A stretch of DNA of 64,000 nucleotides from Actinoplanes sp. NBC_00393 (GTDB lineage: Bacteria > Actinomycetota > Actinomycetes > Mycobacteriales > Micromonosporaceae): positions 10,096,001 to 10,160,000 of the forward strand of contig NZ_CP107942.1 of assembly GCF_036053395.1 (NCBI RefSeq), written 5' to 3'. This document shows, piece by piece, positions 1-64,000 of this stretch (the stretch's first letter is position 1; each line of letters begins with the position of its first letter). The notes beneath the pieces are model-generated. The model did not search any database, was not told the DNA's origin, and worked only from the letters and a program-made list of their open reading frames with translations. Position numbers and translations under genes: made by a program.

Positions 1-1
1 G

Positions 2-196
2 GTGCCGCGGCTGGCCCGGCTGATCTGCGCCTTCCTGCTCGGTTACACGACCGGTGAGGTGACCGGCGGGCTGCCCCGGATGCCGCCTCCCGAGACGCCC
101 GAGGACGAGCGGCCGGGGGAGGAGGATCTCGCCGCCGAGTACGACGCGGATCTCGCCGACCTGGTGAGCATGGTCGAGCACGCGGTGGGTCGCTGA
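2..196 (+). CDS. Hypothetical small protein, possibly 5'-truncated
   Basis: A 64-codon reading frame opens at a GTG at the extreme left edge of the window and stops before the convergent membrane protein gene. It has a hydrophobic start (LARLICAFLLGY) followed by a Pro- and Glu/Asp-rich, acidic tail. Because it touches the window edge, the true start may lie upstream and the visible part may be only the C-terminus. I do not recognise the family; nothing else about function can be read from it. Confidence 0.4.
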   Translation: MPRLARLICAFLLGYTTGEVTGGLPRMPPPETPEDERPGEEDLAAEYDADLADLVSMVEHAVGR

Positions 197-199
197 GGA

Positions 200-856
200 T
201 CAGATCCGGCGGCGGATCAGGAAGGCCATCCCGGCCAGCCCGGACAGGATGATCACCAGGATCGCGCCGTTGAGCAGGAACAGCCGGCGCACCTCGGTGA
301 AGACGTCGCTCATGCTCTGCACCGGGTCGTACTCCTTACCGGCCACGTCCTCGCCGATGCCACCGCCGATGCCGCCGTGCACCACGTCAGGCTTCGCCTT
401 CAGCGGGGCGCCGCTCAGGCGCAGCGACTCCGACATGGAGAGCCGGCCGAAGAACCAGCCGGCCGTCTTCTTGCCGGACGGCTGCTTGGCCGGCCGATAC
501 GCCCGGGGGCCGCCGGCGGCCAGTGGGTACAGGTCGTACACCTGGTGCGGCGCGTCCTTGACCAGAAGCCGGACAGTGTATTTCGGGCCGAGCTTCGCCG
601 CGTTCGGCGCCGAGGTCTGCGGCTGCTCCGAGGGCAGCCAGCTGACCTCGTCATACAGCATCTGGAACAGGCCGGGATTGTCGTCCTGCCGGATCACGAT
701 GGCCTTGCTGATGCCTTTGCCGGTCAGCTCGGCGGCAGTCGGCACGGCCGGTTTCGGCGCGGCGTGCGCGGCCGGCATGACGCCGAACGCCAGCACCACC
801 GCGACGGCTATCGCTGTCGCTGTCGTCACCAGTCTGGTGACCGTCCCCCGCACCAT
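200..856 (-). CDS. Secreted, membrane-anchored hypothetical protein
   Basis: The 218-residue product has an N-terminal Sec signal (basic start, hydrophobic stretch to about residue 30, AHAAP cleavage-like site). A ~150-residue extracytoplasmic region follows. It ends in a C-terminal transmembrane helix (ILVIILSGLAGMAFL) with an RRR stop-transfer end, the layout of a type I membrane protein. No catalytic motif is recognisable. The ATG at 856 gives a clean signal peptide. The 299 bases between this gene and the end of gltX hold no gene or structure I can support; they presumably contain its promoter. Confidence 0.75.
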   Translation of the reverse strand: MVRGTVTRLVTTATAIAVAVVLAFGVMPAAHAAPKPAVPTAAELTGKGISKAIVIRQDDNPGLFQMLYDEVSWLPSEQPQTSAPNAAKLGPKYTVRLLVKDAPHQVYDLYPLAAGGPRAYRPAKQPSGKKTAGWFFGRLSMSESLRLSGAPLKAKPDVVHGGIGGGIGEDVAGKEYDPVQSMSDVFTEVRRLFLLNGAILVIILSGLAGMAFLIRRRI

Positions 857-1155
857 CCGATCTCCCCCGCCCGTGGATGGACATGGACCACTGATACCGC
901 TGCTCGTGCTCCGGCACTGGAGTCGTGGCGCGGCCCGGCCTCCAGCCTTCCCGTACGGCGGCCCGGCCGCATCTCGTGGCAGGGTGAATTGGAGCCATTT
1001 GGGGGACGGCTGAGGAGACGGAACGGCCGTTGATCAGCGGCCGAATAGTACCCAGTCTCTGCAAATCGTGGGGGTGCCGTCCACCCGTGCAGAGGAGAGC
1101 CTCACCGGATCCGACGACCGGCTGTGGAAACCGGCCGCCGAATGCGGTAAAGGAG

Positions 1156-2562
1156 CTAGAGCCGGGCGCGAGCTGCGGCGATGCGAGCGAGCGTGCGCTC
1201 CCGGCCGAGCGCCTCGAGCGACTCGAAGAGCGGGAGCCCGATCGTGCGGCCGGTCGCGGCCACCCGTACCGGCGCCTGGGTCTTGCCCAATTTGAGACCT
1301 CGCGCCTCACCCACCTGCTCGAGCGCGGCCTTGAGAGGCTCCGCCGACCAGTCGGTGAGGGCGCCGAAGGCGGCCGCCGTTCCGTCCAGAATGTCCGCTG
1401 CGCCCTCCTTCATGGCCTTGGCCCAGGAGGCCTCGTCGTGCACCGGCTCGTCGAGGAAGAGGAAGTCGACGTAGTCGACGATCTCGGAGAGCACCGCGAT
1501 CCGGGTCTGCGCGAGCGGGGCGATCGCCATGAAGACGTCGGCGTCGAACTTCTCCGGCTGCCAGCTCGGGGCCGCAATGGTGTCGGTGCCGGTCAGCCAG
1601 GGCGCGCAGACCTGGGTGAACTCGCTCGGCGTGAGCGCTCGGATGTACTCGCCGTTGAACGCCCGCAGCTTCTTCACGTCGAAGAAGGCCGGCGCGTGGT
1701 TGACGTCCTCGATCCGGTACTCCTCCTCGACCACCGACCACGGGACGATCTCCCGGTCGCCGGTCGGGGACCAGCCGAGCAGCATCAGGTAGTTGCGCAT
1801 GGCGGCGGCAAGGTAGCCCTCGTCCCGGTACGACTCCAGGGCGACCTTGTCGCGGCGCTTGGAGAGCTTCTGCCGCTTCTCGTTGACGATGACCGGGACG
1901 TGGCCCCAGACCGGCGGGGTGACCCCCAGCGCCTCCCAGAGCAGCTGCTGCTTGGGCGTGTTCGGCAGGTGCTCCTCGGCCCGGAACACGTGGGTGATCC
2001 CCATGCTCATGTCGTCGACGACGTTGGCCAGCAGGAACACCGCCGAGCCGTCGCTGCGGGCGATGATGAAGTCCTCGAGCAGCTTGTTCTCGAAGGTCGG
2101 CTTGCCGCGGACCAGGTCCTCGACGACGGTCTCGCCCTCGTCCGGCGTACGGAACCGCAGTGCCCGCCCCTCGCCGGGGCCGAGCGCACGCTCGCGGCAG
2201 AAGCCGTCGTAGCCGGTGTGGGTGTTCCCGGTGCGGGCGACCACGTCCTCGCGCTTGCAGTCGCAGTAGTACGCCTTGCCCTCGCCGTAGAGCCGGGTGG
2301 CGGCGGCGGTGTGATCGGCGGCGTACGCCGACTGGAAGTAGGGACCCTCATACGTCCCGCGCTCGATGCCGATCCAGTCCAGCGCCGAGATGATGCCCTC
2401 GGTCCACTCGGGCCGGTTGCGGGCCGCGTCGGTGTCCTCGATCCGGAGCACGAAGACCCCGCCGTGCTGCTGGGCGTAGATCCAGTTCTGCAGGGCCGAG
2501 CGGGCGCCGCCGACGTGGAACATGCCAGTGGGTGAGGGTGCGAAACGTACGCGAACAGTCAC
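1156..2562 (-). CDS. gltX: Glutamyl-tRNA synthetase
   Basis: Cytoplasmic class I aminoacyl-tRNA synthetase that charges tRNA-Glu (and tRNA-Gln in bacteria using the GatCAB route). The 468-residue product has the HIGH-type motif in [16 protein letters not shown] near the N-terminus, a Cys pair in the YYCDCKRED segment of the zinc-binding insert, and the KMSKS-type loop as KLSKR. Length is normal for bacterial GluRS. It starts at GTG 2562, whose GTGA overlaps the stop of the upstream winged-helix gene, so the two are probably translationally coupled. Confidence 0.97.
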
Positions 2563-3539
2563 GACCCCAGCCTACCGAGGGCCGTGAGCGCTGTGCCGAC
2601 CCAGTCCGGCTGCTCCCGGAACAGGGTGATCTCCGGACCCGGCTCCCAGGTGCCCTCGATCCGCCCGTTCACCAGCACCACCGGCGAGATCCAGCCCTGC
2701 GGCCGCGACACCGCGGCCTTGGGCCCGCTGCTCACGCTCTCCAGCTGGCGGAGAACCCCGATCGTGTACGGGTCGAAGGCGGGCAGCAGATGCACGGTGT
2801 CCTCGTCCGGCGCCTCCGGCAGCTCGCTGGTCACCCGCTGGAAGGCCTTCTTGGCGAGCGGCGGGCGCAGGTCGAACCAGCGAGCGAACTCCTCCGGCTC
2901 GGCCGGCCCGTACGTCGCCAGATAGTCCGTGACCAGCCGGTCGATCGCCGCCTCGGTCTCCACCGGCTCCCAGTCGCCCAGCCAGGCCCGCGGCGCCACG
3001 AAGGTGACGTTGCGCCCGCGCGGCGGCCCGGAGCAGAGCAGGCCGCGGAAGGCGAGCGGCTTGAGGATCGCCCCGAAACCCTGGGTGAGCGGCCCGCGCA
3101 GGTCCTCGTGCCCGGTGGCCTTGATGATCGCCCCGGCCAGCTCCTCGCGGGTCATCGGCTCGCCGCCGAGCACGTCGGGCAGCGCCCGGAAGATGTCGGC
3201 CATCTGCTCGGCGGTCACGCCGTGGTACTTCAGCCAGGAGCCCTTGGTCTCCCGGTCGCGGGTGCTCATCGCGGCGACCCAGACCGGCAGGTCCTCGGCG
3301 GGGAGCAGGTGCAGCGTCCCGCGCGCGGCCCACGTGCGGACCAGGGTGCGGTCGGTCCACAGCGCCTTCTCCAGGTCCGGCGGCTGTGCCATCCGCAGGT
3401 CGGCCGCGGCCTGCGCGGAGGAGGCGACCTGCGCGTGGATGCCGCCGAGCCGCCGGGCCAGGGTGACGACGTCGGGTGCCTTCTCGCCGCCGAGGAAGTG
3501 CCGGTGCACCCGGCGGCGCAGTATTTCGTCCAGAGTCAC
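2559..3539 (-). CDS. Winged-helix DNA-binding domain protein (YcaQ-like)
   Basis: A 326-residue protein of the broad winged-helix superfamily annotated as 'winged helix DNA-binding domain' in actinobacteria and related to YcaQ-type proteins. Family-like segments are RRLGGIHAQ near the N-terminus, [15 protein letters not shown] around residues 75-90, and [15 protein letters not shown] with a C-terminal [11 protein letters not shown]. Relatives in this superfamily include DNA glycosylases of the AlkX/YcaQ group, but activity cannot be assigned from sequence alone. It lies 13 nt downstream of the chemoreceptor gene and overlaps gltX by 4 nt, suggesting co-transcription. Confidence 0.8.
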
Positions 3540-3552
3540 AGCAGCGACGCTG

Positions 3553-5673
3553 TCACACGGTGAAGCGCCCGACCAGACCGGTGAGCCGGTGTGCGGTGGC
3601 GGTCAGCTCGTCGGCCGCCTGGTGCGCCGCCAGGACCGACTGCCGGGTGCCTTCCATGGCGCCGCTGACCGTGCCGATGCCGTCCGCGATGTCCCGGCTG
3701 CCCTCGGCCGCCTCGGTGATGTTGCGGGCCATCTCGGCGGTCGTGGCGGCCTGCTCCTCGACCGCCGCGGCGATCGCCGTCTGGTAGTCGTTGACCTGCG
3801 CGATCCGCGCCGAGATCGCGTCGATGGCGGTGACCGCGCGGGCCGTGTCGGCCTCGATCGCGGCCACCCGGCTGGTCACGTCCTCGGTGGCCCGGGCGGT
3901 CTCCTGGGCCAGCTCCTTGACCTCGCCGGCGACGACGGCGAAGCCCTTGCCGGTCTCACCGGCCCGGGCCGCCTCGATGGTGGCGTTCAGGGCGAGCAGG
4001 TTGGTCTGCTCGGCGATGGTCGCGATCAGCTGCACCACGTCGGTGATCTTGGTGGTGGAGGCCCGGAGCTCGGCGATGACGTCCGCCGCCGCCGAGGTGA
4101 GCCCGACCCCGTCCCGGCCGGCCTGCGCGGCCTCCTGGGCGTTGTGCGAGATCTCGCTGATCGAGGCGCCCATCTCGTCGGCGCCGGCGGCGACGGTCTG
4201 CACGACGTGCGACACCGTCTCCGCGGAGACGCTGACCGTACCGGCCCGGTCCGCGGCGGTCTCGGCGGCGGAGGAGAGCTCCCCGCCGGTCGCCGCGACT
4301 CGCTGGGCGGTGTGCGAGACCTCGCCCGACGCGGTGGTCACCTCCTGCATCACGGTGCGCAGCTCGGCGACCGCGACGTCCAGGGCCGCGGCGGCCTCGC
4401 CGATCTCGTCCTGCCCGGTGTCCCGGACCGAGACGGTGAGATCCCGGTCCGCCAGCCGGGTGAGCGCGCCGGTGAGCCGGCTGACCCGGCCGGCGAGACG
4501 GGAGGCCTGCAGGAACGCGGCCGCGGCACCGGCCAGGGCCAGCAGCACGGCGGCGGCCACCAGCCAGGTGAGCATCGTGCCGCGGCCCTCGCGGACGACG
4601 GTCGCCGCCCGCTCGCTGTCGGCGTTGTAGCCGCCGACCGTCACCGCCCACTGGTACGGGGCGTAGAAGGCGACCGTCGTGGTGGTGTCCCCGGCCGCGG
4701 CGCCGCCCGCCCCGGGAAGCTGGTACGTCGTCCGCCAGGTCGCGCCGTCGGTCAGCTGGGGCGCCTGGGTGACGATCTCCTCGACGTACCGGGTGCCGTC
4801 CGCGTCGGTGGCCTCCAGGTCGGTGGTGCCGACCGTCCCGTCGAGGCTGGAGGCGACCACATTGCCCTTGTCCGCCGCCGCGGTGCTGAAGATGCTGATC
4901 CAGCCGTTCTCGCGGACCGTCCGGTCGGCGATCGTCGCGGTCAGGTTCTCCAGCGCCTCGCTCTGCGGCACGCCGACGTAGAGCGCCCCGATCACATCGC
5001 CGGAACTGTCCTTGATCGGGTCGTAGACGCTGATGTACGGCGTACCGACCACCTGCGCCACCCCGCGGAAGGTCTTGCCCTCCTTGATCGCCGTGGGCAC
5101 CGCGTTCGGCTTGCCCTCCGCCGTGACGGCCGGGATGTACGTGCCCATCACCCGGTTGCCGTCCTTGCCGCGGATCGTGGTGGCCACCCGCAGCAGGTCA
5201 CCCGCGTCGTTCATCCGCTGGAACAGGGTCACCGCGCCGCCGGCCAGCTCCTCGGCGTCGTCGACGAACGGCGTGGACCGCTTCGGGTTCGCGTTCTGCC
5301 CGAGCCAGGTGCCGTCCACCAGCACCCGCGGCAGGGTGACCTTCGTCTTCGCCTGCGTCACCTGGTTCGTGGCCGTCCACGTGGCGGTACGCCCGCCCAG
5401 TTCCACCCCGCCGCGCTGCCGCAACAAGCCGGTCGCGCTGGTCAGGCCGATGTCGACGCCGTCCTGGATCTCGGCGCCGACGGTCGCCACCAGGCTGGTT
5501 ATGTCGGCGGTGGTCCGGTCCAGCTCGGCGGCGTTCTGCCGGAGCACCTCGTTCTCGGTGCTTTCCGCGAACCGGCTGCTCTGCCAGGCCCCGACCAGCA
5601 CCAGAACCAGCGCGGTGACGAGGACACTGCCCAGACCGAGGATCAGGAGCTTGTGGCTGATACGAAGGCGCAC
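3553..5673 (-). CDS. Methyl-accepting chemotaxis protein
   Basis: Transmembrane chemoreceptor of about 706 residues. The layout is a first TM helix ([20 protein letters not shown]), a ~320-residue extracellular Cache-type sensor, a second TM helix near residues 361-385, a HAMP linker, and a long cytoplasmic coiled-coil signalling domain. The signalling domain has the conserved hairpin tip ([17 protein letters not shown]), which contacts CheA/CheW. I prefer the GTG at 5673, which places the basic residues directly before TM1; the frame is open to an ATG at 5721. No CheB/CheR-binding pentapeptide is visible at the C-terminus (ends GRFTV), and no other che or flagellar genes occur nearby. The ligand cannot be predicted. 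Confidence 0.93.
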
Positions 5674-5750
5674 ATTCTCGTATCGGCACTTCGGGGCCGA
5701 GACTGAGGCGGCCCGCCGCAAACGCGACGGGCCGCCTCATCACGGTGCGA

Positions 5751-8489
5751 TCAGCTGTCGCCGCCGGTCTCGCCCACCGGGGCGGCGTTGACGTCGTCGA
5801 TCGCGTACTTCTTGGCCGCCTCGGCCGGCACGTGCGCCGGCACCTTGCCGCGCAGCGCCAGCTCGCGCAGCGTCGCCACGGTGACCGACTCGCCGTCCAC
5901 GTGGAAGTGGCGGCGCAGCGCGTGCCGGGTGTCGCTCATGCCGAAGCCGTCGGTGCCCAGCGAGGTGTAACCGTTCGGCACCCAGCGGCTGATCAGGTCG
6001 GGCACCGCCCGCATCCAGTCGCTGACCGCCACCGACGGGCCCTCGGTGGACTCCAGCTTCTGCTGGATGTACGGCTTGCGCGGGTCGTCGCCCGGGTGGA
6101 GCAGGTTGTGCTCCTCGGTCTCGATCGCGTCCCGGCGCAGCTCGGTCCACGAGGTGACCGACCAGACGTCGGCGCTCACGCCCCAGTCCTGAGCGAGCAG
6201 CTCCTGCGCCTTGAGCGCCCACCGCATGCCGGTGCCGGAGGCGAGCAGCTGCGCCTTCGGCCCGTTCGTCGAGGGGCCCTCGGCGAACCGGTAGATGCCC
6301 TTGAGCAGGCCCTCCACGTCGACACCCTCGGGCTCGGCGGGCTGGATGGCCGGCTCGTTGTAGATGGTGAGGTAGTAGAAGATGTTCTCCTGCTTCTCGC
6401 CGTACATCCGGTGCAGGCCGTTCTCGACGATGTGCGCGATCTCGAACGCGAACGCCGGATCGTACGCCACCACGGCCGGGTTGGTCGCCGCGATCAGCAG
6501 CGAGTGCCCGTCCTCGTGCTGCAGGCCCTCACCGTTGAGCGTGGTCCGCCCGGCGGTGGCGCCGAGCAGGAAGCCGCGGGTCATCTGGTCGGCGGCCGCC
6601 CACAGTTCGTCCGCGGTCCGCTGGAAGCCGAACATCGAGTAGAAGATGTACAGCGGGATCATCGGCTCGTCGTGCGTCGCGTACGAGGTGCCGGCCGCGA
6701 TGAAGCTCGCCGTGGAACCCGCCTCGTTGATGCCCTCGTGCAGGATCTGACCGTTGGTCGCCTCCTTGTAGGACAGGAACAGCTCCCGGTCCACCGAGGT
6801 GTAGGTCTGGCCGTGCGGCGAGTAGATCTTCTTGGTCGGGAAGAGCGAGTCCATGCCGAAGGTACGGGCCTCGTCCGGGATGATCGGCACCCAGCGGGCC
6901 CCGAACTCCTTGTCCTTCATCAGGTCCTTGAGCAGGCGGACGAACGCCATCGTGGTGGCGATCTTCTGCTTGCCGCTGCCCCGCTTGATGTCGCCGAACG
7001 CCTTCGAGTCCGGGATCGCCAGCGACTTCGCCTTGGTCCGCCGGGACGGCACGTATCCGCCCAGGTCGCGGCGGCGCTGCTGGAGGTACTGCATCTCGTC
7101 GGACTTCTCGCCGGGGTGGTAGTACGGCGGGAGGTACGGGTTCTCCTCGAGCTGCTTGTCGCTGATGTCGAGGTAGAGCCGGTCCCGGAAGCCCTTGAGG
7201 TCCTCGAGGGTCAGCTTCTTCATCTGGTGCGTGGCGTTGCGGGCCTCGAAGTGCGAGCCCAGCGTCCAGCCCTTGATCGTCTTGGCGAGGATCACGGTCG
7301 GCTGGCCGGTGTGCTCGGTCGCCGCCTTGTAAGCCGCGTACAGCTTGCGGTAGTCGTGACCGCCACGCTTGAGGTTCCAGATCTCGTCGTCGGTCATGCC
7401 GTCGACGAGCTTGCGGGTCCGCGGGTCGCGGCCGAAGAAGTGCTCCCGCACATACGCCCCGGACTCACCCTTGTACGTCTGGTAGTCGCCGTCCGGCGTG
7501 ACGTTCATCAGGTTGACCAGCGCGCCGTCGGTGTCCGCGGCGAGCAGGGAGTCCCACTCGCGGCCCCAGACGACCTTGATCACGTTCCACCCGGCGCCGC
7601 GGAAGAAGGCCTCCAGCTCCTGGATGACCTTGCCGTTGCCGCGGACCGGGCCGTCGAGGCGCTGCAGGTTGCAGTTCACCACGAAGGTGAGGTTGTCCAG
7701 CTCCTCGCGGGCGGCCAAGCCGATCGCGCCGAGCGACTCGACCTCGTCCATCTCGCCGTCGCCGAGGAACGCCCAGACGTGCTGCTGGCTGGTGTCCTTG
7801 ATGCCGCGGTTGTGCAGGTAGCGGTTGTAGCGCGCCTGGTAGATCGCGTTCAGCGGGCCGAGACCCATGCTGACCGTCGGGAACTCCCAGAAGTTCGGCA
7901 TGAGACGCGGGTGCGGGTACGACGGGAGGCCGCCGCCGGGGTGCGACAGCTCCTGGCGGAAACCGTCCAGCTGGTCGGTGCTCAGGCGGCCCTCGAGGTA
8001 CGCCCGGGCGTACATGCCCGGCGACGCGTGCCCCTGGAAGAAGATGTGGTCGCCGCCGCCCGGATGATCCTTGCCGCGGAAGAAGTGGTTCATGCCGACC
8101 TCGTAGAGGCTGGCGCTCGACGCGTACGTCGAGATGTGACCGCCGACGCCGATCTCCGGGCGCTGTGCCCGGTGCACCAGCATCGCCGCGTTCCACCGGA
8201 TGTACGCCCGGATCCGCCGCTCGACGAACTCGTCACCGGGGAACCAGGGCTCACGCTCCGGCGGGATGGTGTTGATGTAGTCGGTGGACGTCAGTGGCGG
8301 AACGCCGACCTGTCGCTCCCGGGCCCGCTCCAGCAGGCGCAACATCACATAACGGGCTCTCTTGGCGCCGCGTTCGTCGATGACTCCGTTGAGCGACTCG
8401 ACCCACTCGTTGGTTTCCTCGGGGTCGATGTCGGGAAGCTGGCTCGGCAGGCCATCGCTGATCACCGGGCGCTTGCGCTCCGTGGCCAC
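5751..8489 (-). CDS. aceE: Pyruvate dehydrogenase E1 component, homodimeric
   Basis: TPP-dependent E1 of the pyruvate dehydrogenase complex, decarboxylating pyruvate and acetylating the E2 lipoyl group. The ~912-residue length matches the single-chain homodimeric class of actinobacteria. Visible signatures include the GDGEMDE...[14 protein letters not shown] thiamine-binding segment, the [10 protein letters not shown] active-site region, and a transketolase-like central domain ([23 protein letters not shown]). I choose GTG 8489 because AAGAGGA lies 7 nt upstream; a TTG at 8495 is also in frame. E2 and E3 genes are not in the window. The usual actinobacterial companions DUF3052 and AhpE are present 3 kb away. 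Confidence 0.96.
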
Positions 8490-8659
8490 AGGCAATCCTC
8501 TTGGTTGAGTGTCGGGTAACCGGGCGACCCTAGGTGGCGAATCGCGCGGAACAGGCTTCCATCCTGCCCCCTAACGGTGTGCATCGTCACGTCTACCGGG
8601 TGTCTCAGCGACGCGCGACACATGTACTGACCAGTAACTTTGTGGACGGCTTCCGGTGA

Positions 8660-9064
8660 TCAGCCCGCCATGAAGGAGAAACGCACCTGGCGGGTGGGGT
8701 TGTCGCCGTTCGGGTCGACCAGGCAGATCGATTGCCACGTGCCGAGTGCGATCCGGCCGCTGATCACCGGAAGTGACGCGTACGGCGGGATCCAGGCCGG
8801 CAGCACATGATCGCGGCCGTGACCGTGCGAGCCGTGCCGGTGCCGCCACTTCTCCACGGCGGGCAGCAGATCGTCGATCGCGGTCAGCAGGTCGTCGTCC
8901 GAACCGGCCCCGGTCTCGATGATCGCCAGCCCGGCCGTCGCGTGCGGGACGAAGATGTGCAGCAGCCCGTCCACCTCGGATGCGACGAACTGCTCGGCCT
9001 CGCGGGTGATGTCGCGGACCACAGGGGAGCTGCCGGTCCGCACGGTGATCACTTCAGTGCGCAT
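8660..9064 (-). CDS. yjbQ: YjbQ-family (UPF0047) protein
   Basis: A 134-residue single-domain protein of the YjbQ/UPF0047 family. Some members have weak thiamine-phosphate synthase activity in vitro, hence the common label 'secondary thiamine-phosphate synthase'. Family hallmarks are the PHATAGLAIIE segment (usually PHTTAGL), the RHGSHGHGRDH metal/phosphate-binding histidines, and LGTWQSICLVDPNG near the end. The ATG at 9064 is chosen. Its location between two TPP enzymes (aceE and the E1-like gene) is suggestive but could be chance. Confidence 0.88.
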   Translation of the reverse strand: MRTEVITVRTGSSPVVRDITREAEQFVASEVDGLLHIFVPHATAGLAIIETGAGSDDDLLTAIDDLLPAVEKWRHRHGSHGHGRDHVLPAWIPPYASLPVISGRIALGTWQSICLVDPNGDNPTRQVRFSFMAG

Positions 9065-9067
9065 GGC

Positions 9068-9163
9068 TCATGTATATAGATCGAGCAGCAGGAACAGCGC
9101 GGCGGTCCCGGCCAGCCAGCACAGGCTGAGGGCCAGCCGCGCGGCGGCGCACCTCATGATCAT
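9068..9163 (-). CDS. Possible 31-residue hydrophobic peptide
   Basis: A short frame reading MIMRCAAARLALSLC... then a strongly hydrophobic run (LAGTAALFLLLDLY) ends 3 nt before the yjbQ ATG, on the same strand. A weak AGGA lies upstream of the start. The composition is that of a single-span membrane peptide, and the tight spacing to yjbQ would suit a leader or coupled gene. There is no homology evidence, and GC-rich DNA often gives such frames by chance. Confidence 0.25.
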   Translation of the reverse strand: MIMRCAAARLALSLCWLAGTAALFLLLDLYT

Positions 9164-9242
9164 GTCCTGAGTACATCACCGGCGGCCGGTCCGCGCCCGG
9201 CGATCGGGATATCCGCGGTGGCAGCACTGGCCCGGGTCGGCG

Positions 9243-11486
9243 ATGCTGAATCGCGTGACCACTCCGCAAAACCTCGACGAGCGTTTCCGCGATGCGGTCT
9301 CGGCCCTGCGGCCACCGGAATCCGGGCGCCCCGCCGGCGATCCGGTCCGCGAGGGCAGCACGCTGACCGGCGACCGCGCCCGGGAGATCTTCGACGCCCA
9401 GCTCGCCGCCCGCCACCTCGACCTCGCCGCGCGCTGGCTGCGCAGCTTCAACGAGGGCTTCCACACCACCGGCTCGGCCGGGCACGAGGGCAACGCAGCG
9501 GTCGCCGCGGCGCTGCGCGGCGACGATCCGGCACTGCTGCATCATCGGTCGGCCGCGTTCTATTGCGTACGCTCCGCGCAGCGCCCGGACGACGTCGGCG
9601 GCGACCCGGTGCGCCGTCTCGAGGAAGCCGCCCGGGACGTCCTGCGCGGTGTGGTCGCCTCGGTCCGCGACCCGATCACCGGCGGCCGCGACAAGCTCTT
9701 CGGCAACGCCGAACTGCACCTGCTCCCGGCCGTGTCCACCCCCGCCGCGCATCTGCCCCGGGCTCTGGGCCTGGCCCGCGTCCTCAGCCGGGCCGGCGAC
9801 ACGCCCTGGCCGCAGGACGCGATCGTGGCGGCCTCGTTCGGCGACGCCGGCGCGACCGGACCCGGCGCCGCCGCGACCCTGCACGCGGCCGGCTGGCACG
9901 AGCGGGCCGGGCTGTCCCTCCCGCTGCTGCTGATCTGCGAGGACAACGGGCCGGGCAACGCCGACCCGGAGGCGTGGACCGCGGCGGCGCTGCGCGGACG
10001 GCCCGGCCTGCGGTATTCCTTCGCCGACGGGTGTGACCTGGCTTCGGCGTACGATGCCGCGGTTGAAGCCGTTGACTTCGTCCGCCGGGAGCGTCGCCCG
10101 GCGCTGCTGCACCTGTCCACCGTCCACCTGCTCGGCCAGGCCCCCGACCCGGAGCCCGGCGCCGACCTGGACCGCGACCCGCTGGTCGGCACCGCGCGCC
10201 TGCTCGTCGAGGCCGGGCTGCTCGGCCCGGACGACGTCATCACCCGGTACGACGAAGTCGGCTGGCAGGTCCGCAAGGCCGCCGAAGAGGTGCTCGGGGA
10301 GCCGAAACTGGCCTCGGTGGGGGAGATCGTGGCCTCCCTCGCCCCGCGCCGCCCGCTGCGCGTCGCGCACGCCGTCGCCGAGGCGTCCTCCCGGGCGGCC
10401 GGACCCGGTGGGGCGGCCCGGCACCGGGCGTTCGACGGGCGCCTGCCGGAGCTGGCCGGGCCGATGACCCTGGCCCAGACGATCAACGCGACGCTCACCG
10501 ACGCCCTGGCCGCCAACCCCGGCCTGCTGGTCTTCGGCCCGGCGACGACCCGGGGCGGACCGCACGGGGTGACCACCGGCCTGCGCGAGCTCGGCGGGGA
10601 CGACCGGGTCTTCGACAGCCTGCCGGACGCCACCACGATCCTCGGGCTGGCGCTCGGCGCCGGGACGGCCGGCCTGCTCCCGGTGCCGGAACTGAGTGGT
10701 CCGGCCGACCTGCACGACGCCGGAGAGCAGTTGCGGGGGGAAGCGGCGACGATGTCGTACCTGTCCGCCGGCGCCTACCGCAACCCGATGGTGCTGCGCG
10801 TCCCGGCATTGGCCCAGCCGTTCGGGCTGGGCGGGCACATCGCCAACGACAACTCGGTCGCTGCCCTGCGCGACGTACCCGGACTGGTCGTGGCCGTGCC
10901 GTCCCGGCCGGACGACGCCGCGCCGATGCTCCGCTCCTGCCTGGCCGCCGCGGAGGTGGACGGCACGGTCTGTGTCTTCCTCGAGCCGGTCGCCCTCTAT
11001 CAGACGAGGGACCTCTATCAACAAGGCGACAGCGAGTGGCTGGCGCCGTACCCGGGCCCGGAAACGTGGGCCGGCGGGCACGTGCCGATCGGCCGGGCGC
11101 GGATCTACGGCCTGGGCAGCACCCAGGACCTGACCATCGTGACGTACGGCAACGGCGTCCGGATGTCGCTGCGTGTCGCCGCCCGACTGGCCGCCGACGG
11201 GTACGGCTCCCGGGTCGTCGACCTGCGCTGGCTCAACCCGCTACCCGCCGCTGACCTGGTACGGGAGGCCTCGGCGACCGGCCGGGTACTGATCGTCGAC
11301 GAGACCCGGCGCTCCGGCGGCGTCGGCGAGGGCGTGCTGGCGGCCCTGGTGGACGGAGCATTCGTCGGATCGGTTCGCCGGGTGGCGGCCGCCGACGTAC
11401 CGGTTCCGCTCGGTCCGGCTGCCCAACAGGTCCTGGTGGGAGAGGATGCCATCACACAGGGTGCCCACGCCCTACTGGCACGGTAA
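9243..11486 (+). CDS. Two-domain (alpha-beta fused) E1-like TPP-dependent dehydrogenase/transketolase
   Basis: A 747-residue enzyme combining the two halves of a 2-oxoacid dehydrogenase E1 in one chain. Residues ~55-370 resemble an E1-alpha/TPP-binding domain (GFHTTGSAGHEGNAA, then ASFGDAGATG and CEDNGPGNAD). Residues ~400-740 resemble E1-beta with its pyrimidine-binding and C-terminal domains (TINATLTDALAANP, VTYGNGVRMSLRVAARLA, VIDLRWLNPLP-like VVDLRWLNPLP, VDETRRSGGVGEGV). No E2/E3 genes adjoin it, so the acceptor and the substrate are unknown. A GTG at 9255 is an alternative start; neither start has a clear ribosome-binding site. Confidence 0.8.
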   Translation: MLNRVTTPQNLDERFRDAVSALRPPESGRPAGDPVREGSTLTGDRAREIFDAQLAARHLDLAARWLRSFNEGFHTTGSAGHEGNAAVAAALRGDDPALLHHRSAAFYCVRSAQRPDDVGGDPVRRLEEAARDVLRGVVASVRDPITGGRDKLFGNAELHLLPAVSTPAAHLPRALGLARVLSRAGDTPWPQDAIVAASFGDAGATGPGAAATLHAAGWHERAGLSLPLLLICEDNGPGNADPEAWTAAALRGRPGLRYSFADGCDLASAYDAAVEAVDFVRRERRPALLHLSTVHLLGQAPDPEPGADLDRDPLVGTARLLVEAGLLGPDDVITRYDEVGWQVRKAAEEVLGEPKLASVGEIVASLAPRRPLRVAHAVAEASSRAAGPGGAARHRAFDGRLPELAGPMTLAQTINATLTDALAANPGLLVFGPATTRGGPHGVTTGLRELGGDDRVFDSLPDATTILGLALGAGTAGLLPVPELSGPADLHDAGEQLRGEAATMSYLSAGAYRNPMVLRVPALAQPFGLGGHIANDNSVAALRDVPGLVVAVPSRPDDAAPMLRSCLAAAEVDGTVCVFLEPVALYQTRDLYQQGDSEWLAPYPGPETWAGGHVPIGRARIYGLGSTQDLTIVTYGNGVRMSLRVAARLAADGYGSRVVDLRWLNPLPAADLVREASATGRVLIVDETRRSGGVGEGVLAALVDGAFVGSVRRVAAADVPVPLGPAAQQVLVGEDAITQGAHALLAR

Positions 11487-11586
11487 ATTGCCACACACTC
11501 GGTGCGCCACTTGCGCGAGGGCCCCGGAGTGTGTGGACTACCCCAATGTTTCAGGTGCTTTTTTCACGGCTAGGAGGATTTGGACA

Positions 11587-12018
11587 GTGAGCGCGACCGC
11601 GGGTCAGGCCGACGGCGTACGCAGCCTGGCGGACCGGTTCGGCTTCGAGCCGAACATGGTGGTCATGGAGATGGGATACGACGATGACGTCGACGAGGAT
11701 CTCCGTGACGCCCTGACCGAACGCGTCGGAGAGTTGGTCGACGAGGACACCGACGAGGTGGTCGACGCGGTGCTGCTGTGGTACCGCGACGGCGACGGTG
11801 ACCTCTTCGAACTGCTGACCGATGCTCTCGGCCCCCTCGCCGACAACGGCGTGGTGTGGCTGTTGACCCCGAAAGCCGGCCGCGACGGACACGTCGAGCC
11901 GAGCGAGATCAGCGAGTCGGCGCCCACCGCCGGCCTCCAGCAGACCTCGACGGTGAACGCCGGCAAGGACTGGACAGGCGCACGCCTGGTCTCCCCCCGG
12001 GGCGCCAAGAAGAAGTAG
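11587..12018 (+). CDS. DUF3052 family protein
   Basis: A 143-residue acidic protein typical of actinobacteria, carrying the DUF3052 pattern: LADRFGFEPNMVVMEMGYDDDVDEDLRDAL, then AVLLWYRDGDGDL and VVWLLTPKAGRDG...PSEISESAPTAGLQQT. Function is unknown. The start is GTG 11587, fixed by a strong AGGAGG at 11572-11577; the frame extends upstream but that part lacks family similarity. Its place before the AhpE-like peroxiredoxin matches the conserved actinobacterial neighbourhood. Confidence 0.9.
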   Translation: MSATAGQADGVRSLADRFGFEPNMVVMEMGYDDDVDEDLRDALTERVGELVDEDTDEVVDAVLLWYRDGDGDLFELLTDALGPLADNGVVWLLTPKAGRDGHVEPSEISESAPTAGLQQTSTVNAGKDWTGARLVSPRGAKKK

Positions 12019-12071
12019 CTCTCACTGCCACCTCGTCGAGGTCGGCGTCCGCCCGGGCTTAAACTGAGCGG

Positions 12072-12536
12072 ATGCCGATCTCTATTGGCGTGCCGGCGCC
12101 CGACTTCACCCTCAAGGATCAGAACAACCAAGAGGTACGCCTCGCCGACTTCCACGGTCGCAAAGCGGTCCTGCTGGTCTTCTACCCGCTGGCGTTCAGC
12201 CGCACCTGCCAGGGCGAACTCACCGAGATCCGGGACAACCTCCCGGCGTACGCGAACGACGCCGTCCAGGTGCTCACCATCAGCGTGGACTCGGTGTACA
12301 GCCACAAGGTCTGGGCCATGCAGGAGGGCTTCGACTTCCCGCTGCTGGCCGACTTCTGGCCGCACGGGGCGGTGGCCCAGGCGTACGGGGTCTTCAACAC
12401 CGACACCGGCTTCGCCAACCGCGGCACCTTTCTCGTCGACACCACCGGCACGGTCCGCTTCGCCGAGATGAACGGCCCCGGCGAGGCCCGCGATCAGGAC
12501 TCCTGGCGGGCCGCCCTCGCCACCCTCAGGTCCTGA
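12072..12536 (+). CDS. ahpE: AhpE-like peroxiredoxin
   Basis: Thiol peroxidase of 154 residues that reduces hydroperoxides or peroxynitrite. The peroxidatic Cys is C46 in YPLAFSRTCQGELTEIRD, a context very close to that of mycobacterial AhpE. No obvious resolving Cys follows, fitting the 1-Cys class that relies on external thiols. It is co-directional with DUF3052, 53 nt downstream, and probably co-transcribed. Confidence 0.93.
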   Translation: MPISIGVPAPDFTLKDQNNQEVRLADFHGRKAVLLVFYPLAFSRTCQGELTEIRDNLPAYANDAVQVLTISVDSVYSHKVWAMQEGFDFPLLADFWPHGAVAQAYGVFNTDTGFANRGTFLVDTTGTVRFAEMNGPGEARDQDSWRAALATLRS

Positions 12537-12578
12537 TCCGCGGCAGGGTACGATGACCACTCCGGTCTCAGCGGAGCC

Positions 12579-12653
12579 GGGCGCGTAGCTCAGTGGGAGA
12601 GCACTCGCCTTACAAGCGAGGGGTCGCAGGTTCGAAACCTGCCGCGCCCACCA
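12579..12653 (+). tRNA. tRNA-Val (anticodon TAC)
   Basis: A 75-nt cloverleaf: acceptor GGGCGCG pairs with CGCGCCC, the D-arm contains GCTCAGTGGGAGAGC, the anticodon stem is CTCGC/GCGAG around the loop CTTACAA giving anticodon TAC, and the T-arm contains the GGTTCGAAACC core. The 3' CCA is encoded. It reads GUA and probably GUG/GUC codons by wobble. Confidence 0.97.
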
Positions 12654-12732
12654 GACGGGGTGGGTCGCTTGCGGTCGCAGCGGTGGAGCCGGCCGCGCGA
12701 AACTGTCAGAGGGTAGCCCTAGCGTCACTCCC

Positions 12733-13224
12733 ATGAACGACACGACACTCCAGACCGCCCCGATCATCCTCGACCGTCGCCTGCTGCTCGGCGAGACGGA
12801 GTATCAGGTCACCGTCTTCCCGACCGATGACCGCCGGCTCGATCTGTGCATCGTGAGCAGTGACGGCGACGGCCGGGTGGTGAGCGAGATCAGCGGCGGC
12901 ATCACGCCGTCCGACCTGGGCGGTCTCACCGATGTGCTGGGCTCCACGCTCGCCGGGCTGATAGCCATGACACGGCCGCCGTCGGCCCGGGTGCCGCCCA
13001 CGCCGGATCGGCCGGACCGTCCGCCCAACCAGGGCGCCCGGTGGGCCTCCGAGGATGACGCCCGCCTGCTCGACCGCTTCCAGGCCGGCGCCACCCTCGC
13101 CGGGCTCGCCGCCGACTTCGGCCGCACCACCGGCGGCGTCCGCGCCCGCCTGGAGCATCTGGGCGCTCTCCCACCGAGTGGGCGCTGGCCGCAGCCGCGC
13201 ACCGTCGCCTCCGACGAGTCCTGA
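12733..13224 (+). CDS. Hypothetical protein with C-terminal HTH/SANT-like motif
   Basis: A 163-residue protein with two visible parts. The N-terminal ~75 residues are beta-rich (LLLGETEYQVTVFPTDDRRLDLCIV). A Pro-rich linker is followed by a helical motif, WASEDDARLLDRFQAGATLAGLAADFGRTTGGVRARLEHLG. That C-terminal motif has the W..ED..L...F..G......A...GRT...V.ARL pattern of small Myb/SANT-like or sigma-4-like DNA-binding helices. DNA binding is inference. It starts 80 nt after tRNA-Val and ends in a strong terminator hairpin. Confidence 0.7.
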   Translation: MNDTTLQTAPIILDRRLLLGETEYQVTVFPTDDRRLDLCIVSSDGDGRVVSEISGGITPSDLGGLTDVLGSTLAGLIAMTRPPSARVPPTPDRPDRPPNQGARWASEDDARLLDRFQAGATLAGLAADFGRTTGGVRARLEHLGALPPSGRWPQPRTVASDES

Positions 13225-13230
13225 TGCCGG

Positions 13231-13259
13231 CCGCCGCGGGCCTTTCCGGCCCGCGGCGG
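13231..13259 (+). terminator. Perfect 12-bp hairpin after the HTH-like gene
   Basis: CCGCCGCGGGCC and GGCCCGCGGCGG flank a 5-nt loop, beginning 6 nt after the stop codon. There is no long T-tract, as is common for actinobacterial terminators. Confidence 0.7.
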
Positions 13260-13287
13260 GTCGCCGGCGGCACCAGGCCCGCCCTCG

Positions 13288-13445
13288 CTCCGGCTTGCCT
13301 CTGTCCTCGCGGCGCGCGGCCGGTCGGGTTGCCTCTGCCTTCGCGGCGTGCGGCCGGTTCGGGTCGTCTGTCCCCGCGGCGTGCGGACCTCTGCTCTCGC
13401 GGCGTGCGGCCGGTTCGGGTCGTCTCTGCTCTCGCGGCTCCTGGG
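13288..13445. repeat. Degenerate GC-rich tandem repeat
   Basis: The non-coding stretch between two convergent genes contains about four imperfect copies of a unit around CTCGCGGCGTGCGGCCGGTTCGGG separated by CTCTG-type linkers. No gene or RNA family is recognisable in it. Confidence 0.6.
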
Positions 13446-13454
13446 TGGTCCGGG

Positions 13455-14018
13455 TCAGCGGAGCCGGCGGCGCCGGGCGTCGGTGAGCCGGCTCATCCAG
13501 GTGCGGTAGTGGCCGGCGAACGGTTCGAGGTCGCTGGTCAGCGCGTGGTGCAGTTCGGCGACGGCGCCGGTGGCCCGGGTCACCACGTCCTCGGGGTAAC
13601 CGAAGCGGTGCCGGTGCTCCTCGAACTCGTCCTCGTCGTCGATCACCACGCGCCGGTCGGCGCGGAAGCGGATCAGGTCGAGGTCCAGATCGATCACGGT
13701 GAACCGGTCCGGGGCGGTGCGCCGGGCCGGGGTGGTCACGTCGCAGTAGACGTCGGTGCGACTCGGCTCGGCGCGGAACATGGCCATCCACCAGCCGTCC
13801 CGGGGCAACAGCCGGACCGAGTCCTCCCGGGTGAGCTCGATCCGCCGCCAGCCGTAGCTGTAGCGGACCACCGACCCGCGCGGCGTCCCGATCCAGGTGC
13901 CGTATTCGTCGGAGCCGAGCAGGCGGCCGGTCACCCGGCGGTGCGGCCGACCGTCGTACTTGCGCAATTCCAGCTCGACCGCGTCCACGGCAGCCGAGGT
14001 TAGCCGCCGGATCCCCAT
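13455..14018 (-). CDS. DUF402 domain protein
   Basis: A 187-residue protein with the DUF402 pattern: RYSYGWRRIELTRED, WWMAMFRAEPSRTDVYCDVTTP, FTVIDLDLDLIRFRADRRVVIDDEDEFEEHR. Conserved Asp/Glu residues in the last segment probably bind metal; related proteins include a nucleoside phosphohydrolase/YgaC-type fold and the FAU-1 RNA-binding family. The start is uncertain: ATG 14018 or GTG 13988, and neither has a clear ribosome-binding site. Confidence 0.85.
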   Translation of the reverse strand: MGIRRLTSAAVDAVELELRKYDGRPHRRVTGRLLGSDEYGTWIGTPRGSVVRYSYGWRRIELTREDSVRLLPRDGWWMAMFRAEPSRTDVYCDVTTPARRTAPDRFTVIDLDLDLIRFRADRRVVIDDEDEFEEHRHRFGYPEDVVTRATGAVAELHHALTSDLEPFAGHYRTWMSRLTDARRRRLR

Positions 14019-14076
14019 CGGGGGACATCGGCCGGCATCGGGATGCGCCCGGCCGCGCCCACTCGTTGACGCCGGG

Positions 14077-14370
14077 GTGAGGGTGGTCATCGACGGACGA
14101 TGCGTGCTGGACGAGACGGATCTGCACCGGCGGTTGGCGGGCGCCTTCGGATACGGCCCGCGGCACCGCCCGGACCTGGACTCGCTGCACGACCGCCTGG
14201 CCGCCGGCGATCCCCGCCCGGTACAGCTCACCTGGATCAACGCGCCGTCGCTGCGGATGGTGCTGGGCAACGCGCGCTTCGGCGAGTTCGTCGCGCTGCT
14301 GGAGAAGATCGAGGCTGAGGACGAGGGAAAGGACTGGACCCAGCGGTTCGTGTTCCGGCTCTTCGACTGA
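14077..14370 (+). CDS. Barstar-like protein
   Basis: A 97-residue protein resembling barstar, the ribonuclease inhibitor fold. It shows a short beta strand plus helix start (VVIDGRCVLDETDLHRRLAGAFGYG) and then DLDSLHDRL and PVQLTWINAPSLRMVLG. Barstar-family proteins can act as antitoxins or as immunity proteins to secreted RNases, but no barnase-like partner is next to it. Start GTG 14077; GTG 14083 is an alternative. Confidence 0.7.
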   Translation: MRVVIDGRCVLDETDLHRRLAGAFGYGPRHRPDLDSLHDRLAAGDPRPVQLTWINAPSLRMVLGNARFGEFVALLEKIEAEDEGKDWTQRFVFRLFD

Positions 14371-14542
14371 TGGCTACCGGGGTGCAACGGAGGGGGGCTC
14401 AAGTCGGGGCGTTGGGCACCGATCCCAATGGCACCTGCGGGAACGCCCGCGGTGGGCGGGTCCCGGCCGGTTTCCCCTCGGCGGCCGGGCCCGCCCGGAG
14501 GAACGGGCGGAGCGACGGAGGCCGGGCATGCGCACGGAACTG

Positions 14543-14768
14543 CACATCGGCGCCGGAGCTGAGAAAGCGGGACTTCACATCGGCGCCGGAGCTGGAAAAG
14601 CGGGACTTCACATCGGCGCCGGAGCTGGAAAAGCGGGACTTCACATCGGCGCCGGAGCTGGAAATGCGGGGCTGCACATCGGCGGCGGAGCTGGAAATGC
14701 GGGGCTGCACATCGGCGCCGGAGCTGGGAAGACGGGGCTGCACATCGGTGCTGACGCTGAGAAAGTGG
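14543..14768. repeat. 33-bp minisatellite, about seven units
   Basis: Copies of a 33-bp unit beginning CACATCGGCGCCGGAGCTG start at 14543, 14576, 14609, 14642, 14675, 14708 and 14741. The spacing is a multiple of three, so several frames stay open: HIGAGAGKAGL-type repeats on plus, and SSGADV-type on minus. I do not regard any of these frames as proven coding. Confidence 0.9.
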
Positions 14769-14881
14769 TTGTCTCGGCGTACCCGATCAAGGCTCGTAGT
14801 GGACGGCTGCGGCGGACCCGGACCGGGACGCTGACCGAGTTCGTGCCGCGGCCGCCCTCGGGGCGCAGCCGCGAGGAGCGG

Positions 14882-15568
14882 ATGACCTACCTGGCTCGCC
14901 TGGCGCTGCCGTTGGTACTGGTCACTGCCGTGCTCAGCGCGTTCGGCATGAACTGGTGGCTGGCGGTGGCCGCGTGCACGTCCGTGGCCGCTCTGGTCTG
15001 GCGCCGGCAGGCGCGGGCGGCCCAGCCAGCGGCGCTGGCGGTGCCGCGTGACCCGGGCTCCCGCGTGCTCTGGACGGAACCCGAGCGGGCCGCGTTCGAA
15101 GGCGCCCTGGTCGCCTCGCGCCGGGTCCGCCGGACCTGGCCGGCGCTGGCCGGGATGATCGACCCGGTTCTGGCCGACCGGTCCCTGAACCGTGCCCTGG
15201 ACGAGCTCGCCGAGACCCTGGCCCGGCGGCAGGAGCTGCGCCGGCTGCGTGCCGAGCTGGCGGCGGTCCGTGAGGCGGACATCCCGGTGGACAGCCCGGC
15301 GCGGTCGGCGGTCGCCGAGCAGTGTGAGCGGGCCGACGAGTCGTGGCGCGAGGCGGGCGCGGCCGCGAACCGGATCCTGCGCAGCATCGACACCGCGGCG
15401 CGTGCGGGCGAGAGTTTCATCCGGGAGCGCCAGGTCGCAGCCACCGCACGGTACGCCGAGCGCACGCTGGCCCGGGTGACCGGCGCCCCCGCGGTGACCG
15501 AGAGCGGACCGGAGCTGGCCGACCGTACCGAGGCTGTGATCGCTGCCTACCGCGACCTCGCTGCCTGA
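14882..15568 (+). CDS. Membrane-anchored helical hypothetical protein
   Basis: From ATG 14882 the product is 228 residues: a TM hairpin or long helix at the N-terminus (LALPLVLVTAVLSAFGMNWWLAVAACTSVAALVW), followed by a mostly helical cytoplasmic domain rich in Arg, Glu and Ala (LDELAETLARRQELRRLRAELAAVREA). GAGGAG 3 nt upstream supports this start. The same frame runs back through the 33-bp repeats to an ATG at 14528, so a repeat-bearing N-terminal extension cannot be ruled out. Family not recognised. Confidence 0.6.
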   Translation: MTYLARLALPLVLVTAVLSAFGMNWWLAVAACTSVAALVWRRQARAAQPAALAVPRDPGSRVLWTEPERAAFEGALVASRRVRRTWPALAGMIDPVLADRSLNRALDELAETLARRQELRRLRAELAAVREADIPVDSPARSAVAEQCERADESWREAGAAANRILRSIDTAARAGESFIRERQVAATARYAERTLARVTGAPAVTESGPELADRTEAVIAAYRDLAA

Positions 15569-15571
15569 TCA

Positions 15572-15656
15572 AACCTTTTCAACGTGGCGAGGGTGGCAGC
15601 GCCCGGCGCCGGTCATCGGCCGGATACCCATGGCCCAACGCCAGGTTGAAAAGGTT
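15572..15656. repeat. Long inverted repeat, 18-bp arms
   Basis: AACCTTTTCAACGTGGCG pairs with CGCCAGGTTGAAAAGGTT, with one mismatch, across a ~49-nt GC-rich spacer. The arms are unusually A/T-rich for this genome. The element starts 4 nt after the stop of the membrane protein gene. It may be a terminator, a structured RNA or a small mobile-element remnant. Confidence 0.7.
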
Positions 15657-15780
15657 GACTTCACTCACGCGGGTCATCCCAACGGGTGATTCGCCGCACG
15701 TCACCGATGTGGAAACGTCGGCAACCGACATGTGTTCACGTGATCAGGTCCGGTCACCGACTGCCCACCCGGTGTGGCGG

Positions 15781-16425
15781 TCAGGCCGCCCTGCGCGACG
15801 TGGACAGTTGCCGGGGGACGATCGGCCGGCCGGACACGAGGGTCGGGCCGAGGGCCGCGGCGATCTTCTCCTGCACCAGGTCGGCGTCGGGCAGTCGCCA
15901 GTCCACCTGGGTTGGGGTGACGGCCCACCGGACCGGGCCTTCGACCATGCGGCTCGGCGGCGCCGGGATCCAGGAGCCGACGCCGTGCCGGATCACGTCG
16001 AGGCGCCGTTCCAGTTCCGGGCGGAGCGGGCGGCCGGGGCGGACCAGGAACATCCAGCGTCCGCCGGCGGTGACCGCGACCGGGCCGAGTCCGGGCGTGC
16101 GCCGGGCCAGCGGCGCGGGCACCTCGAGGACGTCGAAGCTCTCCCCGGTGGTGAGCAGCACCGCGTGCGGCCGGCGCCGCCACCAGTCGGTGATCCGGTC
16201 CGGATCGCCGGTGGCCGACTCGATCCAGGAGTCGAGCGCCGGATGGCAACCGGTGATCGGGCAGCCGGGGCGATCGCAGTGGAATCGATGACCGGTCAGA
16301 TAGGACCCGGGTGTCACCGGCCAGCCGTGCTCGGCGTACCGCAGGGCGGCGCGGCGCAGGCGTACCCGGTCGAGACGATCGAGGACCGATGGCGGGACGA
16401 ACGGCTGACTGCTGGTCCACTGCAT
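15781..16425 (-). CDS. Bifunctional DNA primase/polymerase (PrimPol) N-terminal domain-like protein
   Basis: A 214-residue protein resembling the prim-pol N-terminal domain family common in actinobacteria. Features are RRAALRYAEHGWPVTPGSYL at the start, CDRPGCPITGCHPALDSW (cysteine-rich turn), the WWRRRPHAVLLTTG segment and DVLEVPAPLARR. It lacks the helicase or C-terminal parts of full replicative PrimPols, so a regulatory or degenerate role is possible. ATG 16425 is chosen because family similarity begins there. It is divergent from the XRE regulator and probably shares its control region. Confidence 0.75.
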   Translation of the reverse strand: MQWTSSQPFVPPSVLDRLDRVRLRRAALRYAEHGWPVTPGSYLTGHRFHCDRPGCPITGCHPALDSWIESATGDPDRITDWWRRRPHAVLLTTGESFDVLEVPAPLARRTPGLGPVAVTAGGRWMFLVRPGRPLRPELERRLDVIRHGVGSWIPAPPSRMVEGPVRWAVTPTQVDWRLPDADLVQEKIAAALGPTLVSGRPIVPRQLSTSRRAA

Positions 16426-16503
16426 AGTTCGATACCCCCGGAAGCGGGTGGCGAGGCCGTATCCCGATGCGACGTTCGTCGTTGGCTCGGTCAGATCCAC
16501 CCT

Positions 16504-16517
16504 TTGCAACTTGCAAG
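16504..16517. promoter_or_regulatory. TTGCAA-C-TTGCAA motif in the divergent control region
   Basis: Two TTGCAA hexamers, each self-complementary, separated by one base, lie in the divergent region between the PrimPol-like and XRE genes. An 11-bp core of this motif (TGCAACTTGCA) recurs at 43,230 upstream of the TIR and GAPDH-like genes. This suggests an operator read by the neighbouring XRE protein or a related regulator. Confidence 0.45.
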
Positions 16518-16651
16518 AAAAACTACGAGCATCGGTGAGCAGGCGATCACACACGCTGTGCGATCTGTGCGCACGTGAGCGGTCCACACTGCGAGTGACA
16601 CACCGGATGGCTCACCGGCGGAGGGGCCGCCGGGTGAGTGGGGGAGGCACC

Positions 16652-17878
16652 GTGGACGAGCTGCCGATCGGCCGCCGCGTCGCCTATTGGCGGGGCCGAC
16701 GCAAAATGTCCCAGCAGGTCTTCGCGGACCGGCTGGGTAAATCGAAGAGCTGGGTCGACAAGGTCGAACGCGGGGTTCGCCGGCTCGACAAGTTCTCAGT
16801 CGTGTACGACATCGCGGACGTTCTCCAGGTCGATGTCCAGTTGCTGCTGGGCAAGGAGGTGGAGCGGAAGCCGGAGACGCAGAACTGCATCGACCAGGTA
16901 GAGGTCGAGGAGATTCGTGCGGCTCTGGAGCGATATGACCAGATGAGCGCTTTCTTTCAGGCTGTGCCACATTCCCCGCCTCTCACCGAGATGCGGAAAG
17001 CGGTCAGCCATGCCTGGTTGACGTACCAGCACGCGAAGTACGGCGTACTGGCCCGCGCTCTGCCCAAGCTGCTGCGCGACGCTCAGGCGGCGGACAGCGC
17101 CCACGCGAACAGCGACGAGGCGCCGCACGCCGCCCACCTGCTCGGGCAGGTGTACCAGATCGCCTCGTCGGCGCTGCGCAAGGTCGGCGAGCACGAGCTC
17201 TCCTGGCTCGCCGCGGACCGATCGATCGCGGTCTCCCAGCGGGCCGGTGACCAGCTGCTGGCCGGGCTGGCCAGCTACCGGGTGGGCAGCGCGCTGCTGG
17301 CGCTCGGGCGGGTCCGCCCCTCCCTCGAGGTGAACGTCAACATCGCCAACCGGCTGGCGCCCGGCCCGGACCGGGCCCGCGGCGAGCAGCTCTCGGTGTA
17401 CGGGATGCTGCTGCTCAACGGCGCCATGGCGGCCGCCCGGATCGGGGACAGCGCGACCGTGCGCGACCTGCTCAGCGGCGCCGAACAGGCCTCGCTGGAG
17501 CTGGGTGGCGACTTCAACCACTACTGGACCAGCTTCGGGCCGACCAACGTGCAGCTGCACCGCTGCGCGACCGCGGTCGAGCTCGGCGACGGGCGCCTGG
17601 CGGTGGAATCGCACGAGCGGATGAACAAGGACGGGTTCAACGCCATGCTCCCGGAGCGGCGGGCACACCACTACCTGGACATCGCCCGTGGTTACACGCA
17701 GGTCGGCGAGGTGGAGAAGGCCGGCGAGATGCTGCTCGAGGGCGACCGGCTCGCCCCGTCCGAGATCCGCTGCCGCCCACTCGCCCATGAGGTGCTTTCC
17801 GACGTGCTCCGGCGTACCCGGGGCGCGCCGCCGGCCCCGATAGCGGAGCTGGCCGAACAGATGGGAGTCGGCGTGTGA
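16652..17878 (+). CDS. XRE-family regulator with TPR-like C-terminal domain
   Basis: A 408-residue regulator. Residues ~10-65 form an XRE helix-turn-helix (MSQQVFADRLGKSKSWVDKVERGVRRLDKFSVVYDIADVL). The remainder is all-helical with TPR-like repeats (LLGQVYQIASSALRKVG, AADRSIAVSQRAGD, YLDIARGYTQVGEVEKA). The GTG at 16652 is preceded by GGGGGAGG at 5-nt spacing, so upstream in-frame starts are rejected. This architecture is common in Streptomyces and Actinoplanes next to a PrimPol-like gene; the signal is unknown. Confidence 0.85.
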   Translation: MDELPIGRRVAYWRGRRKMSQQVFADRLGKSKSWVDKVERGVRRLDKFSVVYDIADVLQVDVQLLLGKEVERKPETQNCIDQVEVEEIRAALERYDQMSAFFQAVPHSPPLTEMRKAVSHAWLTYQHAKYGVLARALPKLLRDAQAADSAHANSDEAPHAAHLLGQVYQIASSALRKVGEHELSWLAADRSIAVSQRAGDQLLAGLASYRVGSALLALGRVRPSLEVNVNIANRLAPGPDRARGEQLSVYGMLLLNGAMAAARIGDSATVRDLLSGAEQASLELGGDFNHYWTSFGPTNVQLHRCATAVELGDGRLAVESHERMNKDGFNAMLPERRAHHYLDIARGYTQVGEVEKAGEMLLEGDRLAPSEIRCRPLAHEVLSDVLRRTRGAPPAPIAELAEQMGVGV

Positions 17879-17924
17879 AGGTGGCCTTTAGTCCGCTTTG
17901 GGGCGGCGGGTGGGGGGTTTGCAC

Positions 17925-18518
17925 GTGATTACCGGTAAAGCCCTTCCCGGTGTGCTGTACGTGCTCGTGTGCGGCTCACCGATGGCCCGGGACGTCGGAA
18001 TCCTCGTCACGCTGGCCCAGAACGAGGGCTGGGACGTCTGCGTGGTGACGACCCCGGACGGCCGCAAGTTCGTCGACGTGGCGGCTCTGCAGGCCCAGAC
18101 CGGACACCCGGTTCGTTCCGACTACAAGAGCCCCGGCGACCCCGACGTGCTGCCGCCCGCGGACGCGATGATCGTCGCGCCCGCCACCGTCAACACGGTC
18201 AACAAGTGGGCCGCCGGGATCACCGACACCCTGGTCCTCGGCCTGCTCGTCGAGGGGTACGGCTACGGCGTGCCGACCGCCGTCGTGCCGTACACCAACA
18301 AGGTGATGGCGCTGCACCCGGCGCTGCACGAGAGCCTGGCCAAGCTGCGGGACTGGGGCGTGCACGTGCTCTACGGCGAGGACGTCTGCCGGCTCGGTGG
18401 GCCGGGGCAGACCGACCGGTTCCGCGGGCAGTTCCCCTGGCGCCGGGCGCTTCAGGCGGTCAGCCCGACGGCGGCTGCGGCGGCAGGCAGCCGAGTCGAG
18501 CCGGGGGCGGTTTCCTAG
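17925..18518 (+). CDS. Flavoprotein (flavin-dependent decarboxylase-like fold)
   Basis: A 197-residue protein of the flavoprotein (Rossmann-like, HFCD) family. Signatures are VLYVLVCGSPMARDVGILV at the N-terminus, the ADAMIVAPATVNTVNKWAAGITDTL segment typical of FMN-binding decarboxylases such as Dfp/EpiD, and a PxxxxV-type end. The substrate is not predictable. Start GTG 17925. It lies 46 nt downstream of the XRE regulator and may be co-transcribed with it. Confidence 0.85.
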   Translation: MITGKALPGVLYVLVCGSPMARDVGILVTLAQNEGWDVCVVTTPDGRKFVDVAALQAQTGHPVRSDYKSPGDPDVLPPADAMIVAPATVNTVNKWAAGITDTLVLGLLVEGYGYGVPTAVVPYTNKVMALHPALHESLAKLRDWGVHVLYGEDVCRLGGPGQTDRFRGQFPWRRALQAVSPTAAAAAGSRVEPGAVS

Positions 18519-18537
18519 GCATATAGAGTCTGCCTTC

Positions 18538-19374
18538 GTGACCGACTGCACCGTCCGCGATGTCGTGGATGCCCTGGATGCGCGTTACCCGCGCTCGTGG
18601 GCCGAGTCCTGGGACAGGGTCGGGCTGGTGCTCGGCGAGTTCGACCAGCCGGTCACCCGGGTGCTCTGCGTCGTCGACTGCGTCCCGGAGACCGTCGACG
18701 AGGCCCTGTCGCTCGGCGCCGACCTGATCGTCGCCCATCACCCGCTGCTGCTCAAGCCGGTCTCGTCGATCGCCCCGGACACCTTCAAGGGCCGCATCGT
18801 GCACCGGCTGATCAAGGGCGGGGTCGCGCTCTACACCGCGCACACCAACGCCGACACGGCGAACCCGGGCGTGTCCGACGCGCTCGCGGCCCGTCTCGAC
18901 CTGACCGGCCTGCGCCCGCTCGTGCCCGCCGAGGGCGCAGCCGCGGGGGAGGGACGGGGACTGGGCCGGATCGGTACGCTGCCGCAGCCGCTCACGCTGG
19001 AGAAGCTCGCGCGTCTCGCCGCCGACCGTCTGCCGCGGACCGCCGCCGGGGTCCGGGCCGCGGGCGACCCGGAGCGGGAGATCCGTACGGTTGCCGTCTG
19101 CGGTGGCGCGGGCGACTCCTTCCTGGCCGATGCGGCGCAGGCCGGTGTCGACGCGTACCTCTGCGCTGATCTGCGGCATCACCCGGTGAGCGAGCATCTC
19201 GCCGACGGTGGCCCGGCGCTTCTCGACGTCGCACACTGGGCGAGCGAGCGTCCCTGGCTGGACGACGTGGCGGCGTGGCTGCGCGCCGGGTTCCCCCTCG
19301 ACGTGGTGGTGTCCGACCTGGACACCGATCCCTGGACCGTCCATTCCGCTGCTGCGAAGGAGACCCACCCGTGA
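18538..19374 (+). CDS. Nif3-like dinuclear metal centre protein
   Basis: A 278-residue NIF3/YbgI-family protein. Metal-ligand motifs are visible: LIVAHHPLLL (His-His), TAHTNADTANPGVSD (His and Asp), and a C-terminal DVAHWASERPW segment. The fold is hexameric with a di-metal site; reported activities include a GTP cyclohydrolase-like role but the physiological role is unsettled. Start GTG 18538. Its GTGA stop/start overlap with the next gene puts it in an operon with the zinc-ribbon protein. Confidence 0.93.
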   Translation: MTDCTVRDVVDALDARYPRSWAESWDRVGLVLGEFDQPVTRVLCVVDCVPETVDEALSLGADLIVAHHPLLLKPVSSIAPDTFKGRIVHRLIKGGVALYTAHTNADTANPGVSDALAARLDLTGLRPLVPAEGAAAGEGRGLGRIGTLPQPLTLEKLARLAADRLPRTAAGVRAAGDPEREIRTVAVCGGAGDSFLADAAQAGVDAYLCADLRHHPVSEHLADGGPALLDVAHWASERPWLDDVAAWLRAGFPLDVVVSDLDTDPWTVHSAAAKETHP

Positions 19375-20105
19375 AGGCCGCCCCGGAAGCTCAGCGCCGC
19401 CTGCTCGATCTGCAGGCCATCGACACCGCTGTCGCCCAGCTCACCCACAAGCGGAAGACGCTGCCCGAGCTGGCCGAGATCGACGCCGCCGCGCGGGAGC
19501 TCTCCGCCCTGGAGGACGAGCGGGTCCGCGCCCAGGTCGCGGTCGACGACCTGGACCGGGACATCGCCCGCTACGAGAAGGACATCGAGCAGGTCCGGAT
19601 CCGCAAGGAGCGGGACCAGCAGCGGCTGAAGTCGGGCGGCGCGCTGAAGGAGATCGAGGGACTCGAGCACGAGCTGGCCACCCTGAACCGGCGGCAGTCC
19701 GAGCTGGAGGACGCCGAGCTGGAGCTGATGGAGCAGCGGGAGGCCGCGGTGGCCACGCTCACCGAGGTGCAGGGGCGGCTCTCGGCGGCGGCCGGTCGCC
19801 GGTCGGACGCCGAGCGACGGCGCGACGAGACGCTCGACGAGCTGGCCAAGGAGCAGGAGTTCAAGACCGGCGCGCGGGTGCCGCTGGCCGCGGACCTGCC
19901 GGCCGACCTGGTCACCCTCTACGACAAGATTCGTACCGAGACCGGCATGGGCGCCGCGCTGGTGTACGCGGGCCGCTGCGGCGCCTGCCGGATCGAGCTG
20001 TACGGCGCCGACCTGGCCCGGGTCAAGGCCGCCCCTGCCGACGAGGTGGTCCGCTGCGAGGAGTGCCGCCGGATCATGGTGCGCACCTCGGAGTCCGGCC
20101 TGTGA
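19371..20105 (+). CDS. C4-type zinc ribbon coiled-coil protein (DUF164/CdsZ-like)
   Basis: A 244-residue protein with a long antiparallel coiled coil (residues ~10-175, many Glu/Arg/Leu heptads). A C-terminal zinc ribbon follows, with Cys pairs in GRCGACRIEL and VRCEECRRIM. It overlaps the genes on both sides by 4 nt (GTGA), a strongly coupled arrangement between Nif3 and the RNase H/phosphatase that recurs in actinobacteria. It probably binds nucleic acid or acts as an adaptor; that is inference. Confidence 0.9.
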   Translation: MKAAPEAQRRLLDLQAIDTAVAQLTHKRKTLPELAEIDAAARELSALEDERVRAQVAVDDLDRDIARYEKDIEQVRIRKERDQQRLKSGGALKEIEGLEHELATLNRRQSELEDAELELMEQREAAVATLTEVQGRLSAAAGRRSDAERRRDETLDELAKEQEFKTGARVPLAADLPADLVTLYDKIRTETGMGAALVYAGRCGACRIELYGADLARVKAAPADEVVRCEECRRIMVRTSESGL

Positions 20106-21205
20106 GCCTGCGCGTCGTCGTCGAGGCGGACGGTGGCTCGCGGGGCAACCCGGGCCCGGCCGGTTACGGCGCGGTGGTCCGTGAGGCGGCCACCGGCGAG
20201 GTCCTCCTGGAGCGCTACGAATCGCTCGGGGTCGCCACCAACAACGTGGCCGAGTACTCCGGGCTGATCGCGGGTCTGCGGGCCGCCGCCGAGCTGAACG
20301 CCGACCGGGTCGACGTCCGGATGGACTCGAAGCTGGTCATCGAGCAGATGTGCGGCCGCTGGCAGATCAAGAACGCCGGGCTGCGGCCGCTCGCCGCCGA
20401 GGCGGCCGGCCTGGTCGGCAAGTTCGCCGAGGTCACCTTCGACTGGATCCCCCGGGAGAAGAACAAGGCCGCGGACGCGCTGGCCAACCGCGCGATGGAC
20501 GAGGCGGCCGGCAAGAGCGTGCCGGACGTCGTTCCGGAGACCCGTCCGGCGGCCAAGCCGAAGTCCTGGGCGCCGCCGTCGCTGGAGAACGCGACGCGGA
20601 TCATCCTGGTCCGGCACGGCTCGACGCCGCTCACGTCGCAGGGCCGCTACTCCGGGCGCGGCGACGTGCCGCTCACCGACGAGGGCGAGGCACAGGCGAT
20701 GGCCGCGGGCGGGCGGGTGGCCGGCATCAGCCGCGACGTCGCGGCGGTGCTCAGCTCACCCCTTTCCCGGTGTACGCGTACCGCAGAGCTGATCGCTGCC
20801 GAGGTCGGTGGCGTGCCGGTCACGGTGATGGACGACCTGATCGAGTGCGACTTCGGCGCGTGGGAGGCCCGCACCTTCGCCGAGGTGCAGGAACAGTGGC
20901 CGGACGAGATGCAGGCGTGGCTGGAGTCGACCGGTGTCGCTCCGCCGGGTGGGGAGTCGTTCCAGGCGGTGGCGAAGCGGGTGCGCCGGGCCATGGCGGC
21001 GGTGCTCTCGGCGTACCCCGGAAAGACCGTCGTCCTGGTCTCGCACGTCTCACCGATCAAACTGATTCTTCGCGATGCGCTCGCCGCAGGCGACGCGTTC
21101 CTGCACCGGCTGTTCCTGGACGCCGCCGGCGTCTCCACGATGGATGTCTGGCCGGACGGGAACATCGCGGTGCGCTCGGTCAACGAGACCGCCCATCTTC
21201 GATAA
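20102..21205 (+). CDS. Bifunctional RNase H / acid phosphatase
   Basis: A 367-residue fusion matching the actinobacterial Rv2228c-type enzyme. Residues 1-140 form an RNase HI-like domain with acidic catalytic residues in VVVEADGGSRGNPGPAGYG, AEYSGLIAG and VRMDSKLVIEQ. A Pro-rich linker joins it to a histidine-phosphatase domain, whose RHG motif is in IILVRHGSTPLTSQGRYSG and whose second catalytic His is in VLVSHVSPIK. The two domains are thought to degrade RNA-DNA hybrids and to dephosphorylate alpha-ribazole-like substrates. Last gene of the four-gene run. Confidence 0.95.
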   Translation: MSLRVVVEADGGSRGNPGPAGYGAVVREAATGEVLLERYESLGVATNNVAEYSGLIAGLRAAAELNADRVDVRMDSKLVIEQMCGRWQIKNAGLRPLAAEAAGLVGKFAEVTFDWIPREKNKAADALANRAMDEAAGKSVPDVVPETRPAAKPKSWAPPSLENATRIILVRHGSTPLTSQGRYSGRGDVPLTDEGEAQAMAAGGRVAGISRDVAAVLSSPLSRCTRTAELIAAEVGGVPVTVMDDLIECDFGAWEARTFAEVQEQWPDEMQAWLESTGVAPPGGESFQAVAKRVRRAMAAVLSAYPGKTVVLVSHVSPIKLILRDALAAGDAFLHRLFLDAAGVSTMDVWPDGNIAVRSVNETAHLR

Positions 21206-21285
21206 CTAGATATTGACCCCCGCGGGGCGGACGTTTAGCTTCCTCGATTAGGAAACTTTCTTCAACGTTTCGCCCTGGAGGGCTC

Positions 21286-22572
21286 ATGCGCGGTTTCACC
21301 CGCCGCCTCGTCGCCGTGGCGGCCGCCGCCGCGGTCGTCGTGACCGGCGCACCGACTCCCGCACAGGCACATTCGAACGACTCATATCTCAAGGTCGCCT
21401 ACTTCACCCAGTGGGGCATCTACGGCCGTGACTTCCAGCTCGCCGACGTGCAGCAGTCCGGCGCGGCGGCCAAGCTGACCCACATCAACTACGCGTTCGG
21501 GCCGGTCACCGCGGCCGGGGTCTGCGACTCGGCGGACCCATGGGCGGACTGGGGCACGTCGTTCTCCGCGGAGAACAGCGTGGACGGCGTCGCCGACGTG
21601 GCCGGACAGCCGATCGCCGGCAACCTCAACCAGCTGGCCGAGCTCAAGAAGAAGAACCCCAAGCTCAAGGCGCTGATCTCGCTCGGCGGCTGGACCGGCT
21701 CGGCGTACTTCTCGGACGCGGTGCTGACCGACGCCTCGCGCAAGAAGCTGGTCTCGTCCTGCATCGACCTCTGGATCAAGGGCAACCTGCCCGGTCTGCC
21801 CGCGGGCGTCGCGGCCGGCATCTTCGACGGCATCGACCTGGACTGGGAGTGGCCCGGATCGTCCGGCAACGCCGGCAACATCATCCGACCCGAGGACAAG
21901 CAGAACTTCACCGCGCTCGTCGCCGAGTTCCGCTCGCAGTTGGACAAGCTGGGTCGCACCAGCAAGAAGAAGTACGAGCTGAGCGCGTTCGTGCCGGCCG
22001 CGCCGGCGAAGATCACCGCCGGGTTCGAGGTCAACAAGATCTTCCGGTACCTGGACTTCGCGACGGTGCAGGGCTACGACTTCCACGGCACCTGGGAGCC
22101 GGTGGCCAACCAGCAGTCGGCGCTGCGCGTGCCGCAGGGCGCGCCGGACAACCCGGACTTCTCGGTGGAGAACACGATCAACGCGTGGATCGCCGGTGGG
22201 GCGCCCAAGCGCAAGCTGATCCTCGGCGTGCCGTACTACAGCCAGGGCTGGACCGGGGTCACCGGCGGCCGTAACGGCCTGTTCGGGGCCGCGACCGGTC
22301 CGGCGCCGAGCACCTTCGGCGGCGGCACCGAGGACTACAAGCGGGTCAAGGAGCTGACGTCGCAGGGCTTCAAGGTGCACCGGGACGTGCTGAACGGGCA
22401 CGCTTGGCTCTACGACGGGACGACGTTCTGGACGTACGACGACCCGGCCGTCCTGCTGCAGAAGTCCCTCTACATCCGGCTCAAGGGTCTGGGCGGGGCG
22501 ATGATGTGGTCGCTCGACGGTGACGACGAGAAGGCGTCGCTGACCAAGGCGATCTCGGCCGGCCTGCAGTAA
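21286..22572 (+). CDS. Secreted GH18 chitinase
   Basis: A 428-residue secreted glycoside hydrolase family 18 enzyme that cleaves chitin. It has a signal peptide (RRLVAVAAAAAVVVTG, cleavage near AQAHS) and the catalytic DxxDxDxE signature as D181, D184, D186 and E188 in FDGIDLDWEWPG. LGGWTGSAYFSD and the MMWSLDGDD end are also typical. No carbohydrate-binding module is present. The ATG follows a GGAGGG at good spacing. About 35-50 nt upstream is TTAGGAAACTTTC, resembling the T/A-rich palindromic elements found before actinobacterial chitinase genes. Confidence 0.95.
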   Translation: MRGFTRRLVAVAAAAAVVVTGAPTPAQAHSNDSYLKVAYFTQWGIYGRDFQLADVQQSGAAAKLTHINYAFGPVTAAGVCDSADPWADWGTSFSAENSVDGVADVAGQPIAGNLNQLAELKKKNPKLKALISLGGWTGSAYFSDAVLTDASRKKLVSSCIDLWIKGNLPGLPAGVAAGIFDGIDLDWEWPGSSGNAGNIIRPEDKQNFTALVAEFRSQLDKLGRTSKKKYELSAFVPAAPAKITAGFEVNKIFRYLDFATVQGYDFHGTWEPVANQQSALRVPQGAPDNPDFSVENTINAWIAGGAPKRKLILGVPYYSQGWTGVTGGRNGLFGAATGPAPSTFGGGTEDYKRVKELTSQGFKVHRDVLNGHAWLYDGTTFWTYDDPAVLLQKSLYIRLKGLGGAMMWSLDGDDEKASLTKAISAGLQ

Positions 22573-22584
22573 CCCTTCCCTGAC

Positions 22585-22621
22585 GATGCGGCGGTGTGCC
22601 CGTTCGGCGCACCGCCGCATC
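22585..22621 (+). terminator. 12-bp perfect hairpin after chitinase
   Basis: GATGCGGCGGTG and CACCGCCGCATC flank a 13-nt loop, 12 nt after the chitinase stop codon. Confidence 0.75.
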
Positions 22622-22706
22622 CGTTCGGCGCATGGGGGATCGCCCGATCATCCGACTGGTCGTTAGCGTGACGTGTACCACACGCACACGCTGACGAAGG
22701 AGTCCC

Positions 22707-22925
22707 ATGGCTGAGCCGGATCGTCCGCCGCGTACCGATAGAAGTCCCTGGAACTGGCTGCTCCTGATTCCGATCGTGGTGCCGCTGCTGACCTTCCTCT
22801 ACAACCACGACGAGCCGCGCCTGGCCGGCTTCCCGATGTTCTACTGGCTCCAGTTCGCCTTCATCCTGCTCGGCGTCACCACCACGACGATCGTCTACCA
22901 GATGACCAAGCGGAGCCGGCGATGA
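22707..22925 (+). CDS. DUF3311 small membrane protein
   Basis: A 72-residue protein with two predicted TM helices (WLLLIPIVVPLLTFLY and YWLQFAFILLGVTTTTIVY). It is the usual small partner gene directly preceding sodium:solute symporters in actinobacteria. AAGGAG precedes the ATG, and its ATGA overlaps the symporter start. It is probably an accessory subunit of the transporter. Confidence 0.88.
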   Translation: MAEPDRPPRTDRSPWNWLLLIPIVVPLLTFLYNHDEPRLAGFPMFYWLQFAFILLGVTTTTIVYQMTKRSRR

Positions 22926-24568
22926 GCGATCACATCACCGAGATCGTCATCTTCACGCTGCTGTTCCTGCTGGTCAGCGGGATGGGCTTCGTCGCCTCCC
23001 GGTGGCGGGCGCCGAAGGACATGGCCCATCTGGACGAGTGGGGGCTGGGCGGGCGCAGCTTCGGCGGCTGGATCACCTGGTTCCTGGTCGGCGGTGATCT
23101 GTACACGGCGTACACCTTCGTTGCGGTGCCGGCGCTGATCTTCGGCGCCGGGGCGGCCGGGTTCTTCGCGGTGCCCTACACCGTGGTGATCTATCCGCTG
23201 TTCTTCCTGATCCTGATCCGGCTCTGGTCGGTGTCGCACCGGCACGGCTTCGTGACGCCGGCCGACTTCGTGCGGACCCGGTTCGACTCACCGGTCCTCG
23301 CGCTGCTGATCGCCATCACCGGGATCGTGGCGACCATGCCGTACATCGCCTTGCAGTTGATCGGTATCGAGGCGGTCCTCAAGACGATGGGCGTGACCGG
23401 GGACAGCGTGCTGGCCCGGCACCTGCCGATCATCATCGCGTTCGCGATCCTGGCGGCGTACACCTACCAGTCCGGGCTGCGGGCGCCGGCGCTGATCGCG
23501 TTCGTGAAGGACACCCTGATCTACATCGTCATCCTGGTGGCGGTGCTGTGGCTGCCGTACAAGCTCGGGGGCTGGGGTGCGATCTTCGATGCCGCCGACG
23601 CCAAGTTCCAGGCTTCGCCGAACCCGAACGACGGCATCCTGCTGAACGCCAACAACCAGGTCCAGTACTTCACCCTGGCGCTCGGCTCGGCGCTCGCGCT
23701 GTTCCTCTACCCGCACAGCATCACCGGTGTGCTGGCCAGCAGGAACCGCGACGTGATCAAGCGGAACATGTCGGCGCTCCCGGCGTACAGTCTGCTGCTC
23801 GGCCTGATCGCCCTGCTCGGCTACATGGCCATCTCGGCCGGGGTGAAGCCGCTGCCCGGGTCCAGCCCCGGCAGCGTGGACAACAACACCGTGGTGCCGC
23901 TGCTGTTCGACCAGCAGTTCCCGTCCTGGTTCGCCGGCGTCGCGTTCGCCGCCATCGGCATCGGCGCCCTGGTGCCGGCCGCGATCATGTCGATCGCCGC
24001 GGCCAACCTGTTCACCCGCAACATCTACAAGGAGTTCCTGCGCAAGGACGCCACCCACGCGCAGGAGGCGAACGTCGCCAAGATCACCTCGCTGGTGGTG
24101 AAGATCGGTGCGGTGGCCTGCATCGTCTTCCTGGACCCGCAGTTCTCCATCGACCTGCAGCTCATCGGTGGCGTGATCATCCTGCAGACGGCGCCGGCCG
24201 TGGTGATCGGCCTCTACACCCGCTGGCTGCACCGGGGCGCGCTGATCGCCGGCTGGGTGGCCGGCATGGCCCTCGGGTTCTGGATGCTCTGGCAGATCCC
24301 GAACGCGGCGACCGGGCGCGCGCACTTCGGCGGCTCGGCGTTCCCGCTCTCCGACTTCGGTTTCGACACCAAGGTGACGATCTACGTCGGGTTCGTGACC
24401 GTGCTGGTCAACTTGCTGGTGGCGGCGATCGTCACGCTGATCCTGCGGGCCGCGAAGAGGCCCGAGGGCGTGGACGGCACGACCGCGGACGACTACTTCG
24501 CCGACGAGGGCGACCCGCGGATCGAACGGCAGCGGACCAGCACCGTGGACAGCGTGTCGTCGACCTAG
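22922..24568 (+). CDS. Sodium:solute symporter, monocarboxylate type (MctP-like)
   Basis: A 548-residue SSS-family transporter with about 13 TM helices. Family segments include WGLGGRSFGGWITWFLVGGDLYTAYTF, FVRTRFDSP and LFLYPHSITGVLASRNRD. The pairing with DUF3311 points to the monocarboxylate (acetate, pyruvate, propionate) subgroup. The C-terminal ~40 residues are cytoplasmic and charged. A strong terminator follows at 24,575. Confidence 0.93.
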   Translation: MSDHITEIVIFTLLFLLVSGMGFVASRWRAPKDMAHLDEWGLGGRSFGGWITWFLVGGDLYTAYTFVAVPALIFGAGAAGFFAVPYTVVIYPLFFLILIRLWSVSHRHGFVTPADFVRTRFDSPVLALLIAITGIVATMPYIALQLIGIEAVLKTMGVTGDSVLARHLPIIIAFAILAAYTYQSGLRAPALIAFVKDTLIYIVILVAVLWLPYKLGGWGAIFDAADAKFQASPNPNDGILLNANNQVQYFTLALGSALALFLYPHSITGVLASRNRDVIKRNMSALPAYSLLLGLIALLGYMAISAGVKPLPGSSPGSVDNNTVVPLLFDQQFPSWFAGVAFAAIGIGALVPAAIMSIAAANLFTRNIYKEFLRKDATHAQEANVAKITSLVVKIGAVACIVFLDPQFSIDLQLIGGVIILQTAPAVVIGLYTRWLHRGALIAGWVAGMALGFWMLWQIPNAATGRAHFGGSAFPLSDFGFDTKVTIYVGFVTVLVNLLVAAIVTLILRAAKRPEGVDGTTADDYFADEGDPRIERQRTSTVDSVSST

Positions 24569-24574
24569 GCGGTA

Positions 24575-24612
24575 CCGGCCGGCCTCGAAGCATGGAACGA
24601 GAGGCCGGCCGG
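24575..24612 (+). terminator. Terminator after the symporter
   Basis: CCGGCCGGCCTC and GAGGCCGGCCGG form a 12-bp perfect stem around a 14-nt loop and are followed by CTTTCCCC. Confidence 0.85.
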
Positions 24613-24710
24613 CTTTCCCCTCGAATCGGAGCGCCACTCGCGTCCATTCCGCTAGCGTCTGTCACAGAAGTCGCCTTTGTCGCTCCCGGTGCGGCGTACA
24701 GGAGCTTGCG

Positions 24711-25412
24711 TTGGCCACCCAGCCCACCCTCACCCAGCAGTTCGCCACCGAATACGCCAAAGGCGCGGTGCCGGGCATGCTGCGCGCCATCCGCCTGATC
24801 AAGCGCGCCAACGGCCTCATTCTGATCGGCGCGCTCACCGCGAGCTACCTGCATCAGGCCCACTACCTGGCCCAACTCGGCGCCGGCATGTTCGCCTGGA
24901 TCGTCCCGGCCGTCTTCGACCTGGCCATGCTCTCCATGCTCACGATCACCCAGACCACCGGCATGGCCGTCGACGCCAAACGGGCCGCCATGAAGATCCT
25001 GGTCGTCGTCGTGACCATCTCCGCCGCCGTGAACTTCGCCGCCCCCGGCCCGCTCGGCCTGCGCATCATCTTCGCCCTGGTGGTCGGCCTGGTAGCCGGC
25101 GTCGAATGGGTCGCCGCCAAGATCCGCCCCGACTTCGCCGCCATCGAGGAGCGCGAGGTCTCGGTGATCAGCGAGGTCCGGCCGAACCGCAAGCTCGACC
25201 CCGAGGTGGCCAAGGCCCGCGCCGCCAAGGCCGCGGAGACCCGCAGGGCGAAACAGGCGGCCCGGGAAGCCCAGGAGGCAGCGCGGGCCGAGGCCGCCCG
25301 GCTGCGGGCGGCCAAGGCCGCTGAGAAGGCACGGGCCCGCGCCGAGCGCGACACGCTCGAGCATTTCCTGGAGCCCCGGCGCGAGGCGATCGGCGCCCAC
25401 CGAGCCCCATAG
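24711..25412 (+). CDS. DUF2637-like membrane protein with charged helical tail
   Basis: A 233-residue protein. Residues ~30-145 contain about four TM helices with a DUF2637-like pattern (ASYLHQAHYLAQLGAGMFAWIVPAVFDLAML, then VTISAAVNFAAPG). The C-terminal third is a long Ala/Arg/Glu/Lys helix (KAAETRRAKQAAREAQEAA) likely to form a coiled coil. The TTG start is supported by AGGAG at 6-nt spacing. DUF2637 proteins occur on actinobacterial plasmids and AICEs, and the AICE here carries another one. This copy lies outside the att repeats. Confidence 0.65.
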   Translation: MATQPTLTQQFATEYAKGAVPGMLRAIRLIKRANGLILIGALTASYLHQAHYLAQLGAGMFAWIVPAVFDLAMLSMLTITQTTGMAVDAKRAAMKILVVVVTISAAVNFAAPGPLGLRIIFALVVGLVAGVEWVAAKIRPDFAAIEEREVSVISEVRPNRKLDPEVAKARAAKAAETRRAKQAAREAQEAARAEAARLRAAKAAEKARARAERDTLEHFLEPRREAIGAHRAP

Positions 25413-25549
25413 AAACACCATTTTCGGTACGGGTTTTCGAAAGAGTCTTGCCGAGCCGCGCGACCTTCGCAGTGGGTCGCGGCCCACAGCGCGACCGCCG
25501 GGCTCAGGCACGTGGCTGAGCCACCGGGCGGATCTGCTTGGATGGTGCG

Positions 25550-25852
25550 GTGACGTTCACGGTGACCGAGGTGCCCGAGCGCGAACGCTTCGAGGCCCGA
25601 GACGAGGCGGGTGAGCTCGCCGGCGTGCTCACCTACCAGCTGACCGGCAACATCATCGTCTTCACCCACACCGAGGTGACCCCGGCCTTCGAGGGCTCCG
25701 GCGCCGGCTCGGCGCTGGCCCGAGCCGGACTCGACGAGGCCCGCGCCAAGGGCCGGACCGTGGTGCCGATGTGCCCCTTCGTGAGCGGCTGGCTCGACAA
25801 ACACCCCGAGTACGAGAGCCTCGTCGCCCGAACCACCCGCCGCATCAAATGA
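25550..25852 (+). CDS. GNAT-fold N-acetyltransferase, short (YidJ/Gtn1-like)
   Basis: A 100-residue protein of the compact GNAT family. It reads LTYQLTGNIIVFTHTEVTPAFEGSGAGSALARAGLDEARAKGRTVVPMCPFVSGWLDKHPEY; the GSGAGSALA segment is the acetyl-CoA pyrophosphate loop and CPFV...WL.KHPEY is a family hallmark. GTG 25550 is preferred; TTG 25538 is possible. It overlaps the next small gene by 4 nt. Confidence 0.88.
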   Translation: MTFTVTEVPERERFEARDEAGELAGVLTYQLTGNIIVFTHTEVTPAFEGSGAGSALARAGLDEARAKGRTVVPMCPFVSGWLDKHPEYESLVARTTRRIK

Positions 25853-26019
25853 GCGCCGACCCCGAGATGTTCGAGTTCCGCGAGGAGCCCGAACAGCCGC
25901 AGCCCCGCCGCTCCTCAGCCACACGGTTGAGCGGCGCCTTCCTCGCCATGGTGGCCCTGACCATGCTCGTGATGCTCCTCGCCGGCGGCCTGCTCCTCTG
26001 GCTGGTCCGGACGATCTGA
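25849..26019 (+). CDS. Small single-span membrane protein
   Basis: A 56-residue product from ATG 25849, which overlaps the acetyltransferase stop (ATGA). It has a charged, Glu/Pro-rich N-terminus and one TM helix (LAMVALTMLVMLLAGGLLLWLV). Family not recognised. It is the last gene before the left attachment repeat. Confidence 0.65.
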   Translation: MSADPEMFEFREEPEQPQPRRSSATRLSGAFLAMVALTMLVMLLAGGLLLWLVRTI

Positions 26020-26160
26020 ACCGCCCACCCGAAATTCGGCCTTTGCGTCGAATCCTGAGTAGCGGCTGCTGAATCCAGCCCGAGAAGTATGCCCGCAGCG
26101 GCAAGGATGATCCCAGGCCACCGCCGCGAGTTCGCATCGTTGGGCAGCGACCGGGGCTTG

Positions 26161-26200
26161 GGGCCGTGGGGTCGTGGGGCCGTGGGGCCGTGGGGCCGTG
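26161..26200. repeat. 8-bp microsatellite, five units
   Basis: Five consecutive GGGCCGTG units, one with a C-to-T change, lie about 70 bp outside the left att repeat. The stretch from 26,020 to the att repeat holds no supported gene. Confidence 0.85.
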
Positions 26201-26266
26201 GCGCCATCGAATGCCGCCAGCGTCGTCCCAGGATGATCATTGAAGCGGCCGTCTTCGCGCATGTGG

Positions 26267-26302
26267 CTTGAGGGCGACGGACGAGTCGGCCTGTACGCCG
26301 GA
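26267..26302. repeat. Left attachment site (36-bp direct repeat, rnpB fragment)
   Basis: Identical over 36 bp to 41,229-41,264, beginning CTTGAGGGCGACGGACGAGT. On the minus strand it reads as the last ~29 nt of rnpB plus a few downstream bases, but no other part of rnpB is here. It is therefore the displaced chromosomal end of the original attB. Confidence 0.9.
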
Positions 26303-26356
26303 CTATGTGCCTGATCTTGCCCGTACGCTGCGGAAACGTCGGCTCCAGGCCCGTCT

Positions 26357-26375
26357 AGGGCGTCGCTAGGGCGTC
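26357..26375. promoter_or_regulatory. Candidate arm-type integrase/Xis sites, left
   Basis: Two TAGGGCGTC copies 11 bp apart lie 55 bp inside the left att repeat and overlap the int stop codon. The same octamer AGGGCGTC occurs four times at 41,110-41,147 inside the right end. Arm-type sites close to both ends are expected for tyrosine integrases; the role is inferred. Confidence 0.5.
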
Positions 26376-27580
26376 AGCGGCTTTTTCGGGTGCCCGAACA
26401 GGGCGTCGATGGCGGTGCGGGTGCGGTCCTCGCTGGCCGGCATGAGGTGGGTGTAGACCCGGAGCGTGAAGCCGGGATCGGCGTGGCCGAGGTAGGCGGC
26501 GAGGGCCTTGATGGTCTCGCCCGCGTCAAGTAGAGCCGAGGCGTAGAAGTGACGCAGCGCGTGCATGCCGGTCGCCCGGCTCCGCTCGATTCCAGCGCTC
26601 TTCAGGGCTGGGTGCCACATGTCCGGATTGAAGTCGCTCCGGTTGATCGCATTCTTGCGGGTCGTGGTGAACACGAGGTTTGCCGTGACCGGCTTGCCCT
26701 TGCCGGGGTCCTCCCAGGGCAGCGTGACGGCCACCGGGGGAACAGCGGCGATGTGCTGCGCGAGGATGTCGGCGATGCTTTCCGGCAGCGGTATCCGCCG
26801 CTCTTTGTCGTTCTTCGGGAGGCCGAAGACGAGCCGGGACCGGACCCGCTTTACCTGCCGCCGGACATGGAGCCAGCCGCCGATGAAGTCGATGTCTTCC
26901 ACGGCCAGGCCGAAGATCTCGCCCTGTCTCAGTCCGCAGCCGCTGCCCACATCCACCATCGGCTGATAGCGGGCCGGGATTGCCGCCCGAATGGCGCGAA
27001 CCTGTTCCAGCGTCCACGGGTCGACCTGGCGTTCATCGGGGCGGGGCGGATCGACTGATTTCGCGGAGCACGGATTCTTGCCGATCCGTTCGTCATCGAC
27101 GGCCGCACCGAGAATCGTGCGTAGGTGGGTGAAGGTCACCGCACGGGTGGCCGGGCCGATCACGTCGACCATCTGAGCGTCCCACTCGCGGATCTGGCCC
27201 GGTTTGATGGACGAGAGCTGACGGTCGCCGAAGTAGGGGTAGAGGTGCCGCCGCACCCTGATTTCGACGCTTTCGCGGGTGGAGGCGTCGAATCGCCGTG
27301 TGCGTAGCCAGGTCTCGGCGAAATCGCGGAACAGCATCTGGCCGGCGGCCGGGTCGATATAGGTGCCCCGAAGTTTGTCCGACTCGATCGAGGTGAGGAA
27401 GTTCTCGGCGGCGCGCTTGGCGCGGTCGGGGAATGACTTCTTTCGTTCCCGCCCGGTGGTGGGGTCGGTGTAGCGCACCCGATACCGCATGCCGACGCCG
27501 TGCAGTTTCGTCTTGACCCGAGTGATCTTCCTGCCGGGTCCGTTGATGGTGTTGAACCATCGATCCTCGATGTGGGCCAT
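26366..27580 (-). CDS. int: Tyrosine recombinase (integrase)
   Basis: A 404-residue phage-type integrase that integrates and excises the element. An N-terminal AP2-like arm-binding region (GVGMRYRVRYTDPTTGRERKKSF) is followed by a SAM-like core-binding domain and the catalytic domain. Catalytic residues are visible: the first Arg in SGCGLRQGEIFGL (~215), HxLRH in MHALRHFYAS (~340), and the GH...Y box in YLGHADPGFTLRVYTHL (nucleophile Tyr ~374). ATG 27580 shares one base with the xis stop codon. Frame upstream of it is spurious. Confidence 0.95.
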   Translation of the reverse strand: MAHIEDRWFNTINGPGRKITRVKTKLHGVGMRYRVRYTDPTTGRERKKSFPDRAKRAAENFLTSIESDKLRGTYIDPAAGQMLFRDFAETWLRTRRFDASTRESVEIRVRRHLYPYFGDRQLSSIKPGQIREWDAQMVDVIGPATRAVTFTHLRTILGAAVDDERIGKNPCSAKSVDPPRPDERQVDPWTLEQVRAIRAAIPARYQPMVDVGSGCGLRQGEIFGLAVEDIDFIGGWLHVRRQVKRVRSRLVFGLPKNDKERRIPLPESIADILAQHIAAVPPVAVTLPWEDPGKGKPVTANLVFTTTRKNAINRSDFNPDMWHPALKSAGIERSRATGMHALRHFYASALLDAGETIKALAAYLGHADPGFTLRVYTHLMPASEDRTRTAIDALFGHPKKPLTP

Positions 27581-27771
27581 TACGCCGCCTGCCGCTGCTG
27601 ACGGAACCACTGGCGGACTTCGTCGGGGTCGTAGCGCAGGTGCCGCCCGACGCGTCCCGCCGGTGGGCCGTAATCGCGTTTGCGCCAGGCGTAGAGGGTT
27701 TGGACCGGGACGCCGAGGTACTGGGAGGTGCGTTCGATCGTCCACAGGTCGTCTGTGGTCGTAGTGGTCAT
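27580..27771 (-). CDS. xis: Excisionase (Xis), MerR/AlpA-like helix-turn-helix
   Basis: A 63-residue winged-helix protein of the excisionase class: LWTIERTSQYLGVPVQTLYAWRKRDYGPPAGRVGRHLRYDPDEVRQWF. The YLGVPVQTLYAWR helix-turn-helix and GRHLRYDPDEV wing are typical. It is immediately upstream of int with a one-base overlap, and its start overlaps the preceding small gene by 4 nt. Confidence 0.93.
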   Translation of the reverse strand: MTTTTTDDLWTIERTSQYLGVPVQTLYAWRKRDYGPPAGRVGRHLRYDPDEVRQWFRQQRQAA

Positions 27772-27974
27772 CGTGGCGGTGTCTCCTTGCGGGTGATGGT
27801 CAGGTAGACGCGTACCTCGCCGGTGTGGCTGGCGGGGTGGGTGCTGGTGCGGCAGATCGCCGTGTCGCCGTAGCACTTGGCGTAGTAGGCGGTCAGGTAG
27901 CGCTTCTGGACGGTGACGGTTTCGGCGGGGCCGATGAGCCGGATCGCGAGCAGGGGGCGGGGTCGGTGGGGCAT
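27768..27974 (-). CDS. Small AICE-conserved hypothetical protein
   Basis: A 68-residue product from ATG 27974, with GAAGGA upstream. It reads MPHRPRPLLAIRLIGPAE...QKRYLTAYYAKCYGDTAICRT...EVRVYLTI, probably a small alpha-beta protein. I know no function; similar short proteins sit between rep and xis in actinomycete elements. It overlaps xis by 4 nt. Confidence 0.7.
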   Translation of the reverse strand: MPHRPRPLLAIRLIGPAETVTVQKRYLTAYYAKCYGDTAICRTSTHPASHTGEVRVYLTITRKETPPR

Positions 27975-28042
27975 GGTGGGTCCTTCCGGGTCGCAGGTGC
28001 TCGGGTTGGTGTGGTGTCGCTGTGGAGTTGTCAAGGAACGGT

Positions 28043-28058
28043 TGACACGTACGTGTCA
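28043..28058. promoter_or_regulatory. 16-bp palindrome, copy 1
   Basis: Perfect palindrome TGACACGTACGTGTCA, overlapping the rep stop codon and upstream of the small gene/xis/int group. Copies 2 and 3 are at 32,756 and 35,155. All three share the 19-bp asymmetric core TTGACACGTACGTGTCAGG. It is a likely binding site for an element regulator or transfer protein. Confidence 0.7.
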
Positions 28059-29633
28059 GGCGGCGAGGGGGTGGACCGTGGTCGCTGGGTCCGGGTCGGC
28101 GTAGTCGAGGTTGTGGGCGTGGCGGCGGGCGGCGTCGGCGGCGCTGTTGGCGAGTAGGGCGTCGCCGGTGGTGATCCAGCCGGTGGCGTGGTAGCCGAGT
28201 CGGCAGACGACGAGGTCGGCTTCTTGGTCGTCCCAGAGGTGGGGGTGGCCTTGGGTGCGGCGCCAGATGACGCGTTCGAGGCGTTTGAAGGCGTAGGTGA
28301 CCGAGAAGCCCCGGCTTTTGGTGGTGATGTGGCCGCCGTGGCCGTACTGGTGGGCGTAGCGGCGCAGCCGTTGCCAGCCGTCGGCGGCGCCGAGTGTCCA
28401 GCAGGCCCGGATCAGCCGGCCGACGTGCGTGGTCGAGTCGGTGTGCAGGTCGACGGCGAGCTGGTCGAGGCGGCGGAAGGTGGAGCCGGTGGCTTCGGTG
28501 CTTTTGGTGACGTACTTGGCGAGGTAGCCGGTGAGTTTGACCAGGTTGGCGTCCGCGCCGGGGGCGTTGATGTGTTTGAGGTCCAGGCCGCGGGTGCCCC
28601 AGCCGATTGGCCAGCCGCCGGGGTGCTCGGGGTGGGCGCGGCTGGTGTAGGCGGTTTTGCGGAACGCGGTGTCCAGGACGCTTTCGAACATGGTGCGGGT
28701 GACCGTCTGGTCGGCGGGGACGATCGCGGTGGGGCAGTCCGGGTGGTAGCCGTCCAGCCGGAAGATCGCGTGGTAGTGCACGACGCCACGGGCCTGGAAT
28801 TCGTAGACCTTGACGTAGCGGCGGCGCAGGGTGACGCCGAGCCGCCGGCCGAGGCGTTCCAGTTCGCGGTCGGCTTCCTGGACGGTGCGGCGCCACAGTT
28901 CCGGGGCTTCGTGGTTCCACACGACTTGGCCGGTGTGGTCGTAGCAGTCCAGGCAGAACGGCACCCCGAGCAGCGGGTCGGTGGTCTTGTGCCGGGTGGT
29001 GCAGCGCATCTCGACACCGTGCGGGCAAGGTTTGGCGAACGGTCGGCAGATCGAGGCGCGGCAGGTGCAGCGTTCCCGGCTGCGGCAGTCAGCGGCGTGG
29101 GTTTTCACGACGCGGTGGTGGACCGGGCCGAAGCTGGGGGCGGTGGCGGTCAGGAAGATTGCGATGTGCTGGTCGAGTGGGGGCAGCCCGTAGCGGTTGC
29201 CTTCCAGTCCGGCGCGGATGATCTGGAAGGTGTCGCGGCGGTACACCTCCGCGCAGGACGGGCAGACGGAGGCCCGGCGGTTGCCGCACGGGGTGTAGAG
29301 GACACCGTCGGGCATGTCGGTTTCGGTGTCGATGGTGTGCATCAGCTGGCCGTCGCGGTTGCGGACGTCGATCTGCCCGGACAGCCGGATCGGGCGGGTG
29401 CAGGCGGCGGCCGCACTGACGTGGCCGAGCCAGTCGTCGAGGTCACCGGAGCGGACCCGGGCACGGGCGGAGACAACCTCGGTCGCGTCGAAGCCCAGTT
29501 GTGAGTCCGGGTCGGCGGGGGCCGGGCTGGTCGTGGTGGGGGCGGCCCACGGCCAGTAGGTCTCGGCGTTCTCCCCCGAGCCCGCAACCAGGGAAGTGGT
29601 TGCGGGTCCGAGAGGCAGCGTCGAGCTGCTCAT
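28056..29633 (-). CDS. Replication initiator protein (RepSA-like)
   Basis: A 525-residue initiator of the actinomycete RepSA type, expected to start rolling-circle replication of the excised element. Visible parts are a Cys-rich N-terminal region (YTPCGNRRASVCPSCAEVYRRD, then CRSRERCTCRAS and CPHGVEMRC), KVYEFQARGVVHYHAIFRLDGY with the HxH-type metal motif, and YLAKYVTKSTEATG. It overlaps the DUF2637 gene start by 4 nt. This gene implies the element replicates autonomously after excision. Confidence 0.9.
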   Translation of the reverse strand: MSSSTLPLGPATTSLVAGSGENAETYWPWAAPTTTSPAPADPDSQLGFDATEVVSARARVRSGDLDDWLGHVSAAAACTRPIRLSGQIDVRNRDGQLMHTIDTETDMPDGVLYTPCGNRRASVCPSCAEVYRRDTFQIIRAGLEGNRYGLPPLDQHIAIFLTATAPSFGPVHHRVVKTHAADCRSRERCTCRASICRPFAKPCPHGVEMRCTTRHKTTDPLLGVPFCLDCYDHTGQVVWNHEAPELWRRTVQEADRELERLGRRLGVTLRRRYVKVYEFQARGVVHYHAIFRLDGYHPDCPTAIVPADQTVTRTMFESVLDTAFRKTAYTSRAHPEHPGGWPIGWGTRGLDLKHINAPGADANLVKLTGYLAKYVTKSTEATGSTFRRLDQLAVDLHTDSTTHVGRLIRACWTLGAADGWQRLRRYAHQYGHGGHITTKSRGFSVTYAFKRLERVIWRRTQGHPHLWDDQEADLVVCRLGYHATGWITTGDALLANSAADAARRHAHNLDYADPDPATTVHPLAA

Positions 29634-30544
29634 CTGGCGGCTCCGATCACAGAGCCGTTGTGCGGCCGGGTGGTGGCCGGCACGGTTGGGTTGTCGGTGA
29701 GGTGGGTGAGGATGTCGGCGGCCTGCGTGCTCGGCACGCGCAGCCGGACAGCGAGTTGGTTCGGGTTGATGTCTTCGCCGTGGGTGTCGCGGTGCGAGGC
29801 GGCGATGGTCCGGGCGTTGTTCAGCAGCGGTTGCGGGTATCGCGTCACCGGGACAGCCGGGGCCGTCAGCGCAGGCGTGGGCGTCGGGGCTGGGGCAGGT
29901 TCTGCTGGTGCCGGGGCGGTGGTCTTGCGGGCCGGGGTCCGTGCGGGTGTCTTCTTCGCCGGGGTGCTCTTCTTGGCGGGTGTGGTGGCCCTGGTCTTCT
30001 TGGGTGCGGCGGCCGGGCGGACGCTCACGCGCTCGGTGTCGGATGACGTGGCGGGTGAGGTGGCCGGCGTGTCAGCCGTGACCGGGTTGGTGGGCCGGGG
30101 TGTTGCGGTGGCGGTGAAGACGAGCTTGGACAGGCCGAGGAAGGCCAGCGCGGGCAGGGCGGAGACCACCCAGCCGGAGACGCCGGGCTTGGCGACGGCG
30201 AGCTGTGCGGTGAGCGAGAACAGCACCGCGCCGAACAACAGGACCATCGGGTAGCCGACCTTGGCGTGCGGGTCACGGCGACGGCGACGGCCGATCTCGA
30301 TGATGGCGGCGGTCGGGATCAGTTCGGAGATGACCGCGTTGGCCCAGCCGAACCATTCCGGGGTTCCGGTCGGGCTGTTGTCGAGCGTCCAGTCGTGGAC
30401 GTGGGTGAACGAGGCGGCGCCGGCCATCAGGCCGACGAGCAGGACGATGACGATCAGGACGAGGAACTGGATCGTGTCGACAGAGTTCCGCCTGCGTGAG
30501 GCGGTGGGCACGGTGGCGTCCAGCTTGGACGCGGCGGTGGTCAT
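29630..30544 (-). CDS. DUF2637 (SpdB-like) transfer-associated membrane protein
   Basis: A 304-residue protein with about four TM helices in the first 160 residues (VLIVIVLLVGLMAGAASF, ISELIPTAAIIEIG, VLLFGAVLFSLTAQLA, VVSALPALAFLGLS). A long Ala/Pro/Lys/Thr-rich linker follows, then a C-terminal helical module (ARTIAASHRDTHGEDINPNQLAVRLRVPSTQAADILTHL) that looks like a small winged helix. DUF2637/SpdB proteins help intramycelial plasmid spread and contact the FtsK-like Tra protein. It overlaps both neighbours. Confidence 0.85.
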   Translation of the reverse strand: MTTAASKLDATVPTASRRRNSVDTIQFLVLIVIVLLVGLMAGAASFTHVHDWTLDNSPTGTPEWFGWANAVISELIPTAAIIEIGRRRRRDPHAKVGYPMVLLFGAVLFSLTAQLAVAKPGVSGWVVSALPALAFLGLSKLVFTATATPRPTNPVTADTPATSPATSSDTERVSVRPAAAPKKTRATTPAKKSTPAKKTPARTPARKTTAPAPAEPAPAPTPTPALTAPAVPVTRYPQPLLNNARTIAASHRDTHGEDINPNQLAVRLRVPSTQAADILTHLTDNPTVPATTRPHNGSVIGAAR

Positions 30545-30768
30545 GACGCCTGCCGAAGGGGCGGGGCGTCTTCGAAGCGGGAGAAGCCGAGCAGGACCGG
30601 GCTGGTGAGCCCGAAGTGCTCGCGGATCAGTTTGGTGACGGTTTGAACGTCGTCCATCGTGCGGATGGGAGTGGGCAGTTTGAGTTCGGCGTTGCCGTGG
30701 GAGATGCCGCCGGGAAGGGTGTCGGCGTAGGAGATCAGGTAGCGGTACGGCTGAGATGTCGTGGTCAT
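30541..30768 (-). CDS. Small hypothetical protein
   Basis: A 75-residue protein: YRYLISYADTLPGGISHGNAELKL...MDDVQTVTKLIREHFG...VLLGFSRFED. It looks like a compact alpha-beta domain. Family not recognised, though similar short proteins precede DUF2637 genes in AICEs. AAAGGA precedes the ATG; overlaps the DUF2637 gene by 4 nt. Confidence 0.65.
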   Translation of the reverse strand: MTTTSQPYRYLISYADTLPGGISHGNAELKLPTPIRTMDDVQTVTKLIREHFGLTSPVLLGFSRFEDAPPLRQAS

Positions 30769-30782
30769 GGCTGGTGGTCCTT

Positions 30783-31244
30783 TCAGACGAGGGTGTTGGT
30801 CAGGGCGGTCAGGACGGCGAGGACGACAGCACCTCGCATCAGGTCGGTGGCGAGCCGGATGAGCCGGTATTTGCGCTGCACGGAGCGCGACAGGCTGATC
30901 AGTTGGTGGGCTTGGTAGGCCGCGTGTTCGCGGTCGGTCTGCTCGAACTCGGTGAGCAGGGCGGAGATGGTGGGCGCTGCGGCCCAGCGGACGAATCCGT
31001 GGTTGCCGCGCAGCGCGGGCCGCACGGCGGTCATCAGCAAGATGACGGCAGCACAGATGGTGGCGACCGTGAGGACGGCTGTAGTGGTGGCCGGGCCGGT
31101 CAGCGGGACTTTGGCGATGATGGCGACGCCGACGGACGCGGCGGTCAGGGAACCGGCGAGCAGCATGGCTGCTTTGGTGTCGATGCGGCCCATCTGGGCG
31201 TTGACGTCGGTGATGGCGGTGGTGAGGTGGTCGGTGGTGGTCAT
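30783..31244 (-). CDS. Pycsar-effector-like (PycTM) membrane protein
   Basis: A 153-residue membrane protein resembling the PycTM effector domain of Pycsar antiphage systems. The N-terminal helix carries the family-like DxKAxxLL segment (GRIDTKAAMLLAGSL), followed by two TM helices (LLAGSLTAASVGVAIIA and AVLTVATICAAVILLM). A cytoplasmic helical region and a third hydrophobic segment near the C-terminus complete it. In Pycsar, a dedicated pyrimidine cyclase makes cCMP or cUMP that triggers membrane disruption. No cyclase gene is visible in this element. It overlaps the next gene by 4 nt. Confidence 0.65.
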   Translation of the reverse strand: MTTTDHLTTAITDVNAQMGRIDTKAAMLLAGSLTAASVGVAIIAKVPLTGPATTTAVLTVATICAAVILLMTAVRPALRGNHGFVRWAAAPTISALLTEFEQTDREHAAYQAHQLISLSRSVQRKYRLIRLATDLMRGAVVLAVLTALTNTLV

Positions 31245-31675
31245 GCGTAGACCTCCGGATCGAGTGGGACGACGGCGATCACGCCGTCGCAGCTGTCGCA
31301 GAAGACAGGGACAAGGCGCAGGTCAGCGAGATCGCTGACCAGTTCGGTCGGGGTGTTGTAGGTCGCCGGGTAGACGGCGGTGCCGTCGCAGTCGCCGCAG
31401 GGCAGCGTGCAGACGGGGCAGGATTCGAAGAGTTCGCCCAGGGCGTCATGGCGTCCGGCGGGCATGATGTGGTCGATGCAGAACCGGCAGTGGTGCTGCC
31501 GGAGATGGGATTGCGCCCACGCCAGGGCTTGCGCCCAGGTGGCGAAGGCGTCGAGCCAGGTCGTGTGACTGGTGATCTGGCAGCAGGGGCAGGACGCCTC
31601 CCACGGCCGTTCCGGGGCGAAGAAGCCCTGAGGGTTGAAGGTGATGCGGACGCGCTGCTCTTGGAGAAGGCTCAT
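31241..31675 (-). CDS. Cysteine-rich multi-zinc-ribbon protein
   Basis: A 144-residue protein with at least four Cys pairs: CPCC, CRFC, CPVC...CGDC and CDSC, each plausible for zinc binding. Between them is WLDAFATWAQALAWAQSHLRQHHCRFC. Its ATGA starts overlap neighbours on both sides. Family not recognised; nucleic-acid or protein binding is a reasonable guess only. Confidence 0.65.
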   Translation of the reverse strand: MSLLQEQRVRITFNPQGFFAPERPWEASCPCCQITSHTTWLDAFATWAQALAWAQSHLRQHHCRFCIDHIMPAGRHDALGELFESCPVCTLPCGDCDGTAVYPATYNTPTELVSDLADLRLVPVFCDSCDGVIAVVPLDPEVYA

Positions 31676-32796
31676 TGGGCACTTCCCGAGGAGGCGCAGT
31701 CGAGGCAGGCGCCGGTGCGGCGCGGGATGTAGTAGGTCTGAAGCTCTCCGCACTTGGGGCAGGTCCGGCGGGCGGCGAGTGCCCGGCCGACGGCGGCGAG
31801 CTGGGCGGGGCTGGCCGTGCGTTTCGCGACGGCGAGGTCGATGCGGTACAGGTAGGCGACGCGGTCGCCGCGACGCCACATGATCTGCGCGGCGATCTCC
31901 TGTCCGCCGGGACGAAGGTTCTGTTCGCGCAGTTGGCGGCGGGTGGCGAGGCCGGTCGGGGCCATCCGGAACGGATAGGTGGGCAGGCCGTACCGCTCGC
32001 CGGTGGGGTCGTAAAAGTGCATCGGATCCTCCGGAGTGGAATCGGCCGGCACGGTGTCGGCCTGGTCGTCGCCGTGGTCACACGGCTGGCCGAACGTCGG
32101 GAAGACGTAGGTGTCGCGGTCGATGTCCTCGGGCAGGAACGCCGCCGCGCAGACGGCGCAGACGATCGGGCCTTCCTGGAAGGCGGTCACCGAGAGGCGG
32201 ATCTTGCGGGGGCACTCGCACTCGCAGGAGACGCCGTTGTTGTTGTTCGTGCGCTCTTTGCCGGGGCCGAAGACCTCGGGGTGGCGGTAGACGGTGAGCG
32301 CGGCGTCGAGGCTGCCGATGATGTCGGCGTAGTCGAGGGCGGCCTGGTCGGTGAGGGTGCACGGCGAGTAGCCGAGCTTGTCGTCCTTGCGGGCTGAGAG
32401 GCCGAGTTCGGCGGCGAGGGTGGCGAATTTCTTGTTGTGCCACCGGCCCTGCCGAGAGGTGTCCTGGACACCACGGGCGTCGGCGAGGCCGTGGGTGGCC
32501 TCGTGCAGCAGAGTCACCAGGATCTCGGCGGGGCTGCGTTTGAGTCCTTCGCCGGAGATCAGGACCTCGGGGAGTTGCCGGTCGCCGTGCTGCCAGCGCA
32601 GGGACGCGAAGTGGCCCCACTTCATCGCGGCGTTCGGTTTGGCCGGCGAGCCGGAGCCGACGATCAGGACGGCTTCCGGGACCTCAGAGTGCCGGGCGCG
32701 GATCGCCGCCCACGCGGATTCGAGAACAGCCAGGAGTCCGGCCGTGGTGAACGGTTGACACGTACGTGTCAGGTCGGGGATTACGGGGGTGGTCAT
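31672..32796 (-). CDS. SprT-like zinc metalloprotease with C-terminal RRQL/zinc-ribbon domain
   Basis: A 374-residue two-domain protein. The N-terminal ~230 residues contain the SprT-like HExxH site (LVTLLHEATHGLADARG, then GRWHNKKFATLAAELGL). The C-terminal ~110 residues hold a module with RRQLREQNLRPGGQ, AYLYRIDLAVAKRT, ARRTCPKCG and a final CLDCA, a zinc ribbon. That module is duplicated as a separate gene directly upstream (32,800-33,204). GGGAGG precedes ATG 32796. The 16-bp palindrome copy 2 lies inside codons 9-14. Possible roles are DNA-protein crosslink processing or anti-host-defence; both are inference. Confidence 0.75.
   Translation of the reverse strand: MTTPVIPDLTRTCQPFTTAGLLAVLESAWAAIRARHSEVPEAVLIVGSGSPAKPNAAMKWGHFASLRWQHGDRQLPEVLISGEGLKRSPAEILVTLLHEATHGLADARGVQDTSRQGRWHNKKFATLAAELGLSARKDDKLGYSPCTLTDQAALDYADIIGSLDAALTVYRHPEVFGPGKERTNNNNGVSCECECPRKIRLSVTAFQEGPIVCAVCAAAFLPEDIDRDTYVFPTFGQPCDHGDDQADTVPADSTPEDPMHFYDPTGERYGLPTYPFRMAPTGLATRRQLREQNLRPGGQEIAAQIMWRRGDRVAYLYRIDLAVAKRTASPAQLAAVGRALAARRTCPKCGELQTYYIPRRTGACLDCASSGSAQ
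32756..32771. promoter_or_regulatory. 16-bp palindrome, copy 2
   Basis: Same TGACACGTACGTGTCA palindrome, here 25-40 nt downstream of the metalloprotease start codon, where it encodes part of LTRTCQ. A site just inside a coding start is well placed for repression of transcription or translation. Confidence 0.7.
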
Positions 32797-32799
32797 GGT

Positions 32800-33204
32800 C
32801 TACCTCCCGGAGTCGCAGGTCAGGCACGCGCCGGTCGAGCGCGGGATGAAGTAGGTCTGGACGCGGCCGCACAGGCCGCAGGTGCGGCGGGCGAGCAGGG
32901 CTTTCGCCAAGGCGCGCCGTTGTGCCGGGGTGGCGGTGCGTTTGGGAGCCGCCAGATCACGGCGGTAGAGGAACGCGACGCGGCGTTGCTTGCGGTGCCG
33001 CCAGAGGATCTGTGCGACCGGGTCTTGCCCGTTGGGTCGCAGCCCTTCGGCTCGTAGCTGGCGCAGGGTGGCCAGCCCGTCAGGAGCCAAGCGGAAGGGG
33101 AAGGTCGGGAAGCCGTACCGGCGTCCTTCGGGGTCGTAGAACTCGACCTTGATGCCGGTGCGCGCGCCGAGCGCGTCGAGGAACGGGTTGGTTCGTGTGG
33201 TCAT
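32800..33204 (-). CDS. RRQL/zinc-ribbon domain protein
   Basis: A 134-residue stand-alone version of the module at the C-terminus of the metalloprotease. Shared features are YGFPTFPFRLAPDGLATLRQLRAEGLRPNGQDP, VAFLYRRDLAAPKRTATPAQRRAL, RRTCGLCGR, TYFIPRSTGACLTC. Two Cys pairs form a zinc ribbon. It is common in actinomycete elements and of unknown role. It lies 3 nt upstream of the metalloprotease gene and overlaps the preceding gene by 4 nt. Confidence 0.75.
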   Translation of the reverse strand: MTTRTNPFLDALGARTGIKVEFYDPEGRRYGFPTFPFRLAPDGLATLRQLRAEGLRPNGQDPVAQILWRHRKQRRVAFLYRRDLAAPKRTATPAQRRALAKALLARRTCGLCGRVQTYFIPRSTGACLTCDSGR

Positions 33205-33383
33205 GCGGCGGCCCTCCGAGCGGAGGTGCGGCCGGTGAAGAAGTGCAGTTCGACGTCCGCCGGCACCGGCTCAGGGGTGCTCAGGTCCAGTTCGCGGGAG
33301 TAGCCGAAGCCCTGATCGGGTGTGGTGGTGTGGCGGCAGCGGCCGCAGATCCAGGCGGCGGCGGTGAGGGTGGCGGTGTTCAT
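33201..33383 (-). CDS. Small zinc-ribbon-like hypothetical protein
   Basis: A 60-residue product from ATG 33383 with one CGRC pair (AAWICGRCRHTTTPDQ) and an acidic middle. It overlaps both neighbouring genes by 4 nt, which is the main support for its being real. Confidence 0.6.
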   Translation of the reverse strand: MNTATLTAAAWICGRCRHTTTPDQGFGYSRELDLSTPEPVPADVELHFFTGRTSARRAAA

Positions 33384-33913
33384 CGGCGGGCCGCCAGCCA
33401 GGCGAGGAAGCCCTCGCGGGTGGGCCACGTTTCGGCCCAGGCGCAGGAGTCGGCGTAGGTTTCGAGATCGTCGGGGGAGGCGTGCGCCCATTCGAATTCG
33501 TCGGCGGCCGCCCGCAGGGTGGCGATGACGTTCTTGGCGGTCTGGTTGCCGTTGTCGTTCCAGTCGACGATTCGGTTGAAGCCGTCGAAGCAGGTCGGGC
33601 CGCAGTCGTAGCTGACGCTGGTTCCCGCGTCGCTGAGGTAGTTGATGAGCCATCCGGCAGCGCGGCGGCAGTCACCGAGGGTTTCGAGACGCTCGGAGGT
33701 CGGGAAATCGGTGCGGCGGCCGTGAGCGGCCATACCAATCGCACCGAGGGCACAGGCGGCCGGGAAAGCGCCGAGACCGGCGTAGTAGTCGTTGCGGGTC
33801 CAGCCTCGAAGTTCGAGGTAGTGGGCGGCTCCGCGCAGGGTGTCGGCCGGGGTCACCGTGATTTCCGTGGTGGTGTCGGCGGCGGAGCTGGTCGGGTTTT
33901 GGGTACGGTGCAT
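33380..33913 (-). CDS. DUF6197-like protein
   Basis: A 177-residue protein resembling the DUF6197 family of actinobacterial elements. It reads TLRGAAHYLELRGWTRNDYYAG...ACALGAIGMAA, followed later by NRIVDWNDNGNQTAKNVIATLRAAADEFE. The GW..., Ala-rich helix and WND..N segments are the family pattern. Function unknown. ATG 33913 overlaps nothing upstream; a 113-nt gap before it holds no gene I can support. Confidence 0.7.
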   Translation of the reverse strand: MHRTQNPTSSAADTTTEITVTPADTLRGAAHYLELRGWTRNDYYAGLGAFPAACALGAIGMAAHGRRTDFPTSERLETLGDCRRAAGWLINYLSDAGTSVSYDCGPTCFDGFNRIVDWNDNGNQTAKNVIATLRAAADEFEWAHASPDDLETYADSCAWAETWPTREGFLAWLAARR

Positions 33914-34026
33914 GACGCCACGTCCTTTCGTGGGCGGTGGTGGTGGCCGACGGGCCGGGGTGGCTTTCCAGGGCTTGATCCCGGTTCGTCGGCTGTTCCT
34001 ATGTGGTGGTGCTGGTGGTGCCTTTC

Positions 34027-34215
34027 TCAGCGGTTATTGGCCGCGTACTTGGCGAGGTGCCGGCCGACCGGTCCGTAGGGGCAGCGGCGGCAGGTCACGG
34101 TGTTGCGGGTGAAACGGTGCGGTTTGCGCCAGGTGCCGCAGGCGGTGCAGCGGACCGCGATAGCGCGGCCGTGCCGGTCACGGCGTACTCGCGGGATCAG
34201 TGCGGTCTTGGTCAT
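34027..34215 (-). CDS. Small basic zinc-finger-like protein
   Basis: A 62-residue protein rich in Arg and Lys with two Cys pairs: VRCTACGTWRKPHRF and TCRRCPYGPVGRHLAKY. It probably folds as a zinc ribbon and may bind nucleic acid. The start overlaps the FtsK-like gene's stop by 4 nt. Confidence 0.7.
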   Translation of the reverse strand: MTKTALIPRVRRDRHGRAIAVRCTACGTWRKPHRFTRNTVTCRRCPYGPVGRHLAKYAANNR

Positions 34216-35060
34216 GCGACGGTCCTCAGTTCGGCTTCGAGTTCCGCGCGGCCGCGCCGGATCCAGGCGGAGTAGTCGGCGACGCGGATGATGTCGGCGT
34301 TGCTCAGGTAGGCGCCCTTGACCAGGGCGGGGATGCCGCCTTCGGCGATCAGGAAGCCGCAGCCCTGGTTGTTCGGGTCGACGGTGTTGCTGCTGTAGCC
34401 GCGGGCGGCCCAGCCGTGACCGAGGACGATGTCGGAGGACACGTCGGTGGTGCAGCGGCCGGCGAACCGCCAGGCGAACAGGTCGCGCAGGCTGGTCGGG
34501 ATGATGTCCGAGCTGGGGCGCTGGGTGGCGGCGATGACGATGATGCCGACCGCGCGGCCCCGGGCGACCAGGTCGCGCAGCAGCGAGTAGAACCGTTTCT
34601 GGTCCTTTTCCTCTCCGGCCGTGGCCGAGAAGTAGGCGATCTCATCGACTGCGACGAGGATCGCGTTGAACGCGTCGTTCGGCGCGAACTTCTGCCGGCG
34701 CACCGAACGCAGGAACGCGTACCGGTTGTCCATGACCGTTTGCAGGCGTTCCAGGGTGAGGATCGCCAGATCCAGGTCCGGGCCGACGAACACGTCGGCG
34801 CAGTCCTCCCACAGGCCGAGTTCGACCTGTTTGCCGTCGAGCAGGCACAGGCTCACGTCATGGCACAGCGCGGCGGTGCCGACGATGGTGTTCAGCAGCG
34901 AAGATTTTCCGGCGCCGGGCTCGCCGCCGATGAGCATGTTGCGGTAGATCAGCGGCAGGTAGACCGGGTGGCCGAACTCGTCGAGGCCGAGGAACACCGG
35001 GTCGAAGATGGACATCAGGGTGCCGACCGGGATGCTCGGCCGGGCGAATGGTGGAGACAT
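34212..35060 (-). CDS. FtsK/SpoIIIE-type DNA translocase (Tra ATPase)
   Basis: A 282-residue ATPase expected to pump double-stranded element DNA between hyphae during conjugation. Walker A is GGEPGAGKSS (residues 45-54), Walker B AILVAVDEIAYF with D139/E140, and IVIAATQRPSSDIIPTSLRDLFAWRFAGR is the FtsK signature region. It has no TM helices; these are in the upstream gene, so the Tra function is split. ATG 35060 is preferred because family similarity starts there. Palindrome copy 3 is about 95 nt upstream. Confidence 0.92.
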   Translation of the reverse strand: MSPPFARPSIPVGTLMSIFDPVFLGLDEFGHPVYLPLIYRNMLIGGEPGAGKSSLLNTIVGTAALCHDVSLCLLDGKQVELGLWEDCADVFVGPDLDLAILTLERLQTVMDNRYAFLRSVRRQKFAPNDAFNAILVAVDEIAYFSATAGEEKDQKRFYSLLRDLVARGRAVGIIVIAATQRPSSDIIPTSLRDLFAWRFAGRCTTDVSSDIVLGHGWAARGYSSNTVDPNNQGCGFLIAEGGIPALVKGAYLSNADIIRVADYSAWIRRGRAELEAELRTVA

Positions 35061-35154
35061 GGCGCGGTGGCTCCGATCGGACAGGAGGTGGTGGGTCCGG
35101 CGTGACGCTGGTGACGACAGGTCGAGGCCACGCCGGAGCACCGGTGGAAGGGTT

Positions 35155-35170
35155 TGACACGTACGTGTCA
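35155..35170. promoter_or_regulatory. 16-bp palindrome, copy 3
   Basis: Same TGACACGTACGTGTCA palindrome in the 117-nt gap between the membrane protein gene and the FtsK-like gene, 8 nt from the stop codon of the former. Confidence 0.7.
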
Positions 35171-35177
35171 GGAACGG

Positions 35178-36101
35178 TTAGGCGTAGTCGCTGTTGTCGA
35201 TGCCGTCCGAGGACGGCTCCGGCGGGCGCGGGCGGCGCGGCCGGGTGTTGGTGTCGGGTGAGCGGCGGGAACGCTCCGGGACGTCGGCGAGGTTCACGCC
35301 GGTCGGCGGGGCGGCCGGGGAGACCGGCGCGGTGGCCGGCATGCTGTCCGGAACGTGGTCCGGCAGGCTCGACAGCACGGTGTCCGCCAGGGTGTCGCGG
35401 CGGGTGATGTCGAAGCGGATCAGCGCCGCGTACTTACGTGAGGCGCGGTTGACGCGGATCTCGTTGGCCCAGCAGGCGACTGCCAGTTTCGACAGTTGGC
35501 CGGGCTGTTCCAGGTCGTGCATCGACAGGCCGGGACGCAGCCACACCCAGACCCGTTCACCGGCCGGGGTCGGCCGGGCGAGCAGGATGAACGGCAGCGT
35601 GCCGTGCCGGTTGGTGGCGATGAACGCGGCGAAGCAGGTCCGCAGCCGGTGCCGCACGGTCAGGCACCAGTACACCGACATCACACCGATCCGGATCACC
35701 CGGACCAGCCCGACAGCCGTGCCGACCGTGACGACCAGGCCGAGCGAGAGCCACAACGGGGTGGCCATCATCAGCCACGTCCAGCCGTAGACCAGGAAGC
35801 CGCCGAGGATCACCTCGGGCAGCCACCACCAGACGATCCGCAGGATCGGCCAGACCAGAACCAGCGCGCCGAAAGCGGCGCCGGTGAACACGCCGAGCGC
35901 GATACCGGTCAGCAGGCCGAGGATCGGATGGATGTAGTGCGAGGCGACCGTGCCGGCCAGAACGCCGACGATGGCCAGGGTGACCCAGAACGTGATCTTC
36001 GCCTTGCGGCGCTGGGAACGAGCCATCGGGGCCTCGATGACCGTGACGGTCTGACCCTTGCTGTTTCCGCCGGTCAACGTGCGGCGGGTAGACTTGGACA
36101 C
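35178..36101 (-). CDS. Membrane partner of the FtsK-like ATPase
   Basis: A 307-residue protein with about four TM helices in residues ~35-150 (FWVTLAIVGVLAGTVAS, ILGLLTGIALGVFTGAAFGALVLVWPIL, VILGGFLVYGWTWLMM, LWLSLGLVVTVGTAVGLV). A cytoplasmic domain follows (PFILLARPTPAGERVWVWLRPGLSMHDLE...CWANEIRV) and then a Pro/Arg-rich tail. This is the layout of the N-terminal membrane and linker part of FtsK/TraSA-type proteins, here encoded separately from the ATPase. It probably forms the membrane pore or anchor. Confidence 0.8.
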   Translation of the reverse strand: MSKSTRRTLTGGNSKGQTVTVIEAPMARSQRRKAKITFWVTLAIVGVLAGTVASHYIHPILGLLTGIALGVFTGAAFGALVLVWPILRIVWWWLPEVILGGFLVYGWTWLMMATPLWLSLGLVVTVGTAVGLVRVIRIGVMSVYWCLTVRHRLRTCFAAFIATNRHGTLPFILLARPTPAGERVWVWLRPGLSMHDLEQPGQLSKLAVACWANEIRVNRASRKYAALIRFDITRRDTLADTVLSSLPDHVPDSMPATAPVSPAAPPTGVNLADVPERSRRSPDTNTRPRRPRPPEPSSDGIDNSDYA

Positions 36102-36148
36102 GACGATTCCTCCCTCTCCGGAGGGCTAGGAGTTGTGGTTGAACAGGT

Positions 36149-36187
36149 GCGGGGCCGCACCTAGACGCCAATCTCTGGCGGCCCCGC
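36149..36187 (-). terminator. Hairpin between regulator gene and the transfer operon
   Basis: GCGGGGCCGC and GCGGCCCCGC form a perfect 10-bp stem with a 19-nt loop, downstream of the 36,231-36,617 gene. It could terminate or attenuate transcription into the transfer genes. A second small CCCTC/GAGGG hairpin follows at about 36,111-36,124. Confidence 0.55.
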
Positions 36188-36230
36188 GTCTGCGAAATCG
36201 GTGGCTACAGGAGCCAGACGGACGAACTGA

Positions 36231-36617
36231 TCAGGCGGCTTGCAGGGCCGTCGGGCTAGACACCACCTCCAGGCCGGACGCCTTGTACGCGGTACCGCTA
36301 CGGGTTTTGCCGTTCTGCTCCGACACCCACGGCAGCGCCTCCAGATCCAGCGGGACGACTCGGTCGCCGTCCTGCACATCCGGCTTCTCGGCACTGACGA
36401 TCGTGATGTTGAGCTGCGCGGCCCACTTCCGACCGAGCGCCCGGCCACGGCCGAACACCGGCGCGGTCCACATCGGCAGACCGGTCTCACGGGTGTCGCG
36501 CTTCTGCACACCGTCGCCGTCAAGCTTCGGCACGATGTCGTCCGCCATCTCGAAGATGACGCTGCTGGTGTCCAGCATCAGACGCGGCTGATTGCTCACG
36601 CGGGGCTGGTTCGGCAT
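36231..36617 (-). CDS. AICE regulatory-type protein (possibly SCO3933-like)
   Basis: A 128-residue protein at the head of the minus-strand backbone: KRDTRETGLPMWTAPVFGRG...NITIVSAEKPDVQDGDRVVPLDLEALPWVSEQNGKTRSGTAYKASGLE. The beta-rich, OB-like pattern with PMWT and GD...V.L is what I associate with small regulatory proteins near tra genes in AICEs. The name is from memory and uncertain. AAGGAG precedes the ATG. Confidence 0.6.
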   Translation of the reverse strand: MPNQPRVSNQPRLMLDTSSVIFEMADDIVPKLDGDGVQKRDTRETGLPMWTAPVFGRGRALGRKWAAQLNITIVSAEKPDVQDGDRVVPLDLEALPWVSEQNGKTRSGTAYKASGLEVVSSPTALQAA

Positions 36618-36678
36618 AGCTGACTCCTTGGTTTGGTTGAACGCCCGAAGGGACGTCGGTCAGGGAAGCGTTCCTGTA

Positions 36679-36738
36679 TCGCAACCCTGTTGCGCAACAC
36701 TGTAGCGAAACCAGATAGTGGTGCGCAACGGAGTTGCG
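36679..36738. promoter_or_regulatory. Divergent control region with CGCAAC repeats
   Basis: The 134 nt between the two divergent small genes contains a perfect palindrome GTTGCGCAAC (36,689-36,698), a second GTGCGCAAC (36,721) followed by GTTGCG, and TCGCAACCCTGTTGCG. These look like operators for the small HTH protein encoded just downstream on the plus strand. Confidence 0.5.
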
Positions 36739-36751
36739 GTACTCTGTTGTG

Positions 36752-36985
36752 GTGGCTGACCCGCGCGACCTTCTTCGTACCGCTACGGAGCGGTATCGCA
36801 AGACCGCCACTGATCACGATGCGGCCAGGCTGGCCGCCATTGACGCTGTACTTGCGGCCCTAAAGGCGGGTATCGGGCCATCGGAAGTTGAACGACTCTC
36901 TCCATTTACTGGGGCTTACGTGCGGCGCATCGCCCGCGAAAATGGCGTCCCGCCAGCAGCACCCGGCCCCAAGGCCAGTACCTAG
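36752..36985 (+). CDS. Small helix-turn-helix protein
   Basis: A 77-residue protein beginning VADPRDLLRTATERYRKTATDHDAARLAAIDAVLAAL, then a likely recognition helix region GIGPSEVERLSPFTGAYVRRIARENG. The pattern fits a compact HTH DNA-binding protein. It starts inside or next to the CGCAAC repeat region, suggesting autoregulation and control of the divergent regulator. GTG 36749 is also in frame. Confidence 0.65.
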   Translation: MADPRDLLRTATERYRKTATDHDAARLAAIDAVLAALKAGIGPSEVERLSPFTGAYVRRIARENGVPPAAPGPKAST

Positions 36986-37162
36986 CGCTCCATCACCCCC
37001 TCTGTGTGGGTTCCCCTCAACGTCATCAATTCAACGTGACGTGCGGATCAAGTCGCCAGAACTGGTGCCGAACTGGCACTGCACTGCACATGCACGAGGC
37101 CCGCGACACATAGGTCGTCGCCTCTACACTCGCGACTGAGATCACTCAACGTGGGGGAGAAG

Positions 37163-38362
37163 GTGCTGGTCGTAACAACATGGCACGGCGACACAGCCGC
37201 TGCCCTCCGCCTAGCGCTCCGGATGACATGCGAAGAGTTCGCAAACCATCTCGGAGTCTCGGGGCGTGGCGTGTCCAAGTGGGAGGCCAACCCGGGGACC
37301 GAGCTGTCCTTAAAGACTCAGCAGCTGCTCGATACCGCCCTCCGGCTAGCGGCGGACGATGCCCAGGCGCGATTCGTGCAGTTGCAGGCAGAGCGATCGA
37401 CTAGCCAAGCCGCAACAGCGGACAGCCCGACCATCGAGCTGCCGACGATTCAACCAGCGAGCATCGCGCCTGGCATGGTGTCTTCTCTCGGCGAAGGTCT
37501 ACGTCATCACTACACGGCTGACAACCTGCTCGGCCCGCGGGTGCTCTTGCCAGTGATCGAGGCTCAGGCGAACGCGATTGAATCACTTGCCAGGAACGCA
37601 GGCGGCCAGACGCTAACGGATCTGCTTCAGGTCGGCGCCGGCTACGCCGAGTTTGCGGGATGGCTCGCGCAGGACTCGGGCGAAGCTGCTGCCGCAACGG
37701 GCTGGTATCGCCGAGCGCTTGAACTTGCCGAGGCAGCTGGGGACGACCGGATGGCGGGGTTCGTACTCATGCGTCGCGCGGTGCAAGCAATCGGTGCCCG
37801 GCAAGGCAGGCATGCGGCCCAGATGGCGCATGCCGCACAGCGAAGTGGTGATCCTTCGACTCTTCGCGTCCGAGCCATCGCAGCTCAGATGGAGGCAGTC
37901 GGCTATGCCGTCGACGGGATAGCGTCTGAAGCCGACCGGGCACTCGATCTGGCCGAGTCCGTGTTGGCAGACAGCCAGACGGCAGAACCTGAGATCGGGG
38001 ATCCATCGATCAGTCGCTATTGCGACCTCGGTCTGTACCTGGACATCACCAGAGCAAAGTGTCATCTGGAGTTGCAACGCGGCGATGCTGCTGTCGAAGC
38101 ATTCGCCAAGGTCCTTGACGCGTTGCCACCTGAGTATCACCGTGACCGGGGGCAGTACCTCGGGCGCCTCGCGCAGGCCTACGTGCTGTCCGGAGCGCCG
38201 GCGGAGGCGTGTTCGACGGCGGAAGAGGCACTAGCCATTGCCGTCGGCACGGGTTCGTCTCGTACCATCAAGGACCTACAAAGCTTGGTGCGGCAGTTGG
38301 AACCCTGGTCACAGACCGCGCCGGTCGTGAAGCTCCGAGCCCTGCTGGTGAGCACGAAGTGA
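37163..38362 (+). CDS. XRE-family regulator with TPR-like domain (cargo)
   Basis: A 399-residue protein: N-terminal XRE HTH (LRLALRMTCEEFANHLGVSGRGVSKWEANPG), a low-complexity linker, then helical TPR-like repeats (AATGWYRRALELAEAAGDDRMAGFVLMRRA, AYVLSGAPAEACSTAEEALAIA). GTG 37163 follows GGGGGAGA closely; GTG 37151 is an alternative. It lies 16 nt upstream of the PP2C-like gene, so the two likely form one unit. It differs in sequence from the chromosomal XRE/TPR gene at 16.6 kb. Confidence 0.82.
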   Translation: MLVVTTWHGDTAAALRLALRMTCEEFANHLGVSGRGVSKWEANPGTELSLKTQQLLDTALRLAADDAQARFVQLQAERSTSQAATADSPTIELPTIQPASIAPGMVSSLGEGLRHHYTADNLLGPRVLLPVIEAQANAIESLARNAGGQTLTDLLQVGAGYAEFAGWLAQDSGEAAAATGWYRRALELAEAAGDDRMAGFVLMRRAVQAIGARQGRHAAQMAHAAQRSGDPSTLRVRAIAAQMEAVGYAVDGIASEADRALDLAESVLADSQTAEPEIGDPSISRYCDLGLYLDITRAKCHLELQRGDAAVEAFAKVLDALPPEYHRDRGQYLGRLAQAYVLSGAPAEACSTAEEALAIAVGTGSSRTIKDLQSLVRQLEPWSQTAPVVKLRALLVSTK

Positions 38363-38378
38363 CGGAGGTACCCGCCGA

Positions 38379-39200
38379 GTGTTCGCTCTAGCCACCGATG
38401 CCGCGCCCGGTCGTCCCAACGAGGATTTCGTTGTGGCAACCCCGGAGATCGCCGTAGTCGTTGATGGTGCTGGCATCCCATTCGGGGGGTGCCTTCATGG
38501 CGTTGCCTGGTACGCCCAGCAACTTGGCGTGCAAACACTTTCGGCCCTGGTCGAAAAGCCAGGCATCGCTCTGAATGAGGGACTGGCCATCGGGATCGCG
38601 GCGGTTGCAGACCTCCATCGTGACACCTGCGACCTGAGCAATCCCGGAACGCCCTGTGCGGCCATTGGGATCCTGCGGATTGGCGAGGACCAGGTCGACA
38701 CGCTGGCGCTGTCTGACGTGAGCATCGTCGTCGATCTCGAATCTGGGCCGGAGGTGACGTGTGACCTCTCGATCGAAGAGATCAGCGGCACCGAGCCGGA
38801 CGCGGTTGCTGGATTCGTGTTCGGTTCCGAGGGGCATCAGGCTGCATTGGCCGGCCTAGTTGCGAGACAAACCGCCACCCGTAACCGGACAGATGGCTGG
38901 TGGGTGGCAGCGGCAGATCCTGAGGCGGCTCATTTTGCCCACGTGAGCAGCTACCCCAGATCCGCCATGGTCCGTGCCAGCGCTTTCAGCGACGGTGCAA
39001 CCCGTCCGGTCGACCAGATGCGTTGCTATGAGTGGAGCGCATATCTCGATTTGCTCGACAAGATTGGCCCAGCCGGTCTCATCGGGCAGGTCCGCGCCAT
39101 CGAGACCGCTGATCCAGATGGTGAGCGGTTCCCGCGGACTAAGCGTCACGACGATGCGACTGTTGCTCAGTACCAGGCCGGTCTGACCTTCAGTTCATAG
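38379..39200 (+). CDS. PP2C-like phosphatase family protein (cargo)
   Basis: A 273-residue protein with PP2C-like landmarks: PNEDFVVATPEIAVVVDGAG at the N-terminus (Asp in VDG), a central LALSDVSIVV strand, and RHDDATVAQYQ near the end (the DDxT/S metal motif). The middle is divergent, and some metal-binding positions may be missing, so activity is unsure. GTG 38379. Paired with an XRE/TPR regulator, it may form a small signalling or regulatory cassette. Confidence 0.72.
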   Translation: MFALATDAAPGRPNEDFVVATPEIAVVVDGAGIPFGGCLHGVAWYAQQLGVQTLSALVEKPGIALNEGLAIGIAAVADLHRDTCDLSNPGTPCAAIGILRIGEDQVDTLALSDVSIVVDLESGPEVTCDLSIEEISGTEPDAVAGFVFGSEGHQAALAGLVARQTATRNRTDGWWVAAADPEAAHFAHVSSYPRSAMVRASAFSDGATRPVDQMRCYEWSAYLDLLDKIGPAGLIGQVRAIETADPDGERFPRTKRHDDATVAQYQAGLTFSS

Positions 39201-39628
39201 GCTTCGAGGCGTCGGGTAACGGCGTGTGGACGGACGTGGCTGCCTGTTCAGCTTTTGTGAGAAGTTTCTATACGGGTTCAAGGCGGCCCGCTTCGCGGGC
39301 CGCTCGCGCCGCCCAAGCAGGGCCGGGCAGAGCCCGCCACGACGCCGCCGGCTTCGCCTTGGCGTCGTGGTTGCAGCCCTGCGGCAGGCGCGATACGCGA
39401 AGAAGCCCCGGGTCGCCGAAGTAGCAGGCAGTCCGGGGCTTGAGGTTTCTCGGTGGCATGACGCCTCAGGCGGGGTGGCGTCAATCCCGTCACCCTTCGT
39501 CCGGGGCCTTGGCTCCACCACGAAGGCCGACCGGACGGGGGGCCGATCGTACTTCTGGCGCTGCTAGGTGGGGGGACCCCGAGGTGCCAGAGCATCGGCT
39601 TGTGGACCCTCGCCCTCTTGGAAGGATG
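39201..39628. other. Hairpin-rich non-coding stretch of the element
   Basis: No supported gene in 428 bases. Three strong inverted repeats are present: GCGGCCCGC/GCGGGCCGC with a 3-nt loop (39,283-39,303), CCACGACGCC/GGCGTCGTGG (39,337-39,370), and AAGCCCCGG/CCGGGGCTT (39,403-39,441). They could be transcription terminators or single-strand origins needed for rolling-circle replication or transfer. Confidence 0.6.
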
Positions 39629-40024
39629 CTAGAAGGGAGGCTCATCGTCGAACGGGCTCGCCTCGACCTCGATCTGAACTTGATCTCCGACCGTCACCAG
39701 GATCAGGTTGCGACCGGCGTCAGTGAAGTCATCTGTAATCTCCTTCAACCGTCGCCCGCTGAACGTTACTGATCCTTTTTGGTCCTGGTAGTCGGTGACG
39801 GTAGCTACAGAGAGCTTCGGTTGTACATGTGTAACTCGGAAGTTCAAGATCGGCACTCGTACGATTCCTAAAATTTCTCCCGAGTCGGGGTCTTTGATTT
39901 CGTTAATTTGGAGTAGCTTTGCGCTGGCGCCTACTGCCACACCTGAATCTGATCCCATGTTCAGGGCAATCATATGGTGAGTCAGGATCCTAGCGACCTT
40001 AGCATTCAGCTTGATCTTACTCAT
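39629..40024 (-). CDS. FlgT-C-like beta-barrel protein
   Basis: A 131-residue protein from ATG 40024 (a second ATG at 40030 is in frame): LNAKVARILTHHMIALNMGSDSGVAVGASAKLLQINEIKDPDSGEILGIVRVPILNFRVTHVQPKLSVATV. The pattern of a beta barrel with GS..GV..G, DP.SGE.LG and VT.V..K.S.A is that of the FlgT C-terminal/SH3-like domain. It overlaps the upstream membrane coiled-coil gene by 8 nt. The DNA is distinctly more AT-rich than its surroundings, suggesting recent acquisition. Function unknown. Confidence 0.7.
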   Translation of the reverse strand: MSKIKLNAKVARILTHHMIALNMGSDSGVAVGASAKLLQINEIKDPDSGEILGIVRVPILNFRVTHVQPKLSVATVTDYQDQKGSVTFSGRRLKEITDDFTDAGRNLILVTVGDQVQIEVEASPFDDEPPF

Positions 40025-40727
40025 CTGCAACCTCGCCGATCTCCAATGCCTTTACCTGCTGCCAAAGCTGGGGAAAGTATGAATCTTGCACTTCATAGGT
40101 TTCGAGACGAACCTTTGAGGGTGCGCTCTCATCGTATGGGGCTCGGTCCCGTAGGTGGCTCCAAAACTTCGGCGAAAAATCTTCGATGCAAGATAAGTGC
40201 ACGACTTGCCTCAGCTCGTCAACATGGACGACCTCAACAGCCCCCTTTATTGCATCGGCGACTTGGCCTACGACCAAGAAGCGTGTTCCCGGCTGAGGGA
40301 CTATTCCACTAGGCTCGAAGTTGGCAAAAATGGCTAATTGTCCTTGTGATTCTGCAATACCAATTATCTCGGGTGGTGGAACCTCCTGCGAAAGAAGCGC
40401 ACCAAGTGCCTGTGCCCTACCCTCTTTGAGCCCAAGCAGAAAGATTTCCTTGGCTCGATGCTCTGCTTGCGTGAGCTCAGCGGTCAACTTCGCGACTCGT
40501 TGTTCACCCTCGCTCGCCTTTTGTTCCAGCAGTGAGAAATCCCGAAGCTTGGTCGCGGTGTCCACTATCTTTTTGAAAGCGATGGGGGCTGCTCCTAGGG
40601 CTAGAGCAACACCTACGACGATGAAGAAGACTGGCTCCCAGTGAAGCTGAGCGGCTCCTAAGTAGAGGCCGACAACGCCGGCCAAGGAGAGCGCCCACGT
40701 CCAGAAGCGTTGAAGAAAGTCTTTCAA
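40017..40727 (-). CDS. Membrane-anchored coiled-coil protein
   Basis: A 236-residue protein: two TM helices (WTWALSLAGVVGLYLGAAQL and VFFIVVGVALALGAAPIAF), a coiled coil (KLRDFSLLEQKASEGEQRVAKLTAELTQAEHRAKEIFLLG), then a soluble alpha-beta domain (GQLAIFANFEPSGIVPQPGTRFLVVGQVADAIKGAVEVVHVDE). It is the first gene of an AT-richer two-gene module with the FlgT-C-like protein. Family not recognised. The layout of a membrane anchor, signalling coil and sensing domain would suit a defence or stress module, but that is speculation. Confidence 0.7.
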   Translation of the reverse strand: MKDFLQRFWTWALSLAGVVGLYLGAAQLHWEPVFFIVVGVALALGAAPIAFKKIVDTATKLRDFSLLEQKASEGEQRVAKLTAELTQAEHRAKEIFLLGLKEGRAQALGALLSQEVPPPEIIGIAESQGQLAIFANFEPSGIVPQPGTRFLVVGQVADAIKGAVEVVHVDELRQVVHLSCIEDFSPKFWSHLRDRAPYDESAPSKVRLETYEVQDSYFPQLWQQVKALEIGEVADE

Positions 40728-41228
40728 CGGGAAGATCCACCCTTGATCAACTCGGCGGAAGTGAGCCAGTAGAGGCTACAGCATTGCTGCGACGTGTGCT
40801 TCCCTGCAAAGCGCACCCTTCCACCTGGGTCCATCGACTTCCCTAGCTCGGCGTCGGCCGTTTTATCAGCTGGCATGCCCTCGCCGGGCGGGCAGGCTCC
40901 CGGGATGAGAAGGACTTCGTTCCCTCACGGTGACATCCGTGAGGTCAGAGTCATCCCGGTCGCCTGCCCAGAGGGATGCCAGCCCACCGCCAGGGCGTCA
41001 AACGGTGGGGCTGTTTGACGCCCTGGCGGTGGCCCAGCATGGCGAAGCCCAGGCGACCGGGATGACTCCTCGGGTAGTGGTATGGCGCCCGGCCTGGCGG
41101 CCCCGGTCCAGGGCGTCCCCAGGGCGTCAGGGCGTCTCTAGGGCGTCGGACGCCGACCAAGGTCGGCCAAAGTTGACCAACAACACCTAGTAATAAGGAG
41201 AGGTCAGCACCCTCGCGGCGGTCGTGAC
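40728..41228. other. Non-coding right end of the element with nested inverted repeats
   Basis: No supported gene in 501 bases. Structures, from left: CCTCACGG/CCGTGAGG (40,924-40,945); an outer 19-bp pair GAGTCATCCCGGTCGCCTG (40,949) and its complement at 41,050-41,068; and an inner 20-bp pair at 40,984-41,003 and 41,013-41,032 around a 9-nt loop. The inner arms contain AGGGCGTC. A ~120-nt cruciform of this quality suggests an origin, oriT/clt-like or recombination site. Confidence 0.75.
41110..41147. promoter_or_regulatory. Candidate arm-type integrase/Xis sites, right
   Basis: Four direct AGGGCGTC copies at 41,110, 41,121, 41,129 and 41,140, about 80-120 bp inside the right att repeat, mirror the two copies at the left end. 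Confidence 0.55.
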
Positions 41229-41264
41229 CTTGAGGGCGACGGACGAGTCGGCCTGTACGCCGGA
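41229..41264. repeat. Right attachment site (36-bp direct repeat, rnpB 3' end)
   Basis: Identical to 26,267-26,302. It covers the last ~29 nt of rnpB, including the 3' strand of helix P1, plus 7 nt beyond. The integration thus leaves a complete rnpB on this side. Confidence 0.9.
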
Positions 41265-41660
41265 TTCTGTGGCCGGCGACCAGTTGGTCGCCGGTGGCGG
41301 CCATCCATCTCGGCCTGCCGTTGCCGGCAGGCTCTTGCGGCCTACCCGCAGGCTCGGGCGAGCAGCCCTCGAACGCCTGCGCCGGCCACCGCCTCGCGGC
41401 TATGGCCTTGCTTGGCCTTGCTCCGGGTGGGGTTTACCGAGCCACCCCGGTCACCCGGGGTGCTGGTGAGCTCTTACCTCACCGTTTCACCCTTACCGGC
41501 GCCGCACCGTGGTGCGCTGCCGGCGGTCTGTTTTCTGTGGCACTGTCCCGCGGGTCGCCCCGGGTTGCCGTTAACAACCACCCTGCTCTGCGGAGTCCGG
41601 ACGTTCCTCGGCGATGCCACGGGGGCACCGACGCGGCCGCCCAGCCAACTCGTCCGTCGC
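41236..41660 (-). ncRNA. rnpB: RNase P RNA (bacterial type A)
   Basis: The catalytic RNA that matures tRNA 5' ends. On the minus strand, the conserved 5' core GAGGAACGTCCGGACTCC is at 41,592-41,609, ACAGAAAACAGACCGCC at 41,522-41,538, and the 3' core ACAGAATCCGGCGTACAGG near 41,253-41,271. A 13-bp helix P1 pairs GCGACGGACGAGT at the 5' end with ACTCGTCCGTCGC at the 3' end, which sets the ends at about 41,660 and 41,236 (~425 nt). The natural downstream flank and terminator are now 15 kb away beyond the left att repeat. Confidence 0.95.
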
Positions 41661-41738
41661 GCCGCAATCCTACGTTGTGGCCAGGACGGCCCTGCCCGTC
41701 GCCTCACCAATCCGGCCGACGGCTCAGCCGCCGCGAAG

Positions 41739-41925
41739 CAGCACTGGGTGTCAGCCGGTTTGGTGGGCTGACGGTGAGTGCTGCTTCGGTGGCTGGGGGC
41801 AGCGCTGGGTGTCAGCTGGTTTGGCGGGCTGACGGTGAGTGTTGCTTCGGTGGCTGGGAGGCAGCGTTGGGTGTCAGCTGGTTTGGCGGGCTGACGGTGA
41901 GCCGCTGGGAGGCAGCGCTGGCGGT
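41739..41925. repeat. 61-62-bp tandem repeat array A (three units)
   Basis: Units aligned on CTGACGGTGAG fall at 41,776, 41,837 and 41,899 (GAG positions), a 61-62 bp period. Each contains GTCAGC...GCTGAC (6-7 bp stem, ~11-nt loop) and a CTGGGAGGCAGC-like box. The array is upstream of rnpB and of the exporter gene. The same family forms array B at 63.0 kb. Confidence 0.88.
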
Positions 41926-42002
41926 CGGCCGGGGGAAGCGCGCGGGTTGGCCGGGCGAGAGCGCGGCGCGCGTACGGATCTGGCCGTAGATTCACTCGCA
42001 CC

Positions 42003-42770
42003 ATGGATCTCACGCATGCCTTGTTGCTGATTGTGGCCGGCCTGGCCGCCGGGGCGGTCAATGCGATCGCCGGAGGCGGATCGCTGATCACGTTTCCGAG
42101 CCTGCTCGCGGTCGGCCTGCCGTCGGTCGAGGCGAATGTGACCAACTCGGTCTCGGTCTTCCCGGGCTATGTCTCGAGCGTGGTCGGCAGCCGGGCCGAC
42201 CTGGCCGGCCAGGGCCGCCGGGTGCGGGCGACAGTCCTGGCCGCCGTCGCCGGCACCGCGGTGGGGTGTGCGTTGCTGCTGCTCACGCCGGCCCGGGCGT
42301 TCGAGATCGTGGTGCCGTTCCTGGTGCTCGCGGCGGCGGCGACGCTTGCTTTCCAGGAGCGGCTGCGCGGCCTGGTCGGGCATCCGCGGGCGATGTCGCC
42401 GCGCCGGGCCGCGGTGACGCTGCAGTCGGTGGTGTTCGCCGGGGCGATCTACGGCGGATATTTCGGGGCGGCGCTCGGGGTGATGTACGTCGCCGCGCTC
42501 GCGCTGATCATCGACGAGCCGTTGAAGCGGATCAACGCGTTGAAGAACATCCTGTCGGCCACGGTGGGCCTGGTCACGCTGCTGGTGTTCGCGGTCTTCG
42601 CGGAGGTCGACTGGAGTGCGGTGCTGCTGGTGGCTCCGGCTACCGTGGTGGGTGGGTACACGGGCGCACGTCTGGCCCGCCGTCTGCCGGCGCGGGTGCT
42701 GAAGTATGTCATCGTGACGTTCGGGACCGCGATCGGCCTGCTGCTGTTCTACCGCGCGTTTCTCGGGTGA
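42003..42770 (+). CDS. TauE/SafE-family sulfite/anion exporter
   Basis: A 255-residue membrane protein with about eight TM helices. Family features are LLLIVAGLAAGAVNAIAGGGSLITFPSLLAVGLPSVEANVTNSVSVFPGY near the N-terminus and a second related half (YGGYFGAALGVMYVAAL...KRINALKNILSATVGLV). TauE/SafE proteins move small organic or sulfur anions; the substrate is unknown. Its last 22 bp overlap the convergent TIR gene. Confidence 0.9.
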   Translation: MDLTHALLLIVAGLAAGAVNAIAGGGSLITFPSLLAVGLPSVEANVTNSVSVFPGYVSSVVGSRADLAGQGRRVRATVLAAVAGTAVGCALLLLTPARAFEIVVPFLVLAAAATLAFQERLRGLVGHPRAMSPRRAAVTLQSVVFAGAIYGGYFGAALGVMYVAALALIIDEPLKRINALKNILSATVGLVTLLVFAVFAEVDWSAVLLVAPATVVGGYTGARLARRLPARVLKYVIVTFGTAIGLLLFYRAFLG

Positions 42771-43147
42771 GGGTGAGGGTGCGGGTGGGGGCCGCCGACC
42801 AGGTTCAGCAGCAGCTCCAGGGCGTCCTCCTCGTCGAGGCCATGCAGGCTCCGGCCGGGCAGCGCGCAGAGCGGTTCGGGTGGGGCGGCCGCGTCGAGGT
42901 ACAACACGATCAGGCGGTCGGGGGAGCGGGCGATCCGGGCCCATTCGTCGTCAGTCGCGCGGTGGACGGCGGACACCAGAACGAGTGCCGAATCGGTGCC
43001 GGATAGCGCGACTTCTATCCGTTGCACGAAGTCGGTTCCGGCGGATTCGAGATTCACTTCGTGTCCGGCGGCCCGGAGTTCGAGTGCGATCCACTGTGCC
43101 CAGGGCTCATCCGGGGCAGCGTGGAACACGAATATGGGCACGTCCAC
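42749..43147 (-). CDS. Stand-alone TIR domain protein
   Basis: A ~132-residue TIR-like protein: VPIFVFHAAPDEPWAQWIALELRAAGHEVNLESAGTDFVQRIEVALSGTDSALVLVSAVHRATDDEWARI. The W..WI...L..AGH.V segment, the BB-loop-like region, and the VLVS..H....EW box match bacterial TIR domains, many of which degrade NAD+ or signal in immunity. The start is uncertain (GTG 43147 or 43141; the frame is open further up). The last residues HPHPHPHPR come from a GGTGAG-type simple repeat overlapping the exporter's stop. Confidence 0.7.
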   Translation of the reverse strand: MDVPIFVFHAAPDEPWAQWIALELRAAGHEVNLESAGTDFVQRIEVALSGTDSALVLVSAVHRATDDEWARIARSPDRLIVLYLDAAAPPEPLCALPGRSLHGLDEEDALELLLNLVGGPHPHPHPHPRNAR

Positions 43148-43228
43148 AGCATGCCGGAGGATGCTCCACAGTGCTCGTGAGGATTCGATGTCCGTCGCTG
43201 GAGTGGTGTGAGAATGTCGTCCGTTGAC

Positions 43229-43244
43229 GTGCAACTTGCACAAC
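43229..43244. promoter_or_regulatory. TGCAACTTGCA motif between TIR and GAPDH-like genes
   Basis: GTGCAACTTGCACAAC in the divergent region shares the 11-bp core TGCAACTTGCA with the control region at 16,504. It is a candidate operator. Confidence 0.4.
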
Positions 43245-43346
43245 TCATAGTGTCGGTGTCGTGACGGGGGGTGGTCCCTTGCGGAAACGGGGCGACCAAG
43301 TCGTGGGGGAAATGCTGACAAATCATCCGGAATCGAGGAGCGGTCG

Positions 43347-44405
43347 ATGACCATCGCGATCGGGATCAATGGACTCGGGCGGATCGGCCGAAGTTTGACC
43401 CGGGTGGTGGCGGCCGCACCGAACCCGGGTGTGCAGATCGCCGCGGTGAACGACATCGCCTCCACCGAGAAGCTCGCGTACGGGCTGCGCCGCGACAGCA
43501 TCCGCGGAGCGTTCCCGGGGACGGTGACCGCCCGCGGCGACTACCTCGTCGTCAACGATCACGCGATCCGGACGTTCCACCACGAGCGTCCGGAGCGGAT
43601 CCCGTGGGCCGACGAGGGGGTGGACGTCGTCATCGAGGCCACCGGGCTGTTCCGGGCCGGGAGCACGGCGCGCACCCACATCACCCACGGCGGCGCCCGC
43701 AAGGTGGTGATCAGCGCCTCGGCCGACGATCCGGACGCGTTCCTGGTCTTCGGGGCGAACCATCACAGTTACAACCCGGCGGTGCACGACGTGGTCTCGC
43801 CGGCCTCGTGCGGGGTCAACGCGCTGACCGTGATGGCGAAGGTCCTGCTCGACCGCTTCGGCCTGCGCTCGGTCAACACCTCGGTGATGCTCGCGACGCA
43901 GGGCTGGCAGCGGGTGCAGGACTCGGTGATCGGCACCTCCCGGGACGACCCGCGCCTGGGCCGGGCCTCCGGGGACAGCATCATTCCGCACAACTACGTG
44001 GTCGGTGACCTGGTCCGGATGGCGCTGCCGGAGATCGGCGAGATGCGGTACAGCTACTACTGCGTACCCACCCCGGTCGGCTCGCTGGCCGAGCTCTCCG
44101 GGCAGACCGACCGGCCGGTGACGGTCGAGGAGGTCAACCGGGCGATGGCCGAGGCGGCCACCGGGCCGCTGCGCGGCATTCTGGCGTACGACCCGGACCC
44201 GACCGTGTCGATCGACGTGAAGAACAACCCGGCGTCCTGCCTGTTCGACCCGTCCGGCACCCAGACCACCGCGGACGGCGGGGTGAAGGTGCGCGGCTGG
44301 TTCGACAACGAGTGGGGCTTCTCGAACCGATTACTCGATCTCGCCCGCCTGGTCGGCGAGCGTTTACCCGTCCCGTCCGGCCGGATCAGCTGGAGTGTCG
44401 CCTAG
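43347..44405 (+). CDS. Divergent glyceraldehyde-3-phosphate dehydrogenase-like protein
   Basis: A 352-residue GAPDH-family protein with an N-terminal NAD-binding fold (IGINGLGRIGRSL) and an expected Cys at C155 (SPASCGVNAL). The usual SCTTNC motif is altered. The catalytic His, normally 27 residues after this Cys in a VHAYT context, is replaced by Leu (VMLATQG). The sugar-binding loop also differs (GDSIIPHNYVVGD). The C-terminus is conserved (WFDNEWGFSNRL). It probably does not act as the main glycolytic GAPDH; a thioester-forming or altered dehydrogenase is possible. Confidence 0.85.
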   Translation: MTIAIGINGLGRIGRSLTRVVAAAPNPGVQIAAVNDIASTEKLAYGLRRDSIRGAFPGTVTARGDYLVVNDHAIRTFHHERPERIPWADEGVDVVIEATGLFRAGSTARTHITHGGARKVVISASADDPDAFLVFGANHHSYNPAVHDVVSPASCGVNALTVMAKVLLDRFGLRSVNTSVMLATQGWQRVQDSVIGTSRDDPRLGRASGDSIIPHNYVVGDLVRMALPEIGEMRYSYYCVPTPVGSLAELSGQTDRPVTVEEVNRAMAEAATGPLRGILAYDPDPTVSIDVKNNPASCLFDPSGTQTTADGGVKVRGWFDNEWGFSNRLLDLARLVGERLPVPSGRISWSVA

Positions 44406-44416
44406 GCTCGGAACCG

Positions 44417-45325
44417 ATGATCGACATTTCCGAGGTGCGGGCCGCGGCCCGGCGGATCGAGGGCCGCGTTCGGCGTACCCCGATTCTGCAGGCTGCGCCG
44501 GACCGCTTCTTCAAGCTTGAGTTCACGCAGCATGCGGGGTCTTTCAAGACCCGGGGCATGTTCCATCAGATCCTGGCCGGTGCTCCGCCGGCGGCCGGCA
44601 TCGTGGCCGCTTCCGGTGGCAACGCCGGCCTGGCGGCCGCCTACGCGGCCCGGGAGCTGGGTGTCGCGGCCGAGGTCTACGTGCCGGTCACCGCCCCGGC
44701 GGTCAAGGTGGCCAAGCTCGGCAAGCTGGGCGCGCGGGTGGTCCAGGCAGGGCAGGAGTACGCCGAGGCGTACGCCGCCGCCACGGTACGGGCCGAAGAG
44801 TCCGGTGCCCTGTTCTGTCACGCCTACGACGACCCGGCCATGGTCGCGGGCAACGGCACGATCGGCCTGGAGCTGCGGGAACAACTGCCGGACGGCTTCG
44901 ACACCGTGCTCGTGGCGGTGGGCGGTGGCGGCCTGGTCGCCGGGGTGATCGCCGCCCTGCGCGGGACAGTCAAGATCGTCGCGGTGGAGCCGGTGACCTC
45001 CTGCGCGCTGCACGCGGCGCTGGCCGCGGGGGAGCCGGCGGACGTGCCGGTCTCCGGGGTGGCGGCGGACTCGCTGGGGGCTCGGCGGGCCGGGCGGATC
45101 GCGTACGAGCTGGCCGCCGGTGCCGGGATCACCTCGGTGCTGGTGCCGGACGAGGCGATCGTCGACGCCCGCCGGCGGCTCTGGGACGACTACCGGATCG
45201 TGGTCGAGCACGGCACGGCGGCGGCTCAGGCGGCGCTGCTCTGTGGGGCGTACCGGCCGGAGCCGGGCGAGCGGGTGGCGGTCCTGCTCTGCGGCGCGAA
45301 CACGGATCCGGCTGATCTGACCTGA
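44417..45325 (+). CDS. PLP-dependent threonine/serine dehydratase-like enzyme
   Basis: A 302-residue fold-type II PLP enzyme. The PLP-binding Lys is in FTQHAGSFKTRGMFHQ, the phosphate loop is VAVGGGGLVAGV, and ASGGNAGLAAAYAA is the substrate-binding loop. It lacks the ACT regulatory domain of biosynthetic IlvA. Likely reactions are dehydration of serine or threonine or an isomerase activity. Start ATG 44417, 11 nt after the GAPDH-like gene. Confidence 0.9.
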   Translation: MIDISEVRAAARRIEGRVRRTPILQAAPDRFFKLEFTQHAGSFKTRGMFHQILAGAPPAAGIVAASGGNAGLAAAYAARELGVAAEVYVPVTAPAVKVAKLGKLGARVVQAGQEYAEAYAAATVRAEESGALFCHAYDDPAMVAGNGTIGLELREQLPDGFDTVLVAVGGGGLVAGVIAALRGTVKIVAVEPVTSCALHAALAAGEPADVPVSGVAADSLGARRAGRIAYELAAGAGITSVLVPDEAIVDARRRLWDDYRIVVEHGTAAAQAALLCGAYRPEPGERVAVLLCGANTDPADLT

Positions 45326-45365
45326 TTCGCCCGCGCGGCGTGGCCGAGTCGGCAAGGCTCACCTC

Positions 45366-46472
45366 GTGGCCGAGGAGAACCAGATCAGTTCGGTACGGCA
45401 TTTCCGCCGTTTCGCCCTCGCGGTCTGCGCGGTGGGTGTGCTCGTCCAGTTGCTGCTGACCGCGTACTACCTGGGCATGGGGCACAAGGCGGCGCCGCAC
45501 GACCTGCCGGTCGGGCTGGTCGCCGCGGACGCGCAGCGTGCCCAGGTCACCACCATGCTGGAGAAGGACGGCGCGTTCGCGGTCGGCGAGTACGCCTCCG
45601 CGGACGAGCTGGTCAGTGCGATCCGGGAACGTGACGTGTACGGCGGCGTGGATCTCACCGGCGACCAGCCGATGCTCTACGTGGCCGGGGCCGCCGGGAC
45701 GTCCGCCGCTGCGCTGCTGCGCTCGACCTACACGAGCGTCATGCAGCAGCAGAAGAGCAACCAGTTGACCCAGTTGGCCGGGACCGGCGGCGCGATCACG
45801 GTGGCCGAGGTGCAGGCGCTGATCGCCGCATCGCCGGTGACCGACGTGGTGCCGTTGCCGGCCGACGACGTCAACGGGGTGTCACTTGGCTTCCTGACGC
45901 AGGCGCTCTCCCTCGGTGGGACGATCGCCTCGATGGGACTCGGGCGCCTGATTCCGCGTACCCGTAGATCTTGGAAACGTGGTGTCGCGCATGCCGGGAC
46001 CTTGATCGTCTATGCGATCGGCTCGGCCGCGGCCGTGCTCTGGTCGATGAGCTGGTTCGGCGTCGGCACCGACGCCGACCAGCTCGAGATGCTCGGCATC
46101 TTCGCCCTGATCTCGCTCGCCGTGACCGGCTCGACCGCCGGCGCGGTGGCGCTGATCGGCCCGGCCGGCGCGCTGGTCGGCGCCTTCTACTTCACCGTCG
46201 GCACGGTGATCTCCGGCGCCAGCATCCTGCCGGAGTTCCTGCCGGCCTTCGGCCGCCACCTCGGCGAGAATCTGCCCACCGGCGCCGGCGTCCAGGCGGT
46301 ACGCGACAACCTGTACTTCCCGGACGCCCCGATCGGCGGCCACCTGCTGGTCCTCACCCTGTACGCGGCGATCGGCTGCCTGATCGTCCTGGTCACGAAC
46401 TTCCTCCCGAACCGCGGTGAGGGCTTTTCTGCGGCCGGCCCTCAGATTTCCGGGCACGAGCCGAACGATTAG
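45366..46472 (+). CDS. Membrane protein, YhgE/Pip or ABC-2 permease-like
   Basis: A 368-residue protein: an N-terminal TM helix (FALAVCAVGVLVQLLLTAYYLG), a ~150-residue extracellular region with DLPVGLVAADAQRAQVTTMLEKDGAFAV and a Ser/Gln-rich helix, then about five C-terminal TM helices. One soluble domain between TM1 and a TM bundle is the layout of YhgE/Pip and ABC-2-type proteins. No ATPase gene adjoins it, so transport is unproven. Start GTG 45366. Confidence 0.7.
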   Translation: MAEENQISSVRHFRRFALAVCAVGVLVQLLLTAYYLGMGHKAAPHDLPVGLVAADAQRAQVTTMLEKDGAFAVGEYASADELVSAIRERDVYGGVDLTGDQPMLYVAGAAGTSAAALLRSTYTSVMQQQKSNQLTQLAGTGGAITVAEVQALIAASPVTDVVPLPADDVNGVSLGFLTQALSLGGTIASMGLGRLIPRTRRSWKRGVAHAGTLIVYAIGSAAAVLWSMSWFGVGTDADQLEMLGIFALISLAVTGSTAGAVALIGPAGALVGAFYFTVGTVISGASILPEFLPAFGRHLGENLPTGAGVQAVRDNLYFPDAPIGGHLLVLTLYAAIGCLIVLVTNFLPNRGEGFSAAGPQISGHEPND

Positions 46473-46474
46473 GC

Positions 46475-47053
46475 GTGGGAATCGAGGGAGTGAACGCACG
46501 CATCGCCGACATCCAGAGCCGGATCATCGCGCTGCAGACACAGCAGGCCACGACCACCTCAGCGGCCCGGACCACGCCGGCCGGCGCCGCCAGCTTCGCC
46601 AACCACCTGAAGGAAGCGGTCTCGGCAGCCGGCCATGCGCACTCGCACGAGGTCAACGCCAAGGGCGTTCCGGTGGAGCTCGCCGGATTCGGGAACGGGC
46701 GGATCCCGGAGAACGCTCTGGGCCGGGTCGGCAACACCAGTCACAAGCTCTGGGCCCCGGCCGCCGAGAACCTGAACCGGATGATCGAGGACGCCAAGCG
46801 CGACGGCGTCACGATCGGCATCACCGACTCGTACCGGCCCTACGCCGAGCAGGTCGACCTGGCCCGGCGTAAAGGCCTGTACTCGCAGGGTGGGCTCGCC
46901 GCTAAGCCGGGCACCAGTGAGCACGGCTGGGGCATGGCCACCGACCTGGACCTCAACGACAAGGCCCAGGCCTGGATGCGGAAGAACGCCGGGAACTACG
47001 GCTTCGTGGAGAACGTTCCGCGGGAGCCGTGGCACTGGGCGTACAAGCCCTGA
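46475..47053 (+). CDS. VanY-like D-alanyl-D-alanine carboxypeptidase family protein
   Basis: A 192-residue protein. The C-terminal ~100 residues form the VanY/LAS peptidase domain: the SYRPYAEQVDL start, SEHGWGMATDLDL (His and Asp zinc ligands) and a final EPWHWAYKP (third ligand). The N-terminal ~80 residues are a helical, Ala-rich region without a clear signal peptide. It would trim peptidoglycan stem peptides. Start GTG 46475 or 46490. Its stop is immediately next to the convergent methyltransferase stop. Confidence 0.88.
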   Translation: MGIEGVNARIADIQSRIIALQTQQATTTSAARTTPAGAASFANHLKEAVSAAGHAHSHEVNAKGVPVELAGFGNGRIPENALGRVGNTSHKLWAPAAENLNRMIEDAKRDGVTIGITDSYRPYAEQVDLARRKGLYSQGGLAAKPGTSEHGWGMATDLDLNDKAQAWMRKNAGNYGFVENVPREPWHWAYKP

Positions 47054-48979
<1,926 letters not shown>

Positions 48980-48994
48980 CCAGTTCTCTCCCGC

Positions 48995-49027
48995 AACCGC
49001 CCCGGCCGTCACGGTCGGGGCGGTTTT
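48995..49027 (+). terminator. Terminator after asd
   Basis: CCGCCCCG/CGGGGCGG hairpin (extended by flanking AA/TT) followed by TTTTGTCGTTTT, a classical intrinsic terminator. Confidence 0.9.
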
Positions 49028-49115
49028 GTCGTTTTCTACCGGTTCCACAATGGAAATTCGGGACTTTTTGCCCGAATCGGTAGCGCTTGGCCGGTTTTAG
49101 CGGCACAGTGATGGA

Positions 49116-49322
49116 ATGAACGACAGTGGGCTCGGCGGAGCAGGGTACTTCTGGTGCCTCCGCGACCACCGGGTGGAAAGCGGGGACGACGTGTGCCCCG
49201 CCCAGTACCGGCTCGGTCCCTACGCCACGGCGGACGAAGCGACGCGGGCACTCGACACGGTCGAGAAGCGCAATGCCGAGTGGGATGCCGAGGACGCCCG
49301 CTGGACAGGGGAGGCCAGCTAA
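49116..49322 (+). CDS. Conserved small actinobacterial protein (SPOR-like)
   Basis: A 68-residue protein: YFWCLRDHRVESGDDVCPAQYRLGPYATADEATRALDTVEKRNAEWDAEDARW. The W.C....V......C....RLGPY...EEA..AL....RN..WD pattern is common in actinobacteria and is sometimes labelled SPOR-like. No function known. It lies upstream of the H1-like gene. Confidence 0.8.
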   Translation: MNDSGLGGAGYFWCLRDHRVESGDDVCPAQYRLGPYATADEATRALDTVEKRNAEWDAEDARWTGEAS

Positions 49323-49406
49323 ACGCCCGGTGCCGGGATTCCAGCCGGAACCGCGCATCTCCAGGCGCGGACGTGCCCGCAGTCATTCGCAAGGAGGAAC
49401 ACCTCG

Positions 49407-52400
49407 ATGCCCGCTGCCTCGATGCCCGCTGCAAAAAAGGCTTCGACCAGACCCGCTGCCGCCGGCGCGGCTTCAAAATCCAAGGCAACACCTTCCGGTA
49501 CGCGAGCGCGCACACCGGCCGCCGGTTCCAAAACCTCCCCGGGTACGCCGTCCCGCACCGCCCCTGCTGCGGGGCGGTCCCGTGTTGCCGCCACGGCAGC
49601 TGGGCGGGGCGCTGGTAAGGCCGCGCCTGCGGCTTCGAAGGCTGCGGCTGCTTCGTCGAAGGCTGCGGCTGTTTCTTCGAAGGCTGCTAAGGCGGCACCT
49701 GCGGCTTCGAAGGCTGCTAAGGCGACGGCCGTTCCTTCGAAGGTTGCCCGGTCCGCCAAAGCTGCGCCCGTTGCCAAGGCCGCTGCTAAGGCTTCCGCTC
49801 GGACTGCGCCGGCGGCTCGGTCGGCCGGGGCTGCTCGGGCGGTTCCGGAGGCCCGGTCTGGCAAGGCGGCTCCGAAGTCTCCCAAGACCGCTGCTGTCCG
49901 GGCATCCGGTGGGAAGCAAGCGTTGACCGCGGCATCTGGCAAGCGGTCCGCTGTGGTCAAGCCTCGGGTGCCGGCCACCTCGGGGGCTGCGAAGTCTGCC
50001 GGCTCTGCGAAAGCGGCGGTCGCTGGCGGTAAAGCGGCCAAGCGAGTCGCGGCGGCCCGGACCGGCTCGACCTCGGTGACTGTCAAGGCGCCGATTGCGC
50101 GGACTGCGTCGTCGTCCGCTACCGCTAAGGGCGCCGGGAAGAAGCAGGTTCCGGCGAAAGCCGCGACCGGCCGGGCTGTTGCGAAATCGGCAGCGGCCAC
50201 TACCAGCCGCGCCGCGAAGTCTGTGGCCACGAAAGCTGCTACCGGTAAGCCCGTGGCCGCCGGTGGGGCTGCGGCCGGTGCGGCTGCGACCGGTCGGGCT
50301 GCGGCCGGTCGGGCTGTGGCCGGTCGGGCAGCGGCCGGGAAGACGGTCGCTGCGAAGGCGGCTTCCGGCAAGGCGGTGATTCCGAAGCCGGCGGCCAAGG
50401 CGTCGGCCTCGACGAAGACTGCTGGGAAGTCAGCGACCACGACCGTCGCCCAGAGGAAGCCGGCGAGCAAGTCGGCGACCGTGAGTGCTGCCGCGAAGAA
50501 GCCGGTGAGCAAGTCGGCCGTGAGTGCTGCCGCCAAGAAGCCGGCGACTGCGGTTGTTGCCGCAAGGAAGTCGGCGACCGCGGCTGTTGCAGCGAAGAAG
50601 TCGGCGACCGCGGCTGTTGCCGCAAGGAAGTCGGCGACCGTGGCTGTTTCGGCGAAGCGGGCCGTGAGCAAGACGGCCTCCCCGGCCGCCAAGGGTGCCG
50701 CATCGGCAACCAAGAAGGCGGCGGGTAAGCCGGCCACGGTGAAGCACACGGCTGCCAAGGCTGTGCCTACGGCGAAGAAGGCCGCGCCTACCGCGAAGAA
50801 GGCTGCGGCACCGGTTCAGGCGAGCCGGGCTGCCGGGAAAGCCGGGGCGGGATCCCGCACGGCCGCAGTGTCCGCGCGGGTGAGTCCGGTCCGCGGTGCC
50901 GGTGGGAAAGCCGGTGCGCGTGCCGCTGCGGTGAGCACGCCGAAGGCTCGGTCCGCTGCGGCGAGCACGCCGAAGGCCCGGTCCGCAGCGGCTAGCACGC
51001 CGAAGACCCGGTCCGCGGCAGCTGGCGCTCCGAAGGCCCGGTCTGCGGGTGCTTCCGGGCGGGCGGTGGTCGACGGGGCGAAGGCGCGCGTTGTGGCCGG
51101 TTCGGCCAAGGCGGCTCCGGCACCGAGGTCAGGCGCGCGCGGCGAAGCCGTTGTGCAGGCTGCGGGTCGCGGGAAGCGGACCACAGCGGGAAGCAAGGGC
51201 GGCCGCCGGGTCGCAGCTGCCATGAGCAACCTTCCGAAGTCGCAGATCACCGTCTCCACTGACGACATCGAAGATGGAACGGTCGACGCGAGCAGCGTGC
51301 GTGACGTGCCGTTCGTGGGCGGCTGGTTCCCGCCGGACAGCGGCCCGGCACGTCCCGACCGCGAATCCGACCAGTGGGGATCGGACCGCCCCGACCTGGA
51401 AGCGCTCGAGGCCGACGAGGACGACAAACCGAAGGTCGCCGTACCCCTGCGTGGAGCCGCAGCCGCAACCGCAGCGCCCGCCTTCAAGCCGCAGAAGGGT
51501 CTCCGGGACCGTTCGGCCGAGCTGACACCGTCGTTCCAGGACGGCCCGGACTTCGCCGAGGACGAGCCCGCCACGGTCGCCGTGGGCGTAGCCCGCGTCC
51601 CGGGAACGGCGAACCTCACCGAGCCGGACACCATGCCGGTGAGCCGGGACGCCGCCTCCACCACGGCGGAGACCAGCGCCGCGGCAGAGGACTCGGCACC
51701 TGAGCCGATGGCCGAGGCACCGGTCAGCCCGGCGAAAGCAGGCCGAGCCGCCGGAGCCCAAGCAGGCGTAACCGTGGCCAAGGCCGCCAGCGCCGCCGCG
51801 AAGGCAGCCGGAGCAGCAGCCAGTGCGGCCGAGACAGCAGCCGAGGCAGCCGAGAACGCAGCCGAAGCCGCAGAGGACGCCGCGGAAGCAGCCGAGAACG
51901 CAGCCGAAGCCGGCGCCGAAGTGGAAGCCGAAGTCGAAGCCATCACGGCATCGCCCGACCCGATCGACGCCGACGCTGAGGCCGAAGCGCCGAGCCGTGG
52001 ATCCGTTGCCAAACGCAGCAGCACCAGGGCAACCACGACCAAGGCAGTCGGGGCGAAGGCGTCAGCCGCCGCCGCAAAGCCGGGCGGGGTGAAGGGTTCG
52101 TCGGCGCGCAAGACGGCAATGCCGACAGCTGGAAGCCGAACGACTCCCGCCAAGACCGGCCCGGCGTCGAAGGCCACCGCAACCCGGCCCCCAGCCGCCA
52201 AGGCCGGAACGAAGGCGGCGGCTGCGGGCGCGGCTCAGAAGGCTGCTCCAGCCAAGTCCACCGGTACCGCCGGGCGGTCCACCGCGAAGTCGGCGGCCAC
52301 GGGCACGAAGGCGACGGCGGCCAAGGCGGCGGGTACGAAGGCGGCGGCCGCGAAGACCGCTGGCACGAAGGCGACGGCTGCGAAGACTGCTGGCACGAAG

Positions 52401-54476
52401 GGGACGGCTGCAAAGGCCGTAGGCACGAAGGCGACGGTCGCAAAGGCCGTAGGCACGAAGGCGACGGCCGCCAAGGCAGCTGGGACGAAGGTCGCAGGGT
52501 CGAAGGTCACGGCACCTAAGGCCACGGCTACGAAGTCGGCAGCTGCAAAGAGCGCTGGAGTGAAGGCCACCGCGGCCAAGGGTGCGCCGGCGAAGACGAC
52601 CGGGGCTAAGGCTGCGGCGGCGAAGGTTGGGGCGCGAGGAACTGCGGCTACGGCGGCCGGCACGGGAAACAGCGGGGCCAGGGCGGCAGCGGCGAAGGGT
52701 GCCGGAACCAAGGCCGGCACGGCGAAGGCTGCGGCGACGAAGGTGGCCGGGACGAAGGTAGCTGCAGGAAAGGCGACCGCGGCGACGGCCGCTGGAAGCA
52801 GGACGGCTGGGACCAAGGCGGCGGCAGCCAAGGCTGGTGGGACCAAGGCGACCGGTGCCAGGGCAACGAAGGCAACGGGGACCAAGACGACCGCCGCGAC
52901 CAAGGGAGCCGGTACCAGGGCGACTGCGGCCAAGGCCACCGCGACCAAGGCGACTGCAGCCAAAGCCACCGGGATCAAGGCGACCGCCGCCAAGGCCACC
53001 GGAACCAAGGCGACCGCCGCCAAGGCAGCCGGAACGAGGGCGACTGCGGCTAAGGCAGGCGGGATCAAGGCGACTGCGGCTAAGGCGGCTGGGTCCAGGT
53101 CTGCGGCGAACAAGGCCGTGGGAACCGGGACGAATGCGGCTAATGCGGCGGGGTCGAGGTCCGCGGCGAACAAGACTGCGGGGAGCCGGGCGACTGCGGG
53201 CAAGGCCACCGGGGCGAAGGTGACTGGGACCCGGGCGGCTGCGGCCAAGATCGCCAAGGCGGCGCCGGCTAAGACTACGGTGGCGCGGGCGAAGGCTACG
53301 GCGGCCAAGGCGGCTGCGGTTGAGTCGGCGGTCAAGGCGGCGAAGACTGCGGTTTCCCGGGCGGCCCGGGCTGCTGAGGCGGCGGTTGCCGAAATGGAGG
53401 CTGAGGTCGGCACGGTTTCGGTCACTGCCAGGCGGGTCGTGAAAGCTACGGCGGAGGTTGCGGCCGAGCAGACCGGGACGCGGCGGGTAGGGGCCAGGTC
53501 CGCGGCCAAGTCCGCGGGCGCCAAGTCTGCCGCGTCCAAGGTCACCGGGACCAAGGCTGGGGCCAAGGCTGCGGCCCGGCCCACTGCGGCCAAGGCGACG
53601 GCGCCCAGGTCGGCTGCGACCAAGGCGACGGCGACCAGGCCCACTGCGGCCAAGGCGACGGCGACCAGGTCAGCTGCGACCAAGGCGACAGGGGCCAGGG
53701 CGACGGCCAAGGCTGGGGGGACCAGGGCTACGGCGGCTGGCACTAGGCCGACCACGGCTAAGGCGGCGGGGACCAGGGCGACGGCGGCTAAGGCGGCGGG
53801 CACCAGGCCGACGGCGACCAAGACGGCTGGAAGCAGGTCGGCGGCGGCTAAAGCTGCCGGCACCAGGCCGACCGCGACCAAGGCAGCCGGGACCAAGGCG
53901 GCCGGGACCAAGGCAGCTGGGACCAAGGCGACAGCGGCTAAGGCTGCGGGGACCAAGGCGACCGCGGTGAAGGCGGCGGGTAGCAGGGGAACTGCTGCGA
54001 AGTCCACCGCAGCCAAGGCGACGGCGACCAAGTCCGCCGCGAGTAAGTCGGCTGCGGCCAAGACCACGGCGAGCAAGTCGACTGCGGCCAAGACCACGGC
54101 GAGCAAATCGGTGGCGGCCAAGGTTACGGCTCCCAAGGCCTCGGCTGCGCCTGGCAAGTCGGGAGCTGGGAAGGCCGGGTCGGCGAGGAACGCGGGGGCC
54201 GGCAGCAAGGCGGCTGGGAGCACGGTGGCTGGGAGTAAGGCTGGGAACAAGGCTGCCGGGAGTAAAGCCGCTGGGGGTAAGGCTGCGGGGAACGCTGGTG
54301 GGAAGGTGACTGGGAGTAAGGCGGAGCGGGCCGGGGGGAACGTGGCGAAGGCGACGCGGGCTTCTCGTACCTCGGGGGGCAATGCTGTGCGTACCCCGGC
54401 TGGTGCTCGCAGCGCTCGGAATACTGCCAAGAGTGCCCCGGTGAAGGCCTCGCGGGCTGCGGGCCGTAACCGATAG
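49407..54476 (+). CDS. Giant Lys/Ala-rich histone H1-like protein (1,689 aa)
   Basis: A single open frame of 1,689 residues, far longer than usual bacterial H1-like proteins (~100-400). Residues ~1-600 and ~870-1,689 are tandem AAK, KATAAK and KATGTKA motifs rich in Ala, Lys, Thr, Gly and Ser, giving a very basic, disordered chain expected to bind and compact DNA. Residues ~605-870 are different: a non-repetitive, acidic stretch (SQITVSTDDIEDGTVDASSVRDVPFVGGWFPPDSGPARP) with EAAE repeats. That central block is a known actinobacterial type of sequence, so fusion or expansion around it is likely. Repeat copy number may vary between strains. Confidence 0.8.
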   Translation: MPAASMPAAKKASTRPAAAGAASKSKATPSGTRARTPAAGSKTSPGTPSRTAPAAGRSRVAATAAGRGAGKAAPAASKAAAASSKAAAVSSKAAKAAPAASKAAKATAVPSKVARSAKAAPVAKAAAKASARTAPAARSAGAARAVPEARSGKAAPKSPKTAAVRASGGKQALTAASGKRSAVVKPRVPATSGAAKSAGSAKAAVAGGKAAKRVAAARTGSTSVTVKAPIARTASSSATAKGAGKKQVPAKAATGRAVAKSAAATTSRAAKSVATKAATGKPVAAGGAAAGAAATGRAAAGRAVAGRAAAGKTVAAKAASGKAVIPKPAAKASASTKTAGKSATTTVAQRKPASKSATVSAAAKKPVSKSAVSAAAKKPATAVVAARKSATAAVAAKKSATAAVAARKSATVAVSAKRAVSKTASPAAKGAASATKKAAGKPATVKHTAAKAVPTAKKAAPTAKKAAAPVQASRAAGKAGAGSRTAAVSARVSPVRGAGGKAGARAAAVSTPKARSAAASTPKARSAAASTPKTRSAAAGAPKARSAGASGRAVVDGAKARVVAGSAKAAPAPRSGARGEAVVQAAGRGKRTTAGSKGGRRVAAAMSNLPKSQITVSTDDIEDGTVDASSVRDVPFVGGWFPPDSGPARPDRESDQWGSDRPDLEALEADEDDKPKVAVPLRGAAAATAAPAFKPQKGLRDRSAELTPSFQDGPDFAEDEPATVAVGVARVPGTANLTEPDTMPVSRDAASTTAETSAAAEDSAPEPMAEAPVSPAKAGRAAGAQAGVTVAKAASAAAKAAGAAASAAETAAEAAENAAEAAEDAAEAAENAAEAGAEVEAEVEAITASPDPIDADAEAEAPSRGSVAKRSSTRATTTKAVGAKASAAAAKPGGVKGSSARKTAMPTAGSRTTPAKTGPASKATATRPPAAKAGTKAAAAGAAQKAAPAKSTGTAGRSTAKSAATGTKATAAKAAGTKAAAAKTAGTKATAAKTAGTKGTAAKAVGTKATVAKAVGTKATAAKAAGTKVAGSKVTAPKATATKSAAAKSAGVKATAAKGAPAKTTGAKAAAAKVGARGTAATAAGTGNSGARAAAAKGAGTKAGTAKAAATKVAGTKVAAGKATAATAAGSRTAGTKAAAAKAGGTKATGARATKATGTKTTAATKGAGTRATAAKATATKATAAKATGIKATAAKATGTKATAAKAAGTRATAAKAGGIKATAAKAAGSRSAANKAVGTGTNAANAAGSRSAANKTAGSRATAGKATGAKVTGTRAAAAKIAKAAPAKTTVARAKATAAKAAAVESAVKAAKTAVSRAARAAEAAVAEMEAEVGTVSVTARRVVKATAEVAAEQTGTRRVGARSAAKSAGAKSAASKVTGTKAGAKAAARPTAAKATAPRSAATKATATRPTAAKATATRSAATKATGARATAKAGGTRATAAGTRPTTAKAAGTRATAAKAAGTRPTATKTAGSRSAAAKAAGTRPTATKAAGTKAAGTKAAGTKATAAKAAGTKATAVKAAGSRGTAAKSTAAKATATKSAASKSAAAKTTASKSTAAKTTASKSVAAKVTAPKASAAPGKSGAGKAGSARNAGAGSKAAGSTVAGSKAGNKAAGSKAAGGKAAGNAGGKVTGSKAERAGGNVAKATRASRTSGGNAVRTPAGARSARNTAKSAPVKASRAAGRNR

Positions 54477-54535
54477 TGGGAGGGCGGGCCGCGCCGGATG
54501 GCGTGGCCCGCGCCTTGGCCTGGTAGGAATGATCC

Positions 54536-56065
54536 GTGCCGATCAAACGGGTGGTGGCGCCGCAGATCGACTTCTCGGTGCTGCGGCGGGAACTGGGGTT
54601 GCCGGGCGAGTTCCCGGAGGCTGTGCTCGCCGAGGCTGAGGAAGTGGCGCGGGCGACGCCGCTGCCGGTCACGGACCGTACTGATGTTCCGTTTCTGACC
54701 TTGGATCCGGCGTCGTCACAGGACCTTGACCAGGCGATGCATCTGAGTCGGCGGGACGGTGGTTACCGGATTCGGTACGCGATTGCCGACGTTGCCACGT
54801 TTGTGCGCCCGGGTGGGCCGCTGGAGGCGGAGAGTTGGGCTCGGGGGCAGACGATCTACCTGCCGGACGGGCGGATTCCGCTGCATCCGCCGGTGCTCAG
54901 TGAGGGCGCGGTCAGCCTGCTTCCGGATGTGGATCGTGCGGCCGTGGTCTGGACGATCGACCTGGATGCTGACGGTGAGACGGTCGGGGTGCACCTGGAA
55001 CGGGCTCGGGTTCGCAGCCGGGCCAAGCTGGACTACGCCGGGGTGCAGCGGGAGATCGATGCGGGCGCCGCGCCGGAGGCGGTGCTTCTGCTGATCGAGA
55101 TCGGTACGCTGCTGGCGCGCCGGGCGGCCGAGCGGGGTGCGGTCAACCTTCCGCTGCCGGCCCAGGAGGTCGAGCGGGACGGCGACGGCTGGCGGCTCGT
55201 GCTGGAGGCGCCGCTGCCGATCGAGGAGCACAACGCGCAGATCTCCCTGCTCACCGGGATGGCGGCTGCTCGAATCATGCTGGACGGTGGGATCGGCCTG
55301 CTGCGGACCATGCCGTCGCCGAAACCGGAGGCGGTGGCGAAACTGCGGGTCGCGGCAGAAGCGCTCGGCGTGCCGTGGCCGGCCGAGGCGCCGGTCTCCG
55401 AGGTGGTGGCCGGGGTGAACCCGGCGGAACCGCGCGGTGCGGCCTTCCTGGATCAGGCTGCTGACCTGCTGCGCGGGGCCGCGTACACGGCGTTCGGCGT
55501 GCCGGCGGGGACGCTGCCGGGCGGCAATGGCGGGTCGGCGTCTGTGCCTGGCGGCAGCGGTGGGGCGGCCTCTGTGCCTGGTGGCAACGGTCGGCCGGCG
55601 TCTCTGCCTGGTGAGCTGGCGCCGGCCGAGGCTGGGCATGGTGGGGTGGGCGCGCCGTATGCGCACGTCACGGCACCGCTGCGGCGGCTGGCGGACCGGT
55701 ACGCGACGGAGGTCTGCCTGGCCTTGTACGAGGGGCGGCCCGTGCCGGAGTGGGTGATCGAGGCGCTGCCGCGCCTGCCGAAGACGATGTCCAGCACTGA
55801 CCGGGTGGCTTCGGCGGCGAACCGGGGTGCGATCGACCTGGCCGAGGCAGTGCTGTTGCGGGACCGAGTCGGCGAGGTCTTCGAGGCGGCTGTGCTGGAT
55901 AGTGACGAGCCGTCCGCGAAGCGTCCGGCCGGCGGCACGATCGCCATCGACGATCCGGCGGTTCGGGCCAAATGCCTCGGCGACCTGCCACTGGGTCAAC
56001 GGATCCAGGTGCGCCTCACTGCTGCCGACCCCGCCACTCACACGGTCCGCTTCGAACGCGCCTGA
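54536..56065 (+). CDS. RNB-domain exoribonuclease (RNase II/R-like)
   Basis: A 509-residue RNB protein. The active-site segment is FLTLDPASSQDLDQAMHL: the usual DxxxxxDxDD ends in DLDQ, as in a group of actinobacterial relatives. VADVATFV-type (IADVATFVRPGG) and YAHVTAPLRRLADRY are other RNB hallmarks. There is no recognisable N-terminal cold-shock domain and only a short C-terminus, so substrate channelling must differ from RNase R. Between residues ~320 and 360 the chain has three near-repeats of GGNGGSASVP type, a repeat-derived linker. Start GTG 54536. Confidence 0.88.
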   Translation: MPIKRVVAPQIDFSVLRRELGLPGEFPEAVLAEAEEVARATPLPVTDRTDVPFLTLDPASSQDLDQAMHLSRRDGGYRIRYAIADVATFVRPGGPLEAESWARGQTIYLPDGRIPLHPPVLSEGAVSLLPDVDRAAVVWTIDLDADGETVGVHLERARVRSRAKLDYAGVQREIDAGAAPEAVLLLIEIGTLLARRAAERGAVNLPLPAQEVERDGDGWRLVLEAPLPIEEHNAQISLLTGMAAARIMLDGGIGLLRTMPSPKPEAVAKLRVAAEALGVPWPAEAPVSEVVAGVNPAEPRGAAFLDQAADLLRGAAYTAFGVPAGTLPGGNGGSASVPGGSGGAASVPGGNGRPASLPGELAPAEAGHGGVGAPYAHVTAPLRRLADRYATEVCLALYEGRPVPEWVIEALPRLPKTMSSTDRVASAANRGAIDLAEAVLLRDRVGEVFEAAVLDSDEPSAKRPAGGTIAIDDPAVRAKCLGDLPLGQRIQVRLTAADPATHTVRFERA

Positions 56066-56356
56066 CCAGCCCGCCCGAGCCCCGCGGGCTCGAAGTGGCA
56101 TGGGTGGGGTGGTCAGGCGGGTCACCTGCTCGGGCTGGGCAGGAAGTGTGGCTACCAGTTCGGGCCGCGCGGGAGTGCGGCCACCTGCTCGGGGCAGAAA
56201 GGCAGGGCGGTCACAGGCACAGGGTGGGCTGGCAGCGCGACCACCTGCTTAAGCCCGGCGGACGCGCTGAGGCCTGGAGTGGGCTGGTGGCCGCGTGGTA
56301 GAGCGGGGACGGGGATCGATTCGGTGGTGCGGTCGATCCCCGTACCGGAAATGGTT
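56066..56356. other. Intergenic with imperfect GTGG/CCACCTGCTCGGG repeats and a panB terminator
   Basis: About 290 bases between convergent RNB and panB genes. Several degenerate copies of a unit like GCGGCCACCTGCTCGGG occur to about 56,250. Near panB, GGGGATCGA and TCGATCCCC (56,311-56,341) form a stem that could terminate panB. No gene is supported. Confidence 0.55.
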
Positions 56357-57187
56357 TTAGAAAGTGTGCTCTGCGGCGGGGAACTCGCCGCTGCGGACCT
56401 CGGCTGCGAATTGCCGCGTGGCTTCGGTCAGCGTGCCGGCCAGGTCGGCGTAGCGTTTCACGAAGCGGGGAGCCTTGCCGGTGCGCAGGCCGGCCATGTC
56501 CTGCCAGACCAGTACCTGGGCGTCGGTGTCGGGGCCGGCGCCGATGCCGACGGTGGGGATCGGCAGCTCCTTGGTGATCTGCTTGGAGACCTCGCCGGGG
56601 ACCATCTCGAGGACCACGGCGAAGGCGCCGGCGTCGGCGACCGCGCGGGCGTCGGAGATGACCTCGGCGCCCTCGTTCTCGCGGCCCTGAACGCGGTAGC
56701 CGCCGATGGCGTGTTCGCGCTGCGGGGTGAAGCCGATGTGGGCCATCACCGGGATGCCGGCGCCGGTGATCGCCTCGATCTGCGGGGCCATGCGGCGGCC
56801 GCCCTCGAGTTTCACCGCGTGGCAGCCGCCTTCCTTCATGAATCGGACGGCGGTCCGCAAGGCCTGCGTCGGCCCCTCTTCGTAGGAGCCGAACGGCAGG
56901 TCGCCGACGATCAGCGCGGTCCTGGTGGCCCGCACCACCGCCTTGACCAGCGGCAACAGCTCGTCGACGGTGACCGGGACGGTGGTCTCGTAGCCGTAGA
57001 CGTTGTTGGCGGCGGAGTCGCCGACGAGAAGGACGGGTACGCCGGACTGGTCGAAGATCGACGCCGTGTACATGTCGTAGGAGGTCAGCATGGGCCAGCG
57101 GTCGCCGCGGACCTTGGCGTTGAGCAGGTCGCGGGTGCGGACGCGACGGGTCGGCGGGCCGCCGTACAACGTGGGAATTTCCGACAT
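56357..57187 (-). CDS. panB: 3-Methyl-2-oxobutanoate hydroxymethyltransferase (ketopantoate synthase)
   Basis: A 276-residue PanB that transfers a hydroxymethyl group to 2-oxoisovalerate, the first step of pantothenate synthesis. Characteristic segments are [17 protein letters not shown] (metal Asp), [36 protein letters not shown] 57187 has AAGGAGAT upstream at good spacing; earlier in-frame ATG is rejected. No other pan genes are adjacent. Confidence 0.97.
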
Positions 57188-57311
57188 TTCGTAAATCTCC
57201 TTCCCTCGTGGCCGCGTTAGTGCGGTCCCCGGGTGCGCCCATCGTCGCACCGTCGGCACGGCCTCGGTCAGGGGTCAGTGGAGGTTTTCACAACGCCTTG
57301 AGGCAGTCCCT

Positions 57312-57398
57312 CCCGGAACGCGATCGGGGAGGCCGATCCTCCCGGAACGCGATCAGGGAGGCCGATCCTGCCGGAGCGGGATCAGGAAGGCTGGCCCT
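57312..57398. repeat. 29-bp tandem repeat between panB and nadE
   Basis: Three to four copies of a unit like CCCGGAACGCGATCAGGGAG at 57,312, 57,341 and 57,370 (29-bp period); the last partly runs into the nadE 3' end. The nadE C-terminal sequence (AFREGQPS) is encoded by a related copy. Confidence 0.8.
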
Positions 57399-59163
57399 CC
57401 CGGAAAGCGTTGGTGATGGGCAGCCGGCGATCCCGGCCGAACGCCTTGCCGGAGATCTTGGTGCCGGGCGCCGCCTGGCGCCGCTTGTACTCCGCGATGT
57501 CGATCATGCGCAGCACCCGGTCCACCAGCGCCGGGTCGTTGCCGGCCGCGATCAGCTCGGCGCGGCCCAGGTCGTGGTCCACGTAGCCCTTGATGATCGG
57601 GTCGAGCACCGAGTAGTCCGGCAGCGAGTCCGAATCCTTCTGATCGGGACGCAGCTCGGCGCTGGGCGCCTTGGTGATCGAGTTCTCCGGGATCGGCGGG
57701 TCGCCCTGGGTGTTCCGCCAGCGGGCCAGCTGCCACACCATGCTCTTCGGCACGTCCTTGAGCGGATTGAAGCCGCCCACCGAATCGCCGTAGAGCGTGG
57801 AGTAGCCGACCGCCAGCTCACTCTTGTTGCCGGTGGTCAGCACCAGGTGGCCCTCCTGGTTGGAGAGCGCCATGAGGATCACGCCGCGGACCCGGGCCTG
57901 CAGGTTCTCCACCGCGAGGCCGGAGAGCGACATGTTCGCCAGGAAGGTGTCGACCATCGGCTGGATCGGCTGCACCCGGTAGTCCAGGCCGGTGCGCTTG
58001 GCCAGGTCGGCCGCGTCGTCCTTGGAGTGCTCCGAGGAGTAGCCGCTGGGCAGGGAGACGCCGACCACCCGCTGCGGGCCGAGCGCGTCCACCGCGATCG
58101 CCGCGACCACCGCCGAGTCGATGCCGCCGGAGAGGCCGAACACCACCGACGGGAACCGGTTCTTGTTCACGTAGTCGCGCAGGCCGAGCACCAGCGCGGA
58201 CCAGACCTCGGCCTCGTCGGCGACCCGCTCGGCGATCCCCCCGTTCCGCCGGTCGGCGCGGGCGATCAGCGTGGCCGGCGCGGCGACGCGGACGATCTCC
58301 ATGTCGTCCTGGATCTCCTCCTCGACCTGCGGCTTCGCCGCGTCGGTCGAGCCTTCGGCGTTGGGCGCGGCGTCGGCGGCCGGCAGATCCAGATCGTGTA
58401 CGAGCAGCTCCTCGCTGAACTGACCGGCCCGGGTGAGCAGTTCCCCGTCCGGCGAGACGATCATCGAGTCGCCGTCGAAGACCAGCTCGTCCTGCCCGCC
58501 GACGGCGTTCACGTACGCCACCGTCGCCCCGGCCTCGGCAGCCCGCCGCTGCACCAGCGGGAGACGGATGTCGTCCTTGTTCAACTCGTACGGCGACGCG
58601 TTGATGTTGACGACCAGGCCGGCCCCGGCGCGGCGGGCGGCGGTGAACGGGCCGCCGGCCTGCCAGATGTCCTCGCAGACGGTCAATGCCACGTCGATCC
58701 CGCCGAGCCGGACCACCGTCAGCGACGAACCCGGTTCGAAGTAGCGGTCCTCGTCGAAGACGCCGTAGTTGGGCAGGTGGTGCTTGAAGTAGGTGGCGAC
58801 CACCTGACCGCCGTGCAGCAGCGCCGACGCGTCCCGCCGGCCGCTGCCCGCGACCGCGTCGGAGCTGGTGGGCGCGGGTCCGTCGGCGTCCACGTACCCC
58901 ACCACGACGGCCACGTCGCCGAGCCCGTCCGCGGCGAGGTCGGCGGCGAGCGTACGCAGCGCCTGCTTCGACGCGTCGACGAACGAGTTGCGGAAGACCA
59001 GGTCCTCGATGGGGTAGCCGGTCAGCATCATCTCGGGGAAGGCGACCAGGTGCGCTCCGGCCTCCGCGGCCTGCCGGGACCAGCGGCGGATCGCCGCCGC
59101 GTTACCGGAAATGTCACCGACGGTCGAGTTCACTTGAGCGAGAGCGATGCGCAGCGTTGGCAT
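57382..59163 (-). CDS. nadE: Glutamine-dependent NAD+ synthetase
   Basis: A 593-residue two-domain enzyme that makes NAD+ from nicotinate adenine dinucleotide using glutamine. The N-terminal nitrilase-type glutaminase domain has the catalytic triad E44 (AFPEMML), K128 (ATYFKHHLPNYG) and C163 (TVCEDIW). The C-terminal synthetase has SGGIDSA near residue 335 and GNKSELAVGYSTLYGD. ATG 59163 starts MPTLRIALAQ, the usual N-terminus. Domain order is that of the mycobacterial enzyme, with a short insertion between domains. Confidence 0.96.
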   Translation of the reverse strand: MPTLRIALAQVNSTVGDISGNAAAIRRWSRQAAEAGAHLVAFPEMMLTGYPIEDLVFRNSFVDASKQALRTLAADLAADGLGDVAVVVGYVDADGPAPTSSDAVAGSGRRDASALLHGGQVVATYFKHHLPNYGVFDEDRYFEPGSSLTVVRLGGIDVALTVCEDIWQAGGPFTAARRAGAGLVVNINASPYELNKDDIRLPLVQRRAAEAGATVAYVNAVGGQDELVFDGDSMIVSPDGELLTRAGQFSEELLVHDLDLPAADAAPNAEGSTDAAKPQVEEEIQDDMEIVRVAAPATLIARADRRNGGIAERVADEAEVWSALVLGLRDYVNKNRFPSVVFGLSGGIDSAVVAAIAVDALGPQRVVGVSLPSGYSSEHSKDDAADLAKRTGLDYRVQPIQPMVDTFLANMSLSGLAVENLQARVRGVILMALSNQEGHLVLTTGNKSELAVGYSTLYGDSVGGFNPLKDVPKSMVWQLARWRNTQGDPPIPENSITKAPSAELRPDQKDSDSLPDYSVLDPIIKGYVDHDLGRAELIAAGNDPALVDRVLRMIDIAEYKRRQAAPGTKISGKAFGRDRRLPITNAFREGQPS

Positions 59164-59249
59164 GCTCAACATTCTTACCCGGGCCATCGGCGCAGGGCGC
59201 GGTCAGCGTAGTCTCGGCGGAAAGGATCGACACGGCGCGAGGGGTGGAA

Positions 59250-60602
59250 GTGGACCGACAGCAGGAGTTCGTGCTTCGTACGCTCGAGGAGCGCGACATC
59301 CGTTTTGTCCGGCTCTGGTTCACCGACGTGCTGGGCACCCTCAAGAGCGTCTCGGTCGCGCCCGCGGAGCTGGAGTCCGCGTTCGAGGAGGGCATCGGGA
59401 TCGACGGCTCGGCGATCGAGGGCTTCGCCCGGGTCTACGAGTCCGACATGATCGCCATGCCGGATCCGACGACGTTCCAGGTCTTCCCGTTCGAGGGTGG
59501 GCAGAGCGGCGAGAGCGCCCGGATGTTCTGCGACATCCTGCTGCCCGACGGCAGCCCGGCCTGGGCCGACCCGCGCCACGTGCTGCGCCGCTCGCTGGCC
59601 AAGGCCGCCGAGAAGGGCTTCACCTTCTACACCCACCCCGAGGTCGAGTTCTTCCTGGTTCAGGACGGGCCGAACGACGGTTCGGTGCCGATCCCGGTGG
59701 ACAGCGGCGGCTACTTCGACCACACCACCCACGCGGTGGCCCGCGACTTCCGCCGCCAGGCCGTGCTCGCCCTGGAGCGGATCGGCATCTCGGTGGAGTT
59801 CAGCCACCACGAGGTCGCGCCCGGCCAGCAGGAGATCGACCTGCGGTACGCGGACGCGCTGACCACCGCCGACAACATCATGACGTTCCGGCACGTGGTG
59901 AAGGAGGTGGCGCTCTCCCAGGGGGTGAAGGCCACCTTCATGCCGAAGCCGTACACCGATCAGCCCGGCTCCGGCATGCACACCCACCTGTCGCTGATGG
60001 AGGGCGAGCGCAACGCGTTCTTCGACAGCGAGGACCCGCAGCGGCTGTCCAAGACGGCGCGGGCGTTCATCGCCGGTCTGCTGGTGCACGCCCGGGAGTA
60101 CACGGCGATCACCAACCAGTGGGTGAACTCGTACAAGCGGCTCTTCCCGCTGCAGCTGCCGGACCGGATCACCGAGTCCCCGGCGTTCGTGAGCTGGGGG
60201 CACCTCAACCGGTCCGCGCTGGTCCGGGTGCCGGCGTTCGGCAAGCCGAGCTCGGCGCGGGTGGAGGTCCGGTCGATCGACTCGGCCGCGAACCCGTACC
60301 TGGCTTTTGCCGTGATGCTCGGCGCCGGCCTCAAGGGCATCGAGGAGGGCTACGAGCTGCCCCCGGGCGCCGAGGACGACGTGTGGTCGCTGTCGCCGGC
60401 CGAGCGCAAGGCCGCGGGGTACGAAGCGCTGCCGGAGAACCTGTCCGAGGCGATCGACGTGATGTCCGGCTCTGAGCTGGTCGCCGAGGTGCTCGGCGAG
60501 CACGTCTTCGACTTCTTCCTCCGGAACAAGCGGGCCGAGTGGGAGCAGTTCCGCCGCGAGGTCACGCCGTACGAGCGTCAGCGCTACCTAGGCGCGCTCT
60601 GA
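59250..60602 (+). CDS. glnA: Glutamine synthetase, GlnA2 type
   Basis: A 450-residue class I GS close in pattern to mycobacterial GlnA2: VDRQQEFVLRTLEERDIRFVRLWFTDVLG at the start, GIDGSAIEGF, HPEVEFFL, SHHEVAPGQQEIDLRYADAL, and FMPKPYTDQPGSGMHTH. It lacks the NLYDLP adenylylation site of GlnA1, so it should not be controlled by GlnE. GTG 59250 is chosen by alignment with GlnA2 N-termini; the frame extends upstream. A hairpin terminator follows. Confidence 0.93.
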   Translation: MDRQQEFVLRTLEERDIRFVRLWFTDVLGTLKSVSVAPAELESAFEEGIGIDGSAIEGFARVYESDMIAMPDPTTFQVFPFEGGQSGESARMFCDILLPDGSPAWADPRHVLRRSLAKAAEKGFTFYTHPEVEFFLVQDGPNDGSVPIPVDSGGYFDHTTHAVARDFRRQAVLALERIGISVEFSHHEVAPGQQEIDLRYADALTTADNIMTFRHVVKEVALSQGVKATFMPKPYTDQPGSGMHTHLSLMEGERNAFFDSEDPQRLSKTARAFIAGLLVHAREYTAITNQWVNSYKRLFPLQLPDRITESPAFVSWGHLNRSALVRVPAFGKPSSARVEVRSIDSAANPYLAFAVMLGAGLKGIEEGYELPPGAEDDVWSLSPAERKAAGYEALPENLSEAIDVMSGSELVAEVLGEHVFDFFLRNKRAEWEQFRREVTPYERQRYLGAL

Positions 60603-60618
60603 CATCGTCCTGAGACGC

Positions 60619-60652
60619 CAGGCGGCGACGGTCTGCGGACCGCCGCCGCCTG
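60619..60652 (+). terminator. Terminator after glnA
   Basis: CAGGCGGCG and CGCCGCCTG (9 bp) flank a 16-nt loop; 17 nt after the stop. Confidence 0.7.
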
Positions 60653-60694
60653 ACTCGTTCGGCTGCCTGCGCTGGGGTGGGGGCGACCCCGTTG

Positions 60695-61510
60695 TCAGCC
60701 GAACTTCGAAGGCATCCGGTGAACTGCCCGTTCCCCAAGATCCAGTCCACCGGATGCCGGCTCGGTGAAGTTCTGCGGCCTGCTGTCCCGCCGCCAGGAC
60801 CGCTTCGTGTCACGCTCGGGCCGCTCCCGGCACCACCGGTCGCGCCGGTCCCGGTCCCGGTCCCGATCGCCGCGCCGGTCGTCGCGCGCGGTGGCGGAGG
60901 GGCAGGCCGACGGCCGGGCGGAAGCCGCCGATCGGGACGGAGCGGCCGTTTCTCGCGCGCCGCCCTCCCGCCCGCTTCCTTCCTGCGCGCTCCCTTCCTG
61001 CGCGCCCTCTTCCTGCGCGCCCTCTTCCTGCGCGGCCCGCGACGGCGCGGGCCCCGATGACGCGGTGGCCGGGGTCGGCGTCGGGGTGATCTGCGGCTCA
61101 GGCCGTGGCGACGAGGCCACCGCGACCGGCGTCCCGGGCACTCCCGGGCCGGCCTGATCGGACCGAATGCCGGCGTTCGCCAGCAGCGCCACCCCGCCGA
61201 CCGTGGCCGTCACGGCGAGCGCGGCCGCCGTCAGCTTGAGATTGAGCAACCGGGTGACCCGCGGCCCGCCACGGCTGCGGCCCGGCGACTCCGGCAGGTT
61301 GAAGACGCTGTCCGGGTTGGGCGACGAGGGCGACCCGCCCGCCCGGAACGCAGCCGCCGCCGCCTCCTCACCGGCCAGCTCGCGCGCGGTGCCGGGAGCG
61401 GTCGCCGCCGCCAGCAGCTCGCCCAGCGGATGCCCGGGTGGCAGGACGATCGGCATCGGTTCCCTGCTGTTCCGGTCCATCGGGCCTCCCTCCGGGCTGC
61501 TCATCTCCAC
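60695..61510 (-). CDS. Putative membrane partner of the ECF sigma factor
   Basis: A 271-residue protein whose start overlaps the sigma-factor stop. It has a Pro/Ala-rich cytoplasmic N-terminus, a TM helix (LTAAALAVTATVGGVALLAN) and an extracellular part with Pro/Ser-rich linker. EEGAQ repeats (QEEGAQEEGAQEGSAQEGS) and an Arg/Asp-rich tail (DRRGDRDRDRDRRDRW) complete it. Its place suggests an anti-sigma role, but no classical zinc anti-sigma motif (HxxxCxxC) is visible. Starts at 61510, 61504 or 61480 are possible. Confidence 0.7.
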   Translation of the reverse strand: MEMSSPEGGPMDRNSREPMPIVLPPGHPLGELLAAATAPGTARELAGEEAAAAAFRAGGSPSSPNPDSVFNLPESPGRSRGGPRVTRLLNLKLTAAALAVTATVGGVALLANAGIRSDQAGPGVPGTPVAVASSPRPEPQITPTPTPATASSGPAPSRAAQEEGAQEEGAQEGSAQEGSGREGGARETAAPSRSAASARPSACPSATARDDRRGDRDRDRDRRDRWCRERPERDTKRSWRRDSRPQNFTEPASGGLDLGERAVHRMPSKFG

Positions 61511-62232
61511 TCCTTCAGCGCCGGAGCGGGCGAAGATGTCACCGGCTCCGCCGGCCGCAGATCCCGGGCCGCCGACTGAGCCACGCGCAGATGGCGAGAT
61601 TCCCGAACATCCGAGCCTGGGTCACGCTCAGCCGAGCGAGGGCCTGAGCTTGGAACAGCTTCAGCCGCGCGAGGGCCCGGGCGTGGATCGCGCTGGGCCA
61701 GGCGCTGGGCCAGCTGCCGCAATCCTCGGTAGGCCGCGGTGCGCACCGCTCCGGCCCGCCGCCCAAGGATCTCGCCGGTGGTCCGGGCGTCCAGCCCGAC
61801 CACCACGCGCAGCATCACGGCCTCGGCCATCTCCGGCGGCAGCGACGCGATCAGCGCGACCGCCGCATCCGTGGTGACCAGCTCCAGAGCCCGGTCCGCG
61901 GTGTCGTCGTCGGCGCGTACCTCGGCGAGCTGCTCGACCGGCGCGCTCGTCTGCGGACGCCGCCGCTGGGCACGCAGCAGGTCCATGGCCCGGTGCCGGG
62001 CGATCGTCACGGTCCAGCCGCGGAAGCCGTCCCAGTCCCCGCTGAACGAGCGCAGATCCCGGGCGATCTGGAACCAGGCCTCGGAGGCGACGTCCTCGGC
62101 GTCGTCGCCGACCAGCACCCGCAGATAGCGCAGCAGCGCCGGTTGCTGCCGCCGGTAGAGCTGCCGGAACGCGTCCTCGTCACCGGACTGCGCGGCGCGC
62201 ACCACCGCGTCGGCGTCCTCCGGTGCCACCAT
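61501..62232 (-). CDS. ECF-type RNA polymerase sigma factor
   Basis: A 243-residue sigma70-family extracytoplasmic-function factor. Region 2 is DAFRQLYRRQQPALLRYLRVLVGDDAEDVASEAWFQIARDL...FRGWTVTIARHRAMDLLR; region 4 is LIASLPPEMAEAVMLRVVVGLDARTTGEILGRRAGAVRTAAYRGLRQLA. A ~50-residue extra C-terminal tail is present. It is paired with the overlapping membrane protein gene. Its regulon is unknown. Confidence 0.93.
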   Translation of the reverse strand: MVAPEDADAVVRAAQSGDEDAFRQLYRRQQPALLRYLRVLVGDDAEDVASEAWFQIARDLRSFSGDWDGFRGWTVTIARHRAMDLLRAQRRRPQTSAPVEQLAEVRADDDTADRALELVTTDAAVALIASLPPEMAEAVMLRVVVGLDARTTGEILGRRAGAVRTAAYRGLRQLAQRLAQRDPRPGPRAAEAVPSSGPRSAERDPGSDVRESRHLRVAQSAARDLRPAEPVTSSPAPALKEWR

Positions 62233-62397
62233 CCACGACCTCCGCGCGTCTCGCCGCCGGGCCCGCGGGCGGACCGGGCTCCACTGCTTTCAGCGTCGAT
62301 CGGTGGAAAAGTGTCACCGCACTTCCCGAGTCCGATCGACGCGGTAGATCGTCTCCGATACGGTCTGGACCTGACATCACGCGACAAGGGAGAGATC

Positions 62398-62823
62398 GTG
62401 CTGCAAGATCTGCTGGAGGGCGCCGGGCGAAGCATCGTGTTCGGGCTGATCGGAATCGGTCTGATGGCCGTTGGTTACGTGCTGATCGATCTGCTCACCC
62501 CGGGCAAGCTGCGGGACCTGATCTGGACGGAGCGTAACCCGAACGCGTCTCTGCTCCTCGCCGCCAACCAGCTCGGCATCGCCGCGATCGTCTTCACCGC
62601 GATCTTCACGAGCTACGACTCGTTCGGGCAGGGCGTCGCCTCCACGGTGCTCTTCGGCCTGGTCGGCATCGGCATCATGGGCCTGGCCTTCCTGGTCCTG
62701 GACTGGATGACCCCCGGCAAGCTCGGCGAGGTCATCTGCACCCCCGACCGCCACGGCGGCGCGATGGTCAGCGCAGCCTCGCACTTCGGCGCGGCCTTGA
62801 TCGTCTGCGCCTGCATCTCCTGA
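62398..62823 (+). CDS. DUF350 membrane protein
   Basis: A 141-residue protein with about four TM helices in two similar halves (GRSIVFGLIGIGLMAVGYVLIDLLTPGKL and LFGLVGIGIMGLAFLVLDWMTPGKL), the internal duplication typical of DUF350. Function unknown. GTG 62398 follows AAGGGAGA. It is divergent from the sigma factor, so that sigma factor may control it; this is a guess. Confidence 0.9.
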   Translation: MLQDLLEGAGRSIVFGLIGIGLMAVGYVLIDLLTPGKLRDLIWTERNPNASLLLAANQLGIAAIVFTAIFTSYDSFGQGVASTVLFGLVGIGIMGLAFLVLDWMTPGKLGEVICTPDRHGGAMVSAASHFGAALIVCACIS

Positions 62824-63413
62824 CCGCAAGCTCTGCAGCGCGCGTCCCGCAGGCACGTTTTTCTTGACGTACGCCCGACGCGCCCCCGCTCCACGCAACC
62901 CGCGGCCACCTGCGGCTCAAGGCCCCACCGCGGCCGCCGGGAAACACCAGGTGGCCGCGCGGCCAGCCCACCCTCAGCGCCAGCCGATCATCCCGGCTGG
63001 CGCTGAGTGCTGTCTCGGGCGGCCGGAGGCAGCCCTGACGGTCAGCTGGTTTGCTCGGCTGACGGTGAGTGCTGTCTCGGGCGGCCGGAGGCAGCCCTGA
63101 CGGTCAGCTGGTCTGCTCGGCTGACGGTGAGTGCTGTCTCGGGCGGCCGGAGGCAGCCGTGACGGTCAGCTGGTCTGCTCGGCTGACGGTGAGTGCTGTG
63201 TCGGGCGGCCGGAGGCAGCCGTGACGGTCAGCTGGTCTGCTCGGCTGACGGTGAGTGCTGTCTCGGGCGGCCGGAGGCAGCCGTAGGGGTCAGCTGGAGG
63301 GTGTGGTGTTTCCCGGCGGGGGCGCTGGGGCCTGGACGGACTGCTTCGTCGCCGGGGAGCGGCGGGGGAGGTGTAGCTGGGGTTGGGGGCGGCATAGGTC
63401 GTACCGAGATGGG
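62824..63413. repeat. 62-bp tandem repeat array B and flanks (array 63,001-63,300)
   Basis: Between DUF350 and LtrA no gene is supported. Five consecutive units start (GAGTGCTG) at 63,005, 63,067, 63,129, 63,191 and 63,253, an exact 62-bp period with few substitutions. Each has GTCAGC...GCTGAC (hairpin) and CGGGCGGCCGGAGGCAGCC. They match array A at 41.7 kb. Confidence 0.92.
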
Positions 63414-64000
63414 TTATTGACCTCGGCCGAAATCGCCGATGGCGGCGGCCATGCCCAGCCGGCGCACGCGGGGGAGGTCTTCGGCGATGGCGCCGGCCGC
63501 CATGATCAGCGGGATGGCGACCAGCTGGGCCACCGCGAGCATGTGCCCGAGGGGCGCGGTGGCCAGCACCGCGGCGGCCGTGACCAGGCGGTAAGGGATG
63601 CCAGGCAATCGCAGCAGGCGCAGGAAGCCGGCGTGGCCGAGCAGGTAGAGGGCTACGCCACCGGACAGGGCGAAGGCGGGGCCCCAGTGCAGGGGTTCGA
63701 AGGCGTGGCCGACCGTCTTCTTGATGCCGACGGCCATCACCACGATGCCGAGCAGCATCGGCAGGTGGGCGTATCCCCAGGCGTTGAGGGCGAGGCGGCT
63801 GCGCCGGCGCGGGTCGGTGACATGCGCGAGCACCTCCTCGGACCGCTTGTCGTCGCCGGCGAAATAGCACCACCAGAGGTAGTACGCGATGCCGAGGCCG
63901 AGTACGGCGACCAGGATCGTTCCGCCGTCGAGGCGGACGTCGCGGAAGCCCAGCCCGATCGCGATGATCGACTCGCCGATCGCAATGATCATGACCAGGG
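63414..64000 (-). CDS. ltrA: Low-temperature-requirement A family protein, 5' part outside window
   Basis: The visible C-terminal ~195 residues carry the LtrA pattern: LVMIIAIGESIIAIG at the window edge, YLWWCYFAGDDKRSEEVLAHVTDP, LNAWGYAHLPMLLGIVVMAVGIKKTV and several TM helices. The frame stays open to base 64,000 and the first Met visible is internal, so the gene is truncated by the window. LtrA proteins are polytopic membrane proteins of poorly known role. Confidence 0.88.
   Translation of the reverse strand, partial: LVMIIAIGESIIAIGLGFRDVRLDGGTILVAVLGLGIAYYLWWCYFAGDDKRSEEVLAHVTDPRRRSRLALNAWGYAHLPMLLGIVVMAVGIKKTVGHAFEPLHWGPAFALSGGVALYLLGHAGFLRLLRLPGIPYRLVTAAAVLATAPLGHMLAVAQLVAIPLIMAAGAIAEDLPRVRRLGMAAAIGDFGRGQ

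Follow-up and report, generated by a model that had tools for sequence, protein, structure and literature searches.

Actinoplanes sp. NBC_00393, a soil actinobacterium, carries a 15-kb mobile element at the extreme 3′ end of rnpB. The window analysed here, the whole stretch of 64,000 nt, contains a complete class A RNase P RNA gene at 41240..41652 on the minus strand, its 3′ end lying at 41240. The Rfam model RNaseP_bact_a (RF00010) matches 41652–41240 over model positions 1–367 (270.9 bits, E = 2.6e-87), so that the covariance-model check proposed in the initial annotation returned a full-length match, and this is the sole RF00010 match in the host genome, a single contig of 11.43 Mb. A perfect 36-nt direct repeat, 95% identical when extended to 43 nt, bounds the element. 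Its rnpB-side copy (41229..41264, −) comprises the final 25 nt of rnpB (41240–41264), covered by the RNase P model match, and 11 nt downstream that this match does not reach. The integrase-side copy (26267..26302, −) is an isolated rnpB 3′ terminus whose left side abuts the ancestral downstream flank. The initial annotation had placed a complete rnpB at the right copy and a fragment at the left one, and its coordinates are correct to the base. A 35-nt part of the repeat, with up to three mismatches allowed, occurs at these two places only; none of 100 shuffled sequences contained two. The sole tRNA gene of the window is at 12579, and the insertion into a tRNA 3′ end that is usual, though not defining, for AICEs is absent here.

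The genes between the repeat copies identify an AICE, as first annotated, through matches to PF00589, PF20199 (RepSA), PF01580 and PHROG 66. Nearest the left copy is int (26366..27580, −), which supplies the site-specific integrase, a tyrosine integrase of 404 aa from its likely start (PF00589, 67.7 bits, E = 1.4e-18; PF14659; PHROG 1, E = 4.3e-60). A start at 27580 is more likely than one at 27745, because xis (27580..27771, −) ends there. The latter gene encodes a 63-aa excisionase-like HTH protein, assigned as the AICE excisionase through PHROG 66 (E = 1.2e-8); its TIGR01764 match (E = 5.2e-4) is under that model's cut-off. The autonomous replication initiator is the pSAM2-type repSA (28056..29633, −), with 402 bits against PF20199 (E = 4.9e-120) and 259 bits against NF041486, under the equivalog cut-off of 700. 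An operator-like repeat, TTGACACGTACGTGTCAGG, lies at 28036..28060, with other copies at 32749–32773 and 35148–35172 (84%). The tra gene (34212..35141, −) encodes an FtsK/SpoIIIE-type, TraB/TraSA-like double-stranded DNA translocase (PF01580, 61.8 bits, E = 8.6e-17), which scores 22.9 bits against the TraB equivalog NF041214, far under its cut-off of 800. All four of these genes are open and of ordinary length. The int, xis, rep and FtsK-like genes of the initial annotation are thus borne out by profile matches, whereas its SpdB-type gene is a weak candidate: the product of 29630..30544 (−) matches DUF2637 with E = 0.005, under cut-off. We take DUF2637 to be a mark of SpdB proteins.

The remaining minus-strand genes encode a PycTM (2-TM) protein (30783..31244; PF18967, E = 1.6e-12; PADLOC PycTM, E = 2.6e-10), an RRQRL-motif CxxC zinc-binding protein (31672..32796; NF041638, 132.8 bits, cut-off 65), a DUF6197 protein (33380..33913; PF19698, E = 3.7e-25) and a protein that looks by eye like a membrane protein (35178..36101; no Pfam match), conserved at 64–72% identity in the sister elements of genomes G063, G005, G019 and G018. 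On the plus strand lie an NsdA-family HTH-TPR regulator (37151..38362; NF053720, 186.5 bits, cut-off 75) and a cargo protein that is PP2C-like by eye only (38379..39200; no Pfam match), with an 81% identical copy in the element at G005:C30. The cargo end holds two low-GC minus-strand ORFs at 39629..40727 (39629–40030 and 40017–40727), the first matching PHROG 27728 (unknown function); GC is 0.54–0.56 in the windows spanning 39.5–41 kb.

Relatives retain the site in its empty form. At 12 of the 35 congeneric rnpB loci examined, rnpB passes straight into sequence homologous to the left flank, with no interruption, which supports the left copy as a displaced rnpB terminus; the initial annotation had made its reading depend on such a junction. 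Homology to the relatives' rnpB ends at query positions 430–439, and the repeat ends at 436. The full-length rnpB, the perfect 36-nt repeat and the empty sites together support attB being the 3′ end of rnpB and the flanking direct repeats being the product of attP × attB recombination. The repeat could instead stem from homologous recombination or partial rnpB duplication, with the AICE genes merely lying between the copies, and dispersed rnpB 3′ ends are indeed known in relatives. We consider this very improbable: the left copy starts 63 nt beyond the stop codon of int, an arm site lies in that interval, the layout recurs across several genera, and in relatives the homology to rnpB breaks off where the repeat ends and the flank resumes.

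Both sides of the attachment core carry candidate integrase arm sites. The P′-type arm (41110..41228) contains four AGGGCGTC sites (GACGCCCT on the minus strand) at 116, 127, 135 and 146 nt from the core, together with an inverted repeat, AGGTCA...TGACC (41202–41229), that adjoins the rnpB-side attachment repeat. Two more AGGGCGTC-type sites fall within a 56-nt imperfect inverted repeat at 40948..41068. In the P-type arm (26303..26407), sites at 26357, 26368 and 26400 lie 63, 74 and 106 nt from the core, the latter two overlapping the end of int. These distances are fixed across five elements: subsets of the spacing are common to the window, G063, G005, G049 and G019 (shifted by 8 nt in G019). 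GACGCCCT arms are lacking from the terminal regions of four elements (G081, G164, G167 and G123), from the int side of G049 and from the rnpB side of G078.

The layout, in which a complete rnpB faces a spare 3′ terminus across the element and both arms hold repeated GACGCCCT sites, is best read as that of a 15-kb pSAM2-like AICE whose lambda-type tyrosine integrase recombined attP with the rnpB 3′ end, a reading that we hold, from sequence comparison, with a probability of roughly 0.93. Int would bind both the rnpB-like core and the arms with their GACGCCCT sites, and Xis would drive excision. RepSA would replicate the excised circle by a rolling-circle mechanism, the FtsK/TraB-like protein would carry it as double-stranded DNA from one mycelium to another, and Spd-like proteins would promote spreading. 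The rnpB 3′ end would thereby play the role of the tRNA 3′ end in other AICEs. Nearly every potential host has this conserved end, and insertion rebuilds it, so that the host would pay little.

The ribozyme end itself bears on that cost. Nine pairs of helix P1 were tested, half of which are rebuilt by the repeat, and in 38 of 38 rnpB genes, element-bearing or other, every one forms a Watson-Crick or G-U pair; we therefore reject the idea that insertion harms the ribozyme. P1 is wholly Watson-Crick at 7 of 10 element or remnant loci and at 17 of 28 others, which include G054 and G023 despite their element-like rnpB flanks, and the two groups show no clear difference. The remaining helices, that of the window's own rnpB among them, have one G-U wobble each (two in one genome) and no mismatches. 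Insertion does replace the downstream flank, or trailer, of rnpB, as initially annotated; an effect of this on rnpB 3′ processing is a conjecture. The replacement trailer may fold. In an alignment of 12 rnpB-adjacent arms, one tandem arm (G063b) and one dispersed copy (G054disp), 91.1% of cells pair in a hairpin whose covariation score was reached by 2 of 500 shuffles, the structure having been derived from the same alignment on which it was scored. Two pair- or type-counting measures were reached by 49 and 42 of 500 shuffles, and z-scores for single sequences reach only −1.5 and −1.2. These values are suggestive of a conserved folded trailer; an inverted repeat acting at the DNA level would look alike.

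The element is no one-off; it falls within a widespread group of integrases associated with rnpB. An integrase of this type adjoins an rnpB 3′ fragment in 9 of the 67 genomes of the genus; the complete rnpB lies 7.6–16 kb away on the same contig in seven of the nine and on another contig in G018 and G056. The initial annotation had suggested looking for related integrases at rnpB elsewhere in Micromonosporaceae, and among the best 30 integrase places in 354 family genomes, 25 have an rnpB fragment (23 within ∼1.5 kb downstream, plus G018 and G049). No fragment was found at the other five, of which G255 offered only 370 nt. Nor was the rnpB core found in the DNA examined from the close relatives L011, L014, L021 and G021, so specificity may shift or the fragment may be lost. 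In the single-contig genome G087, rnpB-end elements stand in tandem at ∼16-kb spacing; compared with a fourth copy, the stretches are 100% identical in two and 99.8% in one. These near-identical copies point to recent activity of the element family. An old AICE, once mobile but now fixed, would leave the rnpB repeat as a fossil, and such a history would fit both the low-GC cargo end and two decayed relatives that occupy this site, one with an internal deletion (G019) and one with a 73-aa int remnant (G013). It is nonetheless unlikely for the window's element, in view of its open int, xis, repSA and tra, its perfect repeat and the tandem copies at rnpB in G087.

Beyond the family, an rnpB end lies near a tyrosine integrase in G380, from another actinobacterial family, and in seven uncultured viral contigs; some phages apparently share the landing site. 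The occurrence of the same core beside integrases on viral contigs could mean that the present element is not an AICE but a prophage or a satellite. This is extremely improbable given RepSA, the FtsK-type Tra and the NsdA-type regulator, and no virion protein was matched in the ORFs scanned with Pfam, NCBIfam and PHROGs, a set that covered only part of the small ORFs. Two short rnpB 3′ queries found no convincing match in named actinophages. In two unannotated gut phage records, 30 of 30 nt aligned with an rnpB 3′ query at 93.3%.

The proposal that every extra rnpB end is an AICE attachment site was rejected. Among 13 dispersed rnpB 3′ copies whose surroundings were read, one (G005:C30) is part of a complete AICE, and for a second (G185 C2:3433992) an integrase and a tRNA-Lys lie 7–8.5 kb on; tblastn found no integrase in the DNA read around the others. 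PF00589 matches occur 11 and 22 kb from two dispersed copies in G103. Two copies lie inside ORFs reading SGVQVDSSVA, and some may therefore be coding. The ends of the G005:C30 element, whose neighbour we take to be a methionine synthase gene, have similar arm-like stretches and nothing more; no direct repeat of at least 15 nt shared by the ends was found, one repeat lying 4.8 kb outside.

On a 52-row integrase tree (40 of 80 loci and 12 other rows; the rnpB case L025 excluded), the rnpB label clusters: it requires 6 changes where shuffled labels require 16.2, and none of 500 shuffles gave so low a number. The starred branches force at least three changes, and the rnpB integrases do not form one clade. 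The very long G185c row distorts the drawn root. A single origin of rnpB specificity is not claimed, as a single change occurs in 0% of 200 bootstrap trees. We tentatively propose, at somewhat less than even odds, a wider reading in two parts: that rnpB is a third actinobacterial structural-RNA landing gene, beside tRNA and tmRNA, for several AICE and temperate-phage integrase lineages, and that the AICE attP arm supplies a conserved folded trailer that replaces the native rnpB 3′ flank and leaves 3′ maturation intact.

The locus extends the landing sites of conjugative elements to a ribozyme gene that is essential and is not a tRNA gene, and it accounts for some of the duplicated rnpB 3′ ends seen in genomes of Micromonosporaceae. 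It also offers a candidate site-specific integration system, consisting of int, an attP of ∼300 bp and an attB in nearly every genome of the genus. Elements at rnpB ends would escape island finders restricted to tRNA and tmRNA genes. The role of tRNA-like structure in target choice becomes testable: the end of tmRNA is tRNA-like, and unlike the target of tmRNA prophages the rnpB end has no such likeness. This favours the view that what matters is a gene end that is conserved and is rebuilt.

Among the matches listed from the CC-licensed literature, none was seen to describe an attachment site in rnpB; the available text of five papers refers to rnpB or RNase P RNA in other contexts (PMC8776855, PMC2705793, PMC10763512, PMC10383233, PMC3541175). 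A non-tRNA parallel is with tmRNA (ssrA) prophages, for example at attB-11 of M. abscessus, where a structural RNA gene likewise serves as attB (PMC8092301); the main text of that paper, as available, contains neither ‘rnpB’ nor ‘RNase P’. As in the available descriptions of pSAM2 and pSAM2-type AICEs, which measure 10.9–13.6 kb, an int-xis-repSA module stands beside one attachment site, the attP identity segment is flanked by arm-type repeats, and attB is the 3′ end of an RNA gene (PMC3364876). For example, pACPL of Actinoplanes sp. SE50/110 is 13.6 kb long, with a 43-nt identity segment, a tRNA-Pro target and two 21-nt arm repeats (PMC3364876). The present element differs from pSAM2 and pACPL in targeting rnpB rather than a tRNA gene and in its arm motif. 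It shares an integrase, replication functions and an FtsK-type translocase with the tyrosine-integrase AICEs of Ghinet et al. 2011, whose accessible main text lacks the term ‘RNase P’, places the vast majority in tRNA 3′ ends, with the pSLS integrase sub-family as the exception, and already records AICE tandem arrays (PMC3218068). In Streptomyces, the part of the survey available lists 36 AICE insertion sites in tRNA genes, 14 in protein-coding genes and 1 that is intergenic, and the rnpB-end elements resemble those Streptomyces AICEs with switched integrases in that elements sharing a site exchange modules, accrete and decay there (PMC9513070).

The source genome of the window, a single contig of 11.43 Mb, contains one RF00010 match genome-wide: a complete rnpB on the minus strand (41652–41240, model 1–367, 270.9 bits). 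The initial annotation had placed an RNase P RNA gene in the 41,200–41,700 region, and the covariance model matches there at full length. The terminal 25 nt of rnpB and the 11 nt downstream (41229–41264) recur as a perfect second copy at 26267–26302, and the element and repeat coordinates annotated earlier were exact on rechecking. Three tandem 60-nt repeats lie immediately upstream of the rnpB 5′ end (41738–41920).

For the empty-site comparison, a script concatenated the rnpB body, repeat and left flank, and the composite was compared with 35 congeneric rnpB loci. An uninterrupted junction between rnpB and the left flank in relatives, on which the initial annotation had made the proposed insertion depend, was found at 12 of the 35: the rnpB match stops at query 430–439 (the repeat ends at 436) and left-flank homology resumes downstream in the same orientation. 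Two further loci (G016, G062) have the flank inverted, seven hold the element or a remnant (G005, G013, G019, G049, G056, G063, G081), and the remainder show no homology to the window's left flank downstream of rnpB. One of the 12, in G023, may be a scar because a stretch judged by eye to resemble an element arm follows its rnpB. Three others (G015, G053, G077) encode related integrases elsewhere in the genome, away from rnpB. In G015, ∼765 nt separate rnpB from the resumed flank, versus 417 nt in the window; the intergenic stretch itself is therefore not conserved.

Across the genus, rnpB is present in 66 of 67 genomes; G017, a one-contig assembly, gave no RF00010 match on repeated searching, and G068 gave only a partial one (model 20–305). 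Second, divergent RNase P RNA-like genes occur besides normal rnpB at G023:C1:6401882-6402248 and G073:C119:688-1046 (loci L138, L265, L175); they score 220.8 and 216.9 bits, respectively, and are 83% identical to each other.

The element's gene content is that of an AICE. The criterion of Ghinet et al. combines an integrase, a replication initiator and an FtsK-type translocase (PMC3218068). Reading inward from rnpB, two low-GC cargo ORFs are followed on the opposite strand by another cargo protein and an NsdA-type HTH-TPR regulator. The rnpB-strand set then encodes a probable membrane protein, an FtsK/TraB-like translocase, a DUF6197 protein, an RRQRL zinc-binding protein, a PycTM protein, an SpdB-like candidate, RepSA, a small ORF, Xis and Int, whose stop codon lies 63 nt from the isolated repeat. 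The int, xis, rep and FtsK-like genes first annotated are all present, and the SpdB-type gene stands only as an SpdB-like candidate. The PycTM (Pycsar-effector-like 2-TM) protein is encoded at 30783–31244; none of the scanned ORFs matched a cyclase family. A palindromic repeat, TTGACACGTACGTGTCAGG, occurs three times (two copies identical, one 84%): at 28036–28060 ahead of the xis-side ORF, at 32749–32773 close to the RRQRL gene start and at 35148–35172 ahead of tra. It may be the operator of an element regulator.

Related integrases adjoin rnpB ends in other genomes. Among the 80 best of at least 578 confirmed integrase loci in named genomes, an rnpB 3′ segment lying downstream of int with at most 2 of 23 mismatches was found in 16, all among the first 25, from Actinoplanes, Winogradskya, Jidongwangia, Micromonospora, Pseudosporangium and Asanoa. 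The other 64, mostly Streptomyces, have no rnpB segment in the DNA examined; three of them (L063, L070, L072) carry look-alikes with 5 mismatches, left uncounted. Within the genus, an integrase match at E ≤ 1e-60 occurs in 22 of 67 genomes, nine of which (G000, G063, G005, G019, G078, G081, G018, G056, G049) have an rnpB segment beside it. At E ≤ 1e-120, matches occur in 76 of 354 family genomes, with five candidates scored per genome; 23 of the best 30 places have an rnpB segment within ∼1.5 kb downstream, and separate comparisons found one for G018 and G049, also among these 30. G063, G005 and G018 have a backbone in common with the window (repSA 74–81%, tra 61–79%, smaller genes down to 39%), as does the internally deleted element of G019. 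Backbones are intermediate in G056 and Asanoa locus L013 (tra 63–65%, repSA 41–46%), while G049, G081 and the Micromonospora elements combine related int-xis with tra at 29–31% and no repSA match. This pairing of related int-xis with differing tra and repSA indicates that the recombination module moves between backbones.

The attachment-site arms contain short repeats. In the window, the distances of GACGCCCT copies to the core are 116, 127, 135 and 146 nt on the rnpB side and 63, 74 and 106 nt on the int side; base composition predicts about one copy per whole element. Subsets of this spacing are kept in G063, G005, G049 (rnpB side only) and G019 (offset by 8 nt), and G078 has one copy near its ends, on the int side; none was found near the element ends in G081, G164, G167 and G123. 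AGGGCGTC occurs 15 times in the window versus 5.8 expected (0/100 shuffles as high). Other repeats follow integrases that lack an rnpB segment (for example GACGGCCT in L021 and G021; ACGGCCCA in L018, L121 and L122), and two such loci, L011 and L014, retain GACGCCCT. As with the lambda and pSAM2 integrases, we infer that these repeats serve as arm-type binding sites.

Several loci point to accretion, decay and exchange. In G087, a single contig, rnpB-end segments recur after rnpB, spaced 16.07, 15.94, 16.07 and 32.07 kb apart, probably a tandem array of near-identical AICEs (G087:C1:3882822-3963358; L303-L306). It would comprise five units, the last gap counting as two from its length. Against a fourth stretch, two of those compared (3284 and 3358 nt) are 100% identical and another (5220 nt, 12 gaps) is 99.8% identical. 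The int gene in the first unit is split across frames, and an assembly error in the array is possible. In G063, three rnpB-end segments come after the complete rnpB, together with an int remnant, and the elements of G013 and G019 are decayed. A second AICE in G005 has a related backbone (tra 58%, repSA 75%), 81% identical cargo and an integrase only about 50% identical; the rnpB core is kept with no adjoining rnpB. This is most simply explained by a change of integrase in which the former attP core stayed in place; such switching is described for Streptomyces AICEs (PMC9513070).

The exact 22-nt rnpB end is present in 276 of 354 family genomes (78 lack an exact match), with at least two copies in 97 of the 276. 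The extra ends are not attachment sites in every case. Ends far from rnpB occur at G005:C30:47060, G185 C2:3433992 and G185 C1:220483, and in G179, G103, G107, G105, G163, G054 and G066; some of them resemble remnants of earlier rnpB attachment sites whose element had exchanged its integrase. At class level, 68 of 394 genomes match the 22-nt end. Outside the family, the match table gives two copies in 11 genomes, three of which were examined. In G380, rnpB is accompanied by an integrase matching a Streptomyces one at 41%, and two more rnpB ends lie 14.6 and 15.8 kb off. An integrase-like match lies 4 kb from rnpB in G499; the second copies of G499 and G634 lie at a long distance from rnpB, with no integrase detected beside them.

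In IMG/VR, the 22-mer occurs in 12 stretches on 11 contigs, seven with a tyrosine integrase within ∼300 nt, 25–38% identical to the window's; one of the seven (L212) also carries a complete rnpB. The rnpB end adjoins the integrase in several gene orientations (L207, L209, L210, L211, L212, L215, L217/L213). The contig of L213 and L217 has the 22-mer at both ends and encodes tape-measure, tail, virion and endolysin genes. On the other contigs the scan covered one non-integrase ORF each in L211 and L215, with no virion match; the phage status of these other contigs is taken from the collection.

Judged from sequence, insertion rebuilds the mature RNase P RNA, and the nine P1 pairs tested are intact in 38 of 38 rnpB genes. 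An AGGTCA...TGACC inverted repeat is conserved on the element side within 40 nt of rnpB (91.1% of alignment cells paired, both-side changes in 5 cells) and may represent either an RNA trailer or a DNA site.

Neither AICEs nor attB sites at RNA-gene 3′ ends are new, and tandem accretion and integrase switching are likewise known. Among the papers listed by searches of the CC-licensed PMC literature, none was seen to describe rnpB as attB. A broader proposal, plausible and readily tested, is that phages share rnpB with these elements as a third RNA-gene landing site.
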